Part shown: positions 1-64,000 of the stretch, piece by piece
How the letters are laid out: each line of letters begins with the position of its first letter
Position numbering within the stretch: the stretch's first letter is position 1
Assembly: GCF_025370755.1 (NCBI RefSeq)
Contig: NZ_JAMXFC010000003.1
Span: forward strand, 124,001-188,000
Direction: 5' to 3'
DNA: 64,000 nt
Origin: Laspinema sp. D2d
Lineage (GTDB): Bacteria; Cyanobacteriota; Cyanobacteriia; Cyanobacteriales; Laspinemataceae
The notes under the pieces: model-generated
Database searches by the model: none
What the model was told of the DNA's origin: nothing
What the model saw: the letters and a program-made list of their open reading frames with translations, nothing else
Position numbers and translations under genes: made by a program

Positions 1-504
1 AAACCCATTACTCGCGGTGAATTTATCGTGGGCAAACATCTCGGACTCTGCGGGGTACTGGCGGTCCTGATTACGGTGACGATGGCGTTATATTTAGGGT
101 TGATGAGTTTATCTCAAGTAAACTATCCCCTGGTGAGTCTGCTTGTGGCAGCATTTTATCTATTTTTAGAACTGTCGTTACTCACGGCGGTGGCGATCGC
201 CTTAAGTGTCTTTACCAGTTCCTTACTAGCGACCCTTTTAACGTTTGCCGTTTATGTCATGGGACACCTGAGTGAGGATATCGTTACCGCTGGTGAACTG
301 AGTAAAAATTCGACGGTAGAAGCGATTACCCGAGGGTTATATTTAATCTTACCCGACTTATCCCGCTTAGACCTCAAAAATCAAGCGGTATATGGGATCC
401 TGCCCGATGCTATGACCTTGATTTTCAATTTCATTTACGCCTTATTTTACATCGTGCTGCTGTTGGCGATCGCCAATTTAATCTTTTCCCGACGAGAATT
501 TTAA
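1..504 (+). CDS. ABC-2 type transporter permease, C-terminal part
   Basis: The reading frame is open from the first base, so this is the 3' end of a gene that begins upstream of the window; the GTG at 28 is only the first internal start-like codon. The first residues read KPITRGEFIVGK, a cytoplasmic loop typical of ABC-2 permeases (ABC-2 proteins often carry PITRXEF here). About four hydrophobic segments follow, ending in a last membrane helix and the short basic tail SRREF. This is expected to be the membrane half of an ATP-driven exporter working with a separate ATPase, probably encoded just upstream. The substrate cannot be told. The terminator-like paired repeat at 545-610 follows, so the gene probably closes its operon. 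Confidence 0.75.
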   Translation, partial: KPITRGEFIVGKHLGLCGVLAVLITVTMALYLGLMSLSQVNYPLVSLLVAAFYLFLELSLLTAVAIALSVFTSSLLATLLTFAVYVMGHLSEDIVTAGELSKNSTVEAITRGLYLILPDLSRLDLKNQAVYGILPDAMTLIFNFIYALFYIVLLLAIANLIFSRREF

Positions 505-544
505 ATCTGTATCGTTCTCTCTAGGTCGGTCCAATAAAAGTTAG

Positions 545-610
545 AAACCCGGTTTCTTCGCAAAATTTTGGGGAGTAGCAACAAATTTAAGTTAATAAAC
601 CGGGTTTTTT
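545..610 (+). terminator. Paired AAACCCGGTT repeat acting as likely terminator
   Basis: AAACCCGGTT at 545-554 pairs perfectly with AACCGGGTTT at 598-607, and the right arm runs into TTTTTT (605-610), as in a rho-independent terminator with a long loop. The sequence belongs to a dispersed repeat family also seen near 10.44, 16.93 and 27.69 kb. It separates the ABC-2 permease from larE. Confidence 0.55.
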
Positions 611-669
611 GTCCGAGGGGACCGACCTCCGTTTTGACTCAATAACCGTTTTTTAAAACCGAATCACTC

Positions 670-1500
670 ATGCAACAACTCCAACAACTTCAACAAATTT
701 TTCAAGAAATGGACCGGGCATTAATTGCCTATTCCGGCGGTATTGATAGTACCTTAGTTGCTAAAATTGCTTATGATACTCTGGGAGACAAAGCGTTAGC
801 GGTTACGGCAGTTTCACCCTCTCTACTTCCAGAAGATTTAGAGGATGCGCGGATTCAAGCGGCAGAAATTGGCATTCCTCATGAAGAAGTCACCACCCAA
901 GAAATGGCGAATCCCAATTACACTTCAAATCCGGTTAATCGGTGTTATTTCTGCAAAAGTGAACTCCATGATACCCTCAAACCCCTGGCAATATCCCGGG
1001 GATATCCTTATGTAGTGGATGGGGTAAATGGGGATGATTTGCATGATTATCGCCCGGGGATTCAAGCGGCGAAAGAACGAGGGGCGCGATCGCCTCTTGC
1101 GGAAGTCGGACTCACCAAAGTTCAAGTGCGTGAATTGGCGAAATTCTTAGACTTGCCTTGGTGGGATAAACCCGCCCAACCCTGTTTAAGTTCTCGGTTT
1201 CCTTATGGGGAAGAAATTACCGTAGAAAAGCTTCAAAGAGTCGGTCGCGCCGAGCGTTATTTACGCAAATTAGGACTGAAAAATCTCAGAGTTCGGTCCG
1301 AAGGTGACAGCGCCCGAATTGAATTACCCCCGGAACAAATCAAGGAATTTGTCTTAATCACGGATTTGCCTGCTTTAGTGGCTGCTTTTCAGGAGTTTGG
1401 ATTTATTTACATTAATTTAGATTTAGAAGGGTATCGCAGTGGTAAACTCAATCAGGCGTTAAGCCCCGAGGTTTTGGCAACAACATCAGCAGGGGGATAG
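670..1500 (+). CDS. larE: ATP-dependent sacrificial sulfur transferase LarE
   Basis: This 276-residue PP-loop enzyme belongs to the LarE family. Family members adenylate and sulfurate a pyridinium dicarboxylate precursor to build the nickel-pincer cofactor of lactate racemase, some donating their own cysteine sulfur. The ATP-binding PP-loop SGGIDS is near residue 23. Other family segments visible are NRCYFCKSELH around residue 90, DGVNGDD, the SPLAEVGLTK block, and PCLSSRFPYG near residue 170 carrying the conserved cysteine. Length is normal. The cyanobacterial context lacks larA, larB and larC nearby, so either the cofactor genes are elsewhere or this homologue sulfurates something else. The ATG at 670 directly precedes the conserved N-terminal helix. 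Confidence 0.9.
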   Translation: MQQLQQLQQIFQEMDRALIAYSGGIDSTLVAKIAYDTLGDKALAVTAVSPSLLPEDLEDARIQAAEIGIPHEEVTTQEMANPNYTSNPVNRCYFCKSELHDTLKPLAISRGYPYVVDGVNGDDLHDYRPGIQAAKERGARSPLAEVGLTKVQVRELAKFLDLPWWDKPAQPCLSSRFPYGEEITVEKLQRVGRAERYLRKLGLKNLRVRSEGDSARIELPPEQIKEFVLITDLPALVAAFQEFGFIYINLDLEGYRSGKLNQALSPEVLATTSAGG

Positions 1501-1517
1501 GTAATAACTCCCGTCAC

Positions 1518-1536
1518 CAGCGGAGATACTCCGCTG
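1518..1536 (+). terminator. Hairpin after larE
   Basis: CAGCGGAG at 1518-1525 and CTCCGCTG at 1529-1536 form a perfect 8-bp stem with a 3-base loop, 17 bases after the larE stop. There is no U-run directly after it, so it may be a weak terminator or an mRNA 3'-end stabiliser. Confidence 0.35.
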
Positions 1537-1581
1537 ACCACCCCTGGTTTACCGCGTTCTTTTATTTGTAATTGAGACACG

Positions 1582-2049
1582 ATGAGACAATTGAAAAGAG
1601 GGTATTACAAATTAAGCAATTGTTTTCGAGATGATAATTTTGTTCATCTCACGGAACAAATTCAGATTGCGATCGCAAAAATTTTGTCAATTTTAATGAT
1701 TATTATCATTTTAGTAGCCCTTTGTGATTTGATTATCTTTTTAGCTACCGTCATATTTACTGAACCCGTCGGCTTTTTAACTAATACTTTATTTAAAATA
1801 TTTGGCTTGTTCCTGAATATTCTAATTTCTATGGAAATTTTAGAGAATATTACGGCCTATATGAAAAAGCATACGGTTCAAGTTGAACTGGTGATTGTGA
1901 CGTCTCTGGTTGCTGTGGCCCGAAAAATTATTATTTTTGACCTAGAAAAATATTCTGAGTTTGCTTTACTGGGTTTGGCGGTGGCTATTTTTGCCCTGTC
2001 GATTAGTTACTGGATTGTTCGCAGTCTTAATTCTGGCAGCCGAGTCTAA
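1582..2049 (+). CDS. PsiE-like small integral membrane protein
   Basis: This 155-residue protein has four hydrophobic helices (about residues 32-58, 68-90, 108-126 and 130-150). The second is followed by EILENITAYMKKHTVQVELV, a pattern found in phosphate-starvation-inducible PsiE-family proteins. The family is of unknown biochemical function and sits in the inner membrane. The assignment rests on topology, length and the EI(L)xxxxxY...HxxxxE block, so the family call is fairly good but function is open. It is encoded alone between larE and the convergent chemotaxis protein. Its AT-rich coding sequence contrasts slightly with neighbouring genes. Confidence 0.7.
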   Translation: MRQLKRGYYKLSNCFRDDNFVHLTEQIQIAIAKILSILMIIIILVALCDLIIFLATVIFTEPVGFLTNTLFKIFGLFLNILISMEILENITAYMKKHTVQVELVIVTSLVAVARKIIIFDLEKYSEFALLGLAVAIFALSISYWIVRSLNSGSRV

Positions 2050-2075
2050 TCTAAAGATGCACCCTGAAAGTCTTT

Positions 2076-3434
2076 CTAAACCATTGTCTTTAAACTCAAT
2101 GCAGCTTGATTGAGTTGCTGCATTCCCAGTTTGGTTTGACTGATGCCATTTACGGTTTCTTTCGACCCATTGTTAATAGAATCCATTGCTTCAACCACTT
2201 GCTGAATAGCATTGGCTTGTTCCTGCGCACTCAAAGAAATTCGGGCGCTGCGGGTAAAAATTTCTTCAATGGCATCGACAACGGACTGAAAAGCTGCCGT
2301 CATCTTCTGGATACTCTCTACGGATTCTTTTACTTTTTTATTTCCTGCTTCAGTTACTTCTAAGGTTGAACTCATGGCCGTTTGAATCTCGATAATCAAC
2401 TGTTGAATTTCTTCGGCAGATTTTTTACTATGGTTGGCAAGTTGTCGAATTTCAGCCGCTACAATGGTAAATCCCTTGCCATCGATTCCCGCCCGTTTGG
2501 CTTCCATCGCGGCATTTAAGGCTAAAAGGTTGGTTTGATTAGCGATGCGACTGACGAGATGGGAAATGGTTTCAATGCGGCGGGTGCGTTCTTTTAAGTC
2601 CTGAATTTTATTAGAAATTGCAGTGGAATTATGTTGGACTTCTGCCATTTCTCCTAAGAGATGTTGCACGGTGTGACTTCCTTCTTCTGCCAAATTCATC
2701 ACAGCAGCAGCCGCTTGTTTGGCGGCGATCGCCTCCTGTGCGGACGCTTCTGAACTGTGACGAATATGGGTAGTGGTGGCAGTCGTTTGATGGACAGAAG
2801 CTGCTTGCATCGAAACTACTACTTCCTGTTGGGTGACGATCGCGGCTATTTCTGTGGAAGATGAAGCGATCGCTACAATCGCTTTTTTGATTTGAGACTG
2901 GAGGATCTGTGTTACCCAACAAATCCCCACTAATACGGCCAAGTTTAATAGAAATAACGTGATTTGACTGACTTGAGTCAACTGGACTTTATCCTTGGCA
3001 AAATCTTCCGCAGCAAAGACGGCAGCATTAGACAATTCAAAAAATAATTCACTTTCTTGCAGGAGAAGCGCATCTCCCTGGGGTTGGTTTCTATGCTCTT
3101 GAATAGTGGCTTTTAGGGTAAACCACCCGGTTTGAACAGCCTGCATTTTTTGTAAAAATTTTGGATCAGTTGCCGGGGGAAGTTGTAAGTCCCGATCGCC
3201 TTTAATCAGTCCCTGGATGATTCGCTCAACTTCCTCGATTAACTCATTTTGTTCTGAATCAGCCAGTTCTAATTTAACCAATCTCTGGCCCGCCCCTCGG
3301 ATGATTCCGGTATGATTCACCACTCGCCCATCATTACTCATGCGATTAATGAGATAAGAAACGGAGGCTACATTAATAAATGAACAAGTAAACAAGGCGA
3401 CGGCTGCAACGGTTAACTGAGTCGTAGTTTTCAT
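2076..3434 (-). CDS. Methyl-accepting chemotaxis-type signal transducer
   Basis: I place the start at the ATG at 3434 (452 residues). The frame is open up to 3635, but that extension would run through the hcp terminator at 3592-3619; the ATG at 3488 is a possible alternative. Membrane helices lie at about residues 5-29 and 158-177 and bracket a roughly 125-residue sensor segment with basic and acidic helices, resembling the PilJ/type IV pili sensing region. After helix 2 there is no clear HAMP domain. The signalling coiled coil carries the hairpin tip [17 protein letters not shown] near residues 300-316 and the block [13 protein letters not shown]. It probably signals to a CheA/CheW system controlling pilus-based motility. 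None of those partners are in the window. Confidence 0.85.
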
Positions 3435-3591
3435 AGGTTCGTGATTTAAGGAGGTCAAATCAGCGATCGCCTCGCGACTCTTCCCCATCGGGATGAATCG
3501 GAGTTCCACCAGATTACTTTGCCAACCGTAACATTTTCTCGAAAAATTCACGAGGGCATTTTTGCGTAGGTAACCCTCCCTAAATTTACCT

Positions 3592-3619
3592 AAAAAAAAG
3601 CCCGGTTTATCAACCGGGC
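3592..3619 (-). terminator. Rho-independent terminator of hcp
   Basis: GCCCGGTT (3600-3607) and AACCGGGC (3612-3619) form a perfect 8-bp stem with loop TATC. On the minus strand the stem is followed directly by eight Ts (3599-3592). It lies about 95 bases after the hcp stop and before the chemotaxis gene, so those two genes are separate transcription units. Confidence 0.8.
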
Positions 3620-3713
3620 GGGTTAAAAATTCCAACCAATGCTAGATTAGTCTCCAGAAACTTAGCCACGGGCGGGCTAATTGACAACAGGGTTCAACCC
3701 CTTGGATTCCGGA

Positions 3714-5366
3714 TTATCCCTCGACCTTTGTCCCTAAACAGGCCGCTAAATCTTCCTCGGGCGTGCCTATCTCCTTGAGATTGTAAGTTTGGGAAAGTAA
3801 CTTGAACACATTCGGAGAAATAAACGCTGGCAGAGTTGGCCCTAAGCGAATATTTTTAATTCCCAAATGGAAAAGGGTCAGCAAAATCGATACGGCTTTT
3901 TGTTCATACCATGACAAAATCATCGAAAGCGGCAGTTCATTCACGCCCACCCCAAATGCATTGGCTAAGGCTAGGGTAATTTGCACGGCGGAATAAGCAT
4001 CATTACATTGCCCCACATCCATCAATCGCGGAATTCCCCCAATGTCTCCGAGTTCTTTATCAAAGAACCGGAATTTGCCACAAGCGAGGGTCAGCACAAC
4101 GCAGTCTTCAGGGACTTTTTCCACGAATTCGGTGTAATAGTTGCGGCTGGGTTTGGCCCCATCGCAACCGCCGACGAGGAAGAAGTGGCGAATATCTCCC
4201 CGTTTCACCGCAGCGATCACCTCATCGGCAACACCCAAGACGGCATTCCGGGCAAATCCGGTGGTGACTTGGCGGGGGTCTCCCGTATCGGTAAATCCAG
4301 GCATGGATAAGCTACAGGCGATCGCAGGGCTAAAGTCGCGATTTTCAATATGGGCCAGACCGGGCCAACCCACAGGGCCACAGGTGAACACTCTATTAAT
4401 ATAGGTGTTATGGGGAGGCATCAGACAGTTCGTGGTCATGACGATCGCCCCAGGGAATTTCGCAAATTCGCGGGTTTGATTTTGCCATGCGGTCCCATAA
4501 TGACCATACAGATGAGGATATTTCTGCTTGAGTCCCGGATACCCATGCGCGGGTAACATTTCCCCGTGGGTATAGACGTAAATTCCCTGGTTAGCCGTTT
4601 GTTTAAGGAGTTCCTCTAGGTCCTTAAGGTCATGACCCGAGACGAGAATCGCTTTACCCGGTTGGGTTCCCAGAGGAACGCGGGTGGGGACGGGATGACC
4701 ATAATTTCCCGTATTCCCGGCATCGAGAAGTTCCATCGCCAAGAGGTTGATTTCCCCCACTTTGAGGGCGATTTGTACCCAGTCTTCCAGGGATAAATCC
4801 ACTGAGTCAAGTCCGGCTAAGGCTTCATGACAGAAGGCATAGAGGCGATCGTCTTCCTGTCCCAGTTCTTGCGCATGGTAGGCGTAGGCAGCGATGCCTT
4901 TGAGTCCATAAATAATGGTCAGTTTGAGGGAGAAAATATCAACGTCTTTGGCAGATTTGGAGATAAATCCATATTCGACATCTCGCCCTTGTTGGACTAA
5001 TTCATCAAGGGTGGGGGCGGGTTCCAAGGTGGCGGGACCTTCGGGAAAACGGACATCAGGGACCACAGCTTGCAGTTGCGCTTTCAATCCATCCCGCAGG
5101 GCGATCGCCTGATGGATATATTGAACAAAACTTTCCGGGTCGAAGTTAACGTTGGTGAGGGTGGAAAAGAGGGTTTCGCAGGTAAAGCGATCGGCTTCGC
5201 GGTTAATAATTCCGTATTTCCGGGCGGCGATCGCCACTTGTCCCAGTCCCCGCAATAAATGGGTTAATAAATCTTGTAGGGCATCCACTTCGGGACTTTT
5301 TCCACAGGCACCCCATTGATAACAGGCTTCTCCACCGGCAGTTTGTTCGCATTGGCTGCAATACAT
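3714..5366 (-). CDS. hcp: Hybrid cluster protein (hydroxylamine reductase / NO reductase) Hcp
   Basis: This 550-residue Hcp is an iron-sulfur enzyme that reduces nitric oxide or hydroxylamine and, in enteric bacteria, mediates S-nitrosylation. The N-terminal cluster ligands are Cys3, Cys6, Cys15 and Cys21. The hybrid Fe-S-O cluster ligands appear in THGEMLPAHGYP, TTNCLMPP, FTCGPVGWPG, GGCDGAKPSR and DVGQCNDAYS, all in family order. Length is normal. The start ATG at 5366 has GAGAGG seven bases upstream. A perfect 16-bp dyad at 5431-5446 sits at a spacing that would put it near -41.5 of a promoter with a TAGAGT-like -10. A Crp/Fnr regulator is encoded divergently next door, so NO-responsive control is very likely. 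Its usual reductase partner Hcr is not present. Confidence 0.95.
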   Translation of the reverse strand: MYCSQCEQTAGGEACYQWGACGKSPEVDALQDLLTHLLRGLGQVAIAARKYGIINREADRFTCETLFSTLTNVNFDPESFVQYIHQAIALRDGLKAQLQAVVPDVRFPEGPATLEPAPTLDELVQQGRDVEYGFISKSAKDVDIFSLKLTIIYGLKGIAAYAYHAQELGQEDDRLYAFCHEALAGLDSVDLSLEDWVQIALKVGEINLLAMELLDAGNTGNYGHPVPTRVPLGTQPGKAILVSGHDLKDLEELLKQTANQGIYVYTHGEMLPAHGYPGLKQKYPHLYGHYGTAWQNQTREFAKFPGAIVMTTNCLMPPHNTYINRVFTCGPVGWPGLAHIENRDFSPAIACSLSMPGFTDTGDPRQVTTGFARNAVLGVADEVIAAVKRGDIRHFFLVGGCDGAKPSRNYYTEFVEKVPEDCVVLTLACGKFRFFDKELGDIGGIPRLMDVGQCNDAYSAVQITLALANAFGVGVNELPLSMILSWYEQKAVSILLTLFHLGIKNIRLGPTLPAFISPNVFKLLSQTYNLKEIGTPEEDLAACLGTKVEG

Positions 5367-5430
5367 GATGTTACCTCTCGGTCGCTTTCGTCTTCTTATC
5401 TCTACTCTAAGTTGGCCCTCGGGGAATGTC

Positions 5431-5446
5431 TTTGACTTAAGTCAAA
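5431..5446. promoter_or_regulatory. Crp/Fnr-type operator in front of hcp
   Basis: TTTGACTTAAGTCAAA is a perfect 16-bp palindrome containing TTGAC-N4-GTCAA, the half-site spacing of Fnr/Dnr/HcpR boxes. Its centre is about 72 bases from the hcp start. A class II arrangement would put transcription start near 5397, with TAGAGT near 5403-5408 as a -10. The likely ligand is the regulator encoded at 5737. Confidence 0.75.
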
Positions 5447-5553
5447 TCGCAAGACATACGGAGGCATATTTTAAGAATTCCCCCTCAATCCTGCAAAGAT
5501 TCAGAGATCAGGGGTCAGTCCAATGGGTGTGAGTTTTTCTCAAGGGATTTCCA

Positions 5554-5577
5554 TAAAAAAACTTCTAATGCAGAAGT
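5554..5577 (-). terminator. Minus-strand hairpin with T-run upstream of hcp
   Basis: ACTTCT (5561-5566) and AGAAGT (5572-5577) form a stem. On the minus strand it is followed by seven Ts (5560-5554). It would end minus-strand transcription entering the hcp promoter, insulating hcp, or mark the end of a short antisense RNA from the regulator's leader. Confidence 0.4.
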
Positions 5578-5702
5578 AATGCCGAATTATTCAAGCCCCC
5601 CTTAACAACGCCAATCGGTTGGGGGGATCTCTGATAGAAGATTTTATTTTGTGGAGTTCCCCAACCGCATTCTGGATTAGCCAGTTTTGCCAGTACAATC
5701 AA

Positions 5703-5716
5703 ATCAATGCATTGAT
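5703..5716. promoter_or_regulatory. Perfect 14-bp dyad at the regulator's promoter
   Basis: ATCAATGCATTGAT is fully symmetric and ends 20 bases before the regulator start codon. The half-sites ATCAA/TTGAT are the Fnr letters in reversed order, so it is not a canonical Fnr box. Its position suits autoregulation or a second repressor. Confidence 0.4.
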
Positions 5717-5736
5717 CCAGTCCTGGGAATCCTGTC

Positions 5737-6435
5737 TTGAAAGACCAATCTTTTGATAAACCCGCATTTCTTGCCCAAACTCCCCTGTTTCAGAGTTTAC
5801 CCCCAGACCAGCATCAGGCCCTTGCCCAGATTGCGATCGGCCAATCCTATCAGAAAGGAGAGGTGTTGTTTTGGGAAGGAGAGGATGAAAGCGTTGGTTT
5901 TTTCATCGTGATTTCCGGTCGAGTTAAAGTATTTAAACAATCTCCCTTGGGCAAAGAACAGATTTTGCAAATTTTTGTAGCGGGTCAGCATTTTGCTGAA
6001 GTGCCTGCTTTTGATGGTCAACCCTTTCCCGCTTCTGCGGCTGCCCTAGAGTCCACTCAGGTGTTGTTCTTTCCCCGGACTGCATTGGTGGCCTTGATGC
6101 AAGCCTATCCCAATATTGCCATAACTTTGTTAGGAATTTTTGCTCGTCATCTACGCTGGTTGGCTCATGTGGTGGAAGATTTATCGTTGAAGGATGTCCC
6201 TCAACGCTTGGCGGCTTATCTTCTTTATTTAAGTGATTCACCCCAGGGGACTTTGGCACAAGTGGAACTGGATATTACGAAAGGGCAGTTGGCGGCTTTT
6301 TTGGGGACGATTCCGGAGACCCTCTCGCGGGTGTTTGCAAAACTCAGCAGTGAGGGAGTTTTGGAGATTGAGGGGGCGCGGATTCGCTTGTTGGATCTGT
6401 CCCGGTTGCGGGTTTTGGCGGGAATGTCCGAGTGA
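5737..6435 (+). CDS. Crp/Fnr family transcription regulator (Dnr/HcpR-like)
   Basis: The protein has 232 residues. It carries an N-terminal cyclic-nucleotide-binding-fold beta barrel (about residues 12-125), a dimer helix (130-155) and a C-terminal winged HTH whose recognition helix contains ETLSRVFAKL. The E..SR pattern is that of Fnr-class proteins reading TTGA-N6-TCAA. The sensor lacks the Glu/Arg pair used to hold cAMP, having HFAEVPAFDGQPFPAS instead. The whole protein has no cysteine, so it cannot be an Fe-S Fnr. This fits Dnr/HcpR-type proteins that sense NO, some through heme, and control hcp. The start is TTG (5737), with no better ATG nearby. It is divergent from hcp, and operator-like dyads lie at 5431, 5703 and 6666. 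Confidence 0.88.
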   Translation: MKDQSFDKPAFLAQTPLFQSLPPDQHQALAQIAIGQSYQKGEVLFWEGEDESVGFFIVISGRVKVFKQSPLGKEQILQIFVAGQHFAEVPAFDGQPFPASAAALESTQVLFFPRTALVALMQAYPNIAITLLGIFARHLRWLAHVVEDLSLKDVPQRLAAYLLYLSDSPQGTLAQVELDITKGQLAAFLGTIPETLSRVFAKLSSEGVLEIEGARIRLLDLSRLRVLAGMSE

Positions 6436-6665
6436 GGGTGAGGGATGATGTCACCGAGATAGAAGCTTTATACCTAGAGTTGGGGGAAACACAAAGCATA
6501 GTTTATCCTCCGGTTTGCTTTGAGGCGGGGGAGTTGGGGATGCCTCACGATCGCGCGATCGCCCATTTTTATCGCGAATTGTGTCATGTTTTGTTTCTTA
6601 AGTTGATTTTTTCTATTCCTTGTGTTAAAATTTCTGCCTTTTAGGGGTAAGTATATATTCTATTC

Positions 6666-6679
6666 TTGATCAAGATCAA
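6666..6679. promoter_or_regulatory. Consensus Fnr/Dnr box TTGAT-N4-ATCAA
   Basis: TTGATCAAGATCAA matches the Fnr/Dnr consensus exactly. It stands 470 bases upstream of the STAND gene and just before a foldable non-coding stretch (6694-6852). A class II geometry would start RNA near 6714. No coding frame follows immediately, so a regulated small RNA or a long 5' leader is implied. Confidence 0.5.
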
Positions 6680-6693
6680 CCAAAAGTGGCTCT

Positions 6694-6852
6694 CTACTGG
6701 GTTGTTTTCAAAGCCAGGTAGATACTTGCCGTTTCCGATACGTCCTTGCTGACTCAGGAACAATACCTCACTGAAGTGAGTAGTCCTAGGGCCTGAGAAT
6801 GTTTTCTCGCTGTTTTTTCCTCACCGCTGAGTTCAAGGGGAGGTGAGGAAAT
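6694..6852 (+). ncRNA. Candidate structured RNA or long leader
   Basis: There are three successive local stems in a stretch with no convincing ORF. Stem 1: CTACTGG (6694-6700) with CCAGGTAG (6714-6721, one bulge). Stem 2: outer pair CTCAGG (6753-6758)/CCTGAG (6792-6797) enclosing CTCAC-TGAA-GTGAG (6767-6780). Stem 3: perfect 10-bp TTTCCTCACC (6816-6825)/GGTGAGGAAA (6842-6851). I do not recognise a known RNA family. It could be a small RNA driven from the Fnr-like box at 6666 or part of the STAND mRNA leader. Confidence 0.35.
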
Positions 6853-7034
6853 AAAAAATTTTATCTCTCTAAGGTTAAGTTTTTTCCAAGATGATTAAAA
6901 TATCGAAGAAACACTTGATTTTTTATTCAAAGTGCTGAAGCATAATGGATAAAATATTGTCAAGTAGCTAAAGAAAGAAACACCTAACATAATCGGGAGA
7001 AAATCCTCCAAATGCCCAGGAGAGAAGGGTTAGA

Positions 7035-7071
7035 ACATTGATCGCCTGGGGGAAAATTCAGCGATCAATGT
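7035..7071. promoter_or_regulatory. 11-bp inverted repeat in the STAND gene leader
   Basis: ACATTGATCGC (7035-7045) is repeated in exact inverse as GCGATCAATGT (7061-7071) with a 15-base loop. It ends 64 bases before the STAND start. It could be a dimeric operator or an mRNA hairpin. The rest of 6853-7135 is AT-rich and shows nothing else I can name. Confidence 0.45.
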
Positions 7072-7135
7072 CCGGGTATCGTCTCCTTGGGCGATCGTTA
7101 TCGGTATAAAACGCTATCAATCAAAAAATTTTCTA

Positions 7136-8917
7136 TTGATCGCAGAAGCAGGCAACAAATCGGTAGAAACACAGTATAATGAAAAACGTTGTATCGTTTG
7201 TAAAGATTTAGAAGCCTTGACTAACCAAATTCCCCCCGAATTTTTAACCGGAGTCGCTAAAGAACGAGGCGTTTCCGATGCAGAGTTAGAAACGGTGATG
7301 ATGGCACTTGACGGCAATTCCACCGCCGCGATCGCCACGATCCTCGGGATCAGCAACATTGCCGTGCGTAAACGTCTCGGCGAAGTCTACAGAAAATTTA
7401 GCATTTATGGGCGGGGTCCGGGCAAGCTGGCCGAATTACGTCATCAGCTATTCTATCAATACCAAGCCCAAGAAACCGAAGCACCGGCACCTACCAAAAC
7501 CAAAGGTAAAGCCAAAGCTGAACCGGCTGCAACTTCCAGCAAAAAAGCGGAACCGGCACCAGCAGCAGCAGAACCGTCTACCGAAGTTGTTTCCACCGGA
7601 AACCGCCGCCCAGATTGGGGGGAATCCCCGGATGTATCCCAGTTTTATGGACGCACCGAAGAACTTAAAATCTTAGAAGAATTAATTATCGATGAAAGCT
7701 CTCGGTTAGTCACCCTTTTGGGCATGACAGGCATCGGCAAAACCGTCCTTTCTGTACAGATTGCTAAACAACTCGAAAGCGAGTTTGAATTCGTAGTGTG
7801 GCGGTCCCTTTCGGCAAGTCCCAAACTCGAAGATTTGTTAGGGAACCTCTTGCAAACCCTTTCCACCCAAAAGAAACCGGATATTCCCGAGGACCTCAGC
7901 GGCAGAATCTTACGCCTGCTAGACTTCCTGAAAAAGAATCGCTGCCTGATTATCTTAGACGATATCGATACCTTGCTCAAAGGTGATGAACTCGCGGGAA
8001 ATTATCGTCCCGGATTTGAAAATTATCGCGATTTCATCAAGCGGATTGCGGAAACCAATCATCAAAGCTGTTTCGTCCTCGTTACCACGGAAGAACCCGC
8101 TGAAATTGCCTTGTTGCATGGGGAAAAAGTTCAGACCCTGCAACCGATGGATTCCCACGAAATCGCCCGGGAAATCTTTGCCGATAAAGGCGTGCCTCCC
8201 ACGGATAAAGAGTGGCTGGAACTGGTTAAACGCTATGGAGATAATCTCTTGGCGTATAAAATTGTTGCCACCACCATTAAAGAATTCTTTAATGGCAATA
8301 CCGCCACTTTCCTGAAAGCAACCGAGTTGTTTATCGAAGATACACTGACTCATTTACTAGAGCAGCATTTCGGGCGGTTATCTCCCTCAGAAGAAGAGAT
8401 TTTGTACTGGTTGGCGATCGCCAAGGCTCCGGTTACCCTGTCCCGCTTGCGCGAGGATATGTTATTACCCGTATCCCTCTCGGATATGCTCAAAAACCTC
8501 GATTCCTTGGATCGCCGTGCCTTAATTGAAAAACAAGAAACAGCCAGCGATATTTTCTTCACCTTACAACCCTTGATGATGAAGTTTGTCTCTACTAAAT
8601 TAGTGGAGAATGCTTGTGAAGAAATTAAACAGTTGGTGAAAACTCAAAAACTCTCAAGTTTAAGAATTCTCATCCAACATAATCTCGGTGCAGCCGCAAC
8701 TTCCGGTAAAAAAGGTAAAGCGGCGGCGGCTCAAAAACCCCAAATGGTGCAACAGATTAAAAATCAGTTGCAATTTTTCGTGATGCGAAGTGGGGGATAT
8801 GATGAGTTGATTACTCAACTCGAAGCCATTGCTGCAAAACTCGAAGATAAAACCCAATTGGATGTGGGATATGCCAGCGCGAACCTTCGCAATTTGCTTG
8901 CCCTCATGGCGGGTTAA
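7136..8917 (+). CDS. HTH-STAND (NB-ARC) signalling ATPase
   Basis: This 593-residue protein has a LuxR-like helix-turn-helix at about residues 45-90 (STAAIATILGISNIAVRKRL), followed by EVYRKFSIYGRGPGKLAELR, a combination seen in cyanobacterial NB-ARC proteins. An Ala/Lys/Pro-rich linker (about 112-152) leads to the NTPase core, with P-loop GMTGIGKT at about 196-203, Walker B CLIILDDIDTLL near 265 and a C-terminal winged-helix/helical region. Unlike many STAND proteins it has no WD40 or TPR sensor tail; the C-terminus is helical with another Lys/Ala-rich loop. STAND ATPases act as ligand-triggered switches. What this one senses is unknown. The start is TTG at 7136; there is no in-frame ATG before the HTH. 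The Ser/Thr kinase gene follows 84 bases later in the same direction. Confidence 0.85.
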   Translation: MIAEAGNKSVETQYNEKRCIVCKDLEALTNQIPPEFLTGVAKERGVSDAELETVMMALDGNSTAAIATILGISNIAVRKRLGEVYRKFSIYGRGPGKLAELRHQLFYQYQAQETEAPAPTKTKGKAKAEPAATSSKKAEPAPAAAEPSTEVVSTGNRRPDWGESPDVSQFYGRTEELKILEELIIDESSRLVTLLGMTGIGKTVLSVQIAKQLESEFEFVVWRSLSASPKLEDLLGNLLQTLSTQKKPDIPEDLSGRILRLLDFLKKNRCLIILDDIDTLLKGDELAGNYRPGFENYRDFIKRIAETNHQSCFVLVTTEEPAEIALLHGEKVQTLQPMDSHEIAREIFADKGVPPTDKEWLELVKRYGDNLLAYKIVATTIKEFFNGNTATFLKATELFIEDTLTHLLEQHFGRLSPSEEEILYWLAIAKAPVTLSRLREDMLLPVSLSDMLKNLDSLDRRALIEKQETASDIFFTLQPLMMKFVSTKLVENACEEIKQLVKTQKLSSLRILIQHNLGAAATSGKKGKAAAAQKPQMVQQIKNQLQFFVMRSGGYDELITQLEAIAAKLEDKTQLDVGYASANLRNLLALMAG

Positions 8918-8927
8918 ATCGGGTTTC

Positions 8928-8947
8928 TTCTAGGCGATCGCCTAGAA
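8928..8947. repeat. 20-bp perfect palindrome centred on a HIP1 site
   Basis: TTCTAGGCGATCGCCTAGAA is a perfect palindrome with GCGATCGC at its centre, lying 8 bases after the STAND stop. HIP1 octamers are common in this genome, but the six matched bases on each side are not part of HIP1. There is no T-run, so it is not a standard terminator. Confidence 0.6.
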
Positions 8948-9001
8948 ATTCCAATCCAAACCGGGGAAATTTGGCTTCAGGAGATCGCTTTTTTAAAAAA
9001 A

Positions 9002-9952
9002 ATGCTGTCACCGTTGCAAAAGAGCCAAGTTTCCCCTCACTCCTTAGAAACCACTCCTCTTCTCAAATGGGTTGTGAGTTATTGTATTAATCCCAACTGC
9101 ATCCATCGGGAAAATCCTGATACCGAGAGTCACTGCGGCAACTGCGGTTCTCCCTTACTGATTAGCGATCGCTATCGGATTAAAACTCCCTTGCGAGAAC
9201 CCAATCCCGCTTACCCCTGCGATATCTATGAAATCCAGGATTGGGGTGAACAGGAATGGGGAACCCCCAAGGTGATGAAAGTCCTTAAATTTACGACTCA
9301 GCCCGATTTTGTCCGCTTGTTTAAGCAAGAAGCACGGGTTTTAATCTGGTTGCGTCATCCGGGGATTCCCCAGGTGGAACCGGGGGGATATTTTATCCTC
9401 ACTCTGGGCGATCGCAAATCCCTCCACGGATTTGTGATGGAAAAAAAAGCCGGGAAAACCCTAGAGGAACAGATTGAGACACAGGGTCCTATTTCCGAAT
9501 CGGTTGCTTGCAAGGGGTTAGCACAGTTGATGGAGATTATCCGCACCATTCATCACGAAGGATTGGTACACCGCGATATTAAACCCAGCAATCTGATTCT
9601 CACACCCGATGGACAAGTGCACCTGATTGATTTTGGCAGTGTTGCCGATCGCCAGAGTAGAAGTACCCGGGTGGGAACTTCTGGTTATGCACCCCCGGAA
9701 CAACTCCTCGGGGATACCCAACTGCAATCAGATTTTTTCGCGATCGCTCGGACCTGGTTATATAGTTTAACAGGATTAACTCCCCTTGACTTTCCGGAAA
9801 CCCCCGAAGGACAGCTTATCTGGCGTAATTTGCTTCCCGATCTCTCTTTGGAGTTCGCCCAGTTACTGGATGACTTGATGGCACCCGACTGGCACAGTCG
9901 TCCTCAATCGGCACAAGCTATTTTAACCCGCTTAAAGTTATTATCGGTCTGA
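9002..9952 (+). CDS. Zinc-ribbon serine/threonine protein kinase
   Basis: This 316-residue kinase begins with a four-cysteine zinc ribbon (Cys28, Cys33, Cys45, Cys48: CINPNC...CGNCGSPL), a layout common in cyanobacterial Hanks kinases. The catalytic domain runs from about residue 56 to the end. Visible features are the lysine of KVMKVLKF, the catalytic loop HRDIKPSNLIL and the magnesium motif DFGSVAD. The glycine-rich loop is degenerate, with no GxGxxG. There is no membrane helix and no C-terminal sensor, so it is a compact soluble kinase. It starts 84 bases after the STAND ATPase and may be co-expressed with it, which would pair a switch ATPase with a kinase output. The substrate is unknown. 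Confidence 0.88.
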   Translation: MLSPLQKSQVSPHSLETTPLLKWVVSYCINPNCIHRENPDTESHCGNCGSPLLISDRYRIKTPLREPNPAYPCDIYEIQDWGEQEWGTPKVMKVLKFTTQPDFVRLFKQEARVLIWLRHPGIPQVEPGGYFILTLGDRKSLHGFVMEKKAGKTLEEQIETQGPISESVACKGLAQLMEIIRTIHHEGLVHRDIKPSNLILTPDGQVHLIDFGSVADRQSRSTRVGTSGYAPPEQLLGDTQLQSDFFAIARTWLYSLTGLTPLDFPETPEGQLIWRNLLPDLSLEFAQLLDDLMAPDWHSRPQSAQAILTRLKLLSV

Positions 9953-10887
9953 GTCAGAGCAAATCTCCCAAACTGAACCTCTCCCTATGTAGGAATACGG
10001 TTTTCAGTGAGATGTAATAGCCGGTTTAGGTGGAAGTTAGGACTGATGCAAATTTGAAGAGATCACCCTCACGATAGGATAAACCTGACCTCAATCACTT
10101 CTACTATCTATAAGCCGTGATCCGGGGTAAGCTTTGTTAGTTCGAGCGGTTATCTTATATGCACCCTTGATGCAATGTTTACCCTGGAGAATATTGGTCA
10201 CTTTGATCCCTAAACTTGTCCAGTCAAGTGTTAGTTCTCACGCAGGTATTTCAAGATGCGATCGCAATTACTATCGGAGGAGAACTCTCCCCAAGGTTCC
10301 ACCGACGTCACCCCGGCTCCCGGCAGATTTTTAGCATCTTTTAAAACATTTTTAAGCAGCATTTGATACCTTTTGAAAAATTAATCCGGTTTTAAGCAAA
10401 ACATTAACCCAGGGCGTTGGTCTTCAATCAGTTCCCGAGAACCAGAAACCCGTTTTCTACTTCTCAAGCCAGGGGCAAAGCAGGCGCTTCGCTGGTCAAG
10501 AAACCCGGTTCTAAGGTTGACGGTCCCCATGAGCTAGGCCAGGGATATAAAATGGGTTATAAAGCGGGTTTCTGTACAAAAGTTTTGCTGGCTTGGTCAC
10601 AGATTTGGGCTGAAAACCTGGGTTCTTGTCCCAGGGTTCTAAACCTGTACCGACATTCTCGGGAAAGGCGTCAAATCCCTTACTGCTACTTGGTAAAATT
10701 AGATACCAAACTTTAGGTCTAATGCAATTTACGGATAAGAAAAATTCGATTTAGGTATCAATAGGCCAAAATTGACTAGCACATCCAGCCACACCAAGGA
10801 TAAATTGAAAGGGATCAAAGTCAGACTGGAACCTTTGTAACTTTGGCACCCCTTGCAACTAGCCCAATTCAAAATTCACCCATCAAT
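9953..10887. other. Long intergenic stretch with degenerate repeats
   Basis: I see no convincing gene. The two open frames here lack family features and overlap repeat copies. From about 10430 to 10640 there are several decayed copies of the AGAAACCCGGTTTCT repeat (for example AGAAACCCG at 10445, AAGAAACCCGGTT near 10499, GCGGGTTTCT near 10564). The rest is unremarkable. Confidence 0.5.
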
Positions 10888-12291
10888 ATGCCCCTAACTC
10901 TCTCTACTCTGTTAGAACAAGCTAACGCAGCCGCACAACAAGAAGATTGGCAATTGGTGACCCAATGTTTGGAAAAATTAGCCACAATCCCAGGGACAAC
11001 TAGAGTGGAGTCTTTACCTGTCTCAACGGAAGAACCGAACGGGCGATCGCCCCAGTTGAATATATCTTCCCTCGTGAGTTTGGCGAATCAAGTCTTAGAA
11101 TACGGAGATTTTCAACAACGATGGGAAGTCGCGAAAGTATTCCCCCGTCTAGGAACTGAGGCGATCGCCCCCCTATTGGAGATTCTGGCTGATTCTGATG
11201 CAGAAGTAGAATTGCGCTGGTTTGCGGGTCGAATCCTGGCGGAGTTTAATAACCCAGAGGCGATCGCCGCCCTGATTGAATTACTCAATAGCCAAGAAGA
11301 CGAAGAATTAAGCTCAATGGCAGCTACTGCCCTCGCTCAAATGGGAGAACCGGCGATCGCCGCTTTAACTAAACAGTTAGCCGATTCTACCTCCCGAGCA
11401 TTAGCAGTGCGCTCTTTAGGGAAAATCCGCCATCCCCAAATTATTGAACCCCTCTTGAGTGTGGTGAGCGATCGCGATCCCCAAGTCCGTTCCGAGGCGA
11501 TCGCCGCCCTGAATAGCTATGATGACCCACGCATCCCCCAGGTCCTCGTTGAATCCATCCATGACTTTCATGCCTCTGTCCGTCGGGAAGCTACCATCGG
11601 CTTAGGCTTATGCGCCATGCGACCCTCCTATAAAAACGATACCCAAGGCATCTACAGGGCGATCGCTTCAGAAATTGAAGAACTTCTGCGGGAGCGTTTA
11701 TGGGACTTTAACCCCGGGGTCACTCATCAGGCGGCGATTTCCCTGGGACGGGTGGGAACGCCGAAAGCTGCCACCTGCCTGGATGAAATTCTCCACTCCC
11801 CCGCTACTCCCATGCCTTTACAACTTCAGGCGGTTCGTGCGTTAGCTTGGATGGGAACGCCCGAAGCGTTGGAATATTTAGAAAAAGCCTTAGTTAGCCG
11901 AGAAAAGAATAGTTCGAGTCCCGAAGTGATCGCTGAAATTGTCTCTTTATTGGGACGGATTGAAGTGCCCCAGTTGAAGCCAAAAGCGGCCCAGATGCTG
12001 ATAGAACTGTTAAACCGCAAGCCAAAAGTAGGCGGCAGAGACTCGATGCGGAGGGAACAGGCGATCGCCTCAGCGTTGGGTTATCTCGGCCAAAAAACCA
12101 GTATAGAACCCTTGATTCAACTGTTAGCGAACTCCGAGGCGGGGGTCCGGTTTCATGCGATCGCCGCCTTGAAACAGATTGCGCCGGATCAAGCTTATCC
12201 AAAACTGCTGGAGCTCTCCTGTCAACCCAGTGCCAGTCCATCGCTGAAAGAAGGGGTGGCAGTTGCCTTAGAAGAATGGGTCAAAAGCTAG
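10888..12291 (+). CDS. HEAT-repeat protein
   Basis: I start at the ATG at 10888 (467 residues); the frame is open from a TTG at 10843. From about residue 80 to the end it consists of tandem helical pairs of roughly 31 residues, of the HEAT/PBS-lyase type (for example PLLEILADSDAEVELRWFAG, PEAIAALIELLNSQEDEELS). In cyanobacteria such repeats occur in phycobilin lyases of the CpcE/F type and in many scaffold proteins. This one lacks a recognisable CpcE/F signature, so a scaffold or protein-binding role is the safer statement. No signal peptide or membrane helix is present. The gene is monocistronic and is followed by the porin gene after 325 bases. Confidence 0.85.
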   Translation: MPLTLSTLLEQANAAAQQEDWQLVTQCLEKLATIPGTTRVESLPVSTEEPNGRSPQLNISSLVSLANQVLEYGDFQQRWEVAKVFPRLGTEAIAPLLEILADSDAEVELRWFAGRILAEFNNPEAIAALIELLNSQEDEELSSMAATALAQMGEPAIAALTKQLADSTSRALAVRSLGKIRHPQIIEPLLSVVSDRDPQVRSEAIAALNSYDDPRIPQVLVESIHDFHASVRREATIGLGLCAMRPSYKNDTQGIYRAIASEIEELLRERLWDFNPGVTHQAAISLGRVGTPKAATCLDEILHSPATPMPLQLQAVRALAWMGTPEALEYLEKALVSREKNSSSPEVIAEIVSLLGRIEVPQLKPKAAQMLIELLNRKPKVGGRDSMRREQAIASALGYLGQKTSIEPLIQLLANSEAGVRFHAIAALKQIAPDQAYPKLLELSCQPSASPSLKEGVAVALEEWVKS

Positions 12292-12616
12292 GAAATTTTG
12301 ACAAACGGCGATCGGCCCGAGTTTGACCTAAACCTATTCTCTGAAAAACCCTCGGGGCAAGGAATTCCCCTCAGAGTACCCCTGATCTGTTCCCTGCGAT
12401 CGGGGCATTTAGTCATGTTAATTTTGCATGAGCTTCAGGGGAGTTACGCATAAGTCCCGGTGTTTTTGCAGCGATCGCTACAAAACCTACCGCTTGAGGA
12501 TGAGATTTGTTGGGAGATTAAGATGCAGTTAACAAAGGCGCGAATCCGGGCAAACACCGGATCGAGTCGGATTCGTTCCTCGAATTTCCTCTTACCTTCA
12601 GGACTATCTGCAACCC
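12292..12616 (+). promoter_or_regulatory. Leader region of the SLH porin gene with small hairpin
   Basis: This 325-base gap upstream of the porin holds no ORF I trust. ATCCGG (12544-12549) and CCGGAT (12557-12562) form a 6-bp stem with a 7-base loop, 55 bases before the start codon. It may be a leader structure. No promoter could be named with confidence. Confidence 0.3.
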
Positions 12617-14344
12617 ATGATGTCTCAACTCTCGTCAATCTTCATCCTGACTACCCCACTCCTTTTAGGGTTCAACTTACTGGGCATCCGGGCGGTTGCG
12701 GGTGAACCCGTCCCCTTAAATCCTGCCTCTACCCCAGTCAGCGAACCTGTCGCGGGGGAATTCAACCCAGATCCACTCGACTCAGACCCCTCGGCGATCG
12801 GCCCTTCTTCCCGGGAAGATTCGGGGGATGAGGCAAGTCACCTTCTGCAACAAATTGAGTTCTATTCCCAAGCTGATTTAGATTTCGGTCCGTTAGAACA
12901 AGTTAACTCTGTTTCCGAGTTCACCGACGTCAGTCCCACAGACTGGGCATTTCAAGCCCTCCAAAACCTAGCCTCCAAGTACAATTGTCTCTTGGGATAT
13001 GGGGATGGTACTTATCAGGGCAATCGGGCGATGACCCGCTATGAATTTGCCACCAGTTTAAACGCCTGTCTCCAAGTCATCACCGATCGCATCAATGATC
13101 TCGACGTCAACACCGGGGATCTCGACCTACTCACGCGGTTAACACAGGACTTTTCTGCCGAACTTGCCACCCTGCGCGATCGCGTAGACAACCTTGAACT
13201 GCGAACGGTTGAAATCGAAGCCAATCAGTTCTCCCCCACCACCAAACTGGCCGGTGAAGCCGCTTTCACCCTCGCCGATGCCTTCACAGACGATGTTGAC
13301 GTCGAAACCGTCTTGAGCAATCGGGTTCGCCTCAACTTTGTCACCAGTTTTACAGGTCGAGATAACCTCTTTACTCGCCTAGAAATGGGCAATATCGGCA
13401 ACTCCTTTCAGCCTGTCTTAGGGACGAATGAAGGGCGCTATGCCTTTGATGGGGCGACCAATAACACCGTTACCCTCAACCGCCTGCACTATTTCTTTCC
13501 CGTTGGTGATAAGTTAAGCGTGCGGATTTTCGCCAATGCCGGAGGGCATCAATTTTATGCCAATACCCTCAACCCCTTCTTAGAAGCCGGTGGCGGTGCC
13601 ACAGGCGCTATATCCCGCTTCGCCGAACGTAATCCCATTTATCGCTTTACCCTGGGGGGTGCCGGTTTAGGGGTTAAATATACTCTAGGCAGTAATTTAG
13701 AAATTAATGCCGGTTACTTAGCCAGTGAAGCCAAAACTCCCATATCAAGCGCTGGGTTATTGGATGGGAACTACTCGGCTTTGGGACAGATTGTTTTAGG
13801 CAGTCGATTTCAGGTGGGTTTGACCTATATTCATGCCTATGAAGGTACCTCTGCTCCTCGCTTTGCTTATGGTGGAACGGGTACAAATTTAGGAACTCTT
13901 TCCCCGGCAGCGCTGAATCCCCTCAGTCCCTCCTTAAGAGCGACCCCCGTCGTTAGTAACTCTTATAGTGTCAATACATCCCTGCGAATTACTCCCAATT
14001 TAATTGTCGGTGGATGGATTGCCAAAACCAGTGCAAGACTGATTGGATTGGGAGATGCTGATATTTGGAATTATGCGGCTACGGTGGTTTTACCGGATTT
14101 AGGAACTCCCGGTTCTTTTGCCAGCTTAATTGTCGGGGCTGAACCCCATTTAACCGACCTGGATGTACCTGGAAATCCGGAGTTTTCTAAGGATACTCCC
14201 TTTCATATTGAAGGGATGTATAAGTATCAAATTACTCCCAATATTTCCCTAACTCCCGGGTTAATTTGGTTAACAGCACCCAATCAAAATAATGAGAATA
14301 GTGATGTGTTTATCGGGACATTCCGAACCACATTTACTTTTTAA
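12617..14344 (+). CDS. SLH-domain outer-membrane porin (OprB / iron-uptake porin family)
   Basis: This 575-residue protein has an N-terminal signal peptide (hydrophobic stretch about residues 5-20, cleavage near AVAGE) and an acidic, Pro-rich linker. An S-layer-homology domain spans about 95-155 (FTDVSPTDWAFQALQNLASK ... AMTRYEFATSLNACL), followed by a short coiled coil (about 165-205). A carboxyl beta-barrel of alternating strands ends in the terminal phenylalanine TFTF, expected for Bam-assembled barrels. The SLH domain anchors the porin to peptidoglycan-linked polymer. Cyanobacterial members of this family carry inorganic ions including iron as well as small organics; the exact solute cannot be inferred. 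Two adjacent ATGs occur (12617 and 12620). Confidence 0.9.
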   Translation: MMSQLSSIFILTTPLLLGFNLLGIRAVAGEPVPLNPASTPVSEPVAGEFNPDPLDSDPSAIGPSSREDSGDEASHLLQQIEFYSQADLDFGPLEQVNSVSEFTDVSPTDWAFQALQNLASKYNCLLGYGDGTYQGNRAMTRYEFATSLNACLQVITDRINDLDVNTGDLDLLTRLTQDFSAELATLRDRVDNLELRTVEIEANQFSPTTKLAGEAAFTLADAFTDDVDVETVLSNRVRLNFVTSFTGRDNLFTRLEMGNIGNSFQPVLGTNEGRYAFDGATNNTVTLNRLHYFFPVGDKLSVRIFANAGGHQFYANTLNPFLEAGGGATGAISRFAERNPIYRFTLGGAGLGVKYTLGSNLEINAGYLASEAKTPISSAGLLDGNYSALGQIVLGSRFQVGLTYIHAYEGTSAPRFAYGGTGTNLGTLSPAALNPLSPSLRATPVVSNSYSVNTSLRITPNLIVGGWIAKTSARLIGLGDADIWNYAATVVLPDLGTPGSFASLIVGAEPHLTDLDVPGNPEFSKDTPFHIEGMYKYQITPNISLTPGLIWLTAPNQNNENSDVFIGTFRTTFTF

Positions 14345-14376
14345 AGGAGCGGCATCCTGAACCGGAGAATCTCTCA

Positions 14377-14405
14377 GAATCAAGCCCCCTCGCGTGGGCT
14401 GATTC
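14377..14405 (+). terminator. Hairpin after the porin gene
   Basis: GAATCAAGCCC (14377-14387) pairs with GGGCTGATTC (14396-14405) with one bulged A, 32 bases after the stop. There is no U-run. Further on (about 14479-14506) CCCCTC and GAGGGG arms form a second C/G-rich inverted repeat. The remainder of 14406-14708 shows only AT-rich promoter-like sequence before the LysR gene. Confidence 0.4.
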
Positions 14406-14708
14406 AATATTGACCATCAACGTGGGATGGGGTAGGAAACTTTTTAGCCCATCAAAACCTAACCCTTCTGCATCCGGTCCCCTCTCCTTAACCCAGGGGA
14501 GGGGATTAGAGTGGGGTCTCACTGAGAAGACTTTTCACAGGTTCGGTGCGATCGCCTTGGGATGGTCCCGAACTCCGATGCAATTCATCCCCAGATCAAC
14601 CAAGGATAGAGAAAATACCTGAAAATCTCGTATCCATTTGTACGAAAAATTTGGGGGTTTTTCAGGTAAGATAAAAAAGGCGGAAAAATCTTATTTATCT
14701 CTCCATAT

Positions 14709-15686
14709 ATGCGCCTAGAGCAGTTACAAGCTTTTATGGCAATTGCTGATACGGGTAGCTTTCAACAAGCCGCCCGTCGATGCGGGGTCACTCAATCTAC
14801 AATTAGTCGTCAAATCCAGTCTCTTGAAGCAGAACTCGGCTTGCAATTATTTCATCGTACCGCTCAGGCTAAATTAACCTTGCCGGGAGAGCGATTTTTC
14901 CCCCATGCCCGCAAAATTTGTCAGGAATGGCACACCGCAAGAGAAGAACTGAGCCATTTATTAGAAGGAAAACAGCCCGAACTCTGTGTCGCTGCAATTC
15001 ACTCAGTTTGTGCCTATTATTTACCGCCTATTTTACGAAAATTTTGTCGGCAGTATCCGGAGGTTCAGTTACGGGTGACGGCTTTAGGAAGCGATCGCGC
15101 TTTAAAAGTCCTGAAAGATGGCCTCGTGGATCTGGCGATCGTCATGAATAATCGCCTATTAACCTCTAGCTCAGAAATGGTCGTTGACATTCTCTACAAT
15201 GAGTCCATTCAAGTGTTAATGGCAGCCACTCATCCCCTGGCTCAATATGACCCCGTACCCTGGCAAGAATTAGCCCGTTATCCTCAAGTGGTTTTTAAAG
15301 ATGGCTATGGAATGCAACGGTTAGTTCAAGATATCTTTGCTAAATACAACCTAACCTTGCGTGCCGTATTGGAGTTAAATACTCCGGATGCGTTTCGCGG
15401 GGTCGTCCAGGAAGGTGATATGGTGGCCCTGTTGCCTGAATCAGCCTTAGTGGAAGCCCGTTGCGATCCGAAAGTTGCCATTCGCTCTCTACCCCCAGTC
15501 GATCAACTGGATTCCCCTTCCACCCCCTCCCCTGTGAATGGAATTTACCCTTCATTGGGGGGGGATTCTTGTTGGAATCGGCAAGTGGTTATTGTCACCA
15601 CGAGCGATCGCCTCCAAATTCCCCCCATCCAACACTTTTGGCAACTGGTTCATGACTTTTTGCCCATCAAGGTTGCACCGGGTTGA
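14709..15686 (+). CDS. LysR-family transcription regulator
   Basis: This 325-residue regulator has an N-terminal winged HTH (about residues 1-60: LQAFMAIADTGSFQQAARRC, then QSTISRQIQSLEAELG) and a periplasmic-binding-like effector domain (about 88-320). A small low-complexity insertion of Pro/Ser lies near residues 265-285. It probably binds a small metabolite and controls its own or a neighbouring gene. The next gene in the same direction, the TrpD2-like protein at 15801, is 114 bases away and is a plausible target or operon partner. LysR regulators usually control divergent genes, but there is none here. The effector cannot be predicted. Confidence 0.88.
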   Translation: MRLEQLQAFMAIADTGSFQQAARRCGVTQSTISRQIQSLEAELGLQLFHRTAQAKLTLPGERFFPHARKICQEWHTAREELSHLLEGKQPELCVAAIHSVCAYYLPPILRKFCRQYPEVQLRVTALGSDRALKVLKDGLVDLAIVMNNRLLTSSSEMVVDILYNESIQVLMAATHPLAQYDPVPWQELARYPQVVFKDGYGMQRLVQDIFAKYNLTLRAVLELNTPDAFRGVVQEGDMVALLPESALVEARCDPKVAIRSLPPVDQLDSPSTPSPVNGIYPSLGGDSCWNRQVVIVTTSDRLQIPPIQHFWQLVHDFLPIKVAPG

Positions 15687-15800
15687 GGACTGGAATTTCT
15701 ACTCAATGGCTCTGAGGTTCATTTGAACCAATTCCTCACCCCGGCCAAGATTCTCCTATTTTCCCCGTTTTTCCCCCTTTATTCACTCCTCCTCTCACTC

Positions 15801-16904
15801 ATGAGTACAGCGTTCAGAGAATTTGTCAAAAAAGTGGGCAGCGGTCCCCACACCAGCGAAAACCTCTCCCGCACGGAAGCAGCCGATGCAATGCGGATGA
15901 TGCTAATCGGGGAAGCAACCCCAGCACAAATCGGCGCATTTTTGATCGCTCACCGTATCAAGCGTCCAACCGGGGAAGAATTGGCGGGAATGCTGGATGC
16001 CTACGACGAAATTGGGCCAAAACTCGGAGCGATCGCCGCCTCGTCCCCGGTGATGGTTTGGGGATGTCCCTACGATGGGCGATCGCGAACCGCACCTGTC
16101 ACAGTCCTCAGTGCTATCCTCCTCGCCAGTTACGGTCAACCTGTTCTCCTCCACGGCGGGGATCAAATGCCCACTAAGTATGGCATTCCTTTTGTAGAAA
16201 TTTGGGATGCCTTGGGGGTAAACTGGCGAACCCTCGAACTCAAACAAGTCCAGTCCGTTTTAGAAGAAACCGGAATCGGATTCGTGTATCTTCCCAAACA
16301 GTTTCCCGAAGCTGCGAGTCTAGTTCCCTACCGCGAGCAATTAGGAAAACGACCGCCGATCGCTACCTTAGAACTGATTTGGGCTCCCTATCAAGGCGAT
16401 CGCCACCTCGTCGCTGGGTTCGTCCATCCCCCCACTGAACTGATGTTTCGCGATGCTTTAGAATTACGCGGGGACTCCCGTTTAACCACAGTCAAAGGAT
16501 TAGAAGGCAGTTGCGATTTACCTCGGGAACGCACCGCCATTATTGGATATAGCAATCCCTCCGAAACTGTTGCCCTACCTACGGTCTCCGAGTCGGAGTC
16601 TCCCCAATCCGAGCCGTTCCAGCGTCTGCTTCTCCATCCTCGGGACTACGGATTTACCCCAGAAAATGTCCCCTTCCAATCGGAAGCATTCCCCACCCAA
16701 ATGCAAGGAGTCCTACGGGGTGAACCCAGTGAACTAATGGAATCTGCCGTTTGGAGTGGGGGGTTTTATCTGTGGCATTCGGGGATTGCTGGGGATCTGA
16801 TTAGCGGTATTGCTCAAGCGCGGGAAGGGTTTAAGAGCGGTCGAGTTGCGGCTAAACTCCAGGAAATTACTCAAGCGGTGAGTTCGCGATCGCTTTTGCC
16901 TTAA
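15801..16904 (+). CDS. TrpD2-like (anthranilate phosphoribosyltransferase family) protein
   Basis: I start at ATG 15801 (367 residues); the upstream open frame encodes a hydrophobic, low-complexity stretch not found in the family. The N-terminal helical domain (EAADAMRMMLIGEATPAQIG and AFLIAHRIKRPTGEELAGM) is typical of the TrpD/nucleoside phosphorylase class III fold. However, the catalytic GTGGD glycine loop of true TrpD is replaced by WGCPYDGRSRTA, and the following KxGxRxxSS-type loop by HGGDQMPTKYG. This points to the TrpD2/YbiB branch, for which nucleic-acid binding rather than anthranilate transfer has been reported, so I would not assign it to tryptophan synthesis. It follows the LysR gene closely. 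Confidence 0.8.
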   Translation: MSTAFREFVKKVGSGPHTSENLSRTEAADAMRMMLIGEATPAQIGAFLIAHRIKRPTGEELAGMLDAYDEIGPKLGAIAASSPVMVWGCPYDGRSRTAPVTVLSAILLASYGQPVLLHGGDQMPTKYGIPFVEIWDALGVNWRTLELKQVQSVLEETGIGFVYLPKQFPEAASLVPYREQLGKRPPIATLELIWAPYQGDRHLVAGFVHPPTELMFRDALELRGDSRLTTVKGLEGSCDLPRERTAIIGYSNPSETVALPTVSESESPQSEPFQRLLLHPRDYGFTPENVPFQSEAFPTQMQGVLRGEPSELMESAVWSGGFYLWHSGIAGDLISGIAQAREGFKSGRVAAKLQEITQAVSSRSLLP

Positions 16905-16930
16905 CCCTTGCGAGTCCAGATTAATAGACC

Positions 16931-16997
16931 AGAAACCGGGTTTCTTGCCCGAATTTATGACCCATTAGCAGAGATTTTGTGCATAAACCCGGTTTCT
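16931..16997. repeat. Paired AGAAACCGGGTTT inverted repeat
   Basis: AGAAACCGGGTTT (16931-16943) and AAACCCGGTTTCT (16985-16997) are exact 13-bp inverse copies separated by 41 bases, between the TrpD2-like gene and mobA. It is the best-preserved member of the dispersed repeat also seen at 545, 10.44 and 27.69 kb. Confidence 0.75.
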
Positions 16998-17025
16998 TAC
17001 CCCTGTACCAATGCCGTAGCAAACG

Positions 17026-17652
17026 ATGAGCGAATCCATTCCAACCTATCCCCAACTCGCTGCCTTGGTCCTCGCCGGAGGCCAAAGTTCCCGCATGGGG
17101 GAAGATAAAGCCCAAATCCTTTGGAAAGGGAAGCCCCTACTCCAGCGTGTCTGTGAAGTAGCCTGTCACTGTGCACCCCACGTTTATTACATCACCCCTT
17201 GGCCGGACCGCTATGAGTCCATGCTGAGTCCGGAACAGATCTCGGGAAGGACAGTACAGGCGCTGGCAGAAACGGAGCATCAACGGGGTCCTCTAGGGGC
17301 AGTGTGGGAAGGGTTGAGTCAGATTGAGGCGGAGTGGGTGTTGTTGTTAGCCTGTGATTTACCCTTATTAGATCCGGCGATCGTCCAACAGTGGGCCGAT
17401 CAACTGCCCCATCTACCCCTGGAAAGTCTGGCCCTCGTGCCGCAGCAGGGAACGCTTTGGCATCCGATGTGTGGATTTTACCGGCGATCGGCTTTAGAAC
17501 CGTTGCGGCAGTTTCTGGAGGAAGGGGGGCGATCGTTTCAACGGTGGTTACCCCAGATTGGGACTACTCCTCTGGAAGTAGGCCCTGCGGAATTTCGGAT
17601 GTTAAGAAATTTTAATACCCCTGGGGATTTACACACCTCTAGCCCGGAATAG
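17026..17652 (+). CDS. mobA: Molybdenum cofactor guanylyltransferase MobA
   Basis: This 208-residue nucleotidyltransferase carries the signature LVLAGGQSSRMGEDKA near residues 14-29. It also has WKGKPLLQRV, RGPLGAVWEGL and LLLACDLPLLDP, which hold the metal-binding aspartate, and a late NFNTPGDL typical of the MobA/CobY-like family. It transfers GMP from GTP to molybdopterin, giving the bis-MGD or MGD cofactor needed by nitrate reductase and similar enzymes. Length is normal. The ATG at 17026 lies close after the inverted repeat. No other Mo-cofactor gene is in the window. Confidence 0.88.
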   Translation: MSESIPTYPQLAALVLAGGQSSRMGEDKAQILWKGKPLLQRVCEVACHCAPHVYYITPWPDRYESMLSPEQISGRTVQALAETEHQRGPLGAVWEGLSQIEAEWVLLLACDLPLLDPAIVQQWADQLPHLPLESLALVPQQGTLWHPMCGFYRRSALEPLRQFLEEGGRSFQRWLPQIGTTPLEVGPAEFRMLRNFNTPGDLHTSSPE

Positions 17653-17839
17653 CCTCCGGATTGTCGCCCGGGAGCGATCGCCAGAAGATTGCCAGGGAAA
17701 AATACCTTTATTCCAGAGAGAGAACCCTGGAAAATGGGTTTATTTGTTTAAAAATTATCCCTTCGATGACAAATTATGGGTCAAATGCGATCGCGGACCC
17801 ACCCCCGGATCTAAGCCGTGTAAATCTGGGAATAATTCT

Positions 17840-17945
17840 TTGGAAAGATTTTAGAATCCTTGCTTATAATTTGTAGAGGAATCTTTACGATTCTCTACAT
17901 GGTTCTTTATGAACCGTAATCAACCCAGTCTTTCAAAATTTTGAA
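17840..17945 (+). promoter_or_regulatory. rpaA promoter and leader with three dyads
   Basis: A TATAAT -10 lies at 17865-17870, with TTGGAA at 17840-17845 as a weak -35. Directly after it come three inverted repeats. The first is TGTAGAG(G)AATC / GATTCTCTACA (17872-17899), overlapping the expected RNA start. The second is GGTTC-TTTAT-GAACC (17901-17915). The third is TTCAAAATTTTGAA (17932-17945), ending two bases before the rpaA start. No Shine-Dalgarno is visible, since the last dyad occupies its place. Confidence 0.5.
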
Positions 17946-17947
17946 CC

Positions 17948-18682
17948 ATGCCCCGGATACTCGTCATTGACGATGACCCTGCAATCTCGGAATTAGTCGC
18001 CGTCAATCTGGAGATGGCTGGCTATGAAGTCAGTCAAGCGGAAGATGGCATCAAAGGTCAAGCGCTTGCGCTGCAACTGATCCCCGATTTAATCATGCTC
18101 GATCTGATGCTGCCTCGGGTGGATGGATTCACAGTATGTCAACGGCTGCGGCGTGATGAGCGTACAGCCGATATACCCGTCCTGATGCTGACAGCTTTAG
18201 GTCAAACTCATGATAAGGTCGAAGGTTTCAATGCAGGTGCTGATGATTACCTGACTAAACCCTTTGAAGTTGAAGAAATGCTTGCACGGGTGAGAGCCTT
18301 GTTGCGACGCACCGATCGCATTCCCCAGGCTGCCAAACACGCGGAGATTCTTAACTATGGACCCCTAACCCTCGTCCCCGAACGGTTTGAAGCTATTTGG
18401 TTCGATCGCACGGTCAAGCTGACTCACCTGGAATTTGAACTGTTGCACTGCCTGTTGCAACGTCACGGACAAACGGTCTCTCCCAGTGAAATTCTCAAAG
18501 AAGTTTGGGGATATGACCCCGATGATGATATCGAAACCATTCGGGTTCATGTTAGACATCTAAGGACGAAACTCGAACCCGATCCTCGACATCCTCGCTA
18601 CATTAAAACGGTTTATGGTGCCGGTTATTGCTTAGAGTTACCCAGCACTGCACCGGCTAACGAAAACCCACAAGCCGTATAG
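17948..18682 (+). CDS. rpaA: Response regulator RpaA (circadian output, phycobilisome association)
   Basis: This 244-residue OmpR/PhoB-type response regulator has a receiver domain at about residues 3-118 ([11 protein letters not shown]; phospho-acceptor Asp in LIMLDLMLP; Lys in [13 protein letters not shown]). The winged-helix DNA-binding domain is at about 140-236 ([20 protein letters not shown]). The match to known cyanobacterial RpaA is close along the whole length, including [16 protein letters not shown] in the linker. RpaA is the main transcription output of the KaiABC clock, phosphorylated by SasA and dephosphorylated by CikA, and also affects energy transfer from phycobilisomes. Its partner kinases are not in the window. 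It is convergent with chlP and has its own structured leader. Confidence 0.95.
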
Positions 18683-18713
18683 TCTCACCCCACAAGGAAG
18701 GAAGAACCGGATG

Positions 18714-18738
18714 GGGAGTTTCGGCTTTCTGAACTCCC
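18714..18738 (+). terminator. Weak hairpin after rpaA
   Basis: GGGAGTT (18714-18720) and AACTCCC (18732-18738) form a 7-bp stem with an 11-base loop, 32 bases after the rpaA stop. No U-run follows. It lies in the 280-base convergent gap between rpaA and chlP. Confidence 0.35.
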
Positions 18739-18963
18739 TGAAGTTCTACTCCTTTGGGTGATACTGCTCGGGGATCCAGGTCGTTTCATGATTCCATCGT
18801 AAAAACAGAAAAACGCTCCCCCAAACTGCTTAATGTCGCGGGAGAGCGCTCTTTCTCGGAATTTCCAGAAAAACTGATTGTCAGGATCAGCTTCAGGATG
18901 ACTCCAAACAGAATCCAACTTTCCCGAGTCATCGGCTCTAGCTGGATCCTGTTCTGGGCAGTT

Positions 18964-20184
18964 CTAGGGTGCTAAGGCGTTACCCCGGAGCAAACTACCA
19001 ATCGTTTTCGCGGTAATCTTCATTTGCACGAAAGGATTGGCGGGAACGACGGTTTTATACAGATAGCTGTCAAACGTCATGCGCTGAACATCCATATCGG
19101 CACACATTTCTACGAAGGCTTCCCGCGTGGCATCGGTGCGATAGAAGACTCGTTGCAGAATATCCAGGACCGCGTAGGTGATGCCGTATTTCTTATCCCA
19201 ACGCTTCAGGTAAATTTTCAGTTCCTCTTCAGTTGGAACGCGGGTCCCGCCTTCAGAAAACTCGACGATGGTTTCGGCACACATCCGGGCGGATTTGGCT
19301 GCAAAATAAATCCCTTCCCCAGATGATTTTGTGACGGTACCGGCGGCATCTCCAACGAGGGCGACACGACCTACCACTCGACGCGGACGCGGGTGTTCCG
19401 GAATGGGGTGCGCTTCCACTTTGATGATTTCGCCCCCTTCTAGCCGTTTGGCGGCGCGGGTGCGAATACCAGCTTGCAGCTTTTTGATTAAAGCTTGGTT
19501 GACTTTCATGGTGCCGGTTCCGACGGCCACATGATCATATTTGGGGAAGACCCAGGCATAGAAGTCTGGGGAAACGTCGGTTCCCACATACATTTCGGCC
19601 AGGTCATTGTAATAGGCCATTTTGTCTTCCGGGAGGCGAATCCGCTCTTGGAAGGCGATCGCGTAGTTATAATCCCCGGCATCAATGGCTTTGGCGACGC
19701 GAGAGTTCGCCCCGTCAGCCCCAATGACCAGATCCACTTTTAGGGTTTTTTGGGTCCCTGCCACGGAGCCATCGGAATGGTCCGCATAGTGTAAAACATA
19801 GGGATCTGTATTGTTTGTGGGAATATCCAGTTTGTGAACAGTGCCGTTAATCAGGTTTGCACCTAATTTCTCAGCGCGATCGCGCAGGAATCCATCCAGG
19901 ATTTCCCGGCGACACATCCCAATATATTCTTCTTGTTTTTCTAAATTGATATCGACTTCGATATTAGACGGGGAGATCATTTTCATTTTTCTCACCCGAC
20001 GATCAATGATGTGATCGGGCAAATCAAACTCACTCACCATACATAGGGGTATGGCCCCGCCACAAGGCTTCGCATTATCCAGCTTGCGCTCAAACAGGTA
20101 GGTCTCAATCCCTGCTTTTGCAAGCGTTTCGGCAGCAGAGGAACCAGCCGGTCCCGATCCAACAACAGCAACCCGTAGTGCCAA
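18964..20184 (-). CDS. chlP: Geranylgeranyl diphosphate reductase ChlP
   Basis: This 406-residue flavoprotein reduces the geranylgeranyl chain to phytyl for chlorophyll a, tocopherol and phylloquinone. The N-terminal dinucleotide-binding motif VVGSGPAGSSAAETLAKAG is present. It is followed by KPCGGAIP, the second FAD motif LVIGADGANSRVAKAI, and GRVALVGDAAGTVTKSSGEG, all in family order. Length matches cyanobacterial ChlP. The start is TTG at 20184, preceded by GGGAGAAC at good spacing; no ATG lies in frame near it. It is monocistronic and convergent with rpaA. Confidence 0.95.
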   Translation of the reverse strand: MALRVAVVGSGPAGSSAAETLAKAGIETYLFERKLDNAKPCGGAIPLCMVSEFDLPDHIIDRRVRKMKMISPSNIEVDINLEKQEEYIGMCRREILDGFLRDRAEKLGANLINGTVHKLDIPTNNTDPYVLHYADHSDGSVAGTQKTLKVDLVIGADGANSRVAKAIDAGDYNYAIAFQERIRLPEDKMAYYNDLAEMYVGTDVSPDFYAWVFPKYDHVAVGTGTMKVNQALIKKLQAGIRTRAAKRLEGGEIIKVEAHPIPEHPRPRRVVGRVALVGDAAGTVTKSSGEGIYFAAKSARMCAETIVEFSEGGTRVPTEEELKIYLKRWDKKYGITYAVLDILQRVFYRTDATREAFVEMCADMDVQRMTFDSYLYKTVVPANPFVQMKITAKTIGSLLRGNALAP

Positions 20185-20391
20185 AGAAGTTCTCCCTATC
20201 TGTCACGGTTACGGAAAGCAATGGTATCACGGACGAATCCCTTCTGGTCAGCTTACCCCCCTAGATGTGAAGAAAATGAAACAGAGCTTAATATTTCGAC
20301 ACAATTGGTCGGGTTTGGCGGATGCTGGAATTAAGTCTGGGTAAAAGAATAAACTTGGACTGAAAATAAGGGCCATTTTCCCTGGGGCAAC

Positions 20392-20892
20392 ATGAACTCG
20401 AATGGACTGGATTCGCGGCTGTTACTGGATTCGCGATTGTTGAGGGCGATCGCGATCGCCTCGATTAGCGGCTATCAAAAACACCTCTCCCCCCATAAAG
20501 GCTTTTCCTGCGCTCATCGAATCCTCTACGGTGGGGACTCCTGTTCTCAATACATCAAAACCGCCGTCGCGCAAAGGGGCTTATTCGGGGCGATCGCCCT
20601 ATCTCAACACCGATTTGCCGCCTGTAAAGAAGCGCATCACCTTCTCCGGTCCCAAGTTTGTGCCAGCGATCGACCTCAAAAAAAGCCCAAGCGTTCCAGT
20701 CCCAACCGCCTCAGAGATTGTGCCGGTACTGAATTAGCCCCAGGAGTCGGGTGCGATGCCTGTACAGACAGCCTAGAATGCCTCAACCTGTTGGATTGTT
20801 GTGGGGGAATAACTTGCAGCGACTGTAGTCCCCTTGAAGAGAGCGCCCTGGATTGTTCAAGTTGCGACTGCGACTTTGGCAGTTGTAGTTAA
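20392..20892 (+). CDS. yidD: YidD family protein with cysteine-rich C-terminal extension
   Basis: This protein has 166 residues, versus the usual 70-100. The YidD core lies at about residues 18-88: SISGYQKHLSPHKGFSCAHRI, then SCSQYIKTAVAQRG and CKEAHHLL. YidD sits at the inner face of the cytoplasmic membrane and assists YidC-dependent membrane protein insertion. After a basic linker (about 95-108), a tail of roughly 55 residues carries about a dozen cysteines in CxxC, CC and CxC arrangements (for example GCDACTDSLEC, LDCCGGITCSDC, LDCSSCDCDFGSC), suggesting metal or disulfide chemistry. The tail has few charged residues. It is not preceded by rnpA or rpmH as in many bacteria. It is convergent with the small secreted protein gene. 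Confidence 0.85.
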   Translation: MNSNGLDSRLLLDSRLLRAIAIASISGYQKHLSPHKGFSCAHRILYGGDSCSQYIKTAVAQRGLFGAIALSQHRFAACKEAHHLLRSQVCASDRPQKKPKRSSPNRLRDCAGTELAPGVGCDACTDSLECLNLLDCCGGITCSDCSPLEESALDCSSCDCDFGSCS

Positions 20893-20986
20893 TATCCAAC
20901 CCATCCAGAAAACAGACGTTCACCCTTTCTAAGCCGAACACTTCCCGAACAGGGTGCGGGTTCTTATAACCCTTAGAAAAAGTAAA

Positions 20987-21034
20987 TTAGTCCCTCAAGG
21001 GAAAAGGTCTAAAACCTTTCTCTTGAGGAACTAA
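20987..21034. terminator. Bidirectional terminator hairpin
   Basis: TTAGTCCCTCAAGGGAAAAGGT (split here as 20987-21008) pairs with ACCTTTCTCTTGAGGAACTAA (21014-21034) over about 20 bp with a one-base bulge and few mismatches. It lies between the convergent yidD gene and the small secreted protein gene, where it can end both transcripts. Confidence 0.65.
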
Positions 21035-21104
21035 CTCACTCTAATTTACCTTGTACTAACTTGGGATTTTTCCGAATATTTTATACCCAAATTCGCCTTA
21101 GAGA

Positions 21105-21461
21105 TTAATCCTTACCCGTGATGTTTTCAACTGAGTTCTTAACCTGATCGATAAACGAGGTTGCACCATCGGCTTTGGCATCGGCTGGGGAGATCATTTT
21201 ATCTTGATCTGCAGCCCCTTGAACGCCATTCAAACCGGGATTCGTTTCATCAATCTCATCTTCGAGGGTATAAGGATCATCTCCGATCGCTTCTAGGGAT
21301 TTCTTCTCAATCTTTAGCATCTGATCCTCACCTTTCGTCGGGCTGCTCGTCGTGGCATAAGCAGGGAAGGCACTCGTGAAAAAGAGTAGGGCAGACACAC
21401 AGACGGCCAGCAAAAAGCGGAGGGGACGCAAAGTCGGTAATTTTAAGCTGATAGACGGCAT
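21105..21461 (-). CDS. Small exported protein, function unknown
   Basis: I place the start at ATG 21461, giving 118 residues. AGGAGA stands about nine bases upstream of it, while the longer open frame to 21734 has no such site and encodes unlikely sequence. A clear signal peptide spans residues about 12-34 (LLAVCVSALLFFTSAFPAYA). The mature part of about 85 residues is acidic and polar, with no cysteine: EDQMLKIEKKSLEAIGDDPY, then a Gly/Asn/Asp region and a C-terminal amphipathic stretch FIDQVKNSVENITGKD. It resembles short exported proteins annotated in cyanobacteria as stress or low-temperature induced, but I cannot name a family with confidence. It is probably periplasmic or thylakoid-lumenal. 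Confidence 0.7.
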   Translation of the reverse strand: MPSISLKLPTLRPLRFLLAVCVSALLFFTSAFPAYATTSSPTKGEDQMLKIEKKSLEAIGDDPYTLEDEIDETNPGLNGVQGAADQDKMISPADAKADGATSFIDQVKNSVENITGKD

Positions 21462-22660
21462 ATTATGGTTCTCCTGGTCTAAAATTTCCATTGGATGGGA
21501 ATTCGGGGGTTGCAGGTCTTGCACCCTCTCGGCCTCCCTTATCTGAGTTAAGGTTATCAAGGGATTGTGCCTACATACATCAGCCTTAAGATATAGATGG
21601 AGTAGTAAATTTAGAGGGCGATCGCTGCTTTTATTCTCAGACAGGTGGCTAGAGGAATTCATCACCCAGGTCCCGTTAAGACTGGAGATTGCCCACTCCA
21701 AAGCGCTCTCATCCGGGCTACCCCCAGGCTGCATAATCTGATCGATCCCGAGGAGATCGCATCAATCTTTCTACTCGGCGTTGTCCCGCTCAATATTATT
21801 ACTCAGAACAAGATTCTCCCTAGGCAGAATAATCCTAACGAGCCATTAAATTATCGGTTAATTGAGTTCAGGTTACCCAATAAATCCAAATGATAATATT
21901 TGGAAATGAGCAGTGGCTCGACCGATTGGATGGGACAATAAGTCAGCAGACTGCTCTTAATGATCCCTAAATCCCACCTTTATTCCGCTGGCTTCCCTCT
22001 GATAAAAAAGACGAAAGGGGCATCTAACAGCACAGGTTGGGGGGATTTAACCGGAATTTTAAAGAGGTCTAGTAAAAACTCCATACCCTATCTCTGGGCC
22101 TATGTAAATCGCAGGTAGCGAATAGGTAATCCGTGATGCTTTGAGGGGTTCACAGATCCAGTTGTGAAAGATTAAACATTGTCCTAATCATTAAAGCGCT
22201 CTATATAGCCACCCTCAATCATTTTGGCCTAGAGATAGCGAGGTGGAATGCTTGCCCTATAAGACTTTCACTCTGGGATTCATTGTCAAATGGATAGAGA
22301 GTAGCTATAGTACAATGATAAGCAGATATCCTTTGGAAACCGGGACAGAATTTATGATATTCCTAGGGAGGTCAACCCGATCAAATCAAGACCTTTCATG
22401 AACTGCCCCTAGGCTTAAGGGGATGCGTAAGTCTGGCTGGGGTAACATTGCCATTAGGGCTTTGATCGCAGGGGAGGTGCTTCGGGTTTGCTCCCGGTGG
22501 ATACCTTGGGGCAGATAAGGTTAAACCGGCTATGTTTGAGAACTTCAGGGTGATTGTTGAAGGGGTTTGACTCCACCAAAGAAAGCTAATCTTTTTAAGA
22601 GTATAGCAGTCTGAAAAGCTGATTCAATGATTGGAATAATATCTTATTTTAGTACATACT
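21462..22660. other. Intergenic region without recognised gene
   Basis: About 1.2 kb separates the divergent small secreted protein gene and the cyclase gene. Short open frames on both strands lack start signals or family features. It holds the promoter and ribosome site (AGGAGA, about 21470) of the secreted protein gene. No tRNA, repeat of the AACCCGG family or riboswitch was recognised. Confidence 0.4.
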
Positions 22661-24583
22661 ATGGCCGAGCAAGGTGCATCAGCAATTAACCCCCTAAATT
22701 TTTCAGAAAAGCCGGAATATAGCGCCGATATATTAATCGTCGATGATGTACCGACTAATTTAAGAGTATTAATTAATTTATTAAGAAAAAATAATTATAG
22801 CGTTAGAGGGGTGACCAATGGTGGGTTAGCCTTAAAATTTGTGGAAATTAAAAAACCCGATTTGATTTTGCTAGACATCATGATGCCAGAAATGGATGGA
22901 TATGAAGTCTGCCAAATTTTAAAAGAAAATCCGCAAACCCAGGATATTCCGATTATCTTTTTAAGTGCGCTCACTGAAGGATTTGATAAAGCAAAAGCTT
23001 TTAAATTTGGGGCAATTGACTACATTAGCAAACCCTTCCAAGTCGAAGAAATTCTGGCGCGACTAGAAACCCACCTGTCTCAACGGGCACTGCAAAAGCA
23101 ACTGCAAGAACAGACTGAACTCCTGGCTCATCAAAATCTGCAACTTCAAGCGGAAATTAATGAACGAAAATTATTAGAAGAAAAACTGCGGTCTGCTGAG
23201 GAAAAAATGCGGGCCGTTTTTGAGGCGATGACTGATATTGTCACCCTGGTGAGTATATCAGACGGAAATATTAGCAATTTGGATATTTTACCCAGTAATT
23301 GGATGCGATTATATCAACCCGATTCCGATATTGTGGGCCAAACTATTGAACAATTATTTGACTCAGATACAGCAGAAACCTGGTTAAATGTGATTGGTCA
23401 AGTCTTAGAGACGCGAGAAACTTTGCATTTTGATTACTGTCTAAGCGATCGCGGACAAGAGATGTGGTTTTCTGCGGCAGTGTCGCCGGTACGGGAAGAT
23501 ACGGTAATTGTGGTAGCCCGAGATATTAGCGATCGCAAGCAAGCAGAAGAAGCCTTAATCATAGCAGAAGAACGCTATCATAGTATCGTAGAAAATGCCA
23601 TAGCTGGGATATTTCAATCCACGGTAGATGGACAGTATTTGAGCGTCAATCCGGCCTTGGCAAAAATCTATGGCTATGCTTCTGCGGAGGAATTACAACA
23701 GAGTATTAAAAACATCAACACTCAACTCTATGTTAATCCCGACCGACGCCAAGAATTTATCGAGTCAATTGCGGCTCAAAATTCACTGTCGGGATTTGAA
23801 TCAATGGTTTTTTGTAAAGATAAAAGTATTATTTGGATTTCTGAAACCGCCCGTGCCGTTAGAGATAGTACCGGAAATATTCTCTATTATGAAGGCATTG
23901 TTTCCGATATTACGGAACGGAAGTTAGCCCAGGAAGCGCTGAAGTTTCAACAAAATCAAACCGAAGCCTTGCTGCTCAATATTTTACCTCAACCGATAGC
24001 GACTCGGCTGCAAAAAGGAGAAAATCCCATTGCGGATCATTTTGAAGAAGTGAGTGTCATTTTTGCAGATTTAGTCGGATTTACCGAGTTTGCTGCTAAT
24101 ATGTCTCCTAAAAAATTATTAGAATTATTAAATAAAATTTTTTCTCAGTTTGACAAGTTAGCCAAACACCATAACTTAGAAAAAATTAAAACCATTGGGG
24201 ATGCTTATATGGTGGTCGGGGGATTACCTGTTCCCTGTGCGGATGCTATTTTTGAAGTGGCTCAAATGGCCCTGGATATGCAACGGGAGTTAGCGCAGTT
24301 AAATCAGCATACAGGACAAACCTTTGAACTGAGAATTGGGATTCATATTGGTCCTGCCATTGCGGGAGTGATTGGCATGAGCAAATTCATCTATGACTTA
24401 TGGGGAGATACGGTGAATACCGCTTCAAGAATGGAATCCAGCGGATTGCCGGGGAAAATTCAGGTGACTGAGGCGGTTTATGAACGCTTAAAAGACCGAT
24501 TTGAATTTGAACAACGGGGACTGATTTCTGTAAAAGGCAAAGGAGAAATGCTGACCTATTGGCTGGTGGGGAACCCGTCCTAA
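22661..24583 (+). CDS. Response regulator - PAS - PAS - class III adenylate cyclase
   Basis: This 640-residue soluble signalling protein has a receiver domain at about residues 23-140 (DILIVDDVPTNLRVL; phospho-Asp in LILLDIMMPEMDGYEVC; Lys in YISKPFQVEEI). Next come a coiled coil (about 140-190), two PAS/PAC sensor domains (about 185-295 and 300-425, the second ending YYEGIVSDITERK) and a cyclase catalytic domain (about 455-638). In the cyclase, FADLVGFTEFA gives the first metal aspartate and KTIGDAYMVVGG follows. The adenine-selecting lysine (EKIKTIGD) and aspartate (YDLWGDTVN) mark it as an adenylate rather than guanylate cyclase. cAMP production should depend on phosphorylation by an unlinked histidine kinase and on PAS ligands. 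The gene stands alone. Confidence 0.92.
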   Translation: MAEQGASAINPLNFSEKPEYSADILIVDDVPTNLRVLINLLRKNNYSVRGVTNGGLALKFVEIKKPDLILLDIMMPEMDGYEVCQILKENPQTQDIPIIFLSALTEGFDKAKAFKFGAIDYISKPFQVEEILARLETHLSQRALQKQLQEQTELLAHQNLQLQAEINERKLLEEKLRSAEEKMRAVFEAMTDIVTLVSISDGNISNLDILPSNWMRLYQPDSDIVGQTIEQLFDSDTAETWLNVIGQVLETRETLHFDYCLSDRGQEMWFSAAVSPVREDTVIVVARDISDRKQAEEALIIAEERYHSIVENAIAGIFQSTVDGQYLSVNPALAKIYGYASAEELQQSIKNINTQLYVNPDRRQEFIESIAAQNSLSGFESMVFCKDKSIIWISETARAVRDSTGNILYYEGIVSDITERKLAQEALKFQQNQTEALLLNILPQPIATRLQKGENPIADHFEEVSVIFADLVGFTEFAANMSPKKLLELLNKIFSQFDKLAKHHNLEKIKTIGDAYMVVGGLPVPCADAIFEVAQMALDMQRELAQLNQHTGQTFELRIGIHIGPAIAGVIGMSKFIYDLWGDTVNTASRMESSGLPGKIQVTEAVYERLKDRFEFEQRGLISVKGKGEMLTYWLVGNPS

Positions 24584-24749
24584 TCGAGGGGTCCACAATC
24601 TTCTGAGGAAATCCGGATTTTTTCTTGAGGTAGTTGCCTGGATTTTCCAATGGGGGTGGTACTCTAGGGCGAAAAATTGTCCTGCCAGTTTATTGTAGAA
24701 TCCATGCTAAACTTCAAGTCTATTCAGAGGTGAAAACAAATAGGAGAGA

Positions 24750-24781
24750 GGGTGGCAACCGGGAAGTTGTCCGGTGAACCC
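24750..24781 (+). promoter_or_regulatory. Nested hairpin in leader of the solute-binding protein gene
   Basis: GGGT (24750-24753) and ACCC (24778-24781) enclose ACCGG (24758-24762)/CCGGT (24771-24775). It lies about 100 bases before the start codon. It has a passing resemblance to parts of a cobalamin riboswitch but does not fit that fold, so no ligand is proposed. Confidence 0.25.
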
Positions 24782-24877
24782 TTAAATCTGACCGAAAGCA
24801 AATAAACTAATGGGCGATCGCTTTTGTCACTTGAGAAACTTTCTAATTTTAGCTGATCAATTGTAGGGGAAGAAAAA

Positions 24878-26557
24878 TTGAAGCCGAATCAGACCACTAG
24901 AGTAAATTATCGCAGTATTACCGGATCCATCCGTGGGGCGATCTTCGATCGCCACTGGCGCAAATGGGCTAAATTTGTGGGATTGTTTTCGATGTGCTGT
25001 CTTCTGGCGATTAGCTGTGGCGATCGCCCGGGAATGAATCAGAGTAGTGACCCCAATCGGATCTCCATTGGAACCACCGCCAAAATTAGAACCATCGACC
25101 CTGCGGATGCCTACGAAAATGCTGCGGGAATGTTGCTGTACAACCTAGGCGATCGCCTCTATACCTACGAAAGCGGTACTACCACCCTCAAACCTCAACT
25201 CGCCACGGCACTCCCCCAAATCAGCCCTGATGGAGTCACCTATACCATTCCTCTGCGTTCTGGCGTGCTTTATCATGACGGCACTCCCTTCAATGCCGAA
25301 ACCATGAAATTTTCCCTGCAACGATTCATGGAAAATGGGGGTTCTCCCTCATCTTTATTATCTAATATCGTTGAATCGGTAGCAGCCAGTGGTGAGTATG
25401 AATTAACCCTCAAGTTAAAACAGCCCTTTGCTGCCTTTAGTGATTTGTTAACCTTTTCCGGTTTAGTTGCCGTCTCTCCCACTGCCTATCAAATTGGGGC
25501 GGGGCAATTTAAACCGGATACCTTTGTAGGAACCGGACCTTATAAATTGGTTAGCTATGGAACTGATTCTATCAAATTAGATGTATTTGAGGATTACTGG
25601 GGAGAAAAACCCATAAATACTGGGATTGATATTCAACAGTTTTCCAGTCCGGCAAACGTTTATAACTCCTTCCGTCGAGGGGCCGTAGACCTCACCTATG
25701 GCACATTAGACCTGGATCAAATTACCAGTTTAGAAAAGCAAGCCCCCGGCGAAGGCTGGCAAGTCATTTCTAATCGCAGTAATGGGGTTTATGTCTTAAC
25801 TTTGAATATGAAAGATGAGGCATTAAAAAAACCAGAAGTGCGACAGGCGATCGCCTCAATCATTGACCGTCCCCTCTTACAACAGCGGATTTTCCAAGGG
25901 CAAATGGAACCGCTTTATAGCTTAATCCCCACCACCTTAGAACGGTATTATCAGCCGGTTTTTAAAGAAAAGTATGGGGATGGCAATTTTGCCCAAGCCA
26001 AACAACTCCTCACCCAAGCCGGTTACACCCCAGAAAATCCCCTGCAACTTCAGCTTTGGTATCGGTCCAATCTCCGGACTAATGCTGATGTCGCCGCTAC
26101 CATCAAAGCCGTCGCTGAACAGGAATTAGGGGGAGCACTTCAAATCCAATTGCAAAGCGTTGAAGCGGCTACCGCTTACAATAATTTGGATAAAGGGGTT
26201 TATTCCATGTTTATCCTCGATTGGACGCCGGACTTTTTCGACCCGGATAACTACATTAACCCGTTTCTTTCTTGTGCCAAAGGGTCAGTTGAAACCGGAT
26301 GTGAAGAAGGAGAAACTAAATTGTGGGGTTCGTTTTACTATAGCGATCGCGTCAATCAATTAATTGCGCGTGAACGCCAAGAACAAAACCCCGAAACTCG
26401 CCGCCAAATTTTTACGGAACTCCAACAAATTATCTCCGAAGATGTGCCCTTTATTCCCCTATGGCAAGGGAAAGAATATCTCTTTGCGCGTAAGGGAATC
26501 CAAGGCGCGACCCTCGAATCAACTCAAGCGGTGCCATTTGGAACCTTGAAAAAATAA
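24878..26557 (+). CDS. ABC transporter substrate-binding lipoprotein, peptide/nickel family
   Basis: This 559-residue protein belongs to the SBP_bac_5 (DppA/OppA/NikA) family. It has a membrane-targeting stretch at about residues 35-49 (VGLFSMCCLLAISC) ending in a probable lipid-modified cysteine, although the lipobox AIS-C is not ideal. The binding domain begins near residue 62 (ISIGTTAKIRTIDPADAYEN) and includes the family signature around FVGTGPYKLVSY and the C-terminal dimer of lobes. It binds oligopeptides or similar cationic ligands at the outer face of the inner membrane. The start is TTG at 24878, with AGGGGA seven bases upstream. The permease gene follows 90 bases later. Confidence 0.88.
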   Translation: MKPNQTTRVNYRSITGSIRGAIFDRHWRKWAKFVGLFSMCCLLAISCGDRPGMNQSSDPNRISIGTTAKIRTIDPADAYENAAGMLLYNLGDRLYTYESGTTTLKPQLATALPQISPDGVTYTIPLRSGVLYHDGTPFNAETMKFSLQRFMENGGSPSSLLSNIVESVAASGEYELTLKLKQPFAAFSDLLTFSGLVAVSPTAYQIGAGQFKPDTFVGTGPYKLVSYGTDSIKLDVFEDYWGEKPINTGIDIQQFSSPANVYNSFRRGAVDLTYGTLDLDQITSLEKQAPGEGWQVISNRSNGVYVLTLNMKDEALKKPEVRQAIASIIDRPLLQQRIFQGQMEPLYSLIPTTLERYYQPVFKEKYGDGNFAQAKQLLTQAGYTPENPLQLQLWYRSNLRTNADVAATIKAVAEQELGGALQIQLQSVEAATAYNNLDKGVYSMFILDWTPDFFDPDNYINPFLSCAKGSVETGCEEGETKLWGSFYYSDRVNQLIARERQEQNPETRRQIFTELQQIISEDVPFIPLWQGKEYLFARKGIQGATLESTQAVPFGTLKK

Positions 26558-26647
26558 CGTCCATTCTGGGATGCTGGGATGCTGGAGTTTCCCTAAACTT
26601 CTCATCCCTCCACCCCCTACTAAACCCTAGCATCTCACATATCGCCC

Positions 26648-27673
26648 ATGTCCCGTTCAAAAGCGCTTCAATCCTATATTCTCTTGCGGTTGCTATTAGC
26701 ACCCTTGATGCTATGGACGATCGCCACCTTAGTTTTTTTGCTGTTGCGTGCCACCCCAGGCGACCCCATCGATGCAATTTTAGGCCCAAAAGCGCCGGAA
26801 ATTGAAAAAATCCGGTTGCGAGAACAACTCGGCTTAGGTGCACCTTTGTGGGTACAATACATCCGTTTCATGGGAGATTTGCTCAGGCTAGACTTAGGCA
26901 CATCCCTCACCACCCGAGGACAAACCGTGTGGGAAATCGTCGGTCAATATTTCCCCGCTACCTTGGAAATTGCCGTGGTAAGTATGGCTGTAGCTTTAAT
27001 TGTCGGCATTGGGGTCGGGGTACTTTCCGCCTCTAATCCCAATACTGGATGGGATGTTGGAGGACGAATGTTTGGTATCATCACCTATTCTCTCCCCGCA
27101 TTTTGGGTAGGGATGATTATGCAGTTAATTTTTAGTGTACAACTGGGATGGTTTCCCGTAGGCGCACGTTTTCCCAGTACCCAAACCCCACCCTCGGGAC
27201 CGACAGGATTGTACCTGATTGATAGTTTATTTAGTGGAAATCTAGGGAATTTTTTCACCACCTTACACTATTTGGCCCTACCATCGTTGACCTTGGGAAT
27301 TCTAATTAGTGGGATTTTTGAGCGCATTGTGCGGGTGAATTTGAAGCAAACGTTACAGGCGGATTATGTAGAAGCGGCTAGAGCAAGAGGGATACCGGAA
27401 ACAAGAATTGCGATCGCTCATGCCTTAAAAAATGCCATGATTCCTGTAGTGACGGTGATGGGATTAACCTTAGCGGCTCTTTTAGGAGGAGCAATTTTAA
27501 CAGAAGTGACCTTTTCTTGGCCGGGATTAGCCAATCGACTCTATGAAGCAATTTCCTTACGGGATTATCCAACGGTTCAAGGAATTGTCGTCTTTTTTGC
27601 GGGGATTGTGGTCATTGCCAGTATTGGAATTGATTTGCTGAATGCTTATATCGATCCACGAATTCGCTATTAA
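26648..27673 (+). CDS. ABC transporter permease, DppB/OppB type
   Basis: This 341-residue inner-membrane permease has six predicted helices. The N-terminal signature is LVFLLLRATPGDPIDAILGP, and the cytoplasmic EAA loop, which docks the ATPase, is YVEAARARGIPETRIAIAHAL. The C-terminus ends in a helix and the DPRIRY tail typical of DppB. It should pair with a DppC-type permease and DppD/F ATPases to import the ligand bound by the protein at 24878. None of these is encoded before the next opposite-strand gene, so they must be elsewhere, as often in cyanobacteria. It is followed by repeat-rich DNA. Confidence 0.9.
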   Translation: MSRSKALQSYILLRLLLAPLMLWTIATLVFLLLRATPGDPIDAILGPKAPEIEKIRLREQLGLGAPLWVQYIRFMGDLLRLDLGTSLTTRGQTVWEIVGQYFPATLEIAVVSMAVALIVGIGVGVLSASNPNTGWDVGGRMFGIITYSLPAFWVGMIMQLIFSVQLGWFPVGARFPSTQTPPSGPTGLYLIDSLFSGNLGNFFTTLHYLALPSLTLGILISGIFERIVRVNLKQTLQADYVEAARARGIPETRIAIAHALKNAMIPVVTVMGLTLAALLGGAILTEVTFSWPGLANRLYEAISLRDYPTVQGIVVFFAGIVVIASIGIDLLNAYIDPRIRY

Positions 27674-27693
27674 ATAAAAAGCAATTCAACGGT

Positions 27694-27945
27694 AAGAAAC
27701 CGGGTTTTTGCACCCATTTTCCCTAACTCACCGAGAGGGTCGAAAGCAACCCGGGTTCTCCACCCTTTATCTGTATCAAGAAACCGGATTTCTGCAACCC
27801 TTGTTGCGATTATAGCGGTTCTCAAAGGTGAGGTTCACTTATCCGGTCAAAGTCCCCCTTGACAAGGGGGATTTAGGGGGATCGTTCGGATTTCATCCCG
27901 TTGAAACCCGCTATATCCCCCATTTAGGAAAGAAACCCGGTTGCT
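27694..27945. repeat. Cluster of AAGAAACCGGGTTT repeats and a C/G hairpin
   Basis: Copies or half-copies occur near 27694 (AAGAAACCGGGTTTTTG), 27755 (CAACCCGGGTTCT), 27779 (AAGAAACCGGATTTCT) and 27928 (AAGAAACCCGGTTGCT). Between them TCCCCCTT-GAC-AAGGGGGA (27853-27871) is an 8-bp hairpin followed by a second GGGGGA. The block fills the convergent gap between the permease and the TPR gene and may terminate both. Confidence 0.6.
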
Positions 27946-27978
27946 CAACCTTGGGCGAGGAAATCCCCAACTCTGAAA

Positions 27979-28722
27979 TTAATTAGAACGAGTACCCAGT
28001 TGTTGTAACAAGCGATCAATGCGACTCACTCCGGAAAAATTGCCCTGTCTCTGGAATAAATCTCGGGCAGTTTGTAAAGCTTGACTTGCTTCAGTTTTAT
28101 TGCCTCCTTCCGATAAAACCATGCCTAAATTTCCGTAAGCTTCGGCAAAATTGGGATTAATTTCAATGGCTTCTTGGTAGGCGGATATGGCTGATTGGAG
28201 TTCGCCGCGATTGACTAAAATATTGCCCATATTATAATAAGCTTTATCATACCGAGGCTGGAGACGAATTGCTTCTCGATAGGCTGCGATCGCCTCATCG
28301 AACTCCTGTTGTTGTGCCAAGGCATTGGCTAAATTATAATGAGCAGCAGGTAATTGGGAATTCGTAGCAATGGCATTTCGGTAAGCGGCGATCGCCTCAG
28401 AAATTCGCCCCAGATTGACTAAGGCAACTCCCATATTGATTTGCGCTTCAGTAAAATTAGGATTTAGGCGAATCGCTTGCTGATAAGACGCAACTGCCCC
28501 TTCTAAATTCCCCTCATCTTGAAGTCTTGCGCCTTCGGTATAATACCGTTCAGCTTCCGGGAATTCGTCCATTCCCTGCGCCACCCAAACTACCCCTGGG
28601 ATTTGAGAGATCTCCAAATTCTCTCTCATGGATGGTGCGATCGCTTGTACCTGGGGAGTTACCCCGAGACTCAGCAAAATTGCCACCCCTAAAGCTTGCC
28701 TGTAATCAGTGTTACTCCACAT
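27979..28722 (-). CDS. Exported TPR-repeat protein
   Basis: This 247-residue protein has an N-terminal hydrophobic segment (about residues 9-28) that looks like a signal peptide. It is followed by five tetratricopeptide repeats at about 55-88, 89-122, 123-156, 157-190 and 191-225, each with the YxxAGxxLxxxGxxxxAxxxYxxAIxxxP pattern. It is probably a periplasmic protein-protein interaction scaffold. It lies 122 bases downstream of hpsP on the same strand, so it may belong to the hps transcription unit, although no direct functional link is visible. Length and repeat spacing are regular, with no frameshift. Confidence 0.85.
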   Translation of the reverse strand: MWSNTDYRQALGVAILLSLGVTPQVQAIAPSMRENLEISQIPGVVWVAQGMDEFPEAERYYTEGARLQDEGNLEGAVASYQQAIRLNPNFTEAQINMGVALVNLGRISEAIAAYRNAIATNSQLPAAHYNLANALAQQQEFDEAIAAYREAIRLQPRYDKAYYNMGNILVNRGELQSAISAYQEAIEINPNFAEAYGNLGMVLSEGGNKTEASQALQTARDLFQRQGNFSGVSRIDRLLQQLGTRSN

Positions 28723-28844
28723 GAATCATTCCCCAAACCCTCGACTGTAGATCAATCTCTTTATTTTCAAGTGTAGCGAATAAATGCAATCGTTCTGAAA
28801 TTTCAGCTATCGAGGGTATTTATCCCCGAAATAGGGCGATCGCC

Positions 28845-30050
28845 TTATTCTGGGGTGAGAATCTCCCTGTATGCCGCTAGAGTTTGTTGGGCGATCGCAT
28901 CCCAATCGTAATGAGTCGCCGCATACGCCTGACCCTTCTCTCCGCGCTTCTGACACTCCTCGGGATTGGAGACTGCCTCTGAAAGCAATTGCGCGATTTC
29001 CTCTACTGTCCCCTCTCCCACCCAACCTGCACCCGCTTCCAGCACATCTTCCCAGATATAAACCCCCCGAGAAATACAAACTGCCGTTCCTGCTGCCATT
29101 GCTTCTGCTACTGCAATCCCAAAGTTTTCATAATAAGAGGGTAGTACAAAAATATCCGCTGCTTGCAGCAATGATACTTTAAAATCTCCCCGCACAAACC
29201 CCGGCAAACTTGTACAAGCACCTAAAGGGGAGGCAGCAATTTGGGCTCTAATTTTTTCCTCATACTCTGGATCTTGGGGATTACTTCCCGCTAACACAAA
29301 ATCGAACTCTAACCCTGCGGTGAGTAACTTTTCTAATGCCGGTAACAATAAATCTAACCCCTTTTTGGGTTCAATTCTTGATAAAAACAAAACCAAAGGG
29401 CGTTCACCGGATAGTCCCAATTCCTCTCGAATCTTTTTCCCTCGTTGCTGGCGTTCCTCCCCTGTTAAATTCCCATCCATCCCCGGTAAACTCACCCCCA
29501 AAGGAATGATTAAATCCCTTGTTTTCACTCCAAACCGTTCTGAAATCTTAGCCTCTTCTGCACTCGTAAAATGAATCCCTGCCGCCCCGGATAAATTTCC
29601 CCGTTCCCATAGGGCTGTATAAATCTGCTTAAGTTGTTTTTTCTTACGCAAATCTGCCGGATCTAGGGTTCCTAACGGACGCAAAATATAAGGAATCTTC
29701 CGCCATTTTGCCACAGTTGCCGCCCCGGAAATCACAGGAGAAAATAGGGCGTGTAAATGAGCAATATCATACTCATTTCCTTGTCGATATAACCACCGTA
29801 ATAAATCCACAGAAAATTTATAACGCCGAAAGGGAGAACAAGGAAAATAGCGGATTTGATACCCATCTTGTTCTACGGGACAGTTTAGGGGAACATCTAG
29901 GGGTGCTTGTCCTACATCTCCATTAGAATTAGTTGTTAATACCGTCACTTCTGCACCTTGTCGCGCCAGGGCTGAGGACAACCCCAACACCATTTGACTC
30001 GGCCCTCCATAAACCAGGGAAATAGACGGAATAATTTGTAAAATTTTCAT
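28845..30050 (-). CDS. hpsP: Glycosyltransferase HpsP (hormogonium polysaccharide)
   Basis: I start at ATG 30050 (401 residues); the frame opens one codon earlier at a TTG. This is a GT-B fold, GT4-type enzyme. The N-terminal acceptor domain contains SISLVYGGPSQMVLGLSSAL and the tract YFPCSPFRRYKFS. The C-terminal nucleotide-sugar domain carries LFLSRIEPKKGLDLLLPAL and the donor-binding ENFGIAVAEAMAAGTAV. These match proteins named HpsP in cyanobacterial annotation, tied to the polysaccharide extruded by gliding hormogonia. The sugar transferred is unknown. It is last in the co-oriented series hpsL-hpsN-hpsO-hpsP, starting 89 bases after hpsO ends. Confidence 0.85.
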   Translation of the reverse strand: MKILQIIPSISLVYGGPSQMVLGLSSALARQGAEVTVLTTNSNGDVGQAPLDVPLNCPVEQDGYQIRYFPCSPFRRYKFSVDLLRWLYRQGNEYDIAHLHALFSPVISGAATVAKWRKIPYILRPLGTLDPADLRKKKQLKQIYTALWERGNLSGAAGIHFTSAEEAKISERFGVKTRDLIIPLGVSLPGMDGNLTGEERQQRGKKIREELGLSGERPLVLFLSRIEPKKGLDLLLPALEKLLTAGLEFDFVLAGSNPQDPEYEEKIRAQIAASPLGACTSLPGFVRGDFKVSLLQAADIFVLPSYYENFGIAVAEAMAAGTAVCISRGVYIWEDVLEAGAGWVGEGTVEEIAQLLSEAVSNPEECQKRGEKGQAYAATHYDWDAIAQQTLAAYREILTPE

Positions 30051-30138
30051 CAATTAAAATAAATAAAAATTGATAGTTATTATTGACATTTTCCGGAAGA
30101 ACTTCGCACAAAAAATAAAAATACTCTTTTTCTAATTT

Positions 30139-31311
30139 TTACTCTTTTAAAATTGTCTGATAAAATTTAAATTGCTGTTGAGCAAGCGCCTGATTCGTGT
30201 ACTGTTCCATTACCCTTTGATAACCCCGATGAGCCAATTCTTCTGTAAATCTAGGGTTATCCATGAGTTGAAATAGGCAATCTTGCAATGCTTCAGCATT
30301 TCCTTCGGGAAAAACTAATCCAGCATCTTGAATCACATTGGAAATTTCCCCAGAATCTGAGCCAATTACCGCAACTTGACAAGCCATTGCTTCAATTAAC
30401 ACATGACCAAATTGTTCTTTCCAGCCCGCAGAAGTGAGGGTTTTAAACTTATCGGTTGTTTCTGATGGAAGAACCAAAACATTCATTAAATTAATATAAC
30501 GCTGAACCTCATCATGAGGAACACTTTCAATCCAAATGAGCCGGTTTTGCAGGTTAAATTCTGTGGCTTTTTGCAACAAGGTTTCTTTTAAAGGACCGCG
30601 CCCTAATAATAGCAATTTCCAAGGCTTATCCGCTAAATGGGATAAAGACTGGAGTAAGGTTAGTAATCCTTTTTCTTCCACAAACCGACCGACAAAACCC
30701 ACGACAAATTCATCGGGATGAATGGCGAGTTTGGTCCTGAGTTCCGGTTGCGTATGGGGACGAAAGAGGGTTTCATCGACCCCAAGTTGAGGCATGATTT
30801 TCAGGGGACCAGAATAGCCGCGATCGCGCAAAATTTCTGCCCCATCTTGATTGCCCACAATAATGCCATCGGTATGGCGTAAATTATACGATTCTAAAAC
30901 AGAAACCGGCCATTTTAATTGGTAGGGTAGATTCCACCAAGTAAAGAAGAGATTTTTAGCTTTTAATCCTAATAATCGATTTAAAGTGATAAATTCTGAG
31001 TAGGCGATCGCCTTTGCACCCTGTTCCACTTGGATAATATTAGGACGCCACTGGCGCAACAAGGAAATCAAATCAGCACCAAAGGTCAATAGTCCTTGAT
31101 TGTTCTGGCTAAAATTAGAAATTGGCATTACTCGAAACGACCCTTCTTCAAGAAATTGGGTTTCGATAAGTTTATTTTGAACCCCACCGGGACGCCATCG
31201 CCGAGGAACGACTACAGTCACCTCAATATCCGGCGCAAGTTGGGCCAGTTTTCGTAACTTTTCCCGGTTTAAATCAACAATATAAGTATGGCTGGCAACT
31301 AGAATTTTCAC
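30139..31311 (-). CDS. hpsO: Glycosyltransferase HpsO (hormogonium polysaccharide)
   Basis: This 390-residue GT-B glycosyltransferase starts with GTG at 31311. Its opening ILVASHTYIVDLNREKLRKL and the segment SNFSQNNQGLLTFGADLISL are characteristic of HpsO-annotated proteins. The donor domain shows VVGFVGRFVEEKGLLTLLQS and a C-terminal EQFGHVLIEAMACQVAV-type block with the catalytic Glu pair. It is cytoplasmic, presumably membrane-associated, adding one sugar to the lipid-linked repeat unit. It lies 23 bases from hpsN, a tight operon spacing. Assignment to the family is good; the donor sugar is not known. Confidence 0.85.
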   Translation of the reverse strand: MKILVASHTYIVDLNREKLRKLAQLAPDIEVTVVVPRRWRPGGVQNKLIETQFLEEGSFRVMPISNFSQNNQGLLTFGADLISLLRQWRPNIIQVEQGAKAIAYSEFITLNRLLGLKAKNLFFTWWNLPYQLKWPVSVLESYNLRHTDGIIVGNQDGAEILRDRGYSGPLKIMPQLGVDETLFRPHTQPELRTKLAIHPDEFVVGFVGRFVEEKGLLTLLQSLSHLADKPWKLLLLGRGPLKETLLQKATEFNLQNRLIWIESVPHDEVQRYINLMNVLVLPSETTDKFKTLTSAGWKEQFGHVLIEAMACQVAVIGSDSGEISNVIQDAGLVFPEGNAEALQDCLFQLMDNPRFTEELAHRGYQRVMEQYTNQALAQQQFKFYQTILKE

Positions 31312-31334
31312 AGCATCTACAATAAATTAATAGG

Positions 31335-32327
31335 TCAGTTTTTTTGAGAATGGGCGAGTTCATCTTGTTGGCTGTAAATTTGTCCATCCTCAAAACTGGA
31401 TTGCAGAACCGTACCCACAGCATTGAAAAATCCCAGGGTATAAAACCATCCGCGCACCAGGGTTTTAATGGGCGAACCACTTTTATTGCAGGGAGGATGA
31501 CCCAGAACATGACAGTCGAACAGACGAGCGAAAAAGCGTAGACATTGGGAGAGGGTGAGATTTTTTAATCCCAGGAGAAAATGGTTGTGATAAAAGGTGA
31601 TTTGATAACTAATTGAGCGAGTGCTAATATCATGACAGCCGCCGGTTTCTTCTCCTAAATGAATTAAGTGAGCCTCGGGTTCATACCAGATTTTGTATCC
31701 GGTTTGTCGTAATCGTAAGCAAAAATCTGACTCTTCCCGCACGGCGCTACCTCGGAAACGTTCATCAAAGTGTAATCCGTACTTGTCGAAAATCTCCCGA
31801 CGGAAGGACATATTGCAACCGCGAACAGAAAGGACTTGCTGGGGTTTGACCGTATGCACCAGGTCAATATAATACCAGGCAATTCCCGGATCCATTGCTT
31901 CTGGGGGTAAATCTTCGATGGTTAAACCGCCACCAGAGTCAGCGAGTTTCATGCGATCAAAAACCCGTCCCGCGATCGCCCCAATTTCCGGTTTATCCAG
32001 ATAATTGCGAGCATGAGCGTGCAGAAAACCTGGGGGAAGTTGGACATCATCATCGAGAAATAGAATAATTGCTCCGTGCGATCGGCGCACCGCATAATTG
32101 CGCGCACCGGGTAAACTCGCCCAATCCAGGCGCAACCACTGAATGCGATGAGATTCAGCGAGGGATTGCAGATAAGCATCTGTTTCCGGTTCATGGGTGG
32201 GGGTTTGATCGACCACCAGCACCTCAAAATCCGGGTAGTCTTGTTGGAGGACATCAGTGAGAGTCTCTCTGAGGACCTTTTCCCGGTTGTAGGTTGGAAC
32301 AATTACAGAAATCGAGGGCAAAGACAT
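31335..32327 (-). CDS. hpsN: Family 2 glycosyltransferase, probably HpsN
   Basis: This 330-residue GT-A enzyme opens with SISVIVPTYNREKVLRETL. The metal-binding motif ILFLDDDVQLPPG appears near residue 95, and the acceptor-side block VRGCNMSFRREIF and the ED-like REESDFCLRLRQTG contain the catalytic acid. A C-terminal stretch (about 240-310) is moderately hydrophobic. The position between hpsL and hpsO matches the gene order in which the GT2 enzyme is called HpsN. I am sure of the GT2 class and less sure of the name. It is spaced 79 bases after hpsL and 23 before hpsO on the same strand. Confidence 0.8.
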   Translation of the reverse strand: MSLPSISVIVPTYNREKVLRETLTDVLQQDYPDFEVLVVDQTPTHEPETDAYLQSLAESHRIQWLRLDWASLPGARNYAVRRSHGAIILFLDDDVQLPPGFLHAHARNYLDKPEIGAIAGRVFDRMKLADSGGGLTIEDLPPEAMDPGIAWYYIDLVHTVKPQQVLSVRGCNMSFRREIFDKYGLHFDERFRGSAVREESDFCLRLRQTGYKIWYEPEAHLIHLGEETGGCHDISTRSISYQITFYHNHFLLGLKNLTLSQCLRFFARLFDCHVLGHPPCNKSGSPIKTLVRGWFYTLGFFNAVGTVLQSSFEDGQIYSQQDELAHSQKN

Positions 32328-32406
32328 GGAGTTCAGGGTTGAAAGTTTAGAGTTTAGAGGAGTGGAAGGCGATCGGCAAGGGAAACGGGCGGTTTAGGGG
32401 TGGGGT

Positions 32407-34059
32407 TTATTTCTTTTTCGGTTTCTTTTTAGATAACCCTTTTTCCCCAAGCAACCCAAGTTCCTCAGCTTCGAGTTTTTCTTGAGCCACCTCTCGATCA
32501 AGCTCGGGCAACTTGAACAGCAACCCGGCAAACACCCAGTAATAGACAGCAACCGGGTCTACATCGAGAGGATAATAGTAAGTGTTATAGCTGATAAACA
32601 AGATAAACACCCAATAGGATGCGCCATAACCTCGGAGATTTTTATCTTTTACAGACCGATAAGTTTTAAAGGCAAGATAGGTCAGAGTCGTCACGAAAAT
32701 TAGAAACCCGATGACTCCCACCGGGCCAATTTCATACAGTAATTTAGGATAGTAGGTTTCGATGAGCTTTGTCTCTCCGAACATCCGAGCGGAGTTGGTG
32801 GCTCTGCCTAAACCATTCCCAAAAAATCCAGCCTGTCCTTTTGAGGTGAATTCTGCTTGGTGGGCGATAAAATCTGTGGGTGGAGAGGCATTCCAGCGGC
32901 TGACAAAACTATCGATCCGTTCCGTAACTACATCCGGGAACAGTGCCATCGCTCCAAATCCCATGATTGAGAGTCCGATGGCGATGGGAACAAATCGTTT
33001 CAGATTGGTGATTTGACCCGTGAGGACCAGCAGAATAACGGTCATAAGGGGGACAACCGCTAGAGCAATTCGTTGACCGGAGATCACTGAATTGACAAAA
33101 ACTAAGACCATTCCCAGGAAACTGAGCATCTTCCAGATTAAGGAAGGCTCGTTAAAGGCTGAAGCAAAGGTAAAAAAGATATTGGCAATGAGGAACCAAG
33201 CCCACTGCCAGGGGGCGACAAAGGTCCCGGGTAAGCGAATCATATTCACCTCGGGACTAAACACCAGAGAACCTCCCACCAAGCATTTAGCATCGAGGGT
33301 GGCTTTAAATAAATCTGCGCCCACATAGCCTCTTGTACCCGGGCAACGACCCGAGAAGAGGAGCCAATACTGAACAACACCCAGTCCACAGCAGATCACG
33401 GCCAGAATGACATGGGTGCGCGTCAGCCACAGAAATTCTTTTTTGTTACGGATGAGATAGTAACTGCACCCGATCAAGGGAATATAGCCGAGGAAGACTT
33501 TCAGTCCCAGTAGTCCCATTGGAAGGGGCTTGCCATCGGGACGAGGGCCAAACTGCTGAGCACTGTTGACAAACAACAGAGTCATCAGGCAGACCAACAA
33601 TAGAATGTTCAGCGCTGGACCCAGTTGGGGGGGAATTAGGAAGGGGAGTTTTTTGCGCTTGACTTCTTGGTACAGGGCGATCGCCCCGGGAATGTAAAAC
33701 CCATCTTTAGCCAGTTGAAAGATGGCATTTCCCCCGCCAACCCAGTAGGTAATGGTCCCGGAGAATGGCATATAGAGGAGGAAGCCCCAGATTGCTAAAC
33801 GGGGGTATTTGTAGGACAGTAATAACACGGTAACCCCAGCTCCCCCAGCGATCGCTAACTTGAAGTCTGCCACAAAAAAAAGTAGGATCCCGATCGCCGC
33901 ACCCAGACCTCCATAGATCTGAAACGATTGAATCATAGCTTTGCGTTCGGAATCAATCTTCTTTTGTTGGGCAGCCAGTTCTTTTTTGCTTAGAGAAGGC
34001 GCTTGTGCCTCTTTATTGGTTGGGGACTTTTTCTTAGATTTTTGCTTGCTTTTTAACAT
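32407..34059 (-). CDS. hpsL: HpsL, polytopic membrane protein of hormogonium polysaccharide synthesis
   Basis: This 550-residue protein has a lysine-rich cytoplasmic N-terminus (first about 40 residues), about ten or more membrane helices, and a lysine-rich C-terminal tail ending LSKKKPKKK. A large loop between late helices (about residues 365-430) is typical of O-antigen ligase or Wzy-type polymerases. The overall pattern and the segments LSYKYPRLAIWGFLLYMPFSG and YWVGGGNAIFQLAKDGFYIP match HpsL. It is expected to polymerise or ligate polysaccharide repeat units at the outer face of the inner membrane. It is first of the run hpsL-hpsN-hpsO-hpsP and starts near a 376-base gap that should hold the operon promoter. 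Confidence 0.85.
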   Translation of the reverse strand: MLKSKQKSKKKSPTNKEAQAPSLSKKELAAQQKKIDSERKAMIQSFQIYGGLGAAIGILLFFVADFKLAIAGGAGVTVLLLSYKYPRLAIWGFLLYMPFSGTITYWVGGGNAIFQLAKDGFYIPGAIALYQEVKRKKLPFLIPPQLGPALNILLLVCLMTLLFVNSAQQFGPRPDGKPLPMGLLGLKVFLGYIPLIGCSYYLIRNKKEFLWLTRTHVILAVICCGLGVVQYWLLFSGRCPGTRGYVGADLFKATLDAKCLVGGSLVFSPEVNMIRLPGTFVAPWQWAWFLIANIFFTFASAFNEPSLIWKMLSFLGMVLVFVNSVISGQRIALAVVPLMTVILLVLTGQITNLKRFVPIAIGLSIMGFGAMALFPDVVTERIDSFVSRWNASPPTDFIAHQAEFTSKGQAGFFGNGLGRATNSARMFGETKLIETYYPKLLYEIGPVGVIGFLIFVTTLTYLAFKTYRSVKDKNLRGYGASYWVFILFISYNTYYYPLDVDPVAVYYWVFAGLLFKLPELDREVAQEKLEAEELGLLGEKGLSKKKPKKK

Positions 34060-34353
34060 ATTCCGATGGTGAATCTTCCCCAGGAATTAGACCCTCGAAC
34101 CAGCGGGCCTTTCTACGGACAGTCACACACACCCGACTCATCACTTCTTATTGATAACATCAAATCCACCCAGGCGGCTATATCGTGGTTCATGGGGTGG
34201 CGATCGCTCTGCTCACCTGGCAGATCACAGAACTACTCCGCCAGAAATTGCACCCCTGCTGACTCACCCCTTCCCTTGGGTGTTCTAGCCCCTACAGCCT
34301 GCCAAAGCACCTATTTTTAACGGGTCAACGGCTGCGATATTCTCCCCAAACAA

Positions 34354-34389
34354 AGAAAAGAAGACCCGATCGCTCGCGCCTTCTTTTCT
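34354..34389 (-). terminator. Terminator hairpin after glmM
   Basis: AGAAAAGAAG (34354-34363) and CTTCTTTTCT (34380-34389) form a 10-bp stem with a 16-base loop, 47 bases past the glmM stop. It is A/T-rich, with pyrimidine-rich sequence following on the minus strand. The rest of 34060-34435 holds the presumed hpsL promoter; the plus-strand open frame there has no family features. Confidence 0.55.
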
Positions 34390-34435
34390 AAATTTATTCC
34401 GATTTAAGGATATAACTTAGCCGTATAATTTGACT

Positions 34436-35971
34436 CTAAGCGGCCAAATGTTGCTCAACAACTCGAACTAAATTGTCGGTCCAATAATTCGCTAGTTCCG
34501 CCGTTGCGGCTTCCACCATCACCCGAATCAAGGGTTCCGTACCGGAAGCGCGAACTAAAATCCGACCCTGATCCCCCATTGCTGTAGTTGCGCGATCAAT
34601 CGCAATTTGTACGGGTTCGCAACTTTCCCAATCCATGCGGCGATCGCGGTCTTCTACCCGCACATTCCGTAACAGTTGTGGATAGGTTTGAAAACTTTCA
34701 TCCACCATCTGCGCCAGGGAACCGCCATTTTGTCTCACCACCGTTGCTAGATGAATCGCGGTCATGACGCCATCTCCTGTTACTCCATAGTGGCGACAGA
34801 GGATGTGACCCGATTGTTCACCGCCTAACATGGACCCGGTACGCAGCATTTCTGCATGGACGTGCTGATCGCCGACGGGAGTTCGCAGGAGTTTACCGCC
34901 CAATTTTTCCCAGGCGCGTTCAAAGCCTAAGTTAGACATTACCGTAGCAACAATGGTTGAATCCGGGAGTTGACCGGACTGCTCTAGGGTATGTCCCCAC
35001 AAATATAGAATATAATCCCCATCAATTGGGCGGCCTCTATCATCCACCCCTAAGACGCGATCGGCATCACCATCAAAAGCAAATCCCATATCGGCATTGT
35101 AAGCCTTGACCGAGGATTGCAGAACATCCAGATGGGTGGAACCGCAGCCGACATTAATCCGATCGCCATCGGGGCGATCGTGCAAGCAGATAATTTCCGC
35201 CCCCAATGCCTGAAACACTTCCGGGGCCAACATCGCCGCCGCACCCCAGGCCAAATCTAAAACAATCCGCATTCCCTGTAATGGCAATTCCTCAGTTCCA
35301 TTGCCATAAATCAACGGGAGTTGTAAGGCTTTGGCATAATCCGCCACTAACTCGGGCCGATAATATTGATGTCCCCAGGCCCCAGTTCCATTCCCGGAGT
35401 CCATCTGCCCTCGGATACCGGCTTCAATCAGTTTTTGCACTACAGCCGGTAGTTTCGTCCCGTCGGATCCAAAAAACTTAATTCCATTATCCCCCGGGGG
35501 ATTGTGACTGGCGGAAATCATCACCCCGCCAATGGCTTCAGAAACGCTCGTTAAGTAAGCAACGCAGGGGGTCGGACATAAGCCCAAATTCCACACTTCT
35601 AATCCTGCCGAGGTTAGCCCCGCAGTGAGGGCCATTGCTAACATATCGCTAGAATTTCGAGAATCTTGTCCTAAAATAATTGGACCCGTTGTCCCACTTT
35701 GGGCTTTCAGGACCTGACCTGCCCAAAATCCGACCTGCAAGGCGAGGGGTGCATTCAGAAAATCTCCCACTCGTCCGCGAATTCCATCGGTCCCAAATAA
35801 GGGAGTATTGGGCAGATAAATTCCCGTTTCTACCACGCTGAGGCGATTGATGACCTCTTTACCCACAATAGGTTTGGGGTTTTGTACTGATTTAGACCCA
35901 TTCACCCCGGCGAGGGTTAAGGATGAGCCGTTTGATCCCGAGCCTTGCGTCCAGGCTGGAGTTGTTACCAT
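34436..35971 (-). CDS. glmM: Phosphoglucosamine mutase GlmM
   Basis: I start at ATG 35971 (511 residues), with GGAG about twelve bases upstream. The longer frame starts seven codons earlier at a GTG that overlaps this site. The enzyme interconverts glucosamine-6-phosphate and glucosamine-1-phosphate for peptidoglycan and lipopolysaccharide. Motifs in order are [13 protein letters not shown] near residue 58, the catalytic phosphoserine loop [20 protein letters not shown], metal loop [14 protein letters not shown], sugar-binding GGEQSGHI, and phosphate-binding [15 protein letters not shown] near the C-terminus. The roughly 55-residue variable N-terminal extension is usual in cyanobacteria. It sits among polysaccharide genes but is a housekeeping enzyme. 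Confidence 0.95.
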
Positions 35972-36113
35972 AAATTTATTGACTCCACACACACACCAAT
36001 ATATAGATTCACTGTGGAGAATAGCATTTCCACAGAAATATCCTACTAAACAAGAGTAAAAAGCTGAAATCCGGAGTTAAGCCGGTTAAGAGTCTCAAGA
36101 TAGTAAGGATCAC

Positions 36114-36168
36114 GGATGAATGATCAAGGATGAATTGTCGGGATTTTGTTCATCCTTGACATTCATCC
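36114..36168 (-). terminator. Long hairpin directly after the GT4 gene
   Basis: The arm 36114-36134 (starting GGATGAATGATC) and the arm 36149-36168 (ending CATTCATCC) pair over about 20 bp with a single bulge and a 14-base loop. The right arm ends two bases from the GT4 stop on the minus strand. It should terminate or protect that transcript before the glmM promoter. Confidence 0.6.
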
Positions 36169-36170
36169 TT

Positions 36171-37241
36171 TTAAAGATAGTCTTTTAAAATTTCTCCTGT
36201 GGAGATTCCGGTTTTAGACCAACTAAATTGACTGGCACGGGCTAGACCCAGTTCCCGGAGGCGCGATCGCGTAGTTGCACCCAGGGCCACTGCCAGCATG
36301 GCACTGGAAATTTCTCGAATATTGTACGGATCAACTAAGATTCCTGCATCCCCGGTTACTTCCGGCAGCGAAGACCGATTTGAGGTGATTACCGGGGTCC
36401 CACAGGCCATTGCTTCTAAAACAGGCAAACCAAATCCCTCCCACAGGGAAGGAAAGACCAAGGCGATCGCCTGATTCATCAATACCGGCAATTTCTCATA
36501 AGGGACATATTCCAGAAATTTCACTCGTTCAGATAATCCTAACTCTTTGACCTGTTCCTGGAGGGCGGGAGTATAGCGCGGATCAGGAGAACCGGCTAAC
36601 CATAATTCATACTCTGAACCCTCGGCGAGACTCGCAAAGGCTTCTATTAATCGATGCAGATTTTTATAAGGGTCACAGCGACCGACATAGAGGAAATAAT
36701 TACTCACAGGTAAGTTTAAAAATTTAAAATTATCCGCATCATATCCCAAGGGAATCGGGGTAATTTTATCGGGCGATATTTTACAAAAATTACTAATATC
36801 CCGGGCCGTGGAAATGGAGTTGCAGACAATGTGAGTCGCTTGCTGCAAGACTAGGGGAATATAATAGCGATGATAATAGGTTAAGGGAGAGCGTTTGTTG
36901 GGAAAGCGCAGGGGAATAAAATCATGAACCATCACCACCGACCGACAGCTTGAAAACAAGGGGGCTTCGGGCACTGGGGAGAACAGCAGTTGCGATCGCA
37001 GGCTTTTATAAATTTTAGGGAGATGTTGTTGAGTCCACCACAACCGCTTTAGATGCCCTTTCTTTCCATAATCTGGGGTTAAATCTTCTGGAACTAAATA
37101 ACAATTATAAGGAGCTAATTCCCGCCCGATTAATAAAGTCGGCTCCAAAGGGGTCAGATAAGGGACAATTTGATTCGCATAAGTGGTAATTCCCGTGGGT
37201 TGGGGAATCAAAAATGATAGATTAATGGACAGGGAAGACAA
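36171..37241 (-). CDS. Family 4 glycosyltransferase
   Basis: This 356-residue GT-B enzyme begins with INLSFLIPQPTGITTYANQI, the acceptor-domain opening of mannosyl/rhamnosyltransferase-like GT4 proteins. It has the nucleotide-sugar domain YFLYVGRCDPYKNLHRLIEAF and the donor motif EGFGLPVLEAMACGTPVITS. The start codon in frame is TTG at 37241, since no ATG precedes the conserved strand. It is probably involved in exopolysaccharide or glycan assembly together with the neighbouring GT2 gene (64 bases upstream on the same strand) and the rhamnose genes. The sugar is unknown. Confidence 0.88.
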   Translation of the reverse strand: MSSLSINLSFLIPQPTGITTYANQIVPYLTPLEPTLLIGRELAPYNCYLVPEDLTPDYGKKGHLKRLWWTQQHLPKIYKSLRSQLLFSPVPEAPLFSSCRSVVMVHDFIPLRFPNKRSPLTYYHRYYIPLVLQQATHIVCNSISTARDISNFCKISPDKITPIPLGYDADNFKFLNLPVSNYFLYVGRCDPYKNLHRLIEAFASLAEGSEYELWLAGSPDPRYTPALQEQVKELGLSERVKFLEYVPYEKLPVLMNQAIALVFPSLWEGFGLPVLEAMACGTPVITSNRSSLPEVTGDAGILVDPYNIREISSAMLAVALGATTRSRLRELGLARASQFSWSKTGISTGEILKDYL

Positions 37242-37304
37242 GAGCGTACACCTCGGATTTTTTGCGTGACGTCCAACTACAGGTCAAGAGCGAACACGAG
37301 TGTT

Positions 37305-38207
37305 TTATCCAAAGTAAACATCCGAACCTCTCAGTTTTAGGGCAGAGAGTGCAGATTGGACTAGGGGCGATCGCTGACAATATTGGGCCAATCCCGCAAA
37401 CTTTCCCCAGGCAATCTCCGGCTTAATAAAAATTAGAATGAAGGCATGGGCAATTAAGCGGAACAATCGACCCATTAAAACTCGTTTTGGACTGTATTTT
37501 TCCATTGTTCTTAAATAACTGTAGGTGCTGTGTTTGAACTTCTGTTTAACCTGGGTATCTGCAATGGAAGACGGAGAATGAATCAGGCTTAATTTGGGCG
37601 TCACCCCAATAATATGGCCTTGGGCGGCATAGCGTCTGCAAAAATCAAAATCTTCATAATAGAGAAAGTAATCGGGGTCAAAAGTCGGACATTCCGAAAA
37701 CTGTCCCAAATTAATTAATAAACTGCAACCCGTTACCCAATCACAAGGGACATAATCAAGATCCGCCTCCAGACTCAACAGGTTTTTTTCCAGAATTGCA
37801 CCCTGACTCGGAATAAATACCCCACCTGCAAACCACAGGGTTCCGGTGGGTTCATAAACAATTGTACCTAAAATGGACACTTCGGGATTCGCGGCAAATA
37901 AATTGGGGACTTTTTCCCATCCTGCTGATCCCAGGAGGGTATCCGGATTGATTAACCAGACAATCCCTTGGGAGTTTTGCTGATACACCCAATCCAGTCC
38001 CAGATTGCACCCCGCCCCAAATCCGACATTCTCCCCAGACTCCAAAATCACCGTAGACTCGCGTTCCACCTGGTAAATTGAGTCATCTTCCGGTGAATTA
38101 TTAACAATAATCACCTGATAGTCCAGGGTGGAACTGTCCTCAATGGATTGAATTAATTGCTCAACTAACTCGGTAGAATAATAATTAACCGTTACAAAAT
38201 AAAGCAC
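37305..38207 (-). CDS. Family 2 glycosyltransferase, rhamnosyltransferase-like
   Basis: This 300-residue GT-A enzyme starts with GTG at 38207. The first strand FVTVNYYSTELVEQLIQSIE, the ENVGFGAGCNLGLDW block and the metal site WLINPDTLLG are typical of the rhamnosyltransferase branch (WbbL/RfbN-like) of GT2. YYEDFDFCRRYAAQGH holds the catalytic Asp/Glu. A C-terminal amphipathic segment near residue 250 may tether it to the membrane. It lies between rmlA (upstream, 97 bases) and the GT4 gene, so use of dTDP-rhamnose as donor is a reasonable inference. Confidence 0.85.
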   Translation of the reverse strand: MLYFVTVNYYSTELVEQLIQSIEDSSTLDYQVIIVNNSPEDDSIYQVERESTVILESGENVGFGAGCNLGLDWVYQQNSQGIVWLINPDTLLGSAGWEKVPNLFAANPEVSILGTIVYEPTGTLWFAGGVFIPSQGAILEKNLLSLEADLDYVPCDWVTGCSLLINLGQFSECPTFDPDYFLYYEDFDFCRRYAAQGHIIGVTPKLSLIHSPSSIADTQVKQKFKHSTYSYLRTMEKYSPKRVLMGRLFRLIAHAFILIFIKPEIAWGKFAGLAQYCQRSPLVQSALSALKLRGSDVYFG

Positions 38208-38304
38208 CTGGATTGAGATTCCATCGAGTGATTGACCAATTGAACTGGGAGGAAGGATAACCTATCCAAATTTTGATTTATCTTTTATCCTTCATCCGGA
38301 CCGA

Positions 38305-39378
38305 TTAGGGTAATTCAATTTGAGAATCATCACCAATCATAAACCGGAGGGCTTTGGGACGCCGGGGGGCGACGGTCAATTGTGCTCGTCTTCCAATCAC
38401 ACTATCCACCAATCGTTGATGAATGCCCATGATTTGAGCGCTATGCAACACCACACTATGTTCTAAATCCGCTTCGATTAACTTCACATGATCGGCGATG
38501 CTGCTATAAGGACCAATGAAGCAATTTTCCAAATAACAATTTTCGCCAATAATCACGGGACCGCGAATGGAACTGTTAATCACTTTCGTTCCCGCCCCTA
38601 TTTGGACCCGCCCAATAATGTGACTATGGTCATCTACTTCGGCATGATTTTGGGCCACTAATTGCGTATCCAGAATGATGCGATTGGCTTCAAGTAGGTC
38701 ATCTTTTTTCCCGGTATCCAACCACCAACCCTCTAGGGTACAGGATTCCACCAAGGTTTCCCAGTCGATCAAACGTTGAATGGCATCGGTAATTTCCAAC
38801 TCTCCTCGGGCGGAGGGTTGGATATTGGCGATCGCCTCGTGAATCTGGGGCGAAAAAAAGTAAATCCCGACTAAAGCTAAATTAGACGGCGGGTCTTTAG
38901 GTTTTTCAACTAATTGTAAAACCTTCCCTTTTTCATCCACCTTTGCCACCCCAAATGCGCTGGGATTTAAGACGGGACGTAGTAGGATTAAAGCATCTAA
39001 TTGTTCTTCTTTAAACTTGTCCAAAAACGGATTCAGGGGCCTTTGGATCAGGTTATCTCCGAGATACATAATAAACGGAACATCCCCTAAAAATGGCCGA
39101 GCGATTTTTACCGCATGAGCTAAACCGGCGGGTTGTTCCTGCAAAATATAAGTAATCTTCGCACCGAAGCGATCGCCATTTCCGGTCAGGGATTTCACCT
39201 CTTCCCCGGTTTCTGGACTGATAATAATGCCAATATCCGTAATTCCAGCGGCCACAATTCCTTCAATGCCATACCATAGAATCGGCTTATTGGCAACCGG
39301 CACGAGCTGTTTAGCACCGGAGTAGGTTAGGGGTCGCAGGCGGGTACCTTTTCCACCAGAAAGAATTAGTGCTTTCAT
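38305..39378 (-). CDS. rfbA: Glucose-1-phosphate thymidylyltransferase, long form (RmlA-type)
   Basis: I start at ATG 39378 (357 residues), with GAGG about eight bases upstream. The open frame extends 29 codons further but that part reads a decayed rmlD fragment in another frame. The nucleotidyltransferase domain (about 1-235) starts MKALILSGGKGTRLRPLTYS and includes FIMYLGDNLI and ALVGIYFFSP. A left-handed beta-helix tail (about 250-345, HSHIIGRVQIGAGTKVIN and following) makes it the long, StrD-like form. It makes dTDP-glucose from glucose-1-phosphate and dTTP, the first step to dTDP-rhamnose. rmlC and rmlD are 2.8 kb away; rmlB is not in the window. Confidence 0.9.
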   Translation of the reverse strand: MKALILSGGKGTRLRPLTYSGAKQLVPVANKPILWYGIEGIVAAGITDIGIIISPETGEEVKSLTGNGDRFGAKITYILQEQPAGLAHAVKIARPFLGDVPFIMYLGDNLIQRPLNPFLDKFKEEQLDALILLRPVLNPSAFGVAKVDEKGKVLQLVEKPKDPPSNLALVGIYFFSPQIHEAIANIQPSARGELEITDAIQRLIDWETLVESCTLEGWWLDTGKKDDLLEANRIILDTQLVAQNHAEVDDHSHIIGRVQIGAGTKVINSSIRGPVIIGENCYLENCFIGPYSSIADHVKLIEADLEHSVVLHSAQIMGIHQRLVDSVIGRRAQLTVAPRRPKALRFMIGDDSQIELP

Positions 39379-39385
39379 CTCAAAC

Positions 39386-39503
39386 GCCTCAAATCTCGCG
39401 GTCTGTCTCGGAGTTCCTGTCGCCAGTGCGGGGGATAAGTTCCCTACACTGAGGCTATTCTGCATCAGGATATCACCGAATGGCTTATGTTATTCGGCTG
39501 GAA
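39386..39503 (-). pseudogene. Decayed 3' fragment of a second rmlD
   Basis: On the minus strand this stretch repeats the end of the intact rmlD gene (41331 to about 41440). Around 39421-39444 the DNA is nearly identical. In the rmlD frame it reads GTYPPHWRQELR-RD, against GTYPPHWRQGLRQMLRDFSR in the intact copy. An in-frame TAG replaces the Leu codon just before GTYPP (RIASV*G against KIAATLG), and a one-base insertion lies further upstream. Homology fades near 39503. It lies directly before the rmlA start, so an rmlD-rmlA junction once existed here. Confidence 0.75.
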
Positions 39504-40001
39504 AGAGCCAATTCAGGAGCGATCGCCCCAGAACTCGGATAGCGATTGGCCCTATAGAGCGGAAATCGGCTCCTATCGCCAACTTCAACCCTCTTAATCA
39601 TGAGTGATAATTATAATTTTCTATTCTTAGAAAACTTATTGATAAAAACTAAATCAAGAAGTAATTTTCAATCTAAAACTAGAACTTAACAAGATTTTCT
39701 AATAAAAGATATTAAGATTTCTGATTACCAGCACCCTTCAGAGCCAAGCAACGGATGGTAAAATTATTGTCATAGTTTCTTGACTCTTTTAGAATCCTTT
39801 CTCGAAGAAATTGCACCCTTTCCCATAAAAACCCGATTTTATCGTCAAAATTTTCTGAAAGCCCTGCTAACTTTTAGACGTCAAACCCGGTGAGAGCGGG
39901 TGCAATACGGCTGCTTCCATCATGGAGGGAGTGAGCCTATTTTTTCAACGTTTTAATTCAAATACTCAGGGCTTGTAGTGAAGTTAAAAGAGCTAAAATT
40001 C
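39504..40001. other. AT-rich intergenic region before the MFS gene
   Basis: About 500 bases between the rmlD remnant and the MFS gene. The stretch 39600-39730 is markedly AT-rich. I see no ORF, RNA gene or repeat. It must hold the promoters of the divergent rmlA and MFS genes. Confidence 0.4.
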
Positions 40002-41270
40002 ATGCCAAATCGCCCACCAAATTTTGAGCAACGGCCTCATACTGAAGCAGCCGATCGCACAATTCGTCTGAAACAGCATAAAAATCTGTTTACCTTATTA
40101 TCGATCGCTGCGGGTTTAATTTTTCTTCAGGGATACATGATCGCTCCCCTGATTCCCCGTTTAGCAGAAGTCTTTAATGTTCCGGTTCAGGAAATCGGGT
40201 TTATTGTCCCCACTTATATGCTATCTTACGCCCTGATGGCATTATTCTACGGGGTGATTTCTGATCGCTTTGGACGATGGCCTGTTATTCGTTTGTCCTT
40301 GGCAATTTTTGTGATTTGCACCGCCTTAACCGCTACAGCTCAAACCTCATCACAAATGGCAATGTGGCGGTTGCTCACCGGAATTGGAGCAAGTGGTGTG
40401 ATTCCCCTGACTTTTGCATTAATTGCTGATTTATTCCCCTTTGAACAAAGGGGCAGTAAACTCGGATTAGTCTTTGCAGCAATGGAAGGCGGAATGGCCG
40501 CCGGTTCTGCCGGGGGTGCCATTTTGGAACCGTTTGTGGGGTGGCGATCGCTCTTTGTGGGAACCGCTATTTTAGCCGCTTTCGTACTCTGGCGGATGAA
40601 TCGTTACGGTGACTTATTTGACACTTCCCCCCCAAAAAACCTCCCCTCTATTCGCCAAATATTTGGGGGATATCGTCAGATTTTAAGCAGTTTTCGGGGA
40701 CAGCGGACTTATGCTTATGTGTTGTGGAATGGCATCTATCATTCCGGTGTTTATACCTGGTTGGGATTGTACTTGTCCCAACGCTATCAAATGGATGCTT
40801 TAACCATTGGTTTGACGATTTTAGGCTACGGTATTCCCGGGTTGCTATTGAGTTCCTTGATTGGTCATGCGGTGGATCGGTGGGGGCGTCGTTGGCTGAT
40901 TCCGTCAGGGTTAGTCATGTCTGCCTTAGCTGGAATTGTCATGATTTTTGAAATTCCTGCCAATGTAACCACCGTAGCGGTTTTGGTTTTATCCTTGGGT
41001 TATGACCTGACTCATCCTTTATTTGTTGGAATTGTGACAGACTTAGGGGATGACAATAATTTGGGTCAAACAATGGGACTCAAAGTCTTTACTTTGTTTA
41101 CTGGATTTGGGATCGGCAGCTTAATTTTTGGAGAGTTACTCAACTTTGGATTTGAGGTGTCTCTGACCATTTTTGGTGGCATTCAGTTGATTGCCGGTTT
41201 GATTGCTGTTCTGCTGTTCTGGCAAGAAGTTCCCTCTCAACCCATCCAACCCCTCGGGGAAGAGGGGTAA
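40002..41270 (+). CDS. Major facilitator superfamily transporter
   Basis: This protein has 422 residues from ATG 40002, with an alternative in-frame GTG at 39978. It has twelve predicted helices. The MFS loop 2-3 signature is GVISDRFGRWPVIRLSLAIF, with the related motif in the second half VDRWGRRWLIPSGL. Helix 1 begins near residue 30 after a polar N-terminus. It resembles drug/sugar efflux permeases of the DHA1 type, but the substrate is unknown. It is the only plus-strand gene in the polysaccharide region and lies between the intact rmlD and its decayed copy, which suggests that it arrived by insertion or rearrangement. Confidence 0.88.
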   Translation: MPNRPPNFEQRPHTEAADRTIRLKQHKNLFTLLSIAAGLIFLQGYMIAPLIPRLAEVFNVPVQEIGFIVPTYMLSYALMALFYGVISDRFGRWPVIRLSLAIFVICTALTATAQTSSQMAMWRLLTGIGASGVIPLTFALIADLFPFEQRGSKLGLVFAAMEGGMAAGSAGGAILEPFVGWRSLFVGTAILAAFVLWRMNRYGDLFDTSPPKNLPSIRQIFGGYRQILSSFRGQRTYAYVLWNGIYHSGVYTWLGLYLSQRYQMDALTIGLTILGYGIPGLLLSSLIGHAVDRWGRRWLIPSGLVMSALAGIVMIFEIPANVTTVAVLVLSLGYDLTHPLFVGIVTDLGDDNNLGQTMGLKVFTLFTGFGIGSLIFGELLNFGFEVSLTIFGGIQLIAGLIAVLLFWQEVPSQPIQPLGEEG

Positions 41271-41327
41271 ATATAGACAGAGGGAAGGGGATAAATGGCG
41301 GTTTAAAGTGCAATTCCCAGGGGGAAT

Positions 41328-42197
41328 TTAACGGCTGAAATCTCGCAGCATTTGTCGGAGTCCCTGTCGCCAGTGAGGGGGATAAGTTCCCAAAGTTGCG
41401 GCGATTTTAGCCAGGGAGAGGACCGAATAGGCAGGACGACGGGCGGGAGTGGGATACTCTGCGGTAGAAATAGGCTTCACCCGCTGGATTTGTAGGGGAA
41501 AACCCAGGGCCTGGGCTTCTTCAAAGATGGCGATCGCAAAATCGTACCAACTGGCAACCCCGCTATTGGTGTAATGGTAAGTACCCGAGGGAATTGCCAA
41601 CTGAATCATAGAGGCGATCGCCGCTGCTAAATCCCCAGTCCAAGTCGGACTCCCCACTTGATCCGTTACCACCCCTAATTCCTCCCGTTGGGACCCCAAG
41701 CGCAGCATCGTCTTCACAAAATTACCAGAACCCCCGGTACCATAAACCCAAGCGGTTCTGAGGATAATCGCATCTCCTCCCACCTGTCGAATTGCTTCCT
41801 CCCCAGCGAGTTTGGATGCGCCATATTGTCCGATCGCATGGGTGGCATCGGTTTCGCGATAGGGATGAGACTGAGTACCATCAAACACATAATCCGTGGA
41901 CACATGAATCAACCGCGCCCCCAATTGATGGCACTCATCCGCCAGAATTCCCACCCCAGTGCCATTAATCGCCATTGCCAGTTCCGGTTCACTTTCCGCT
42001 TTATCCACCGCTGTATAGGCAGCACAATTGACAACCACTTGAGGTTTAACCGCTGCCATGACTTGACGGATCGAGTTGGGGTTGGCTAAATCCAGAGTTT
42101 GGCGATCGCACCCCGTCACCTCTCCCACCGCCTGAAGAATGGGAGACAATTCCTGTCCCAATTGACCCGTAATCCCGGTTAATAAAATCTGGGTCAT
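41328..42197 (-). CDS. rfbD: dTDP-4-dehydrorhamnose reductase RmlD
   Basis: This protein has 289 residues from ATG 42197. This ATG overlaps the rmlC stop as ATGA, a strong sign of translational coupling; the longer open frame (to 42278) reads rmlC sequence out of frame. It is a short-chain dehydrogenase fold with nucleotide motif ILLTGITGQLGQELSP at the N-terminus, VNCAAYTAVDKAESEPE, the substrate-site block STDYVFDGTQSHPYRETD and the catalytic YGASKLAGEE. It reduces dTDP-4-keto-rhamnose to dTDP-L-rhamnose. Its last 37 codons are duplicated as a decayed remnant at 39386-39503. Confidence 0.95.
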   Translation of the reverse strand: MTQILLTGITGQLGQELSPILQAVGEVTGCDRQTLDLANPNSIRQVMAAVKPQVVVNCAAYTAVDKAESEPELAMAINGTGVGILADECHQLGARLIHVSTDYVFDGTQSHPYRETDATHAIGQYGASKLAGEEAIRQVGGDAIILRTAWVYGTGGSGNFVKTMLRLGSQREELGVVTDQVGSPTWTGDLAAAIASMIQLAIPSGTYHYTNSGVASWYDFAIAIFEEAQALGFPLQIQRVKPISTAEYPTPARRPAYSVLSLAKIAATLGTYPPHWRQGLRQMLRDFSR

Positions 42198-42742
42198 GCA
42201 AACACTTCCGCATCTTTCAAACGCAGACCCGCTTGATCTTTTTCCGATAAAATCGGCGTGGCACCATTCAAGGGCCAATCGATGCCCAAATCTGGATCAT
42301 TCCACAGAATACAACGTTCATGCTGTGGGGCGTAATATTCCGTGGTTTTGTACAACACTTCCGCCATTTCCGACACCACCAGAAAACCGTGAGCAAATCC
42401 GGGTGGAATCCAGAACTGGCGGTGGTTTTCGCCAGTGAGGAGACAACCGGCCCATTGTCCAAAGGTGGGAGAGTCTTTGCGAATGTCCACCGCCACATCA
42501 AACACGGCACCCACCACGACGCGCAGTAGTTTTCCTTGGGGCTGTTGAATTTGGTAATGTAGACCGCGCAGGACATTTTGACGCGATCGCGAATGGTTAT
42601 CTTGGACAAACTCTGCGGTGATGCCAGTTTTTTCCGCAAAGGTGCGTTGGTTATAACTTTCCAAGAAAAAACCGCGATCGTCGCCGAAAACTTTCGGTTC
42701 GATAATCACGACATCAGCAATATCAGTGGGAATTATGTTCAT
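42194..42742 (-). CDS. rfbC: dTDP-4-dehydrorhamnose 3,5-epimerase RmlC
   Basis: This 182-residue cupin epimerase shows DVVIIEPKVFGDDRGFFLES at the N-terminus, the catalytic His in VLRGLHYQIQQPQGKLLRVV, DVAVDIRKDSPTFG, and IPPGFAHGFLVVSE near residue 115, followed by the catalytic Tyr in YKTTEYYAP. Full length. It provides the substrate of RmlD, with which it shares a 4-base stop/start overlap. The 335-base gap upstream (42743-43077), shared with the divergent sensor kinase gene, carries the promoter but no other recognisable element apart from the hairpin at 43053. Confidence 0.95.
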   Translation of the reverse strand: MNIIPTDIADVVIIEPKVFGDDRGFFLESYNQRTFAEKTGITAEFVQDNHSRSRQNVLRGLHYQIQQPQGKLLRVVVGAVFDVAVDIRKDSPTFGQWAGCLLTGENHRQFWIPPGFAHGFLVVSEMAEVLYKTTEYYAPQHERCILWNDPDLGIDWPLNGATPILSEKDQAGLRLKDAEVFA

Positions 42743-43052
42743 TAAAAATTCTCAGGGATAGCAACCGGGAGTTTTCTGGTTTAAACTCAGCCGTTAGTCA
42801 ATTTATCAGAATTGCTCACCTTTAAACCGCGCGGTTTAAAAATTAGCAGTTATTTTCCAGTTCGTTAAACTCTAAGGTGGAGTGGCTCAAAAGACCCATC
42901 CAGGGACTGTGTTAACCCGGTCATTTTCAAGGACACAGAGGGACCTGGAGGGAGGGCGCTATCGAATTGAAGGTTCAGGGTAGCCATTGGCGTTCCTGAT
43001 CCCAAGGGGTCAAGGATCAAGATCGTGTACGTTCCTCTAGTCGGTAGTTTCC

Positions 43053-43072
43053 ATAAACGCTTTCGCGTTTAT
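43053..43072 (+). promoter_or_regulatory. Hairpin just before the sensor-cyclase start codon
   Basis: ATAAACGC (43053-43060), loop TTTC, and GCGTTTAT (43065-43072) form a perfect 8-bp stem ending five bases before the ATG at 43078. No Shine-Dalgarno is visible. In RNA it would cover the ribosome landing site and could limit translation. Confidence 0.45.
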
Positions 43073-43077
43073 CCTGT

Positions 43078-46000
43078 ATGTTCATGGAATTATTTCATCA
43101 ATATTTCGCAAACACCTTTTTAAGTAGAGGACCTGTGAATCTGGCTGTGAAAGCTCGTCTGCTGCCCTATCTTGCCGCATCAGTCACGGTGACGTTGCTG
43201 TTAGCTGGGGTTGGACTTCTGGACTATTCTGAACAACAGCGCTGGAAAGAGCAACATCGCGCCAATGTCCTGAATGAAGTGAGCGCCATCCGTGCCCGGT
43301 TAGAACAGGGATTAAACCAGCGGTTGTTTCTGGAACGAGGTTTAGTCGCTTATATTAGCGCCCTCAATTCCAACATTGACCCCGAGCAATTTGACAACCT
43401 AGCGCGGGTGATTGTCGCCAAACAAGCGGGAATTCGCAGTATTGCCCTGTATGAAAACACCATTGTTAGCCATATGTATCCCCTAGCGGGGAATGAGGCG
43501 GCGATCGGGTTTGAACCCATGAGTATTCCCTCGGAACGGGAGGCGATTTTGCGGGCGATTAATACCCGCAGCACGGTTTTGGCGGGACCTGTGGACCTGG
43601 TTCCGCAAGGGCTGGCATTTATTAGTCGCACTCCAATATTTTTGACCCCTCCCGGTGGAGAACCGGGCAGCGGAGCTTACTGGGGCATGGTGGGGATTAT
43701 TATCGATCGCGATATTCTGTTTACTGAAGCCGGATTGTTCGATGCAGATTCCCGACTGAAGTATGCTATCCGGGGGAATGATGGATTAGGGGCTGCTGGC
43801 GGGGTGTTTTTCGGAGACCCCAAAATTTTTAAGCAAAATCCGGTGTTGTTATCAGTAATTCTGCCCAATGGATCCTGGCAGTTGGCAGCAATCCCCGCTG
43901 AAGGATGGCCTGCGATCGCCCCATTTTCCCGCTGGTTATGGACGGGAGGCTCCATATTAGCGCTGTTGGCCGGGGGTTTAGTGTTTATTTTGGTTAGTGC
44001 ACCGGCAAGACTTCAGGATGCCGTCAATCGAGCCACTACAGCCCTGAGAAATAGTGAAGAGGCCCTCAAACAAGCGAATTTGGACTTAAAACACCTCGAT
44101 CGCCTCAAAGATGAGTTTCTCGCCAATACGTCTCACGAATTACGAACCCCGCTCAATGGCATTATTGGGTTAGCTGAATCCCTCATTGATGGGGCCGCAG
44201 GAGCCGTTACGTCCCTCCAAGAGAAAAATTTAGGGATGATTGTCTACTGTGGATATCGCCTCGTCCATCTGGTGAATGATCTGCTTGATTTTTCCAAATT
44301 AAAACATAAAACCATTGAACTGCAACTCAAGCCCATTGGCATGAGAGAAATTGCAGAAATTACCCTCTCTATCTGTCAGCCTTTAATTGGAGCAAAAAAT
44401 TTACAATTAATCAATGGAATTCCTGCCGATGTTCCGTTAGTTCTAGCGGATGAAAATCGGGTGCAGCAAATTTTACAAAATTTAATTGCCAATGGAATTA
44501 AATTTACCTCCATTGGTGTCATTGAAGTCTCGGCTCAGTTACGCGAATCTCTCGCCGATACTCCCGAGCCTTCTAACTATTTAGCGATTACGGTTTCAGA
44601 TACGGGAATTGGGATTGCCTCGGACAAGTTAGAGCGAATTTTTGAGTCCTTTGAACAAGCGGATGGTTCTACAGCCCGGGAATATGGGGGCACGGGATTG
44701 GGTTTATCGATTACGAAGCAACTTGTCGAGTTACATTGCGGAGAAATTACCGTAGAATCCACGGTGGGAGTGGGGTCGCGATTTACCTTCACGTTACCGA
44801 TCGCACCCGTTGAGACAACCGATGAGAAACTCAACCATTCCCCATCAGTTACCACTCCAATTATCAAGGAAGAACGGCAGGTAGTCGCCTTTGATTCTTC
44901 CGGTAAAGCACCGATTTCACCCGAGGAATCAATGGGGACTTTAACTCTCTTAAATGGAGAAGAAAATTCAGAACAATTTAAAATTTTAATCGTGGATGAT
45001 GAGCCGATTAATTTGCAAGTTTTGGTCAATCATCTTTCTCTCCACAATTATGCCATTACTCAAGCTTCTAACGGCTTGGATGCCTTAGAGGTGATTGAGC
45101 GTGGGTTTAAGCCGGATTTGATATTACTGGATGTGATGATGCCCAAAATGACGGGGTTAGAAGTCTGTCAAAAATTGCGGGATGTGTTTCCCGCGACTGA
45201 AGTCCCGATTTTGATGTTAACGGCTAAGACTCAAATTGATGTCCTGGTTGAAGGGTTTGGATCTGGGGCAAATGATTATTTGACCAAACCCATTTCCAAA
45301 AATGAATTATTGGCCCGGATTAAGACTCATTTAAGACTTTCACATATCAACTTAGCTTATAGTCGATTTGTTCCCCGAGAATTCTTACAAATGTTGAATA
45401 AAGAAAGCATTATTGATGTCAAATTGAGCGATAGTGTGAATCAATCCATGTCAATTTTATTTTCAGATATTCGAGATTTTACCCCCTTAAGTGAACGAAT
45501 GACACCGGAAGAGACATTTAAGTTTATTAATGCTTATTTGTCGCGGATGGAACCGGCGATCGCCGCCAATAATGGGTTTATTGATAAATATATTGGCGAT
45601 GCAATTATGGCTTTATTTAATGGGGAAGCTGATGATGCCGTACAAGCGGGAATTGCCATGATCCGCAGTCTCGGGGAATATAACCGCGATCGCCTCGCCT
45701 TGGGAGAACAGCCGATTAAAATTGGCATTGGCATCAATACCGGCGATTTAATGTTAGGAACCGTTGGCGGAAAAACTCGCATGGATGGAACGGCGATCGG
45801 AGATGCCGTCAACTTAGCCTCCCGAATCGAAGGACTGACCAAAAAATATCAGGTTTCCTTATTAATTTCTGACCGCACCTTTTCCCGGTTAAAAAATCCT
45901 AATCACTACGGAATTCGTAAAATTGATACGGTGCAAGTCAAAGGGAAATCAGAATTAGTCACCGTCTATGAAGTATTTGATGCCGACCCCCCAGACCTGA

Positions 46001-46167
46001 AAGTTTCCAAGCTAGAGACAAAACAAGACTTTGAAACGGCCTTATTTTATTACAACCAGAACTCACCGGAGGAAGCTCAGGAACTCTTTGAACGGTGTTT
46101 GTGCAAAAATCCCGAGGATAAAGTCGCCCAGATTTATCGCGATCGCACCCAAGAACAGTTATCCTAA
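43078..46167 (+). CDS. CHASE - histidine kinase - receiver - adenylate cyclase hybrid
   Basis: This 1029-residue membrane sensor resembles CyaC-type cyanobacterial cyclases. Membrane helices at about 27-48 and 292-311 bracket a CHASE-like periplasmic domain. Next come a coiled coil and HisKA with the phospho-His in NTSHELRTPLNGII (near 350). The HATPase has LIANGIKFT, SDTGIGIASD and GTGLGLSITKQ (about 455-570). The receiver (about 640-760) has IVDDEPINL, LILLDVMMPKMTG and DYLTKPISK. The class III cyclase (about 795-985) has FSDIRDFTPLSE and GTAIGDAVNLASRIEG. A short TPR-like tail (about 985-1029) follows. Signal input outside the cell should lead by internal phosphorelay to cAMP. It is convergent with the type I secretion operon. 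Confidence 0.93.
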   Translation: MFMELFHQYFANTFLSRGPVNLAVKARLLPYLAASVTVTLLLAGVGLLDYSEQQRWKEQHRANVLNEVSAIRARLEQGLNQRLFLERGLVAYISALNSNIDPEQFDNLARVIVAKQAGIRSIALYENTIVSHMYPLAGNEAAIGFEPMSIPSEREAILRAINTRSTVLAGPVDLVPQGLAFISRTPIFLTPPGGEPGSGAYWGMVGIIIDRDILFTEAGLFDADSRLKYAIRGNDGLGAAGGVFFGDPKIFKQNPVLLSVILPNGSWQLAAIPAEGWPAIAPFSRWLWTGGSILALLAGGLVFILVSAPARLQDAVNRATTALRNSEEALKQANLDLKHLDRLKDEFLANTSHELRTPLNGIIGLAESLIDGAAGAVTSLQEKNLGMIVYCGYRLVHLVNDLLDFSKLKHKTIELQLKPIGMREIAEITLSICQPLIGAKNLQLINGIPADVPLVLADENRVQQILQNLIANGIKFTSIGVIEVSAQLRESLADTPEPSNYLAITVSDTGIGIASDKLERIFESFEQADGSTAREYGGTGLGLSITKQLVELHCGEITVESTVGVGSRFTFTLPIAPVETTDEKLNHSPSVTTPIIKEERQVVAFDSSGKAPISPEESMGTLTLLNGEENSEQFKILIVDDEPINLQVLVNHLSLHNYAITQASNGLDALEVIERGFKPDLILLDVMMPKMTGLEVCQKLRDVFPATEVPILMLTAKTQIDVLVEGFGSGANDYLTKPISKNELLARIKTHLRLSHINLAYSRFVPREFLQMLNKESIIDVKLSDSVNQSMSILFSDIRDFTPLSERMTPEETFKFINAYLSRMEPAIAANNGFIDKYIGDAIMALFNGEADDAVQAGIAMIRSLGEYNRDRLALGEQPIKIGIGINTGDLMLGTVGGKTRMDGTAIGDAVNLASRIEGLTKKYQVSLLISDRTFSRLKNPNHYGIRKIDTVQVKGKSELVTVYEVFDADPPDLKVSKLETKQDFETALFYYNQNSPEEAQELFERCLCKNPEDKVAQIYRDRTQEQLS

Positions 46168-46180
46168 AAAAAACCGAAAT

Positions 46181-46225
46181 AGAAGTGTCAAGCATCCACC
46201 CGCTTCCGTTCAACTTGACACTTCT
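46181..46225. terminator. Bidirectional terminator between cyclase and HlyD genes
   Basis: AGAAGTGTCAAG (46181-46192) and CTTGACACTTCT (46214-46225) are a perfect 12-bp inverted repeat with a 21-base loop. A run of eight As just before the left arm (about 46166-46173) gives a U-run for the minus-strand transcript. It lies in the 74-base gap between two convergent genes. Confidence 0.75.
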
Positions 46226-46241
46226 TCTCCTAGACGGAACA

Positions 46242-48266
46242 TTATTTAACCGTCTCAATACTGCGGGTCTTATTCGTCATCCGGCTCAAGAAAATCTGGA
46301 GCACACTGCGTTTGCCAATTTTAATATTACCTTGCACTGCCATACCAGACTGGAGACTGACTTGCAGTCCATTATCCAACAAAAACTTTTCACTATCTAA
46401 AGTAATCGTTGCCGGGAAGGCATAAAAGCGTCGAGTTTCATCGGGAGGCAACACATCCGAACCAATCGAGGTGAGGACACCCCGAACCGTACCATATTCC
46501 GTAGCTGGGAAGGCTTCAATACTAATCTCAACCGGCACTCCCGCTTGACCATCTTCTTGACTCTTCCGCAGAGCATCTAACACCATCGCAATATCTTGGT
46601 TTTGGATGTAAACCGATGCTTCCAACTCATTATTTGGAACAATTTTTAAGATCGCTTCCGGGGATTGAGCAAGGGTGACATATCCAGGAGAATTGGGTTT
46701 CAAATCAAACACATACCCATCAACCGGAGCCTTGAGTTCTTGATATTGGAGTTCCAGATTAGCCTTAGCTAACTGTCCATCAATTTGGGAAATTCGCTTG
46801 TCATTTTCTAGTTTTAAGCGGCTGAGTTGTCCATTGATATCCGCAATTCGTTTTTGATTGTCGGCGATGCGGGTTAACACATCGCGCTGGGAAATGGCGC
46901 GGGTATTTTGGACCTCTTGACGCGATCGCGACATCGCCACATTCAGCCGTTCTTGTTCACTCAAGAGGCGATCGACCTCTCCAGAACGAGACAGCACTTC
47001 ATTTTGCAGGCGCAAAATTTCTCCTTCCCTTGCGGCAATCTCATTTTCAGCCCGTAAAATTTCTGATTCCCGCGACCCAATTTCATTTTGAAATCGCAAC
47101 AGTTCCTCTTCCCGGCGGGCAATCTCATCTTCACTTCGCAGGACCTCCGCTTCCCGCGAGGAAATTTCATTTTGCTGGGTTAGAATTTGGGCTTCCTGGG
47201 CGGCGAGTTGTTGCTGACGACTCAATAATTCCGCTTCCCGGTTAGAGACTTCCGCTTGAGAGCGCAAAATTTCTTGTTCCTGGCGCTCTTCTTGCAGTTC
47301 AGACAATGCCCCTTCTGCCACCACAGGTTGAATCCGGCCCATAATACTTTGATTGACTGCCAGACCCTGTTTTGCGGTTTCCAGTTGTGCTAGAGCCGTA
47401 GGAATTTGGCGACGGGCGGTTTCGAGTTGTTCCAGGGCCCTGGGTAATTGGCGACGGGCATTTTCTAACCGTTCCCGCGCCTTCGGCAGGTCTTGTTTAG
47501 CATTTTCTAGCCGTTGTTGCGAGGCTACATATTGTTGTCTAGCATTCTGTAGTTGGTCAATCACATTAGGCAATTGCCGCTGCGCAGTATCTAATTGTCT
47601 GCGGGCGGTTTCTAATTGTCCTTGGGAGATGGCAATTTGACCTTGAACGTTAGGAATTTGATTGTTCACCTGGTTGAGTTGTTTTTCCAACTCATCTACT
47701 CGCAAGGAAACTGATTGTTCCCGAGACTGAGATTCATTTCGAGAAGCGATCAGCAATTGCTGTTGATTGAGGTCGAAATCCCCTCCATTGCTGGCGACAG
47801 CGGCCCCATTGAGTTGTGCTTGTAAAAATTGAGTTTCAGAAATTAAATTGGCTCGGAGTTTGGTCAGATTTTCCAGTTCTGAACCCGATTCACCCACGGT
47901 ATTCCCACTGAGTGCCGCTGTAAAAAACTGGTTTTCTCGCATCAAGGCATCTCGTTGTTGCTTGAGAGACTCAACATCCGCTTCTGGACTGGTCGGGTCC
48001 AAGGTTACCAAGAGTTGGCCTTTTTTTACCAACTGGCCGCCTTTAACGTGAATTTCGCGCACCACACCACTGGTAGGGGGTTTCACTTCAACGACAGCAC
48101 CTTGGGGTTCTAATTTACCCGAGGTGGGAACAGATTGATCGATTTGCGCCCAAGCAGCCCAAGCGACGCCCGAAGCGGTCATCCCCATAATTAACCAGAT
48201 GAAGACACTAGACCAAATCGGGGGGCGTTCTAAAATAACAGGTTGGTCGAAAACTGCTGATTTCAT
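46242..48266 (-). CDS. HlyD-family periplasmic adaptor of a type I secretion system
   Basis: This 674-residue protein is longer than the usual 400-480 for HlyD adaptors. A short cytoplasmic start (about 1-17) and one membrane helix (about 18-38) are followed by the first lipoyl half (VEVKPPTSGVVREIHVKGGQ, about 62-80). A very long coiled coil (about 95-530) shows obvious internal repeats such as QLETARRQ and the EI(x)SREAE(I/V)LR series. The second lipoyl half (YVFDLKPNSPGYV) and a beta-barrel domain follow, ending near residue 674. It bridges the inner-membrane ABC exporter and an outer-membrane TolC-like channel not encoded here. It is co-oriented with and 135 bases after the exporter gene. 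Confidence 0.9.
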   Translation of the reverse strand: MKSAVFDQPVILERPPIWSSVFIWLIMGMTASGVAWAAWAQIDQSVPTSGKLEPQGAVVEVKPPTSGVVREIHVKGGQLVKKGQLLVTLDPTSPEADVESLKQQRDALMRENQFFTAALSGNTVGESGSELENLTKLRANLISETQFLQAQLNGAAVASNGGDFDLNQQQLLIASRNESQSREQSVSLRVDELEKQLNQVNNQIPNVQGQIAISQGQLETARRQLDTAQRQLPNVIDQLQNARQQYVASQQRLENAKQDLPKARERLENARRQLPRALEQLETARRQIPTALAQLETAKQGLAVNQSIMGRIQPVVAEGALSELQEERQEQEILRSQAEVSNREAELLSRQQQLAAQEAQILTQQNEISSREAEVLRSEDEIARREEELLRFQNEIGSRESEILRAENEIAAREGEILRLQNEVLSRSGEVDRLLSEQERLNVAMSRSRQEVQNTRAISQRDVLTRIADNQKRIADINGQLSRLKLENDKRISQIDGQLAKANLELQYQELKAPVDGYVFDLKPNSPGYVTLAQSPEAILKIVPNNELEASVYIQNQDIAMVLDALRKSQEDGQAGVPVEISIEAFPATEYGTVRGVLTSIGSDVLPPDETRRFYAFPATITLDSEKFLLDNGLQVSLQSGMAVQGNIKIGKRSVLQIFLSRMTNKTRSIETVK

Positions 48267-48292
48267 GGGTTTTAGGAGCTAGGTTTTACGAA

Positions 48293-48370
48293 GGATGGGG
48301 GATGGGGAGAATTGGGGGATGGGGATGGGGAGGATTGGGGAGAATTGGGGGATGGGGGAGATGGGGGATT
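48293..48370 (-). repeat. C-rich low-complexity spacer between exporter and HlyD genes
   Basis: On the minus (coding) strand this reads as irregular tandem units of CCCCCATC and CCCCAATTCTC, about 8-15 bases each. Similar spacers lie at 60109-60157 and 61041-61103, each with the C-rich strand in the sense of the flanking plus-strand gene transcripts. Confidence 0.7.
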
Positions 48371-48401
48371 TGGCCCTCATCTCTGATTTTGCCCCTTTCT
48401 C

Positions 48402-51400
48402 CTAGACTTGGGATTCCTGTTGTTGATACAGGCAATAGTAGAGACCTTTGAGGGCCATTAATTCATCGTGGGTGCCTTGTTCTACTACCGCGCCTTGGTC
48501 CATCATGAGGATGACATCAGCTTTTTTAACAGTCGTCAGACGGTGGGTGATGAAAAAGACCGTGCGACCCTTAAAGGCTTCGGCTAGGTTTTCACAAACT
48601 AGACGCTCGGAATTGTAGTCCAGGGCGCTGGTGGCTTCATCCAAAATGAGCAGATGGGGATTTTGGAGGACCGTCCGGGCGATCGCAATCCGTTGGCGCT
48701 GACCCCCAGATAACGAGGAACCCCTTTCTCCGACAATGGAGTTATACCCATTAGGCAGGGTCATAATAAACTCATGGGCAACCCCAATTTTGGCCGCTTC
48801 AATAATGTCATTGGTGGCGGCATCGGGATTAGTCAAGGCAATATTGTCCTGAACGGTCCCATTAAACAGGAGGGTATCCTGAAGGACCACGCCGATTTGA
48901 CTCCGCAGGGAATACAATTCCACCTTAGAAACATCATAGCCATCGAGTAAAATCCGACCCCCCGTCGGTTCATAAAGCCTCTGCAACAGCTTCATCAAGG
49001 TACTTTTACCCGAACCACTTTGACCGACAATGCCGACAAATTGCCCCGGTTGAAACTCCAGATTGATGTTCGCCAATTGGAGCGATTTACTCTGGGGAAA
49101 GTGGAAGGAAACATTTTCAAATCGGACGGCCCCCTGTACCGCAGGCATGGGGATATTGCTGCGGTCCTTGTCATCCGCCTCGGGATGGGCTTCTAAGATA
49201 TCCCGCAGACGTTCCACAGACATGGCAGTTTCTTGGAAGGTTTGCCAGACTTGCACGAAGCGCAGCAGGGACCCGGTGACATTGGAGGCGATAATGCGGA
49301 AGGCGATCAACTGACCCAAGGACATTTGGGGAGGGTCACTGAGCACTAAATGAGCACCGACCCAGAGCAGGGCCAGACCGGAGGCTTTATTGAGTAAGGT
49401 ACTGATGGAACTGGCGGTGGTGGAGGTGACGACGGTTTTAAACCCCGCGCTGATATAGCGAGCATAGCGATCGTACCAACTCCACCGGGAGGTAAGCTCG
49501 ATATTTTGGGCCTTCACGGTTTGAATCCCGGAGAGGACCTCGACGAGATAGGACTGGGTATCCGCGTAACGCTCCGCCCGTTTGCGTAACAGCCGTTGGA
49601 CAATGGGCGACACCCCGGCGATTAACAGGGCCATCAGGGGGACCACTGCCAGAGCAACGGCGGTCATTAACAGGCTATAGGAGAGCATGACGGCGATATA
49701 AATCACCGAAAATAAGGCATCGAGAACAACGGTGAGGGCGGTCCCGGTGAGGAATTGGCGAATTTTTTCTAGTTCACTCACCCGTCCGGCGAGTTCACCG
49801 ACACGCCGTTGATCGAAGTAGCCGAGGGGGAGTCGCAGCAGGTGATCAATGACCTGGGACCCGAGACTCAAGTCGATTCGGTTGGTGGTGTCTACGAATA
49901 AATAGGTCCGTAGCCAGGTGAGGGCCCCTTCAAATAGGGCAACTAAAACCATTAGTAAGCCCAGGATATCCAGGGTTTCTAGGCTTCTTTGACCGATGAC
50001 TTTATCGATAATCACCTGGGTGATTAGGGGGTTGGCTAACCCAAATAGTTGAACGAAGAAGGAGGCGAGAAAGACTTGGACTAGGACACTTTTATATTTG
50101 CCGAGTTCGGGGAGGAACCACCAAAAGTTAAAGGTATCTTGTTTGTCTTCTGCGGGAGGGACGAGGAGGAGGACCTGTTCCGTGCCTTCTTTGCCGTCTT
50201 CTGTGGGGGTGACGAGTTGCCACTCCTGGATAAATTTTTGGGGTTTGCGGCGAATGATGCCTTTGGAGGGGATGGCGGCAACGACTTCGCGATCGCTGAC
50301 GCTGAATAAGAGGGCAAAGCTATTTTCCCAGCGAATCATCGCCGGTGCTTTGAGGCGGGAGAGGACTTCTACCGGGACGGTGACCAACTGCCCGTTAAAT
50401 CCCATCATGGCGGCGACGGACCCACAGGATTGCAAGGTCAGTTTGCCGTGGGAGTTATACTGATTTTCCAAGACGCGCTGAACGACGTCACGGCGCACCC
50501 GAATTTGGTATTGTTTCCCCAACATTTGGAAACAGGCCAAAGACCCTTGAATCGGGCCTCTTCCCCGGATGAAGGGATATTTAACTTTGCCCCGTGGGGT
50601 GTTCTCTTCGGCTTCCATCACCGGGGGGCGATCGGGAGCGTAGGGAATGGGGTCCACCACCGTCGGGGTGACAGGGGCCATCGGGGCGATCGCGCTATGG
50701 GAGTCGGCGATCGCCCCCCGATTGTCCTGGGGATTTACCGGGGTTCCGGCCAAATCAAACAAGGGTAAGCCTACGACTCTAGCCCCGTCCGGACAAGGGA
50801 GCTTGCCAATGGTGTTGGCATCCACTATCAAGCGGCTGCCTCGCTCCAATTCACCCAGGGTTCCGCTACTGAGAAACCAGAGGTGATGGCGATCGAGTTC
50901 CGTGAGATTAGCTTTCCCTTTGGGGAGGTTAAGGACAACGGTCTGGGGTTGAAATTGTAGGGTTAAATCTTTGGCATTTGTAGTCGCATCGGCTCGGCGC
51001 TGAAGTTCCCCGGAGAGCATCTCAAATATCTCATTCAGGGCAGCTTGTTGCTCAAAGGCTTCTCGAAATACCTTTTCCGATTTCACCTGCTCTAAGAAGG
51101 TACTGGCGCGGATGCAGACACAGATCACTTCCCGGGAGGAGATCGCACTGTCTACCGCCACCCCTCGCACCAAGCTCCCCCACCCGAGAATTTCTCCCGG
51201 ACCGGCTAACCGCAAACTAACCATACTTTGGCTGCGTTGGTCGTATGCCAATTCCCGCACCTGGCCCTCATAAATCACCGCCACTTGAGTCGGCATTTTA
51301 CCCAACTCAAAAATTGGTTGACCCGTCCGATAGCGCAACAATTCGCAATGGGTAGCCAGATTCTCCAAGGCCCGATCGCCGAGGCGATCAAACGGGGCCG

Positions 51401-51449
51401 TTTTCTTTAAAAATTCTGAAATTTGAGAGAGATCGATCGTTGATGTCAT
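48402..51449 (-). CDS. Type I secretion ABC exporter with cNMP-like and degenerate C39 domains
   Basis: This protein has 1015 residues. Residues about 13-145 form a cyclic-nucleotide-binding-like fold, but the phosphate-cassette Glu and Arg are replaced (GEILGWGSL ... VDSAISS), so cAMP binding is doubtful. A second partial regulatory stretch and linker follow. At about 300-425 lies a C39 peptidase-like domain (GPIQGSLACFQMLGKQY) in which the catalytic Cys, His and Asp positions are Gly, Ser and Ile, so it is a docking domain without peptidase activity, as in HlyB. Six helices (about 455-740) and the ATPase follow: Walker A GQSGSGKSTL near 810, signature LSGGQRQRIAI near 913, Walker B LLILDEATSAL. 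It exports unfolded C-terminal-signal proteins. Confidence 0.92.
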   Translation of the reverse strand: MTSTIDLSQISEFLKKTAPFDRLGDRALENLATHCELLRYRTGQPIFELGKMPTQVAVIYEGQVRELAYDQRSQSMVSLRLAGPGEILGWGSLVRGVAVDSAISSREVICVCIRASTFLEQVKSEKVFREAFEQQAALNEIFEMLSGELQRRADATTNAKDLTLQFQPQTVVLNLPKGKANLTELDRHHLWFLSSGTLGELERGSRLIVDANTIGKLPCPDGARVVGLPLFDLAGTPVNPQDNRGAIADSHSAIAPMAPVTPTVVDPIPYAPDRPPVMEAEENTPRGKVKYPFIRGRGPIQGSLACFQMLGKQYQIRVRRDVVQRVLENQYNSHGKLTLQSCGSVAAMMGFNGQLVTVPVEVLSRLKAPAMIRWENSFALLFSVSDREVVAAIPSKGIIRRKPQKFIQEWQLVTPTEDGKEGTEQVLLLVPPAEDKQDTFNFWWFLPELGKYKSVLVQVFLASFFVQLFGLANPLITQVIIDKVIGQRSLETLDILGLLMVLVALFEGALTWLRTYLFVDTTNRIDLSLGSQVIDHLLRLPLGYFDQRRVGELAGRVSELEKIRQFLTGTALTVVLDALFSVIYIAVMLSYSLLMTAVALAVVPLMALLIAGVSPIVQRLLRKRAERYADTQSYLVEVLSGIQTVKAQNIELTSRWSWYDRYARYISAGFKTVVTSTTASSISTLLNKASGLALLWVGAHLVLSDPPQMSLGQLIAFRIIASNVTGSLLRFVQVWQTFQETAMSVERLRDILEAHPEADDKDRSNIPMPAVQGAVRFENVSFHFPQSKSLQLANINLEFQPGQFVGIVGQSGSGKSTLMKLLQRLYEPTGGRILLDGYDVSKVELYSLRSQIGVVLQDTLLFNGTVQDNIALTNPDAATNDIIEAAKIGVAHEFIMTLPNGYNSIVGERGSSLSGGQRQRIAIARTVLQNPHLLILDEATSALDYNSERLVCENLAEAFKGRTVFFITHRLTTVKKADVILMMDQGAVVEQGTHDELMALKGLYYCLYQQQESQV

Positions 51450-51467
51450 GATGAAACAAACCTGCGC

Positions 51468-52208
51468 CTAACCCGCGATAGACTGCAATGACCCGACTTT
51501 TTGCACCTGTTCTCGCCACCAATTTTCAAACATCTCGTCGATTAATTGCCGACGCATATTGTCATCCAGTTGGGCTGGAATAAATTTTTCTAATCGAATA
51601 ATCACGAACCATATATCCAATTGTCGAGGCGGCCAGAGTTGCCCCGGTTGACTAATCGATAACAGTTTACCAATCAAGGGATGGGGTTGAGAAACCGCAA
51701 CGGGTCCCAGCAATCCCCCAGTTCGGCTTTCTGGGCCTTTTGAGTATTCGGCAGCCGCATCTGCAAAGCTTTGTTCCCCTTCCGAAATCCGAAAATAGAT
51801 TTCTTGGGCTAACCCCGCATCCTGAGTGCGAATTAAGGAGTAAACAACTTTATCCAGGTCGCTTTTGCGGGTCATAAAATAACTTTGAACTTTTGGCCCC
51901 CAGGTTGTTGTCTTGAATTTTTCTATCAATATCTGTCGCACTACAGACTCCTGCATCTGTTCTTCCGTCATGCCTTGGCTTTTCAGCCACGCCTCCCGGA
52001 TTTCGGGGGAGGTGAGCTTTTGCTGCACAGCAAAGTCTTCAAGCGCTCTTAAGCGTTCTTCATCGCTTGCCGTGATCTTCGCCTCGGCTATTCCTTGATC
52101 TAGGACAACACCCCGACAAAATTGCACATCTAACTGATACCGCTTTAATAAGGCGGGTATGTCTTGGGCTTTAATCGTTATGTCGCCAACTTGGAAAAGG
52201 TCACTCAT
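51468..52208 (-). CDS. Parvulin-type peptidyl-prolyl isomerase of the secretion operon
   Basis: I use ATG 52208 (246 residues), with GAGG six bases upstream; the frame opens two codons earlier at TTG. No signal peptide is seen. A helical N-terminal part (about 1-120) resembles SurA/PrsA chaperone regions, and the rotamase domain (about 125-220) contains QSFADAAAEYSKGPESRTGG and LGPVAVSQPHP. In cyanobacteria such genes often sit next to type I exporters. Being probably cytoplasmic, it may keep the substrate unfolded or help engage the exporter. It is 18 bases upstream of the exporter gene, hence first gene of the operon PPIase-exporter-HlyD. Confidence 0.85.
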   Translation of the reverse strand: MSDLFQVGDITIKAQDIPALLKRYQLDVQFCRGVVLDQGIAEAKITASDEERLRALEDFAVQQKLTSPEIREAWLKSQGMTEEQMQESVVRQILIEKFKTTTWGPKVQSYFMTRKSDLDKVVYSLIRTQDAGLAQEIYFRISEGEQSFADAAAEYSKGPESRTGGLLGPVAVSQPHPLIGKLLSISQPGQLWPPRQLDIWFVIIRLEKFIPAQLDDNMRRQLIDEMFENWWREQVQKVGSLQSIAG

Positions 52209-52686
52209 GTTCAACCTCTACAAGACCACAAATATAACCAATCCTAGTTGGCATTGCCAGCACTTTTTGTTTCCTGAATTGAATTTTGGTTTAGGTTTTG
52301 GGCAATTGGGTGATGCTCTCCCCTCATAAACAGCCGGTCAAACTCACTGGGATGGCAGTCTTGGAACGGGTTGATATAACCTTACCCGTTCGGGCAAGAT
52401 GAAGGAAAATACCTAAGATGCAGGATGAACCTCATCCGGAACATTCCGTTCATCGTTTATCCCCTCGTTAAGCGTTGATCCTGTTGTTGTCTGACCCTTC
52501 CCGATTGCCGTTGCTGCCCTGAAAAAAAATTTGACTGCTCTTTACTATCTTAGTAGATAGGCTGTTGAGTTCTCTCTACGACCGGGGACGCTAGTCAACC
52601 GGGATTGGTTTCTTTAAACAGGTTGCCCAACTTACCCCTGTCATACTACTTTCTGCCTCCCTAGGCTATTTTTCCTTGACCTGGAT
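52209..52686 (-). promoter_or_regulatory. Upstream region of the type I secretion operon
   Basis: This 478-base gap between the end of the large fusion gene and the PPIase gene has no credible ORF on either strand. It must contain the operon promoter, but no -10/-35 pair stands out. CTATCT-TAGT-AGATAG (52545-52560) is a small perfect dyad. Confidence 0.35.
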
Positions 52687-55600
52687 TCAATTGGAGTTTT
52701 GAACCAGTTTTTCCAAGAGTGTGCCGATTTTAGCGGAATAAGCACGGGTATCCATACAGGGACCTGTTGTAGGGTGAAAACTCTGCTGTAGTTGCTCCCG
52801 ATACTGTTGCCGTTGTTGCGGGTTCGTCCCTAGGGAAACCGCTAACTCAATGTAAGCCGATTCACTCAGGGCAATCCATTGTTCAAGCTGCAACTCTCGC
52901 AATAGGGCAGACGATCGCCGAGTTTGTGGGGCTTCCCCCTCGCGAACCACTACCGGCAGTCCCACTTCTAACGGATCGATTAGGGATAAATCCCCGGTAT
53001 CCGGGTAAGCGTCTAAATACAGATCTGCTTGCTGCAAACTATCTTTGAGCTCTTCTAAAGAATTTAACTGCTCAATGACTACGAACCGCTTAGGGTCAAT
53101 TCCATATCGCTGCAATACCATTTGGGTGTGATTATCGTAGGGACTGGTGCGATAAAATTTGGCCCCCATTCCTCCAAAGGGATATAACACTAAGATCGAA
53201 TTAGGCACGGCTGCCAAAATTTTGGCCCAGGTTTCTCGAATCTGAGGACCGATTTTGTTGGTACTCGCCCCGGAAATGAAGATCACAGTTTCCTCGGAAG
53301 TCCCCCACCGATGGCGCGTGGGTTGAATTCGCTGTTGTTCCCCGGGTTGGGGTCGCTTAAAACAGAGTCCAGACCCTTCGACTGTCACGACTTGTTCCTG
53401 ATAGTAGTTTTGGAAGCTGGGTCCTGCCATTAAATCCCCGGTAATGTAGTAATCCATCTGGCGCAGTCCCGTGGTACTGGTTACCCAAGCCCCAGTACAT
53501 TGGACCCTCGCCAAGCGGTGGCAAGCTAATAAGGCGATCGCCGTGGTATGACTGCTAATGTCGCTGCCAATGAGCAGAATATCCAACTGATCCCCGCGAA
53601 TTTTCTCCACTTGTTCCCCCAATTTCTGGGGTAGCTGCACTAAGCGATCGGCACAATTTTGGCAGGTTTGTTGCAAGGGGGTCTCTTGAACGGCGATCGC
53701 ATACAACCGCACTTCAAATTTCTGTCGGTCTAAATGCTCAAAAGCAGCCAAAGTGACCACTGTTTCTTTAGCGGCAAAAAAGTTATGTTGCAAAATTCCC
53801 AGGCGAATTTTCTCCCGAGACGGGGGACGAGGGGGACAGTCATAATCCAGGTTCAGCCCTAAATTTTTTAGGGTCAATTCCAGAATTTCTCCTCGTTTTT
53901 GGGCAATTTCCAATCGATTCTCTTCCCAGGCGGATAGGGCTTTAAAATTATGGGATTGGATAAAACATAAGGCAATATACCGCCAGAGGTCTGAATTGGG
54001 ATTTTGGAACAAATGGGAATGGAGATAATTGACCAATCCCTTAAGGGAGTGAAAGTATTGTTCTGGTTCTCCTAGTTCCGAAAATGCACTGGGTGCTGCA
54101 AATAAAAATTGCCAAAAATCCGCGACAAACCATTTGGGAATTGCCGCGCCATTATAAGAGAAGGAAAGTTGATAAGCATCCTGATATAACATCGCCACGA
54201 GAAAGGATTGCATCGCTTTGGGCTGATCCAATCGCGGGCTAATCTCTGACTTTAACTGTTGGACTAACTCTCTTTCACGGTCCGTCAAGGGTTCATTTTT
54301 TATCCCTTTATCCAGGAGTATTTTTGCATCGATACCCACGCCACTCAAATAGCTGAGTTTCAGTTGATCGCCGGTTAAACTTAACCAGCGATCGGCAATT
54401 TGCTCTCGCAGGGGTCGCAGACAGGCGGGTTCATACTTCCTCGGCACTTTGGCATCATGTAAGATCGGTTCACTATTCCAAGGGTCATAAGGAATCAGGG
54501 ATTGAGCGGACAATTGGGGACGCATGAAGCAATTTCCCCGCCGGTTAAGCATGGAGGCGACAAAGGAAAAGGTGCTGTTAGAAATCGCTAGAATATCGCA
54601 GTGACTTAATAAGTAAAAATCTGGATAAAAGTCAGCTTTTGGTAATGCGGCCCCCAGGGATTTAGCGGTAACGGGTTGATATTCGGCAAAATGAGGCAGG
54701 ACTTTTTCCGGTTCGTCACTGGCAATGAATAAAACAGGTTGCTCTAGGGTATCCCAGATTTGGGTTAACCAGGTTTTATACCAGATAAGAGGGGCGATGA
54801 AAAAGTAGGAAAAGCCATAATCTTTGAGTCGGATATGTAATCCGACAATGGTTTTGCCTTGGGAAAGCAGGCGATCGCGCACCGGGTCCAGTTGTTGTTT
54901 GACCTCAATGACAGGTTCAAACCAGCCATAAAACTTGTCTTTATAGGCGGCATAATATTGAGTATGAAACTGAAAATATCCCCAAATGTCAACATTTTTC
55001 AAGGGGTTTTTCCGTTGCAAAATTGGCGAGTCATCGGCGCGGGTACTGACATCTTTGACTTCAGGTAAATTTTTAGACAAGGGGGGGTCTTGATGTCCAA
55101 ATAAATACTGTCCAATCCATTCGGGAGTTTCTATCCGCAGATGATGGGTTTCAGCGTAAAGTTTCAAAAACCCATACTGAAAAAGTTGATTGGCAAAGCG
55201 TCCATTAGTACCCAGGGTAGATAGGGTAATTAAGGGCTTTTTAACATAAAACGCATCTCCCCAAGAAGGATGATAGGGGGTGACGGTAGCAACGCGCTCA
55301 AAGTCAGATTCGGCTAATAATTCATCAATTTTGTCAATTAACTGCGTCCCTTCATACAGTTCTTCGTAATTGACTTCGGTATTAATGGCTTCAATATTTT
55401 GCAGCAGATTTTTGGCCCCTTGGAGGGCCAAAAATTCTGCCCCCTGGATATCTAAGTTCAATAGATTAAAATCTGCCGGATTTAAACCTAATTCTTCCAC
55501 GAGGGTATCCAAGGTTTTAGATTGGACCTGAATTTGATGGGTTTCTCGAATCTCAGGATAATAGTCTTTAACCCGTTTCAAGGGTAAAATAGAGCTGGCT

Positions 55601-57426
55601 GCATCCATTGATGTGACGTGCAAAGTTGCAGTTCCATTAATATTGGAGATGGCACAATTTACGCCAATCAGGTTAGGGACGCCTATTAAATTGGTTTTTA
55701 AGACTTGAAAAACGGCTGGATTGGCTTCAATAAATAAAACCTTATTAATGCCAATTTCCTGATAAATTTTAAGTTCTTCACCTTCATTTGCCCCTACATG
55801 AATGACTCCCCGAGGGGTGATAGAATGCTCCTCTAAGAGTTGGGATAAATCCAACATTTTCGGGTCAGAATTAGAACGCTTTGGAGTAGAGAAAATCTCA
55901 GGTTTGAGAGAATTTTTGGAAATTTTTTGGGGATAAAGACTAGAAATAAACCCTTCTAAATCATCTAAATTTAAAGCATTAGAGAGCAGCGTTGTACAAA
56001 CTTGAGGGAAACTTTTAACGACGGAAAACGTTTGGATTGGTGCGACTAAAGAACGATTGATGGTCGGAAAAGGTCCAGGGACATCATGGAGAACGACTAC
56101 CCCTTGATCTGCTAATAGGGTATGGGCTAGTTCTAAACAGATATTGCGAACGGGACAACCCGGATAAGTGTGGCCTTTGATGGTTACTTCGTCCTGGCGA
56201 TCGCCTGCATCGACAAAAATAATATCAAAATAGCCTGGGCCATATTTCATGGGATATTCACAATACTCTAAAATCTCGGATTCAGTCCAGCAATGTCCCC
56301 CTAAATAGGCTTTTCCTTCTTCACTTTTGACCTCAATTAATCGATAGTCAATGTCAATCCCTTGAGCGGATTTGACGATAGGTGCAAATTTTTCATACCA
56401 CCCCGCATTGTCCTCAACGGACACGACCTGCTGACAGACTAATGATTTGATAAACTGCTCAGTGTTACATCCGGGTCCATACTCTAAAACCCTCAAGGGA
56501 CGGCCTTTTATTTTATACTGATGAGCAATGACATAGGGCAGAATATATTTAAAGGAATGGACAATTTTGGAGGAACCTAGAGTGACTAAACTTTCAGCTA
56601 ATTTTTTGGAATAATTGAGATAAGGCTGACAAAGGGTGTCTAAGTTAATTTGGGAGGTAATGTGGCGAGTTTTGCAGGCGATCGCATTACCGACATGGGA
56701 CAGGGGATGAAAAATATCTGCAAAATTAGTAATTTCTTGCAGTGAAAAAGAGCAAGGACGAGGCAACTCCCGGTCAATCAGGACTAACCATTCATATCCT
56801 AGATCTTTTAGTACCTCTAAACAATCCAGGGTACTTTGAAAATATTTGGGGTTCCATCCCCCTTCCTGACTCTGGCGATCGCCTCCTCCCCCATATTCAA
56901 ATTGCACCAAACTCGGTAATGTTTGGGGGGGAATCTCCCGCAATCCATTAATAATGCCAAATTCGCTGCCTTCTGTATCAACTTTTAAGATAGAAAGCCG
57001 TTCAATTGCCCGATTTTGTAGTAAAGTTTTTAAAGTAAACGCAGGCACATTCAGGCTGGTGGGGGTTCTTCTTTGCCGGAAAGAATCAGATTCTTGCGGT
57101 TTGACTACTCCCCACCAATCCGGATTTAAGGAGTTCAAATTGACATTAAGCTGACCTTGGTATTCCCCCAAATACAGGGTGACTTCCCCATTTTTTTCAG
57201 CGATCGCCGCTTGTTCCAGAGGCACATTCAAACGCTGACAAGTGACCCGCAACTCCTCTACGGGGGCGGGTTCCACTGCCAAAGTGGGAAAACCCGCTTT
57301 GACAAAATCTACAAAATAATAATCCTGGGTTCCCACCCCAATTTCGATCGCCGTCCCCTGACGTTCTGGATCTAAAATTGTGGCAAAGGTCGTCATTAAC
57401 TGTCGTGAACAAGCCTCAAACTTCAT
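52687..57426 (-). CDS. Giant methyltransferase-glycosyltransferase fusion protein
   Basis: This 1579-residue protein has no membrane helix or signal. Domains in order: FkbM methyltransferase 1 (about 1-255; AIEIGVGTQDYYF, SILKVDTEGSEF); a class I SAM methyltransferase (about 285-500; RVLEYGPGCNTEQF, DIIFVDAGDRQDE); FkbM methyltransferase 2 (about 535-730; GVIHVGANEGEELKIYQEIG, NLLNLDIQGAEFLALQGAKN); a GT11-like fucosyltransferase-type domain (about 733-1000; GRFANQLFQYGFLKLYA, VGLHIRLKDY, ISNSTFSFVASML); a helical linker (about 1020-1215); and an OGT/SPINDLY-like GT41 half (about 1220-1579; GASTNKIGPQIRETW, YLDAYPDTGDLSLIDPLEVG). It could build and methylate a short glycan on protein or lipid. 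Its start lies 22 bases from the divergent gene at 57449. Confidence 0.85.
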   Translation of the reverse strand: MKFEACSRQLMTTFATILDPERQGTAIEIGVGTQDYYFVDFVKAGFPTLAVEPAPVEELRVTCQRLNVPLEQAAIAEKNGEVTLYLGEYQGQLNVNLNSLNPDWWGVVKPQESDSFRQRRTPTSLNVPAFTLKTLLQNRAIERLSILKVDTEGSEFGIINGLREIPPQTLPSLVQFEYGGGGDRQSQEGGWNPKYFQSTLDCLEVLKDLGYEWLVLIDRELPRPCSFSLQEITNFADIFHPLSHVGNAIACKTRHITSQINLDTLCQPYLNYSKKLAESLVTLGSSKIVHSFKYILPYVIAHQYKIKGRPLRVLEYGPGCNTEQFIKSLVCQQVVSVEDNAGWYEKFAPIVKSAQGIDIDYRLIEVKSEEGKAYLGGHCWTESEILEYCEYPMKYGPGYFDIIFVDAGDRQDEVTIKGHTYPGCPVRNICLELAHTLLADQGVVVLHDVPGPFPTINRSLVAPIQTFSVVKSFPQVCTTLLSNALNLDDLEGFISSLYPQKISKNSLKPEIFSTPKRSNSDPKMLDLSQLLEEHSITPRGVIHVGANEGEELKIYQEIGINKVLFIEANPAVFQVLKTNLIGVPNLIGVNCAISNINGTATLHVTSMDAASSILPLKRVKDYYPEIRETHQIQVQSKTLDTLVEELGLNPADFNLLNLDIQGAEFLALQGAKNLLQNIEAINTEVNYEELYEGTQLIDKIDELLAESDFERVATVTPYHPSWGDAFYVKKPLITLSTLGTNGRFANQLFQYGFLKLYAETHHLRIETPEWIGQYLFGHQDPPLSKNLPEVKDVSTRADDSPILQRKNPLKNVDIWGYFQFHTQYYAAYKDKFYGWFEPVIEVKQQLDPVRDRLLSQGKTIVGLHIRLKDYGFSYFFIAPLIWYKTWLTQIWDTLEQPVLFIASDEPEKVLPHFAEYQPVTAKSLGAALPKADFYPDFYLLSHCDILAISNSTFSFVASMLNRRGNCFMRPQLSAQSLIPYDPWNSEPILHDAKVPRKYEPACLRPLREQIADRWLSLTGDQLKLSYLSGVGIDAKILLDKGIKNEPLTDRERELVQQLKSEISPRLDQPKAMQSFLVAMLYQDAYQLSFSYNGAAIPKWFVADFWQFLFAAPSAFSELGEPEQYFHSLKGLVNYLHSHLFQNPNSDLWRYIALCFIQSHNFKALSAWEENRLEIAQKRGEILELTLKNLGLNLDYDCPPRPPSREKIRLGILQHNFFAAKETVVTLAAFEHLDRQKFEVRLYAIAVQETPLQQTCQNCADRLVQLPQKLGEQVEKIRGDQLDILLIGSDISSHTTAIALLACHRLARVQCTGAWVTSTTGLRQMDYYITGDLMAGPSFQNYYQEQVVTVEGSGLCFKRPQPGEQQRIQPTRHRWGTSEETVIFISGASTNKIGPQIRETWAKILAAVPNSILVLYPFGGMGAKFYRTSPYDNHTQMVLQRYGIDPKRFVVIEQLNSLEELKDSLQQADLYLDAYPDTGDLSLIDPLEVGLPVVVREGEAPQTRRSSALLRELQLEQWIALSESAYIELAVSLGTNPQQRQQYREQLQQSFHPTTGPCMDTRAYSAKIGTLLEKLVQNSN

Positions 57427-57448
57427 CGGATTAAAGCCTAAAATTTCT

Positions 57449-58318
57449 ATGCGGATCCTATTTACTTTGGCTCACTTTTTCAACCCGGATGGGATTGGCA
57501 AGTATGGTGCGCAACGCAACGATCCCAACCCGCGCATCCAAGCATTGACCCAAAACCTAACCGCATTGCACCAGTTATTTGGTAACTTTCAGTACGCCAC
57601 GGATTATGCCAAGCGGGTTGCGATAAGCGCCAATCAATCTCTACAGACCGAAATTGAGATTGTGATTTGCACTACCCAAGGCTACCATATTCTCGATCGC
57701 CTTTCTATGCCCTCTCATTTATGGGCCCATCACCCCACGGATGCCGAACCGCTGCTGCTGGGATTTGAATGTCAGGCACTCTTGAAAGAACGCTTAGGCG
57801 GGTATGATTATTACTGTTTTCTGGAAGATGACCTAATTTTGCAGGACCCCTGGTTTTTTATCAAGTTGAATTGGTTTACCCAACAAGCAGGCGATCGCCA
57901 TCTCCTCCAACCCAACCGCTATGAACAATCCACCCACCGAGGCATCGGCAAAACTTACATTGATGGAGAACTACACCCCCAAATTACTGCACCCTATCAA
58001 AATGTTAGAGAATCCCCGCAACTCACTGGCATGATTATGGGGAAATCTGTCACCTTTCAGCGCACTTGCAATCCCCATTCTGGCTGTTATTTCTTAAATG
58101 CCCGCCAGATGGAATACTGGGTGCAGCAACCCTATTTTTTAGACCGTGATACTCGGTTTGTAGGTCCGTTGGAAAGTGCAGCGACCCTGGGGATTATGCG
58201 GACGTTTAAAGTTTATAAACCTGCACCGCCGATGGCTAATTTTTTGGAGGTGCAGCATTTTGGGAGGGTTTGGAGTGAAAAAATTGGGAAGTTAGTGAGG
58301 TGGGAGGGGGAGATTTGA
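57449..58318 (+). CDS. Putative GT-A-like glycosyltransferase (paralogue 1)
   Basis: I start at ATG 57449 (289 residues), because RILFTLAHFFNPDG aligns with KILVTIAHYFNPDG at the start of the paralogue at 60168. An upstream open frame from 57380 overlaps the fusion gene. No named family is recognised with certainty. The segment YYCFLEDDLILQDPWFFIKLNWF, with its acidic EDD triad, resembles the metal site of GT-A glycosyltransferases. NPHSGCYFLNARQMEYW and GPLESAATLGIMRTFKVYKP are shared with the paralogue. No signal or membrane helix. It begins 22 bases from the divergent giant fusion gene and is 58 bases before the methyltransferase fusion. Confidence 0.7.
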   Translation: MRILFTLAHFFNPDGIGKYGAQRNDPNPRIQALTQNLTALHQLFGNFQYATDYAKRVAISANQSLQTEIEIVICTTQGYHILDRLSMPSHLWAHHPTDAEPLLLGFECQALLKERLGGYDYYCFLEDDLILQDPWFFIKLNWFTQQAGDRHLLQPNRYEQSTHRGIGKTYIDGELHPQITAPYQNVRESPQLTGMIMGKSVTFQRTCNPHSGCYFLNARQMEYWVQQPYFLDRDTRFVGPLESAATLGIMRTFKVYKPAPPMANFLEVQHFGRVWSEKIGKLVRWEGEI

Positions 58319-58376
58319 ACCCCGGATTACACGGATTTTAACGGAAGAGATTTATAAAAAAAGGGAGGGATAATTT

Positions 58377-60080
58377 ATGACTGATTTTGATTATTATGAC
58401 CGGGTGAATCCGGATTTATTGAAGGTTTTACCGGCAGATGCGGCAATGATTATTGAGGTGGGCTGTGGTGCCGGGGCGATGGGGATGCAATATAAGCGGA
58501 TTAATCCTCATGGGCGTTATATTGGAGTAGAAATTAATCAAGAAGCAGCCGCAGTGGCGGCGCAACGGTTGGATGAAGTAATTGTTGCGAATGTTGAAGA
58601 TTTGGAGGATAAGCAGCTACAGTTTGAGCCTGGGTCTGTTGATTGTTTGGTGTATGGGGATGTGTTGGAACATTTAGTTGATCCGTGGCGGGTTCTCCAG
58701 CATCAGGTGAAGTGGTTGAAGGATGAGGGTCAAGTGTTGGCTTGTATTCCTAATATTCAACATTGGACGGCGATTGTTAATTTGTTGCGAGGGAGTTGGG
58801 AGTATCAGAACCAAGGGTTGCTCGATCGCACTCATTTACGATTTTTTACGTTAGATGAGGTGAAAAAGTTATTCCTTCAGGCAGGGTTACAAAGTTATGA
58901 AATTCAAACTCGCGGACGGAAACCCCCGGCTTTTCAACAGTTCCAGCAGTTAATGGCTCCAGTAGTTCAAGGGTTAGGAATTGACCCGAAAACGTTTGAA
59001 ACTCAAACGGGGGCGATTCAATATGTGGTAAGAGGAATTAAGTCGGAAATACCGCCCAGACGGCTGTTAATTCAAACGATTATTATGGCCCCAACAGGGT
59101 GCGATCGCCCTCGGGTATTAGAACCCGATCGCCTCAGTGCGACAATTCCAGGGGTGCGAACCATTTCGGAGGTGCGATCGGCCAACTTGAATGCTGCACT
59201 CCCTCAAGAAGAAAAGGTTTTTATCTGGCAACGGACCATTATGGACTATCCCGAAGATGTGGTCAAACTCAAACAACTGTTGCAATTAGGCTATTTAATT
59301 ATTGCCGAAATTGATGATGACCCCCTGCGCCGTCCGGAATATGAAAAAAATCTGTTTCTGAGTTATCGCGGTTGTCACGGCGTGCAAACTTCTACGGAAC
59401 CCTTGGCGGATTTTTTACGCCAATATAATCCCAATGTAGCGGTCTTTAAAAATCAATTGGGCTATTTACCACCGAAACGAACCTACCCTGATGACCCGAC
59501 TTGTACTATCTTTTTCGGGGCGCTCAATCGCGAGGCAGATTGGCAACCGATTATGACAGAGTTAAATCGGGTTCTGCAAAAATACAAGAAACAGGTGCAA
59601 GTGAAAGTGCTGCACGATCGCCAGTTTTTTGAGCAGTTACAGGTCAAGAATAAAGAGTTTTTACCCTTTTCTCCTTATGAAACTTATCAGGAGGTATTGC
59701 ATAGTTGTGATGTCGCTCTGCTACCCCTGACCCCAACTCGGATTAATAGTATGAAGTCGGATTTAAAGTTTCTCGAATGTGCCGGTCATGGGGTGGCCGT
59801 GATCGCGAGTCCAACAGTCTATGAAAATACGATTATTGAGGGAGAAACTGGGTTAATTTATCGCTCAAAAAAGGAATTTGGTCAAAAGTTGGAGTCTTTA
59901 ATCCAGGATCTGGATTTGCGCAGGGGTTTAGGGCAGAATGCTTATCAGTGGGTGGCTAAAAATCGCCTGCTATCTCAACATTACCGGGAACGTCACCAGT
60001 GGTATTTGTCCCTGCGCGATCGCCTCCCTGAGTTAAATCACGAATTGCGCGATCGCCTACCGGAGTTGTTTGAAGATTAA
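58377..60080 (+). CDS. Methyltransferase - glycosyltransferase fusion protein
   Basis: This 567-residue protein has GGGAGG eight bases before its ATG. Residues about 1-205 are a class I SAM methyltransferase: [20 protein letters not shown] as motif [13 protein letters not shown] typical of small-molecule methyltransferases. Residues about 225-535 look like the donor half of a GT-B glycosyltransferase ([52 protein letters not shown]). The C-terminus carries a duplicated RDRLPEL heptad. It probably methylates and glycosylates the same acceptor. It lies between the two paralogous genes at 57449 and 60168, all on the plus strand with short gaps. Confidence 0.8.
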
Positions 60081-60108
60081 TAGGCAAACAATCACCCAAA
60101 AAGCTCTT

Positions 60109-60157
60109 CTCCCCCATCCTCCCCATCTCCCCCGTCTCCCCCATCCCCTCCATCTCA
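60109..60157 (+). repeat. C-rich low-complexity spacer
   Basis: Irregular units of CCCCCATC, CTCCCC and CCGTCTCC fill the gap between the methyltransferase fusion and the second paralogue. The type is the same as at 48293-48370 and 61041-61103. Confidence 0.65.
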
Positions 60158-60167
60158 ATTTATCTAT

Positions 60168-61034
60168 ATGAAAATACTCGTCACGATCGCGCATTATTTC
60201 AATCCCGATGGCGGAGGGAAACATGGTTCTCTCAGCAAAGACCCGCGATCGCGGATTGTGGCATTGAGTCAGTCTTTAACCCACTTAGCCGCAATTTTAG
60301 GGAAATATCAAGGGGTACTAGATATCGCTAAATCTCTAGCAGTCCCAGCAAATCAGGGTCAGTCGCTGGATATTGATATCGTGATTTGTACCACTCAAAA
60401 CCGTCATGTTTTAGACGATTTGCCGGTTCCTCATCAGATTTACAAGCATCACGCCACCCAAGCGGAACCCTTGATGCTGGGGTTTGAATGTCACGCCCTG
60501 TTGCGGGATAGTTTGGGTCGCTATGATTATTATTGCTATATGGAAGATGACCTGATCCTCCATGACCCTTGGTTTTTTATTAAATTAAACTGGTTTTCCT
60601 CCCAAGCGGGAGATTTGAATCTGTTGCAACCCAATCGCTATGAAATTTCGCCTCCGGGTCGAGTGGGTAAGGTCTATATTGATGGAGATTTATTACCTAG
60701 AGCAACGGCCCAGTTTCAGAAGGTCGAGGACCGACCGGAATTGAAGGGAAATATCATGGAGCAACCTGTACTGTTCCGGCGATCGCTCAATCCCCATTCC
60801 GGTTGCTTTTTTCTGAATGCTAAACAGATGGCCCATTGGGCGTCACAACCTTATTTCTTAGACCGCGATACCAGTTTTATCGGCCCCTTGGAAAGCGTTG
60901 CCACTCTAGGCATTATGCGAACCTTTAGAATCTATAAACCCGATCCGACTTATGCAGGATTCCTAGAAATTCAGCACTTTGGGACTGCATTTCTCAACCT
61001 GATTGGTCGAGGCATCAATATCTCCCCGGGATAA
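60168..61034 (+). CDS. Putative GT-A-like glycosyltransferase (paralogue 2)
   Basis: This 288-residue paralogue of the protein at 57449 aligns end to end with it and is closely similar, so a tandem duplication around the fusion gene is likely. Shared blocks include VIVICTTQ-type IDIVICTTQNRHVLDDL, YYCYMEDDLILHDPWFFIKL with the acidic EDD triad, NPHSGCFFLNAKQMAHW and IGPLESVATLGIMRTFRIYK. Differences cluster in residues 180-200 and at the C-terminus (ends INISPG against WEGEI). No signal peptide. It is the last plus-strand gene before the convergent RTX gene, with a C-rich spacer and the RTX terminator between. Confidence 0.7.
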   Translation: MKILVTIAHYFNPDGGGKHGSLSKDPRSRIVALSQSLTHLAAILGKYQGVLDIAKSLAVPANQGQSLDIDIVICTTQNRHVLDDLPVPHQIYKHHATQAEPLMLGFECHALLRDSLGRYDYYCYMEDDLILHDPWFFIKLNWFSSQAGDLNLLQPNRYEISPPGRVGKVYIDGDLLPRATAQFQKVEDRPELKGNIMEQPVLFRRSLNPHSGCFFLNAKQMAHWASQPYFLDRDTSFIGPLESVATLGIMRTFRIYKPDPTYAGFLEIQHFGTAFLNLIGRGINISPG

Positions 61035-61040
61035 TATAAA

Positions 61041-61103
61041 GCCCCATCTCCCCCATCTCCCCCATCGTCCCCATCTCGATGGCGGTCTCCCCCATCCTCC
61101 TCT
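61041..61103 (+). repeat. C-rich low-complexity spacer
   Basis: Units such as CCCCATCT, CCCCCATC and CGTCCCCATCT lie between the second paralogue and the RTX gene terminator. Similar spacers occur at 48293-48370 and 60109-60157. Confidence 0.65.
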
Positions 61104-61116
61104 AACCCCAACAAAA

Positions 61117-61145
61117 GAGCCACAGATGTTATTCATCTGTGGCTC
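61117..61145 (-). terminator. Rho-independent terminator of the RTX gene
   Basis: GAGCCACAGATG (61117-61128) and CATCTGTGGCTC (61134-61145) form a perfect 12-bp stem with a 5-base loop. On the minus strand the stem is followed by TTTTGTT. It lies 30 bases past the RTX stop codon. Confidence 0.85.
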
Positions 61146-61175
61146 AATCGTTACGAGGCGTTTAGATTAAGCGCC

Positions 61176-63293
61176 TTAGAACAGGAATATGTCATTCCGG
61201 GTAATCGCACCACTGCTGACGACCGCAATAGTTACGATTTCATCGGGATTGTTCCGATCACTCGGGGCCGCACCATTTTTATCCCAGAGCAAGAATCCGC
61301 CTTGATCTTGGGCGTCGAAGATGATCGCCGAAGTGGTACCAGTGCCACTGATCAAGTTCTCGAAGCTACCCGTGTAGGTGGTGGTTTTATTGGTAGAGAA
61401 GAAGTCGATGTTGGTCCGGAGTCCAGCGATCGCCTCAGAGTCTAAAGCATAGCCTGTGAGGTTGAGGTAGATTTTATCTCGACCACTCTCGAAGCTGGTG
61501 ATAGTATCACCCGGTGTTGGAGTTCCGGCGCTAACGTTGCCGCTATCATCACTGGTGACCCCATCACGGGCATCTGCGATACTGCCGAATAGGAAGGCAT
61601 CGGCTGCACCACCGGTTCCAATCAGGCTGTCTGCACCCCAGAACCCTTCCAGAGTATCCAAGCCGGGAGTATCTGCCCGGAGGGTATCTGCTTCGTCACT
61701 ACCCGTGAGGAAGTCATTACCAGTACCGCCCATCAGGGTATCATCAGCGCTACCAGCAACCAGCACGTTATCGCCGGAGACTGCCATGAGCAGATTTCCA
61801 CCACCACCATCCTTGGCGTAGAGGGAGTCATTGCCTTCACCACCGATCAGGGTATTGTTTGCGCCACCCTCTCCCAGGATCAGGGTATCGCTACCTTTGT
61901 CGCCAGATAGATAAGAATCTATTCCCGATGAAGCGATGGAATCGTTATCTTGACCACCGTACAGACTTACGGCTTCGGCTGTACCGACCAGAGAGTCGTT
62001 TCCTTGGTTACCAAAGCCAACGCTAGAGGCCCCACCGAGGGATAACAGGTCCAGATTGTTCCCGGCGATCGTGTCGTTGTCTTCGATGTTGCCACCAATC
62101 AAGGTATCGCGAATGCCGGTACTCAGGAGAGTATCGTTGCCTTTATCTCCATACAGGAGGTTAGTGCCGCCACCCAGGGTTGTGTCACCCGTGACCAGGG
62201 AGATACCGGAAACCACGGTGTCATTATCTTGTCCACCATATAAGGTGCTGCGAGTGAACCCGTAGGTTTCTAAATAGTCTACGCCAGTATTACCGAACAC
62301 TAGGACTTGGCTACCTCGGTTGAAGAGGGAATCATCCCCCTCAGCCCCGATCATGGTCTGACGTCCGCGATCGCCCCCGGAGGAGTAGATGTAATCGCTC
62401 CCGGTTCCGCCGTTTAACCAGTTGTTACGAGGGTATCCTGCGAGTGCGCGTTGCGCCCCTTCTACAGTGTTGACTCCATCTTCCTCTAACCCGAGCTCTA
62501 GGGGAGCATCTTTACTAAGCATGAACAGGGAGTCGTTTCCTTCGCCCCCGAATAGGCTGTCGCGATCGCCGATCCCAAAGATGACGTCGTTGCCTTTGTC
62601 ACCGCTGAGATAGTTGCGCCCAGGGTTTCTGGGAACGGCAACGCCGTCTTCTACAACGACGCCCACTCCTAAGCCTGCTGTTGCACCTGCGCCCGATCCA
62701 CCGCCAAATAAGAACGGAGGAACGAAGCCAATGCCACCAATGGTATCCGGAACGAAGGCCGCACCTCCACCCCCGGAACCTGAGCCACTACCGGCTATTT
62801 CAATAACCTGGATGGTATCGTCACCGATACCACCGTAGAGGGTATCCGCACCTAAGCCGGAGCCACTGATGAAGTCATCTCCGCCGTTTCCAAAGGCGAG
62901 GTTGCCCCCAAGACCGTTACCAAAGTTGAAAATATCATCGCTGTCTTCTACCCGGTTTTCGGATTGGTTGTTGGTGCCACCGTAAACCGTGTCGCGACCT
63001 AAGCTGCCTCGGGCTTCATAGCGATCTTGCCCTAAGTCACCAAAGAAGACGCTTCCGCCCCCTTTGCTCACCAAAAAGTCATCGTCTTGACCCCCATAAA
63101 GGGTGTCTCCTGATGTGCTTGAGGTCAGGGAATCATTTTCTGTATTCCCAAAAATTAAACTCCCACCGACGGTATCGGTGGTAATAAAATCACTTCCCGT
63201 TAGGCCCACAACCGTATCTGCGCCTAGGCCAAACGAAAATAAATCTAGGGTATCGTTCGGATTTACCGGGTTTGTATCGAGTATTCTAACCAT
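61176..63293 (-). CDS. RTX-type calcium-binding repeat protein, type I secretion substrate
   Basis: This 705-residue protein is acidic, rich in Gly, Asp, Asn and Ser, without cysteine-rich parts, and has no N-terminal signal peptide. From about residue 25 to 560 it is built from more than twenty nonapeptide-like repeats of the GGxGxDxL type and close variants (LYGGQDDDFL, GDKGNDVI, GGEGNDSL, GNTENDSL), which fold as calcium-binding beta rolls. A Gly/Ser loop near 165-200 and a non-repeat C-terminal domain (about 590-705) end in AITRNDIFLF, like C-terminal type I signals. The likely exporter is the operon at 46.2-52.2 kb. Resemblance to oscillin, the Ca-binding surface glycoprotein of gliding cyanobacteria, is by type, not by proven homology. 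AGGAG lies about twelve bases before the ATG. Confidence 0.88.
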   Translation of the reverse strand: MVRILDTNPVNPNDTLDLFSFGLGADTVVGLTGSDFITTDTVGGSLIFGNTENDSLTSSTSGDTLYGGQDDDFLVSKGGGSVFFGDLGQDRYEARGSLGRDTVYGGTNNQSENRVEDSDDIFNFGNGLGGNLAFGNGGDDFISGSGLGADTLYGGIGDDTIQVIEIAGSGSGSGGGGAAFVPDTIGGIGFVPPFLFGGGSGAGATAGLGVGVVVEDGVAVPRNPGRNYLSGDKGNDVIFGIGDRDSLFGGEGNDSLFMLSKDAPLELGLEEDGVNTVEGAQRALAGYPRNNWLNGGTGSDYIYSSGGDRGRQTMIGAEGDDSLFNRGSQVLVFGNTGVDYLETYGFTRSTLYGGQDNDTVVSGISLVTGDTTLGGGTNLLYGDKGNDTLLSTGIRDTLIGGNIEDNDTIAGNNLDLLSLGGASSVGFGNQGNDSLVGTAEAVSLYGGQDNDSIASSGIDSYLSGDKGSDTLILGEGGANNTLIGGEGNDSLYAKDGGGGNLLMAVSGDNVLVAGSADDTLMGGTGNDFLTGSDEADTLRADTPGLDTLEGFWGADSLIGTGGAADAFLFGSIADARDGVTSDDSGNVSAGTPTPGDTITSFESGRDKIYLNLTGYALDSEAIAGLRTNIDFFSTNKTTTYTGSFENLISGTGTTSAIIFDAQDQGGFLLWDKNGAAPSDRNNPDEIVTIAVVSSGAITRNDIFLF

Positions 63294-63869
63294 TCAGTTT
63301 CTCACTCCTCATCTGTTTCGTGTCGTCCTTGTCAAGTCTGCTCAGGCAGCTAACCTAGGAAACCCTTGACTTCGGTTGAGTCGTCTGGACTTTCTGTCAG
63401 CAGCAAGTCTAGCCCAATTGGGTGCTAATGTCTAGTCTGGCAAGATGGCAAAATTTTAGCTGTTCCAACTGTGACTGATTAGCATGGCTCATTGATTTTA
63501 GCTTGACAATGCTGGGGTGCACGACTATGATACCAATCCGAGAGTTCCCTTTCCAGAAATGGCTCAAAATGCTTACCCAGGCAGCTCTTATTCCTCTATT
63601 CTGTGTTTTCTTTTTCAGACCCGGCAGATCGCGGGAAAGTTTATTAAATAGGGGGCCAGTGGGCCCTCTTTAAATCGGGGGAACCCAGTAACAATCATCC
63701 TTGTGACCTGCAATCATCGGGTTAAACGAGGTAGAGAGGATTCAGGGACTGCTCAGGGCGGGAACTTGGGGTCCCAGAGGCGATCGCCTCTTTTGTCCCT
63801 ACACTATCCAAGCTGGACAGATCACCACGGCTCCTAGGGGCCATTCCCTGCGCTTGATTTAGAGACCCG
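63294..63869 (-). promoter_or_regulatory. Upstream region of the RTX gene
   Basis: This is a gene-free stretch upstream of the RTX start. It holds the AGGAG ribosome site (near 63307) and must contain the promoter, but no clear -10/-35 pair is visible. No ORF or RNA gene is recognised. Confidence 0.4.
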
Positions 63870-63930
63870 AAATCTCTTGTCTCTACATTATTGATTAAAT
63901 AGGCCCAAAATCTCGGGTCTCTACATTATT
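63870..63930. repeat. Two 23-base direct repeats
   Basis: AAATCTCTTGTCTCTACATTATT (63870-63892, written here as one unit of 23 split by position) recurs at 63908-63930 with only the two bases TT changed to GG, at a 38-base period. It lies about 600 bases upstream of the RTX start; function unknown. Confidence 0.55.
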
Positions 63931-64000
63931 CCTTCAAACGGATGAGTTAACCGGGCCTACAATTTTTCCTCTCTACTCAGATTTTGAAAGAACCCACAGA

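Follow-up and report, generated by a model that had tools for sequence, protein, structure and literature searches.

A candidate gene set for making, decorating and exporting an oscillin-like surface glycoprotein in gliding filamentous cyanobacteria

Oscillin is reported to form surface glycoprotein fibrils needed for gliding; it is a protein of Phormidium uncinatum, reportedly tied to gliding by Hoiczyk and Baumeister in 1997. It is given as 646 residues long and described as highly glycosylated (PMC3034196). Two other RTX-family surface proteins invite comparison: Sll1951 of Synechocystis PCC 6803, an S-layer protein exported by HlyB/HlyD/TolC machinery through Sll1180/Sll1181 and Slr1270 (PMC11594277), and SwmA of Synechococcus WH8102, a surface glycoprotein required for motility (PMC3034196). 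Sll1951 differs in its length of 1741 residues (PMC3034196), and no clustered glycosylation locus was found described for it in the literature searched; SwmA, likened here by description, is a 130 kDa protein of swimming rather than gliding. The hps genes of Nostoc punctiforme have orthologues (HpsL, N, O, P) beside the locus reported below, but the known set comes without an RTX protein or type I exporter (PMC10581220, table).

The locus lies in a 64,000-nucleotide stretch of the Laspinema sp. D2d genome, the window of this analysis (contig NZ_JAMXFC010000003.1, positions 124,001 to 188,000), and no title or abstract in the literature on RTX proteins, type I secretion and gliding in filamentous cyanobacteria was found to describe it. 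The genes proposed in an initial annotation are real and their open reading frames intact for every gene from 46242 to 63293; that reading is correct apart from a few details, and the start of the gene called P5 is now placed at 57449, 22 bp from the start of a 1579-residue fusion. The features of the block are as follows.

46242..48266, minus strand: HlyD-type membrane fusion protein (PF13437, 60.3 bits; TIGR01843, 189.7 bits, just under the cut-off of 208.65)
48402..51449, minus strand: HlyB-type type I secretion ABC exporter (ABC_membrane, ABC_tran, Peptidase_C39; TIGR01846, 716.3 bits, just under the cut-off of 725.55)
51468..52214, minus strand: PpiC-type peptidyl-prolyl isomerase (PF00639, 31.4 bits)
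52687..57426, minus strand: 1579-aa fusion of FkbM methyltransferases, a GT11-like stretch and a GT41-like C-terminus (Pfam)
57449..58318, plus strand: GT-A-like paralogue P5, 59% identical to P7
58377..60080, plus strand: methyltransferase-GT4 fusion (Pfam Methyltransf_12 and Glyco_trans_1_2)
60168..61034, plus strand: GT-A-like paralogue P7, the most widely conserved partner of the RTX gene
61117..61145, minus strand: possible terminator hairpin just 3' of the RTX gene (12-bp stem and T run)
61176..63293, minus strand: 705-aa RTX surface protein with a locus-specific N-terminus (PF00353, 100.1 bits)

We somewhat favor the reading, drawn from sequence comparisons, that this locus makes, decorates and exports a single oscillin-like glycoprotein on the surface of the gliding filament. 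The RTX protein itself (71.4 kDa, acidic pI, zero cysteines) carries 14 strict copies of the calcium-binding nonapeptide GGxGxDxxx, and its earlier description as a signal-less repeat protein agrees with the PF00353 match and with inspection by eye, which found no N-terminal signal peptide. The C-terminus is conserved in the family and ends in DIxxF. The 14 NxS/T sites of the window protein are no proof of N-glycosylation, because the repeat motif (GNDS/T) generates them, and they were dropped as evidence. Generic RTX similarity was likewise dropped as proof of orthology: in BLAST, proteins rich in RTX repeats score above the true partner, and we therefore used a 57-aa N-terminal signature instead. 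This signature recognizes 16 of 18 locus RTX proteins from other families (20-46 bits) and stands at the start of none of the 24 other RTX ORFs of the same genome.

The locus RTX protein of one genome of the Microcoleus family (f2) is N-terminally related and has exactly the length of oscillin (646 aa; 65,832 Da), with 27-30 repeats by a relaxed pattern versus 46 in oscillin. Oscillin had been put forward as a precedent for the product, and this match in length, together with the adjacent gliding hps genes, appears to lend that comparison weight. The likeness is one of description rather than of sequence comparison (both are RTX-repeat proteins of gliding filamentous cyanobacteria and close in size), and glycosylation or export genes for oscillin were not found described in the literature searched.

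As to export, HlyB, HlyD and PpiC are each backed by Pfam or NCBIfam, so that the claim of a complete exporter with its own isomerase stands except for the outer-membrane channel: no such gene lies beside the exporter pair, and the two TolC-type (OEP) genes are elsewhere in the genome (C3 and C56). The TIGR01846 match spans nearly the full model. N-terminally, the ABC protein has cNMP-binding and degenerate C39-like domains, the C39 match beginning at profile position 15 with the cysteine replaced (by eye), which is consistent with an HlyB-type ABC whose C39-like domain is inactive. No signal peptide was seen in PpiC, and its orthologue is present at the exporter throughout the compared loci.

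The initial annotation had grouped exporter, sugar enzymes and RTX protein, and comparison of neighborhoods in relatives upholds the grouping. In each of the seven other Laspinema-group genomes the block is syntenic and its genes match in length, up to the contig ends; the core order RTX, P7, PpiC, HlyB, HlyD is repeated in families f2, f5, f6 and f20, and in f32 with a methyltransferase-GT/P5 fusion replacing P7; named loci of Trichodesmium, Okeania, Hormoscilla and Oscillatoria share it as well. In Nostocales, RTX, PpiC and P7 stand together, usually with HlyB. The conserved partners are P7, PpiC, HlyB/HlyD and a TPR-GT41 gene, joined in other families by a PF12000 GT4. Linkage of RTX and exporter in relatives is common rather than universal, because the RTX gene lies apart from P7 and the exporter in Planktothricoides, Oscillatoria SIO1A7 and one Microcoleaceae genus. 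A chance neighborhood was rejected given the strict synteny within the genus, the recurrence of the core order in another four families and the absence of comparable neighbors around all 24 other RTX ORFs. Since the same arrangement recurs next to gliding-slime genes across several families, the calcium-binding protein, exporter and sugar enzymes are probably one system building a sugar-coated filament surface.

P7, whose gene is tail-to-tail with the RTX gene, follows it most closely. The RTX class with its own N-terminus occurs in 37 of 195 genomes, all 37 of which have P7, at most 13 kb away in 25 (Fisher P = 4e-20, uncorrected for kinship); a large Nostoc clade has P7 without RTX or exporter. 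P5 and P7 have no sequence matches in Pfam, NCBIfam or PDB. Their predicted structure (pLDDT 66.7, moderate confidence) has GT-A folds as its best PDB matches (E 8.5e-4, TM about 0.4), which suggests an unclassified glycosyltransferase family, putatively GT-A, that could be assayed.

The locus continues beyond the window end, to the TPR-GT41 gene at contig position 188176, which is divergent from the RTX gene, adjacent to it in four of the five genera of its own family and also in f20, and matched by Pfam TPR and PF13844. Its homologues keep the equivalent of SPINDLY K665 in 17 of 17 cases and of H495 in 14 of 17, and an S496 equivalent is also found. With its TPRs, fold family and these residues it resembles SPINDLY/OGT (GT41) and belongs to a protein-glycosylating family, its catalytic residues intact; it differs in being bacterial and in having a secreted RTX protein as its proposed acceptor.

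The 1579-residue fusion, by contrast with these conserved partners, is not core. The gene and its domains are real, and eight genomes of the genus carry it intact (1573-1592 aa), which rules out an assembly artefact, but at full length it occurs nowhere else and is genus-specific. It has two FkbM domains (113.5 bits) and a third methyltransferase-like stretch by eye only. Of the two sugar-transferring domains once assigned to it, the OGT/SPINDLY-like one is sound as a GT41 match (75.7 bits), but the GT11-like stretch scores 18.7 bits, below the cut-off of 23.9. The GT41 domain keeps the essential lysine and has alanine at the SPINDLY H495 column, lacking the active-site histidine. The methyltransferase-glycosyltransferase fusion was confirmed by its two Pfam matches. 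Methylation of the protein substrate, as first proposed, is unsupported: the locus methyltransferases more likely O-methylate sugars, because FkbM, CmcI (RMNT_CmcI) and TylF-type enzymes adjoin rhamnose and deoxysugar genes. The following genes, hpsL/N/O/P among them, lie upstream of the exporter block.

28845..30053, minus strand: HpsP, hormogonium (gliding) polysaccharide glycosyltransferase (NCBIfam NF038295 equivalog, 662.8 bits, cut-off 550)
30139..31311, minus strand: HpsO glycosyltransferase (NF038298, 729.5 bits, cut-off 575)
31335..32327, minus strand: HpsN glycosyltransferase (NF038299, 620.4 bits, cut-off 425)
32407..34059, minus strand: HpsL, hormogonium polysaccharide biosynthesis protein (NF038300, 848.3 bits, cut-off 640)
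34436..35992, minus strand: GlmM phosphoglucosamine mutase (TIGR01455, 562.6 bits)
36171..38207, minus strand: GT4 (36171-37241) and GT2-like (37305-38207) glycosyltransferases (Pfam)
38305..39465, minus strand: RmlA, glucose-1-phosphate thymidylyltransferase (TIGR01208, 506.6 bits)
41328..42278, minus strand: RmlD, dTDP-4-dehydrorhamnose reductase (TIGR01214, 365 bits; homologues begin about 27 codons later)
42194..42742, minus strand: RmlC, dTDP-4-dehydrorhamnose 3,5-epimerase (TIGR01221, 278.6 bits)

All four Hps proteins exceed their equivalog cut-offs. HpsL is linked to HlyD/Rml in f20 too, RmlC adjoins HlyD there and lies near it in f2, f5 and f32, and the GT4/GT2-like order beside RmlA recurs in f2, f5, f20, f32 and genome G009; CDP-sugar and pyruvyl-transferase cassettes occupy the opposite end of the locus.

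The proposed route would begin in the cytoplasm with the synthesis of an RTX protein that bears no Sec signal and to whose Ser/Thr residues the SPINDLY/OGT-type TPR-GT41 most likely adds the first sugar. P5, P7 and the GT/methyltransferase fusions would lengthen and O-methylate a short deoxyhexose-rich glycan, its precursors supplied by the Rml and CDP-sugar genes; PpiC would help the chain while it is unfolded, and export would run through HlyB/HlyD and a TolC from another part of the genome. Outside the cell, calcium would fold the repeats and the protein would assemble into an oscillin-like layer, with the hps slime perhaps moving across it. We infer the acceptor (the RTX protein), glycosylation ahead of export, the sequence of steps and the link to gliding. 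More tentatively, and with some doubt, this may be a general type I pathway whose RTX cargo receives its glycan before export: a SPINDLY/OGT-type enzyme would start it in the cytoplasm, P5/P7 would extend it, and O-methylated sugars would form part of it. Such a pathway would make the gliding layer of oscillin type in filamentous cyanobacteria at large, with a glycan that varies between species. The locus would then propose a whole oscillin-type export and glycosylation gene set at once, tied to hps slime genes.

Many locus enzymes could serve the neighboring polysaccharide instead. In its full form this alternative has the glycosyl- and methyltransferases making a free polysaccharide (hps slime, O-antigen or capsule), with RTX and exporter as fellow gliding-surface genes and the RTX protein not the acceptor. 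The hpsP/O/N/L, GlmM, GT4, GT2 and rml genes do lie next to the exporter, both here and in f20, and the CDP-sugar/pyruvyl-transferase cassettes vary between species in the manner of polysaccharide loci. However, the most compact f20 genomes hold just RTX and P7 between TPR-GT41 and PpiC, the TPR-GT41 comes from a protein-glycosylating family with its catalytic residues kept, P7 co-occurs with the RTX class, and gene fusions join parts of the locus (GT4-PpiC in Nostocales, P5-methyltransferase-GT in f32), the former counting against a free product. We regard it as unlikely, but the most serious competitor to a decorated RTX protein.

Glycosylation after export is improbable. An enzyme encoded at another site, either lipid-linked or on the surface, would then modify the RTX protein, with the locus enzymes building the donor; type I substrates leave unfolded, and a bulky glycan might block their passage. 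Yet nothing in the block was recognized as an oligosaccharyltransferase, flippase or O-antigen ligase, and GT41 enzymes act directly on protein. The locus lets one ask in practice whether glycosylated cargo can pass through a type I exporter. That exporter and glycosylation genes work mainly for further RTX proteins or for pilins, with the local RTX as one client among many, is very improbable: other cargo may be carried, because at least 25 RTX ORFs stand against two C39-bearing HlyB-type ABCs in the genome, and one f2 genus retains the exporter though its RTX gene has moved away, but repeated exporter linkage is limited to the locus RTX class.

Two neighbors deserve mention. Some f2 genomes have a conserved gene of about 377 aa upstream of RTX; tried as a partner, it proved to be CobA/BtuR and was rejected. 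Beside the exporter lies one further feature.

43078..46167, plus strand: hybrid histidine kinase/response regulator (NCBIfam histidine-kinase matches; class III cyclase-like C-terminus by eye)

This gene is kept across the genus and in genome G009.

The window, which holds the genes from the exporter to the RTX protein, is C77:124001-188000 of a 6.6-Mb genome whose genus also includes Laspinema palackyanum D2a and L. olomoucense D3b. The initial annotation had proposed a secretion-plus-decoration system of eight genes (HlyD, HlyB, PpiC, a 1579-residue fusion, the GT-A-like paralogues P5 and P7, the methyltransferase-GT4 fusion MTGT, and RTX); all are intact open reading frames, and family profile searches bore out most of its domain calls, with two corrections. 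P5 starts at 57449, and the locus continues past the window end. Additional components are as follows.

Further components of the locus
Window, upstream of the originally annotated interval: RmlC, RmlD, RmlA, two glycosyltransferases, GlmM, hpsL, hpsN, hpsO, hpsP
Contig 188176-190632, outside the window, divergent from the RTX gene: TPR-GT41, SPINDLY/OGT-like, 818 aa
L011:6659-6946, outside the window, directly after TPR-GT41: DUF3288 protein, 95 aa
Outside the window, after the DUF3288 gene: GT1811, 1811 aa, domains GT2-GT4-GT4-GT41
Outside the window, beyond GT1811: rhamnosyl O-methyltransferase and CDP-deoxysugar genes

The DUF3288 gene stays adjacent to TPR-GT41 in other genera too. Only 22 bp separate the start codons of P5 and the divergent fusion gene (57426-57449), a spacing conserved within the genus, so each promoter must sit inside the coding region of the other gene. 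Between the exporter and rml genes lies a hybrid histidine kinase with a response regulator and an apparent class III cyclase C-terminus (43078-46167), kept across the genus and in G009, a genome of genus g3; oligopeptide-type ABC binding protein and permease genes (24878-27673) adjoin the hps end of the island.

Ordinary BLAST was rejected as a test of RTX class because repeat-rich RTX proteins match everything, and we therefore used a profile of the first 57 residues, built from RTX proteins of the window's own family. Of 18 locus-linked RTX proteins from other families, 16 score 20-46 bits against it, with the match falling in the first 80 residues; the 24 other RTX ORFs of the window's genome reach at most 16.5 bits, away from the N-terminus, and none of these has a P7, MT-GT, TPR-GT41 or close HlyB neighbor. 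When a refined profile was run over 195 genomes, 37 proved to carry a single member of the class, at 54 bits or more; the next-best hit scores 44. P7 is present in all 37, versus 72 of the 195 overall (Fisher P = 4e-20, uncorrected for kinship), and lies within 13 kb of the RTX gene in 25. Judged by sequence, the locus RTX protein is a distinct class.

Within the genus, the order HlyD-HlyB-PpiC-fusion-P5-MTGT-P7-RTX-TPR-GT41-GT1811 is complete and collinear on a single contig in five other genomes, and two more match it as far as their contig ends. RTX identity is 74-86%, versus 84-98% for most neighboring genes, as expected for a surface-exposed protein. At the far end, three genomes have CDP-sugar genes, three have a pyruvyltransferase/TylF-type gene and one has neither, and the N-terminal part of GT1811 differs from species to species; this variation suggests a glycan that would vary among species. 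GT1811 homologs, 1262 to 2674 aa long, exchange glycosyltransferase domains at their N-terminal end (L011:7047-12482 and equivalents in G002-G008), and the adjoining sugar-gene cassette varies among Laspinema species.

The neighborhood comparison proposed at the outset favors linkage of RTX, exporter and glycosyltransferases, which recurs in the genus and in several families. G009 holds RTX, P7, MTGT, TPR-GT41 and the exporter inside 25 kb; the same genes form two blocks in G012 and three in G010 and G011, and the RTX gene stands alone in G013. RTX adjoins TPR-GT41 in four of five genera of the window's own family. Family f20 has Oscillatoria princeps and Oscillatoria PCC 10802 among its members, and its most compact genomes run TPR-GT41, RTX, P7, PpiC, HlyB, HlyD, RmlC, RmlD, RmlA, GT2, GT4, GlmM, HpsL, HpsN, which is the window's order minus the kinase and the fusion gene; the full-length fusion is confined to the genus. 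RTX-P7-PpiC-HlyB is also found in the Microcoleaceae-type families f2, f5 and f6. Among 64 named loci with sufficient flank, 29 have RTX within 4 kb of P7, and PpiC or HlyB is within 10 kb in 35. In the P7 tree the unlinked state clusters in one Nostoc clade, which fits an old linkage of P7 to RTX and the exporter, probably lost there. P7 and RTX of G009 are separated by a 2579-aa two-partner-secretion plus CHAT-domain protein (L113:7424-15163). A single f2 genus keeps P7, MT-GT, PpiC and HlyB together, its gene of the RTX class having relocated beside a CobA/BtuR gene (L284-L289).

TPR-GT41 aligns with SPINDLY and bacterial OGT along its length. In SPINDLY, K665 is essential and H495 mutants are dead; the equivalents are kept in 17 of 17 and 14 of 17 TPR-GT41 sequences, respectively. 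The GT41-like ends of GT1811 and the fusion lack this His, and neither warrants the label OGT-like as to function. P5 and P7 have no sequence match in family libraries or PDB; a moderate-confidence model resembles GT-A enzymes, for example BoGT6a and, among collagen glycosyltransferases, LH3 and COLGALT1. A third, orphan paralog (~50% identity) sits amid unrelated genes (G000:C9:34993-35865). A PF12000 GT4, single-copy in nine genomes checked, is directly upstream of RTX in f2, f5 and f32 and near the locus in f20; that of Laspinema is on a different contig (G000:C38:37597-38103) and is a candidate missing component. Gene fusions tie locus components together: in Nostocales this GT4 is joined to PpiC between RTX genes and P7 (L186:6029-8086), and in f32, alongside RTX, PpiC and HlyB, a P5-type domain is joined to MT-GT. 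Kinship inflates all the counts; the independent evidence is these fusions, recurrence in several families and the RTX N-terminal class.

Gene content and linkage are observed directly; we infer that the RTX protein is the glycosylation acceptor, that glycosylation would precede export, and that the product would serve gliding; the supposed protein methylation is better read as an O-methylated sugar. The main alternative, which we consider rather unlikely, is that the enzymes make the neighboring polysaccharide and that RTX and exporter genes are merely regulon neighbors. The Rml, GlmM and hps genes score above NCBIfam cut-offs wherever an equivalog exists, and hps genes specify a polysaccharide without which Nostoc hormogonia do not glide (PMC13104615, PMC10581220). 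The exporter may also carry other cargo.

Oscillin had been named as a precedent for this type of product. The locus RTX protein of G067, from the family of Microcoleus, has a mass of 65,832 Da; that of oscillin is reportedly ~65.8 kDa. Both have 646 residues, but oscillin, which is highly glycosylated, has 46 repeats (PMC3034196), and our own count for G067 is lower. Phormidium sp. KS has no close oscillin homolog (identity at most 34%; PMC4284469), as would be expected for a fast-evolving RTX class, and orthology with oscillin is putative. Oscillin fibrils have been reported in Microcoleus (PMC7251104).

Follow-up and report, generated by a model that had tools for sequence, protein, structure and literature searches.

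Polyfunctional chains that combine glycosyltransferase (GT) and methyltransferase domains are already known. WsaE of the Geobacillus stearothermophilus S-layer glycan joins a single methyltransferase domain to two GT domains (PMC2943079), and A064R of the chlorovirus PBCV-1 carries two GTs together with a methyltransferase (PMC9614988). Oscillin and SwmA, RTX proteins of motile cyanobacteria, have been described as glycosylated; oscillin of Phormidium uncinatum, a gliding filamentous cyanobacterium, is a calcium-binding RTX glycoprotein of 646 residues (PMC3034196). In the literature that we found, no glycosylating enzyme of these cyanobacterial RTX surface proteins has been identified.

Here we discuss a locus in a 64,000-nucleotide stretch of DNA (the window) from a filamentous cyanobacterium near Laspinema/Oscillatoria; its nearest named genomes are Oscillatoria sp. 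HE19RPO, Laspinema olomoucense, Laspinema palackyanum, and Phormidium pseudopriestleyi. The locus brings together in one place a candidate enzyme, a candidate acceptor, and a candidate exporter. The enzyme is a fusion with five catalytic modules, and no description of a fusion of this kind was found in the literature covered, subscription journals lying mostly outside that coverage. The features are as follows (positions in the window):

52687..57426, minus strand: five-catalytic-module protein, 1579 aa (full-length orthologs in eight genomes)
56662..57426, minus strand: FkbM-type methyltransferase domain 1, residues 1-255 (PF05050, E=5.9e-15; motifs AIEIGVG at 26-32 and VDTEGSE at 149-155)
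55936..56643, minus strand: probable class I methyltransferase, residues 262-497 (motifs LEYGPGCN at 314-321 and DIIFVDA at 401-407; sub-threshold PF13578)
55849..55935, minus strand: variable linker, residues 498-526 (dN/dS 0.45, pLDDT below 50)
55243..55848, minus strand: FkbM methyltransferase domain 2, residues 527-728 (PF05050, E=5e-18; motifs VIHVGANEG and NLDIQGAE)
54448..55242, minus strand: GT11-like domain of predicted fucosyltransferase fold, residues 729-993 (PF01531, E=1.9e-5; HIRLKDYG at 864-871, SNST at 949-952)
53827..54429, minus strand: conserved all-helical domain (HEL), residues 1000-1200 (22-protein alignment A1)
52702..53820, minus strand: GT41 catalytic domain, residues 1203-1575 (PF13844, E=1e-22; Lys1391 kept; donor loop YPDTGDLSLIDP at 1474-1485 altered)
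51468..52214, minus strand: PpiC-type peptidyl-prolyl isomerase, first gene of the secretion set (PF00639; conserved neighbour)
48402..51449, minus strand: HlyB-type secretion ATPase with cNMP-binding and C39-like domains (domain profiles; conserved neighbour)
46242..48266, minus strand: HlyD-type membrane-fusion protein (domain profiles; conserved neighbour)
57449..58318, plus strand: divergent EDD-family gene, unclassified, possibly a glycosyltransferase (invariant EDD; kept here in sister genera)
58377..60080, plus strand: methyltransferase and GT-B glycosyltransferase fusion (PF08242, PF13524; conserved neighbour)
60168..61034, plus strand: second EDD-family gene (60% identical to the gene at 57449)
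61176..63293, minus strand: RTX protein, 705 aa, proposed acceptor and export substrate (PF00353, E=6e-29; orthologs at the same locus)

Within the fusion, Pfam places the FkbM profile (PF05050) at about residues 38-212 and 543-709, with scores of 56 bits (domain 1) and 66 bits (domain 2) against a curated cut-off of 22.7, and TIGR01444 matches as well. In the AlphaFold model of residues 1-1000, which used 17 sequences, the first, third, and fourth domains of the chain have mostly good confidence and the second does not; FkbM domain 1 is modelled with high confidence except for the loops 87-122 and 180-191, and FkbM domain 2 is well modelled. Class I methyltransferases are also returned when this model is searched with Foldseek. 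Free-standing relatives of FkbM domain 1, ~280-300 aa in length, occur in other genera. FkbM domain 2 is 60-67% identical to its counterparts in other giant fusions, and the sequence similarity of the FkbM2-GT11 pair extends to alphaproteobacterial plasmids. Both FkbM domains are predicted to be SAM-dependent O-methyltransferases of a glycan. An Okeania protein of 1481 aa (locus L018, 10001-14446) resembles the fusion in its first four slots, which hold FkbM, a different FkbM, FkbM, and GT11, and then has a GT2-type domain.

The second domain of the chain was initially annotated as a class I methyltransferase. Its motifs (LEYGPGCN, VEDN, and DIIFVDA) have the look of this class, but the sole Pfam match to residues 260-530 is Methyltransf_24 (PF13578) at E=0.057-0.19, under the cut-off, and a search of the PDB with the domain gave no match. 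Comparison with methyltransferases using hhalign gave weak matches, and the pLDDT is below 50 in the AlphaFold model, which was built on a shallow alignment. Among 391 genomes of the order, the domain is found in its own genus plus one marginal match, and the sole match among 386 sampled genomes of the phylum was the own genome. The domain is under purifying selection (dN/dS 0.12), and it is probably a class I methyltransferase. Thus, four of the five enzyme domains originally counted (FkbM twice, GT11, and GT41) are recovered by profile, while the second is matched by none above cut-off. Likewise, structure prediction, proposed as a check for five separate folds, yielded models of domains 1, 3, and 4, but left domain 2 unmodelled and gave a poor C-terminal model.

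The GT11 profile (PF01531) matches with 24.5 bits against a cut-off of 23.9 in a search with this segment by itself, and it is missing from the whole-chain Pfam list at E<=0.001. Foldseek on this part returns FUT8 (E=7e-7), NodZ (E=5e-6, TMt 0.57), and Arabidopsis FUT1, and these fucosyltransferases are the top non-methyltransferase fold matches of the residues 1-1000 model. As modelled, residues 729-993 have a fucosyltransferase fold. The initial annotation had regarded the motifs of the chain as intact, a statement that has to be revised: the HxRRxD donor motif of GT11 is absent, with HIRLKD in its place and the second Arg replaced, and in the donor loop of GT41 the typical Tyr/Phe and Thr are missing; the essential Lys is still in place. 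All six aligned orthologs have HIRLKDYG, versus HLRRGDY (or HIHLRRGDY-like) in other fusions. The stretch HIRLKDYGFSYFFI is common to the GT11 domains of the Laspinema group (genus g1) and of the free-standing GT11-HEL-GT41 proteins of genus g5, and the GT11 tree places g1 and g5 in one clade (support 97/93). The shared stretch and the joint clade argue for an inherited specialisation of the GT11 motif rather than recent decay.

The region once described as a "helical linker" is a conserved domain of ~200 residues (HEL) that precedes this type of GT41 in about 14 genera. The absence of a TPR superhelix had been recognised correctly, as Pfam finds no TPR profile in the chain. In the 22-protein alignment, HEL lies immediately before GT41, and the two form a conserved module of ~575 residues. 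This HEL-GT41 module is present in about 14 genera of the order, mostly within chains of about 1000-2700 residues that usually open with GT2, GT4, pyruvyl-transferase, or methyltransferase domains, and many of these chains have a second copy of the first half of HEL behind GT41. A second giant, of 1811 aa, is encoded just outside the window (locus L009, 8048-13483) and is built as GT2-GT4-GT4-HEL-GT41, after which the first half of HEL comes a second time. Searches of Pfam and the PDB gave no match to HEL. Identity with an HMW1C-like N-glycosyltransferase is unsupported by profile, Pfam, and fold search, the last drawing mainly on the C-lobe, and HMW1C_N (PF18071) gave no match in the 22 HEL-GT41 family members or in the own genome. 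The family was also not found in a scan of viral contigs. A helical-GT41 protein family without TPRs thus comes to light.

The gene order around the fusion is kept within the Laspinema-group genus. The PpiC, HlyB, and HlyD genes lie downstream, and the EDD gene is divergently upstream after a gap of ~22 bases; this arrangement is present in all examined members of the genus and in two genomes of the sister genus g5. The slot between the EDD gene and PpiC-HlyB-HlyD holds a GT11-HEL-GT41 protein of about 865 aa in g5 (with unrelated open frames before PpiC), GT4-GT2-HEL-GT41 in two genomes of g6, and GT4-GT2-HEL in g2. The g2 protein (locus L049, 252-2258) ends in HEL without GT41, which suggests that HEL can work independently of GT41. 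At four further loci (L031, L032, L034, and L040), a HEL-GT41 protein is near an RTX gene, and at two of these (L032 and L040) it is also near PpiC and an EDD-family gene. RTX orthologs are found within the cluster in several genera. Moreover, HEL-GT41 is at most about 10 kb from a PpiC gene in five of ~14 genera, and HEL alone is so placed in one more. At an assumed 1% per genome, the chance of finding six of 14 genera with this adjacency is 3e-9, a rough guide since the genera are non-independent; hence an accident is very unlikely. Other lineages have these modules too, in glycosyltransferase proteins whose genes have no such secretion set close by. The EDD family, to which the genes at 57449 and 60168 belong, has no match in Pfam, NCBIfam, or the PDB; it is present in 15 of 44 sampled genera, often clustered with secretion genes.

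Judged by its gene order, the locus behaves as a glycosylation slot with modules exchanged between lineages. This raises the tentative possibility, to which we would not yet give even odds, that a fixed secretion locus of filamentous cyanobacteria has an exchangeable polyfunctional slot, in which lineages swap whole GT and methyltransferase modules before a shared, protein-targeting HEL-GT41 module and thereby change the glycan on the exported RTX protein. Such natural recombination of glycan-building modules could be used for learning how acceptors are chosen.

The RTX secretion locus, a link that the initial annotation had left unmentioned, is also the best clue to the substrate of the fusion. 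GT41 enzymes of known function act on proteins in the cytosol, and type I secretion exports proteins straight from the cytosol. A cytosolic enzyme whose gene lies between those for the exporter and an RTX protein is therefore well placed to decorate this protein before export. Since the fusion gene adjoins RTX export genes in all sampled members of the genus, its product probably builds the sugar coat of this calcium-binding surface protein before export. With a probability of roughly 0.5, the fusion is a cytosolic polyfunctional enzyme that equips the co-encoded RTX surface protein, which is secreted from this locus, with a methylated deoxysugar glycan. The module activities, donors, acceptor, and reaction order in this scheme are all ones that we infer. 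Attachment or extension of a sugar on the RTX polypeptide would be the task of the HEL-GT41 module. GT11 would contribute a deoxysugar, taken probably from a GDP-linked donor, and hydroxyls of the glycan would be O-methylated by the FkbM and class I methyltransferase modules. The decorated protein would then exit via PpiC-HlyB-HlyD and end up on the filament as a calcium-dependent layer or fibril of glycoprotein.

The RTX protein at 61176..63293 has no Cys, 19% Gly, a pI of 4.05, and 14 NxS/T sites. Its role as acceptor is a guess from proximity, because the genome encodes many other RTX proteins. Genes for sugar supply include rfbA, rfbC, and rfbD, found with GT2/GT4 enzymes at 28 to 42 kb of the window, a gene of the rhamnosyl O-methyltransferase family further along the cluster, and a Gmd gene elsewhere in the genome; together these suggest deoxysugars and O-methylation. 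This Gmd (GDP-mannose 4,6-dehydratase) gene (locus L066 on contig C3, 1486-3546) carries an in-frame insert of ~320 residues that looks like an intein (junctions FNHE/CVIDQTPV and GWIHN/SPRRGE). Just outside the window (locus L009, 5177-7633), a TPR-containing SPINDLY-like GT41 gene adjoins the RTX gene and stays close to it in several genera.

Against modification of the RTX protein, the polysaccharide genes (GTs and rfb) in and near the window allow a polysaccharide target. The fusion might instead build or cap a polysaccharide, either lipid-linked or exported (slime, capsule, or O-antigen), and its adjacency to the RTX secretion genes would then reflect shared regulation or chance clustering within a large surface-glycan island. 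The GT2/GT4 and rfbA/C/D genes mentioned above are consistent with this, as is the similar polyfunctional enzyme WsaE, which works on a lipid-linked glycan (PMC2943079). In addition, FkbM2-GT11 tandems elsewhere belong to giant GT proteins whose loci lack the secretion set. However, the gene tracks PpiC-HlyB-HlyD and the EDD gene across genera, and the GT41 enzymes of known function (OGT, SPINDLY, and HMW1C) act on proteins. We regard a polysaccharide target as unlikely, at somewhat better than one chance in four.

Glycosylation of the RTX protein by the fusion, the reading that we prefer, assigns sugar transfer to the GT41 module. PF13844 matches this module with 80.6 bits against a cut-off of 25, and SPINDLY is the best match in a profile search of the region (E=4e-42). 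The AlphaFold model of residues 996-1579, built on a shallow alignment of nine sequences, has a pLDDT of 52 with parts of the GT41 C-lobe better, and Foldseek of the C-terminal part returns OGT/SPINDLY structures (E=5e-17), mainly from this better-modelled C-lobe. The OGT-like C-terminus proposed from the sequence at the outset is thus upheld by both profile and fold match. K1391, the equivalent of the essential SPINDLY K665, is kept in every member of the genus; of the 22 aligned relatives, 20 also have it. By contrast, the donor loop reads PDTGDLS here versus mostly PYxGATS in the family, such that D1476 and L1480 occupy the positions of SPINDLY Y744 and T748, and the NFYKI stretch is STNKI or similar in the genus. 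The Asp is confined to the genus; the Leu is also found in g5.

In SPINDLY, the Y744A and T748A variants are strongly impaired (PMC9715652), and the altered loop could mean a changed donor or a weakened enzyme. In the extreme case, the GT41 module would be an acceptor-binding scaffold without sugar transfer, leaving the methyltransferases and GT11 as the only active parts. The changes in the loop and in the NFYKI stretch, the SPINDLY variants, and a dN/dS of 0.22, the highest among the domains, would all fit a scaffold. Nevertheless, retention of K1391, purifying selection on the domain, and the variability of the Thr position in some other family members speak against it, and we consider a catalytically silent GT41 improbable, at about one chance in seven.

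The fusion itself is real and kept by selection. The gene is a single open frame of 1579 codons (57426..52687), and its start codon is backed by similar beginnings in relatives (MKFEACSRQLM here, MRVEECCQALL in Okeania). One continuous frame of this length had been reported before, without its strand, which is minus. All eight searched Laspinema-group genomes carry the full-length 1579-aa chain, 88-90% identical (the window's own 100%) and without internal stops. Pairwise dN/dS values among six orthologs are 0.14, 0.12, 0.09, 0.13, 0.19, and 0.22 in domain order, and the linker (501-528, 0.45) is the sole region outside 0.09-0.22. A merging of separate genes through sequencing error, frameshift, or misassembly is rejected with near certainty, because the same stop-free frame recurs in eight genomes, one of which is in three contigs, and dN/dS is low throughout the chain. 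The chain is soluble, in agreement with the initial annotation, having no membrane-like stretch and a maximum 19-residue hydropathy of 1.46.

How does the fusion compare with the systems introduced above? Like WsaE, it is soluble and polyfunctional, with a methyltransferase at the N-terminus and two glycosyltransferase domains in the same chain, and WsaE makes a 2-O-methyl cap (PMC2943079). The likeness is one of architecture: WsaE has three domains versus five, its glycosyltransferases are rhamnosyltransferases, and its glycan is lipid-linked. PBCV-1 A064R and A111/114R also carry several GT domains per chain (A064R a methyltransferase as well) and build part of a protein-linked glycan (PMC9614988), but they have three domains from other GT families and act on a viral N-glycan. 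With SPINDLY and bacterial OGT, the best profile and fold matches, the fusion shares a C-terminal GT-B catalytic domain with an essential Lys; unlike them, it has no TPR superhelix, a distinct helical domain of ~200 residues, an altered donor loop, and four other modules fused to it. HMW1C-like enzymes are soluble, modify proteins, and resemble the fusion in combining GT41 without TPRs and an all-alpha N-terminal domain (PMC10507012), whereas their profile match is weaker (E about 1e-9, C-lobe only) and the helical domain has no HMW1C_N match. The RTX neighbour, with 705 residues versus 646, is likened to oscillin by description, not by sequence. By analogy, the architecture of the fusion fits the WsaE type of polyfunctional chain, and it differs from both WsaE and A064R in its domain families, its number of modules, and its position beside a type I secretion set.
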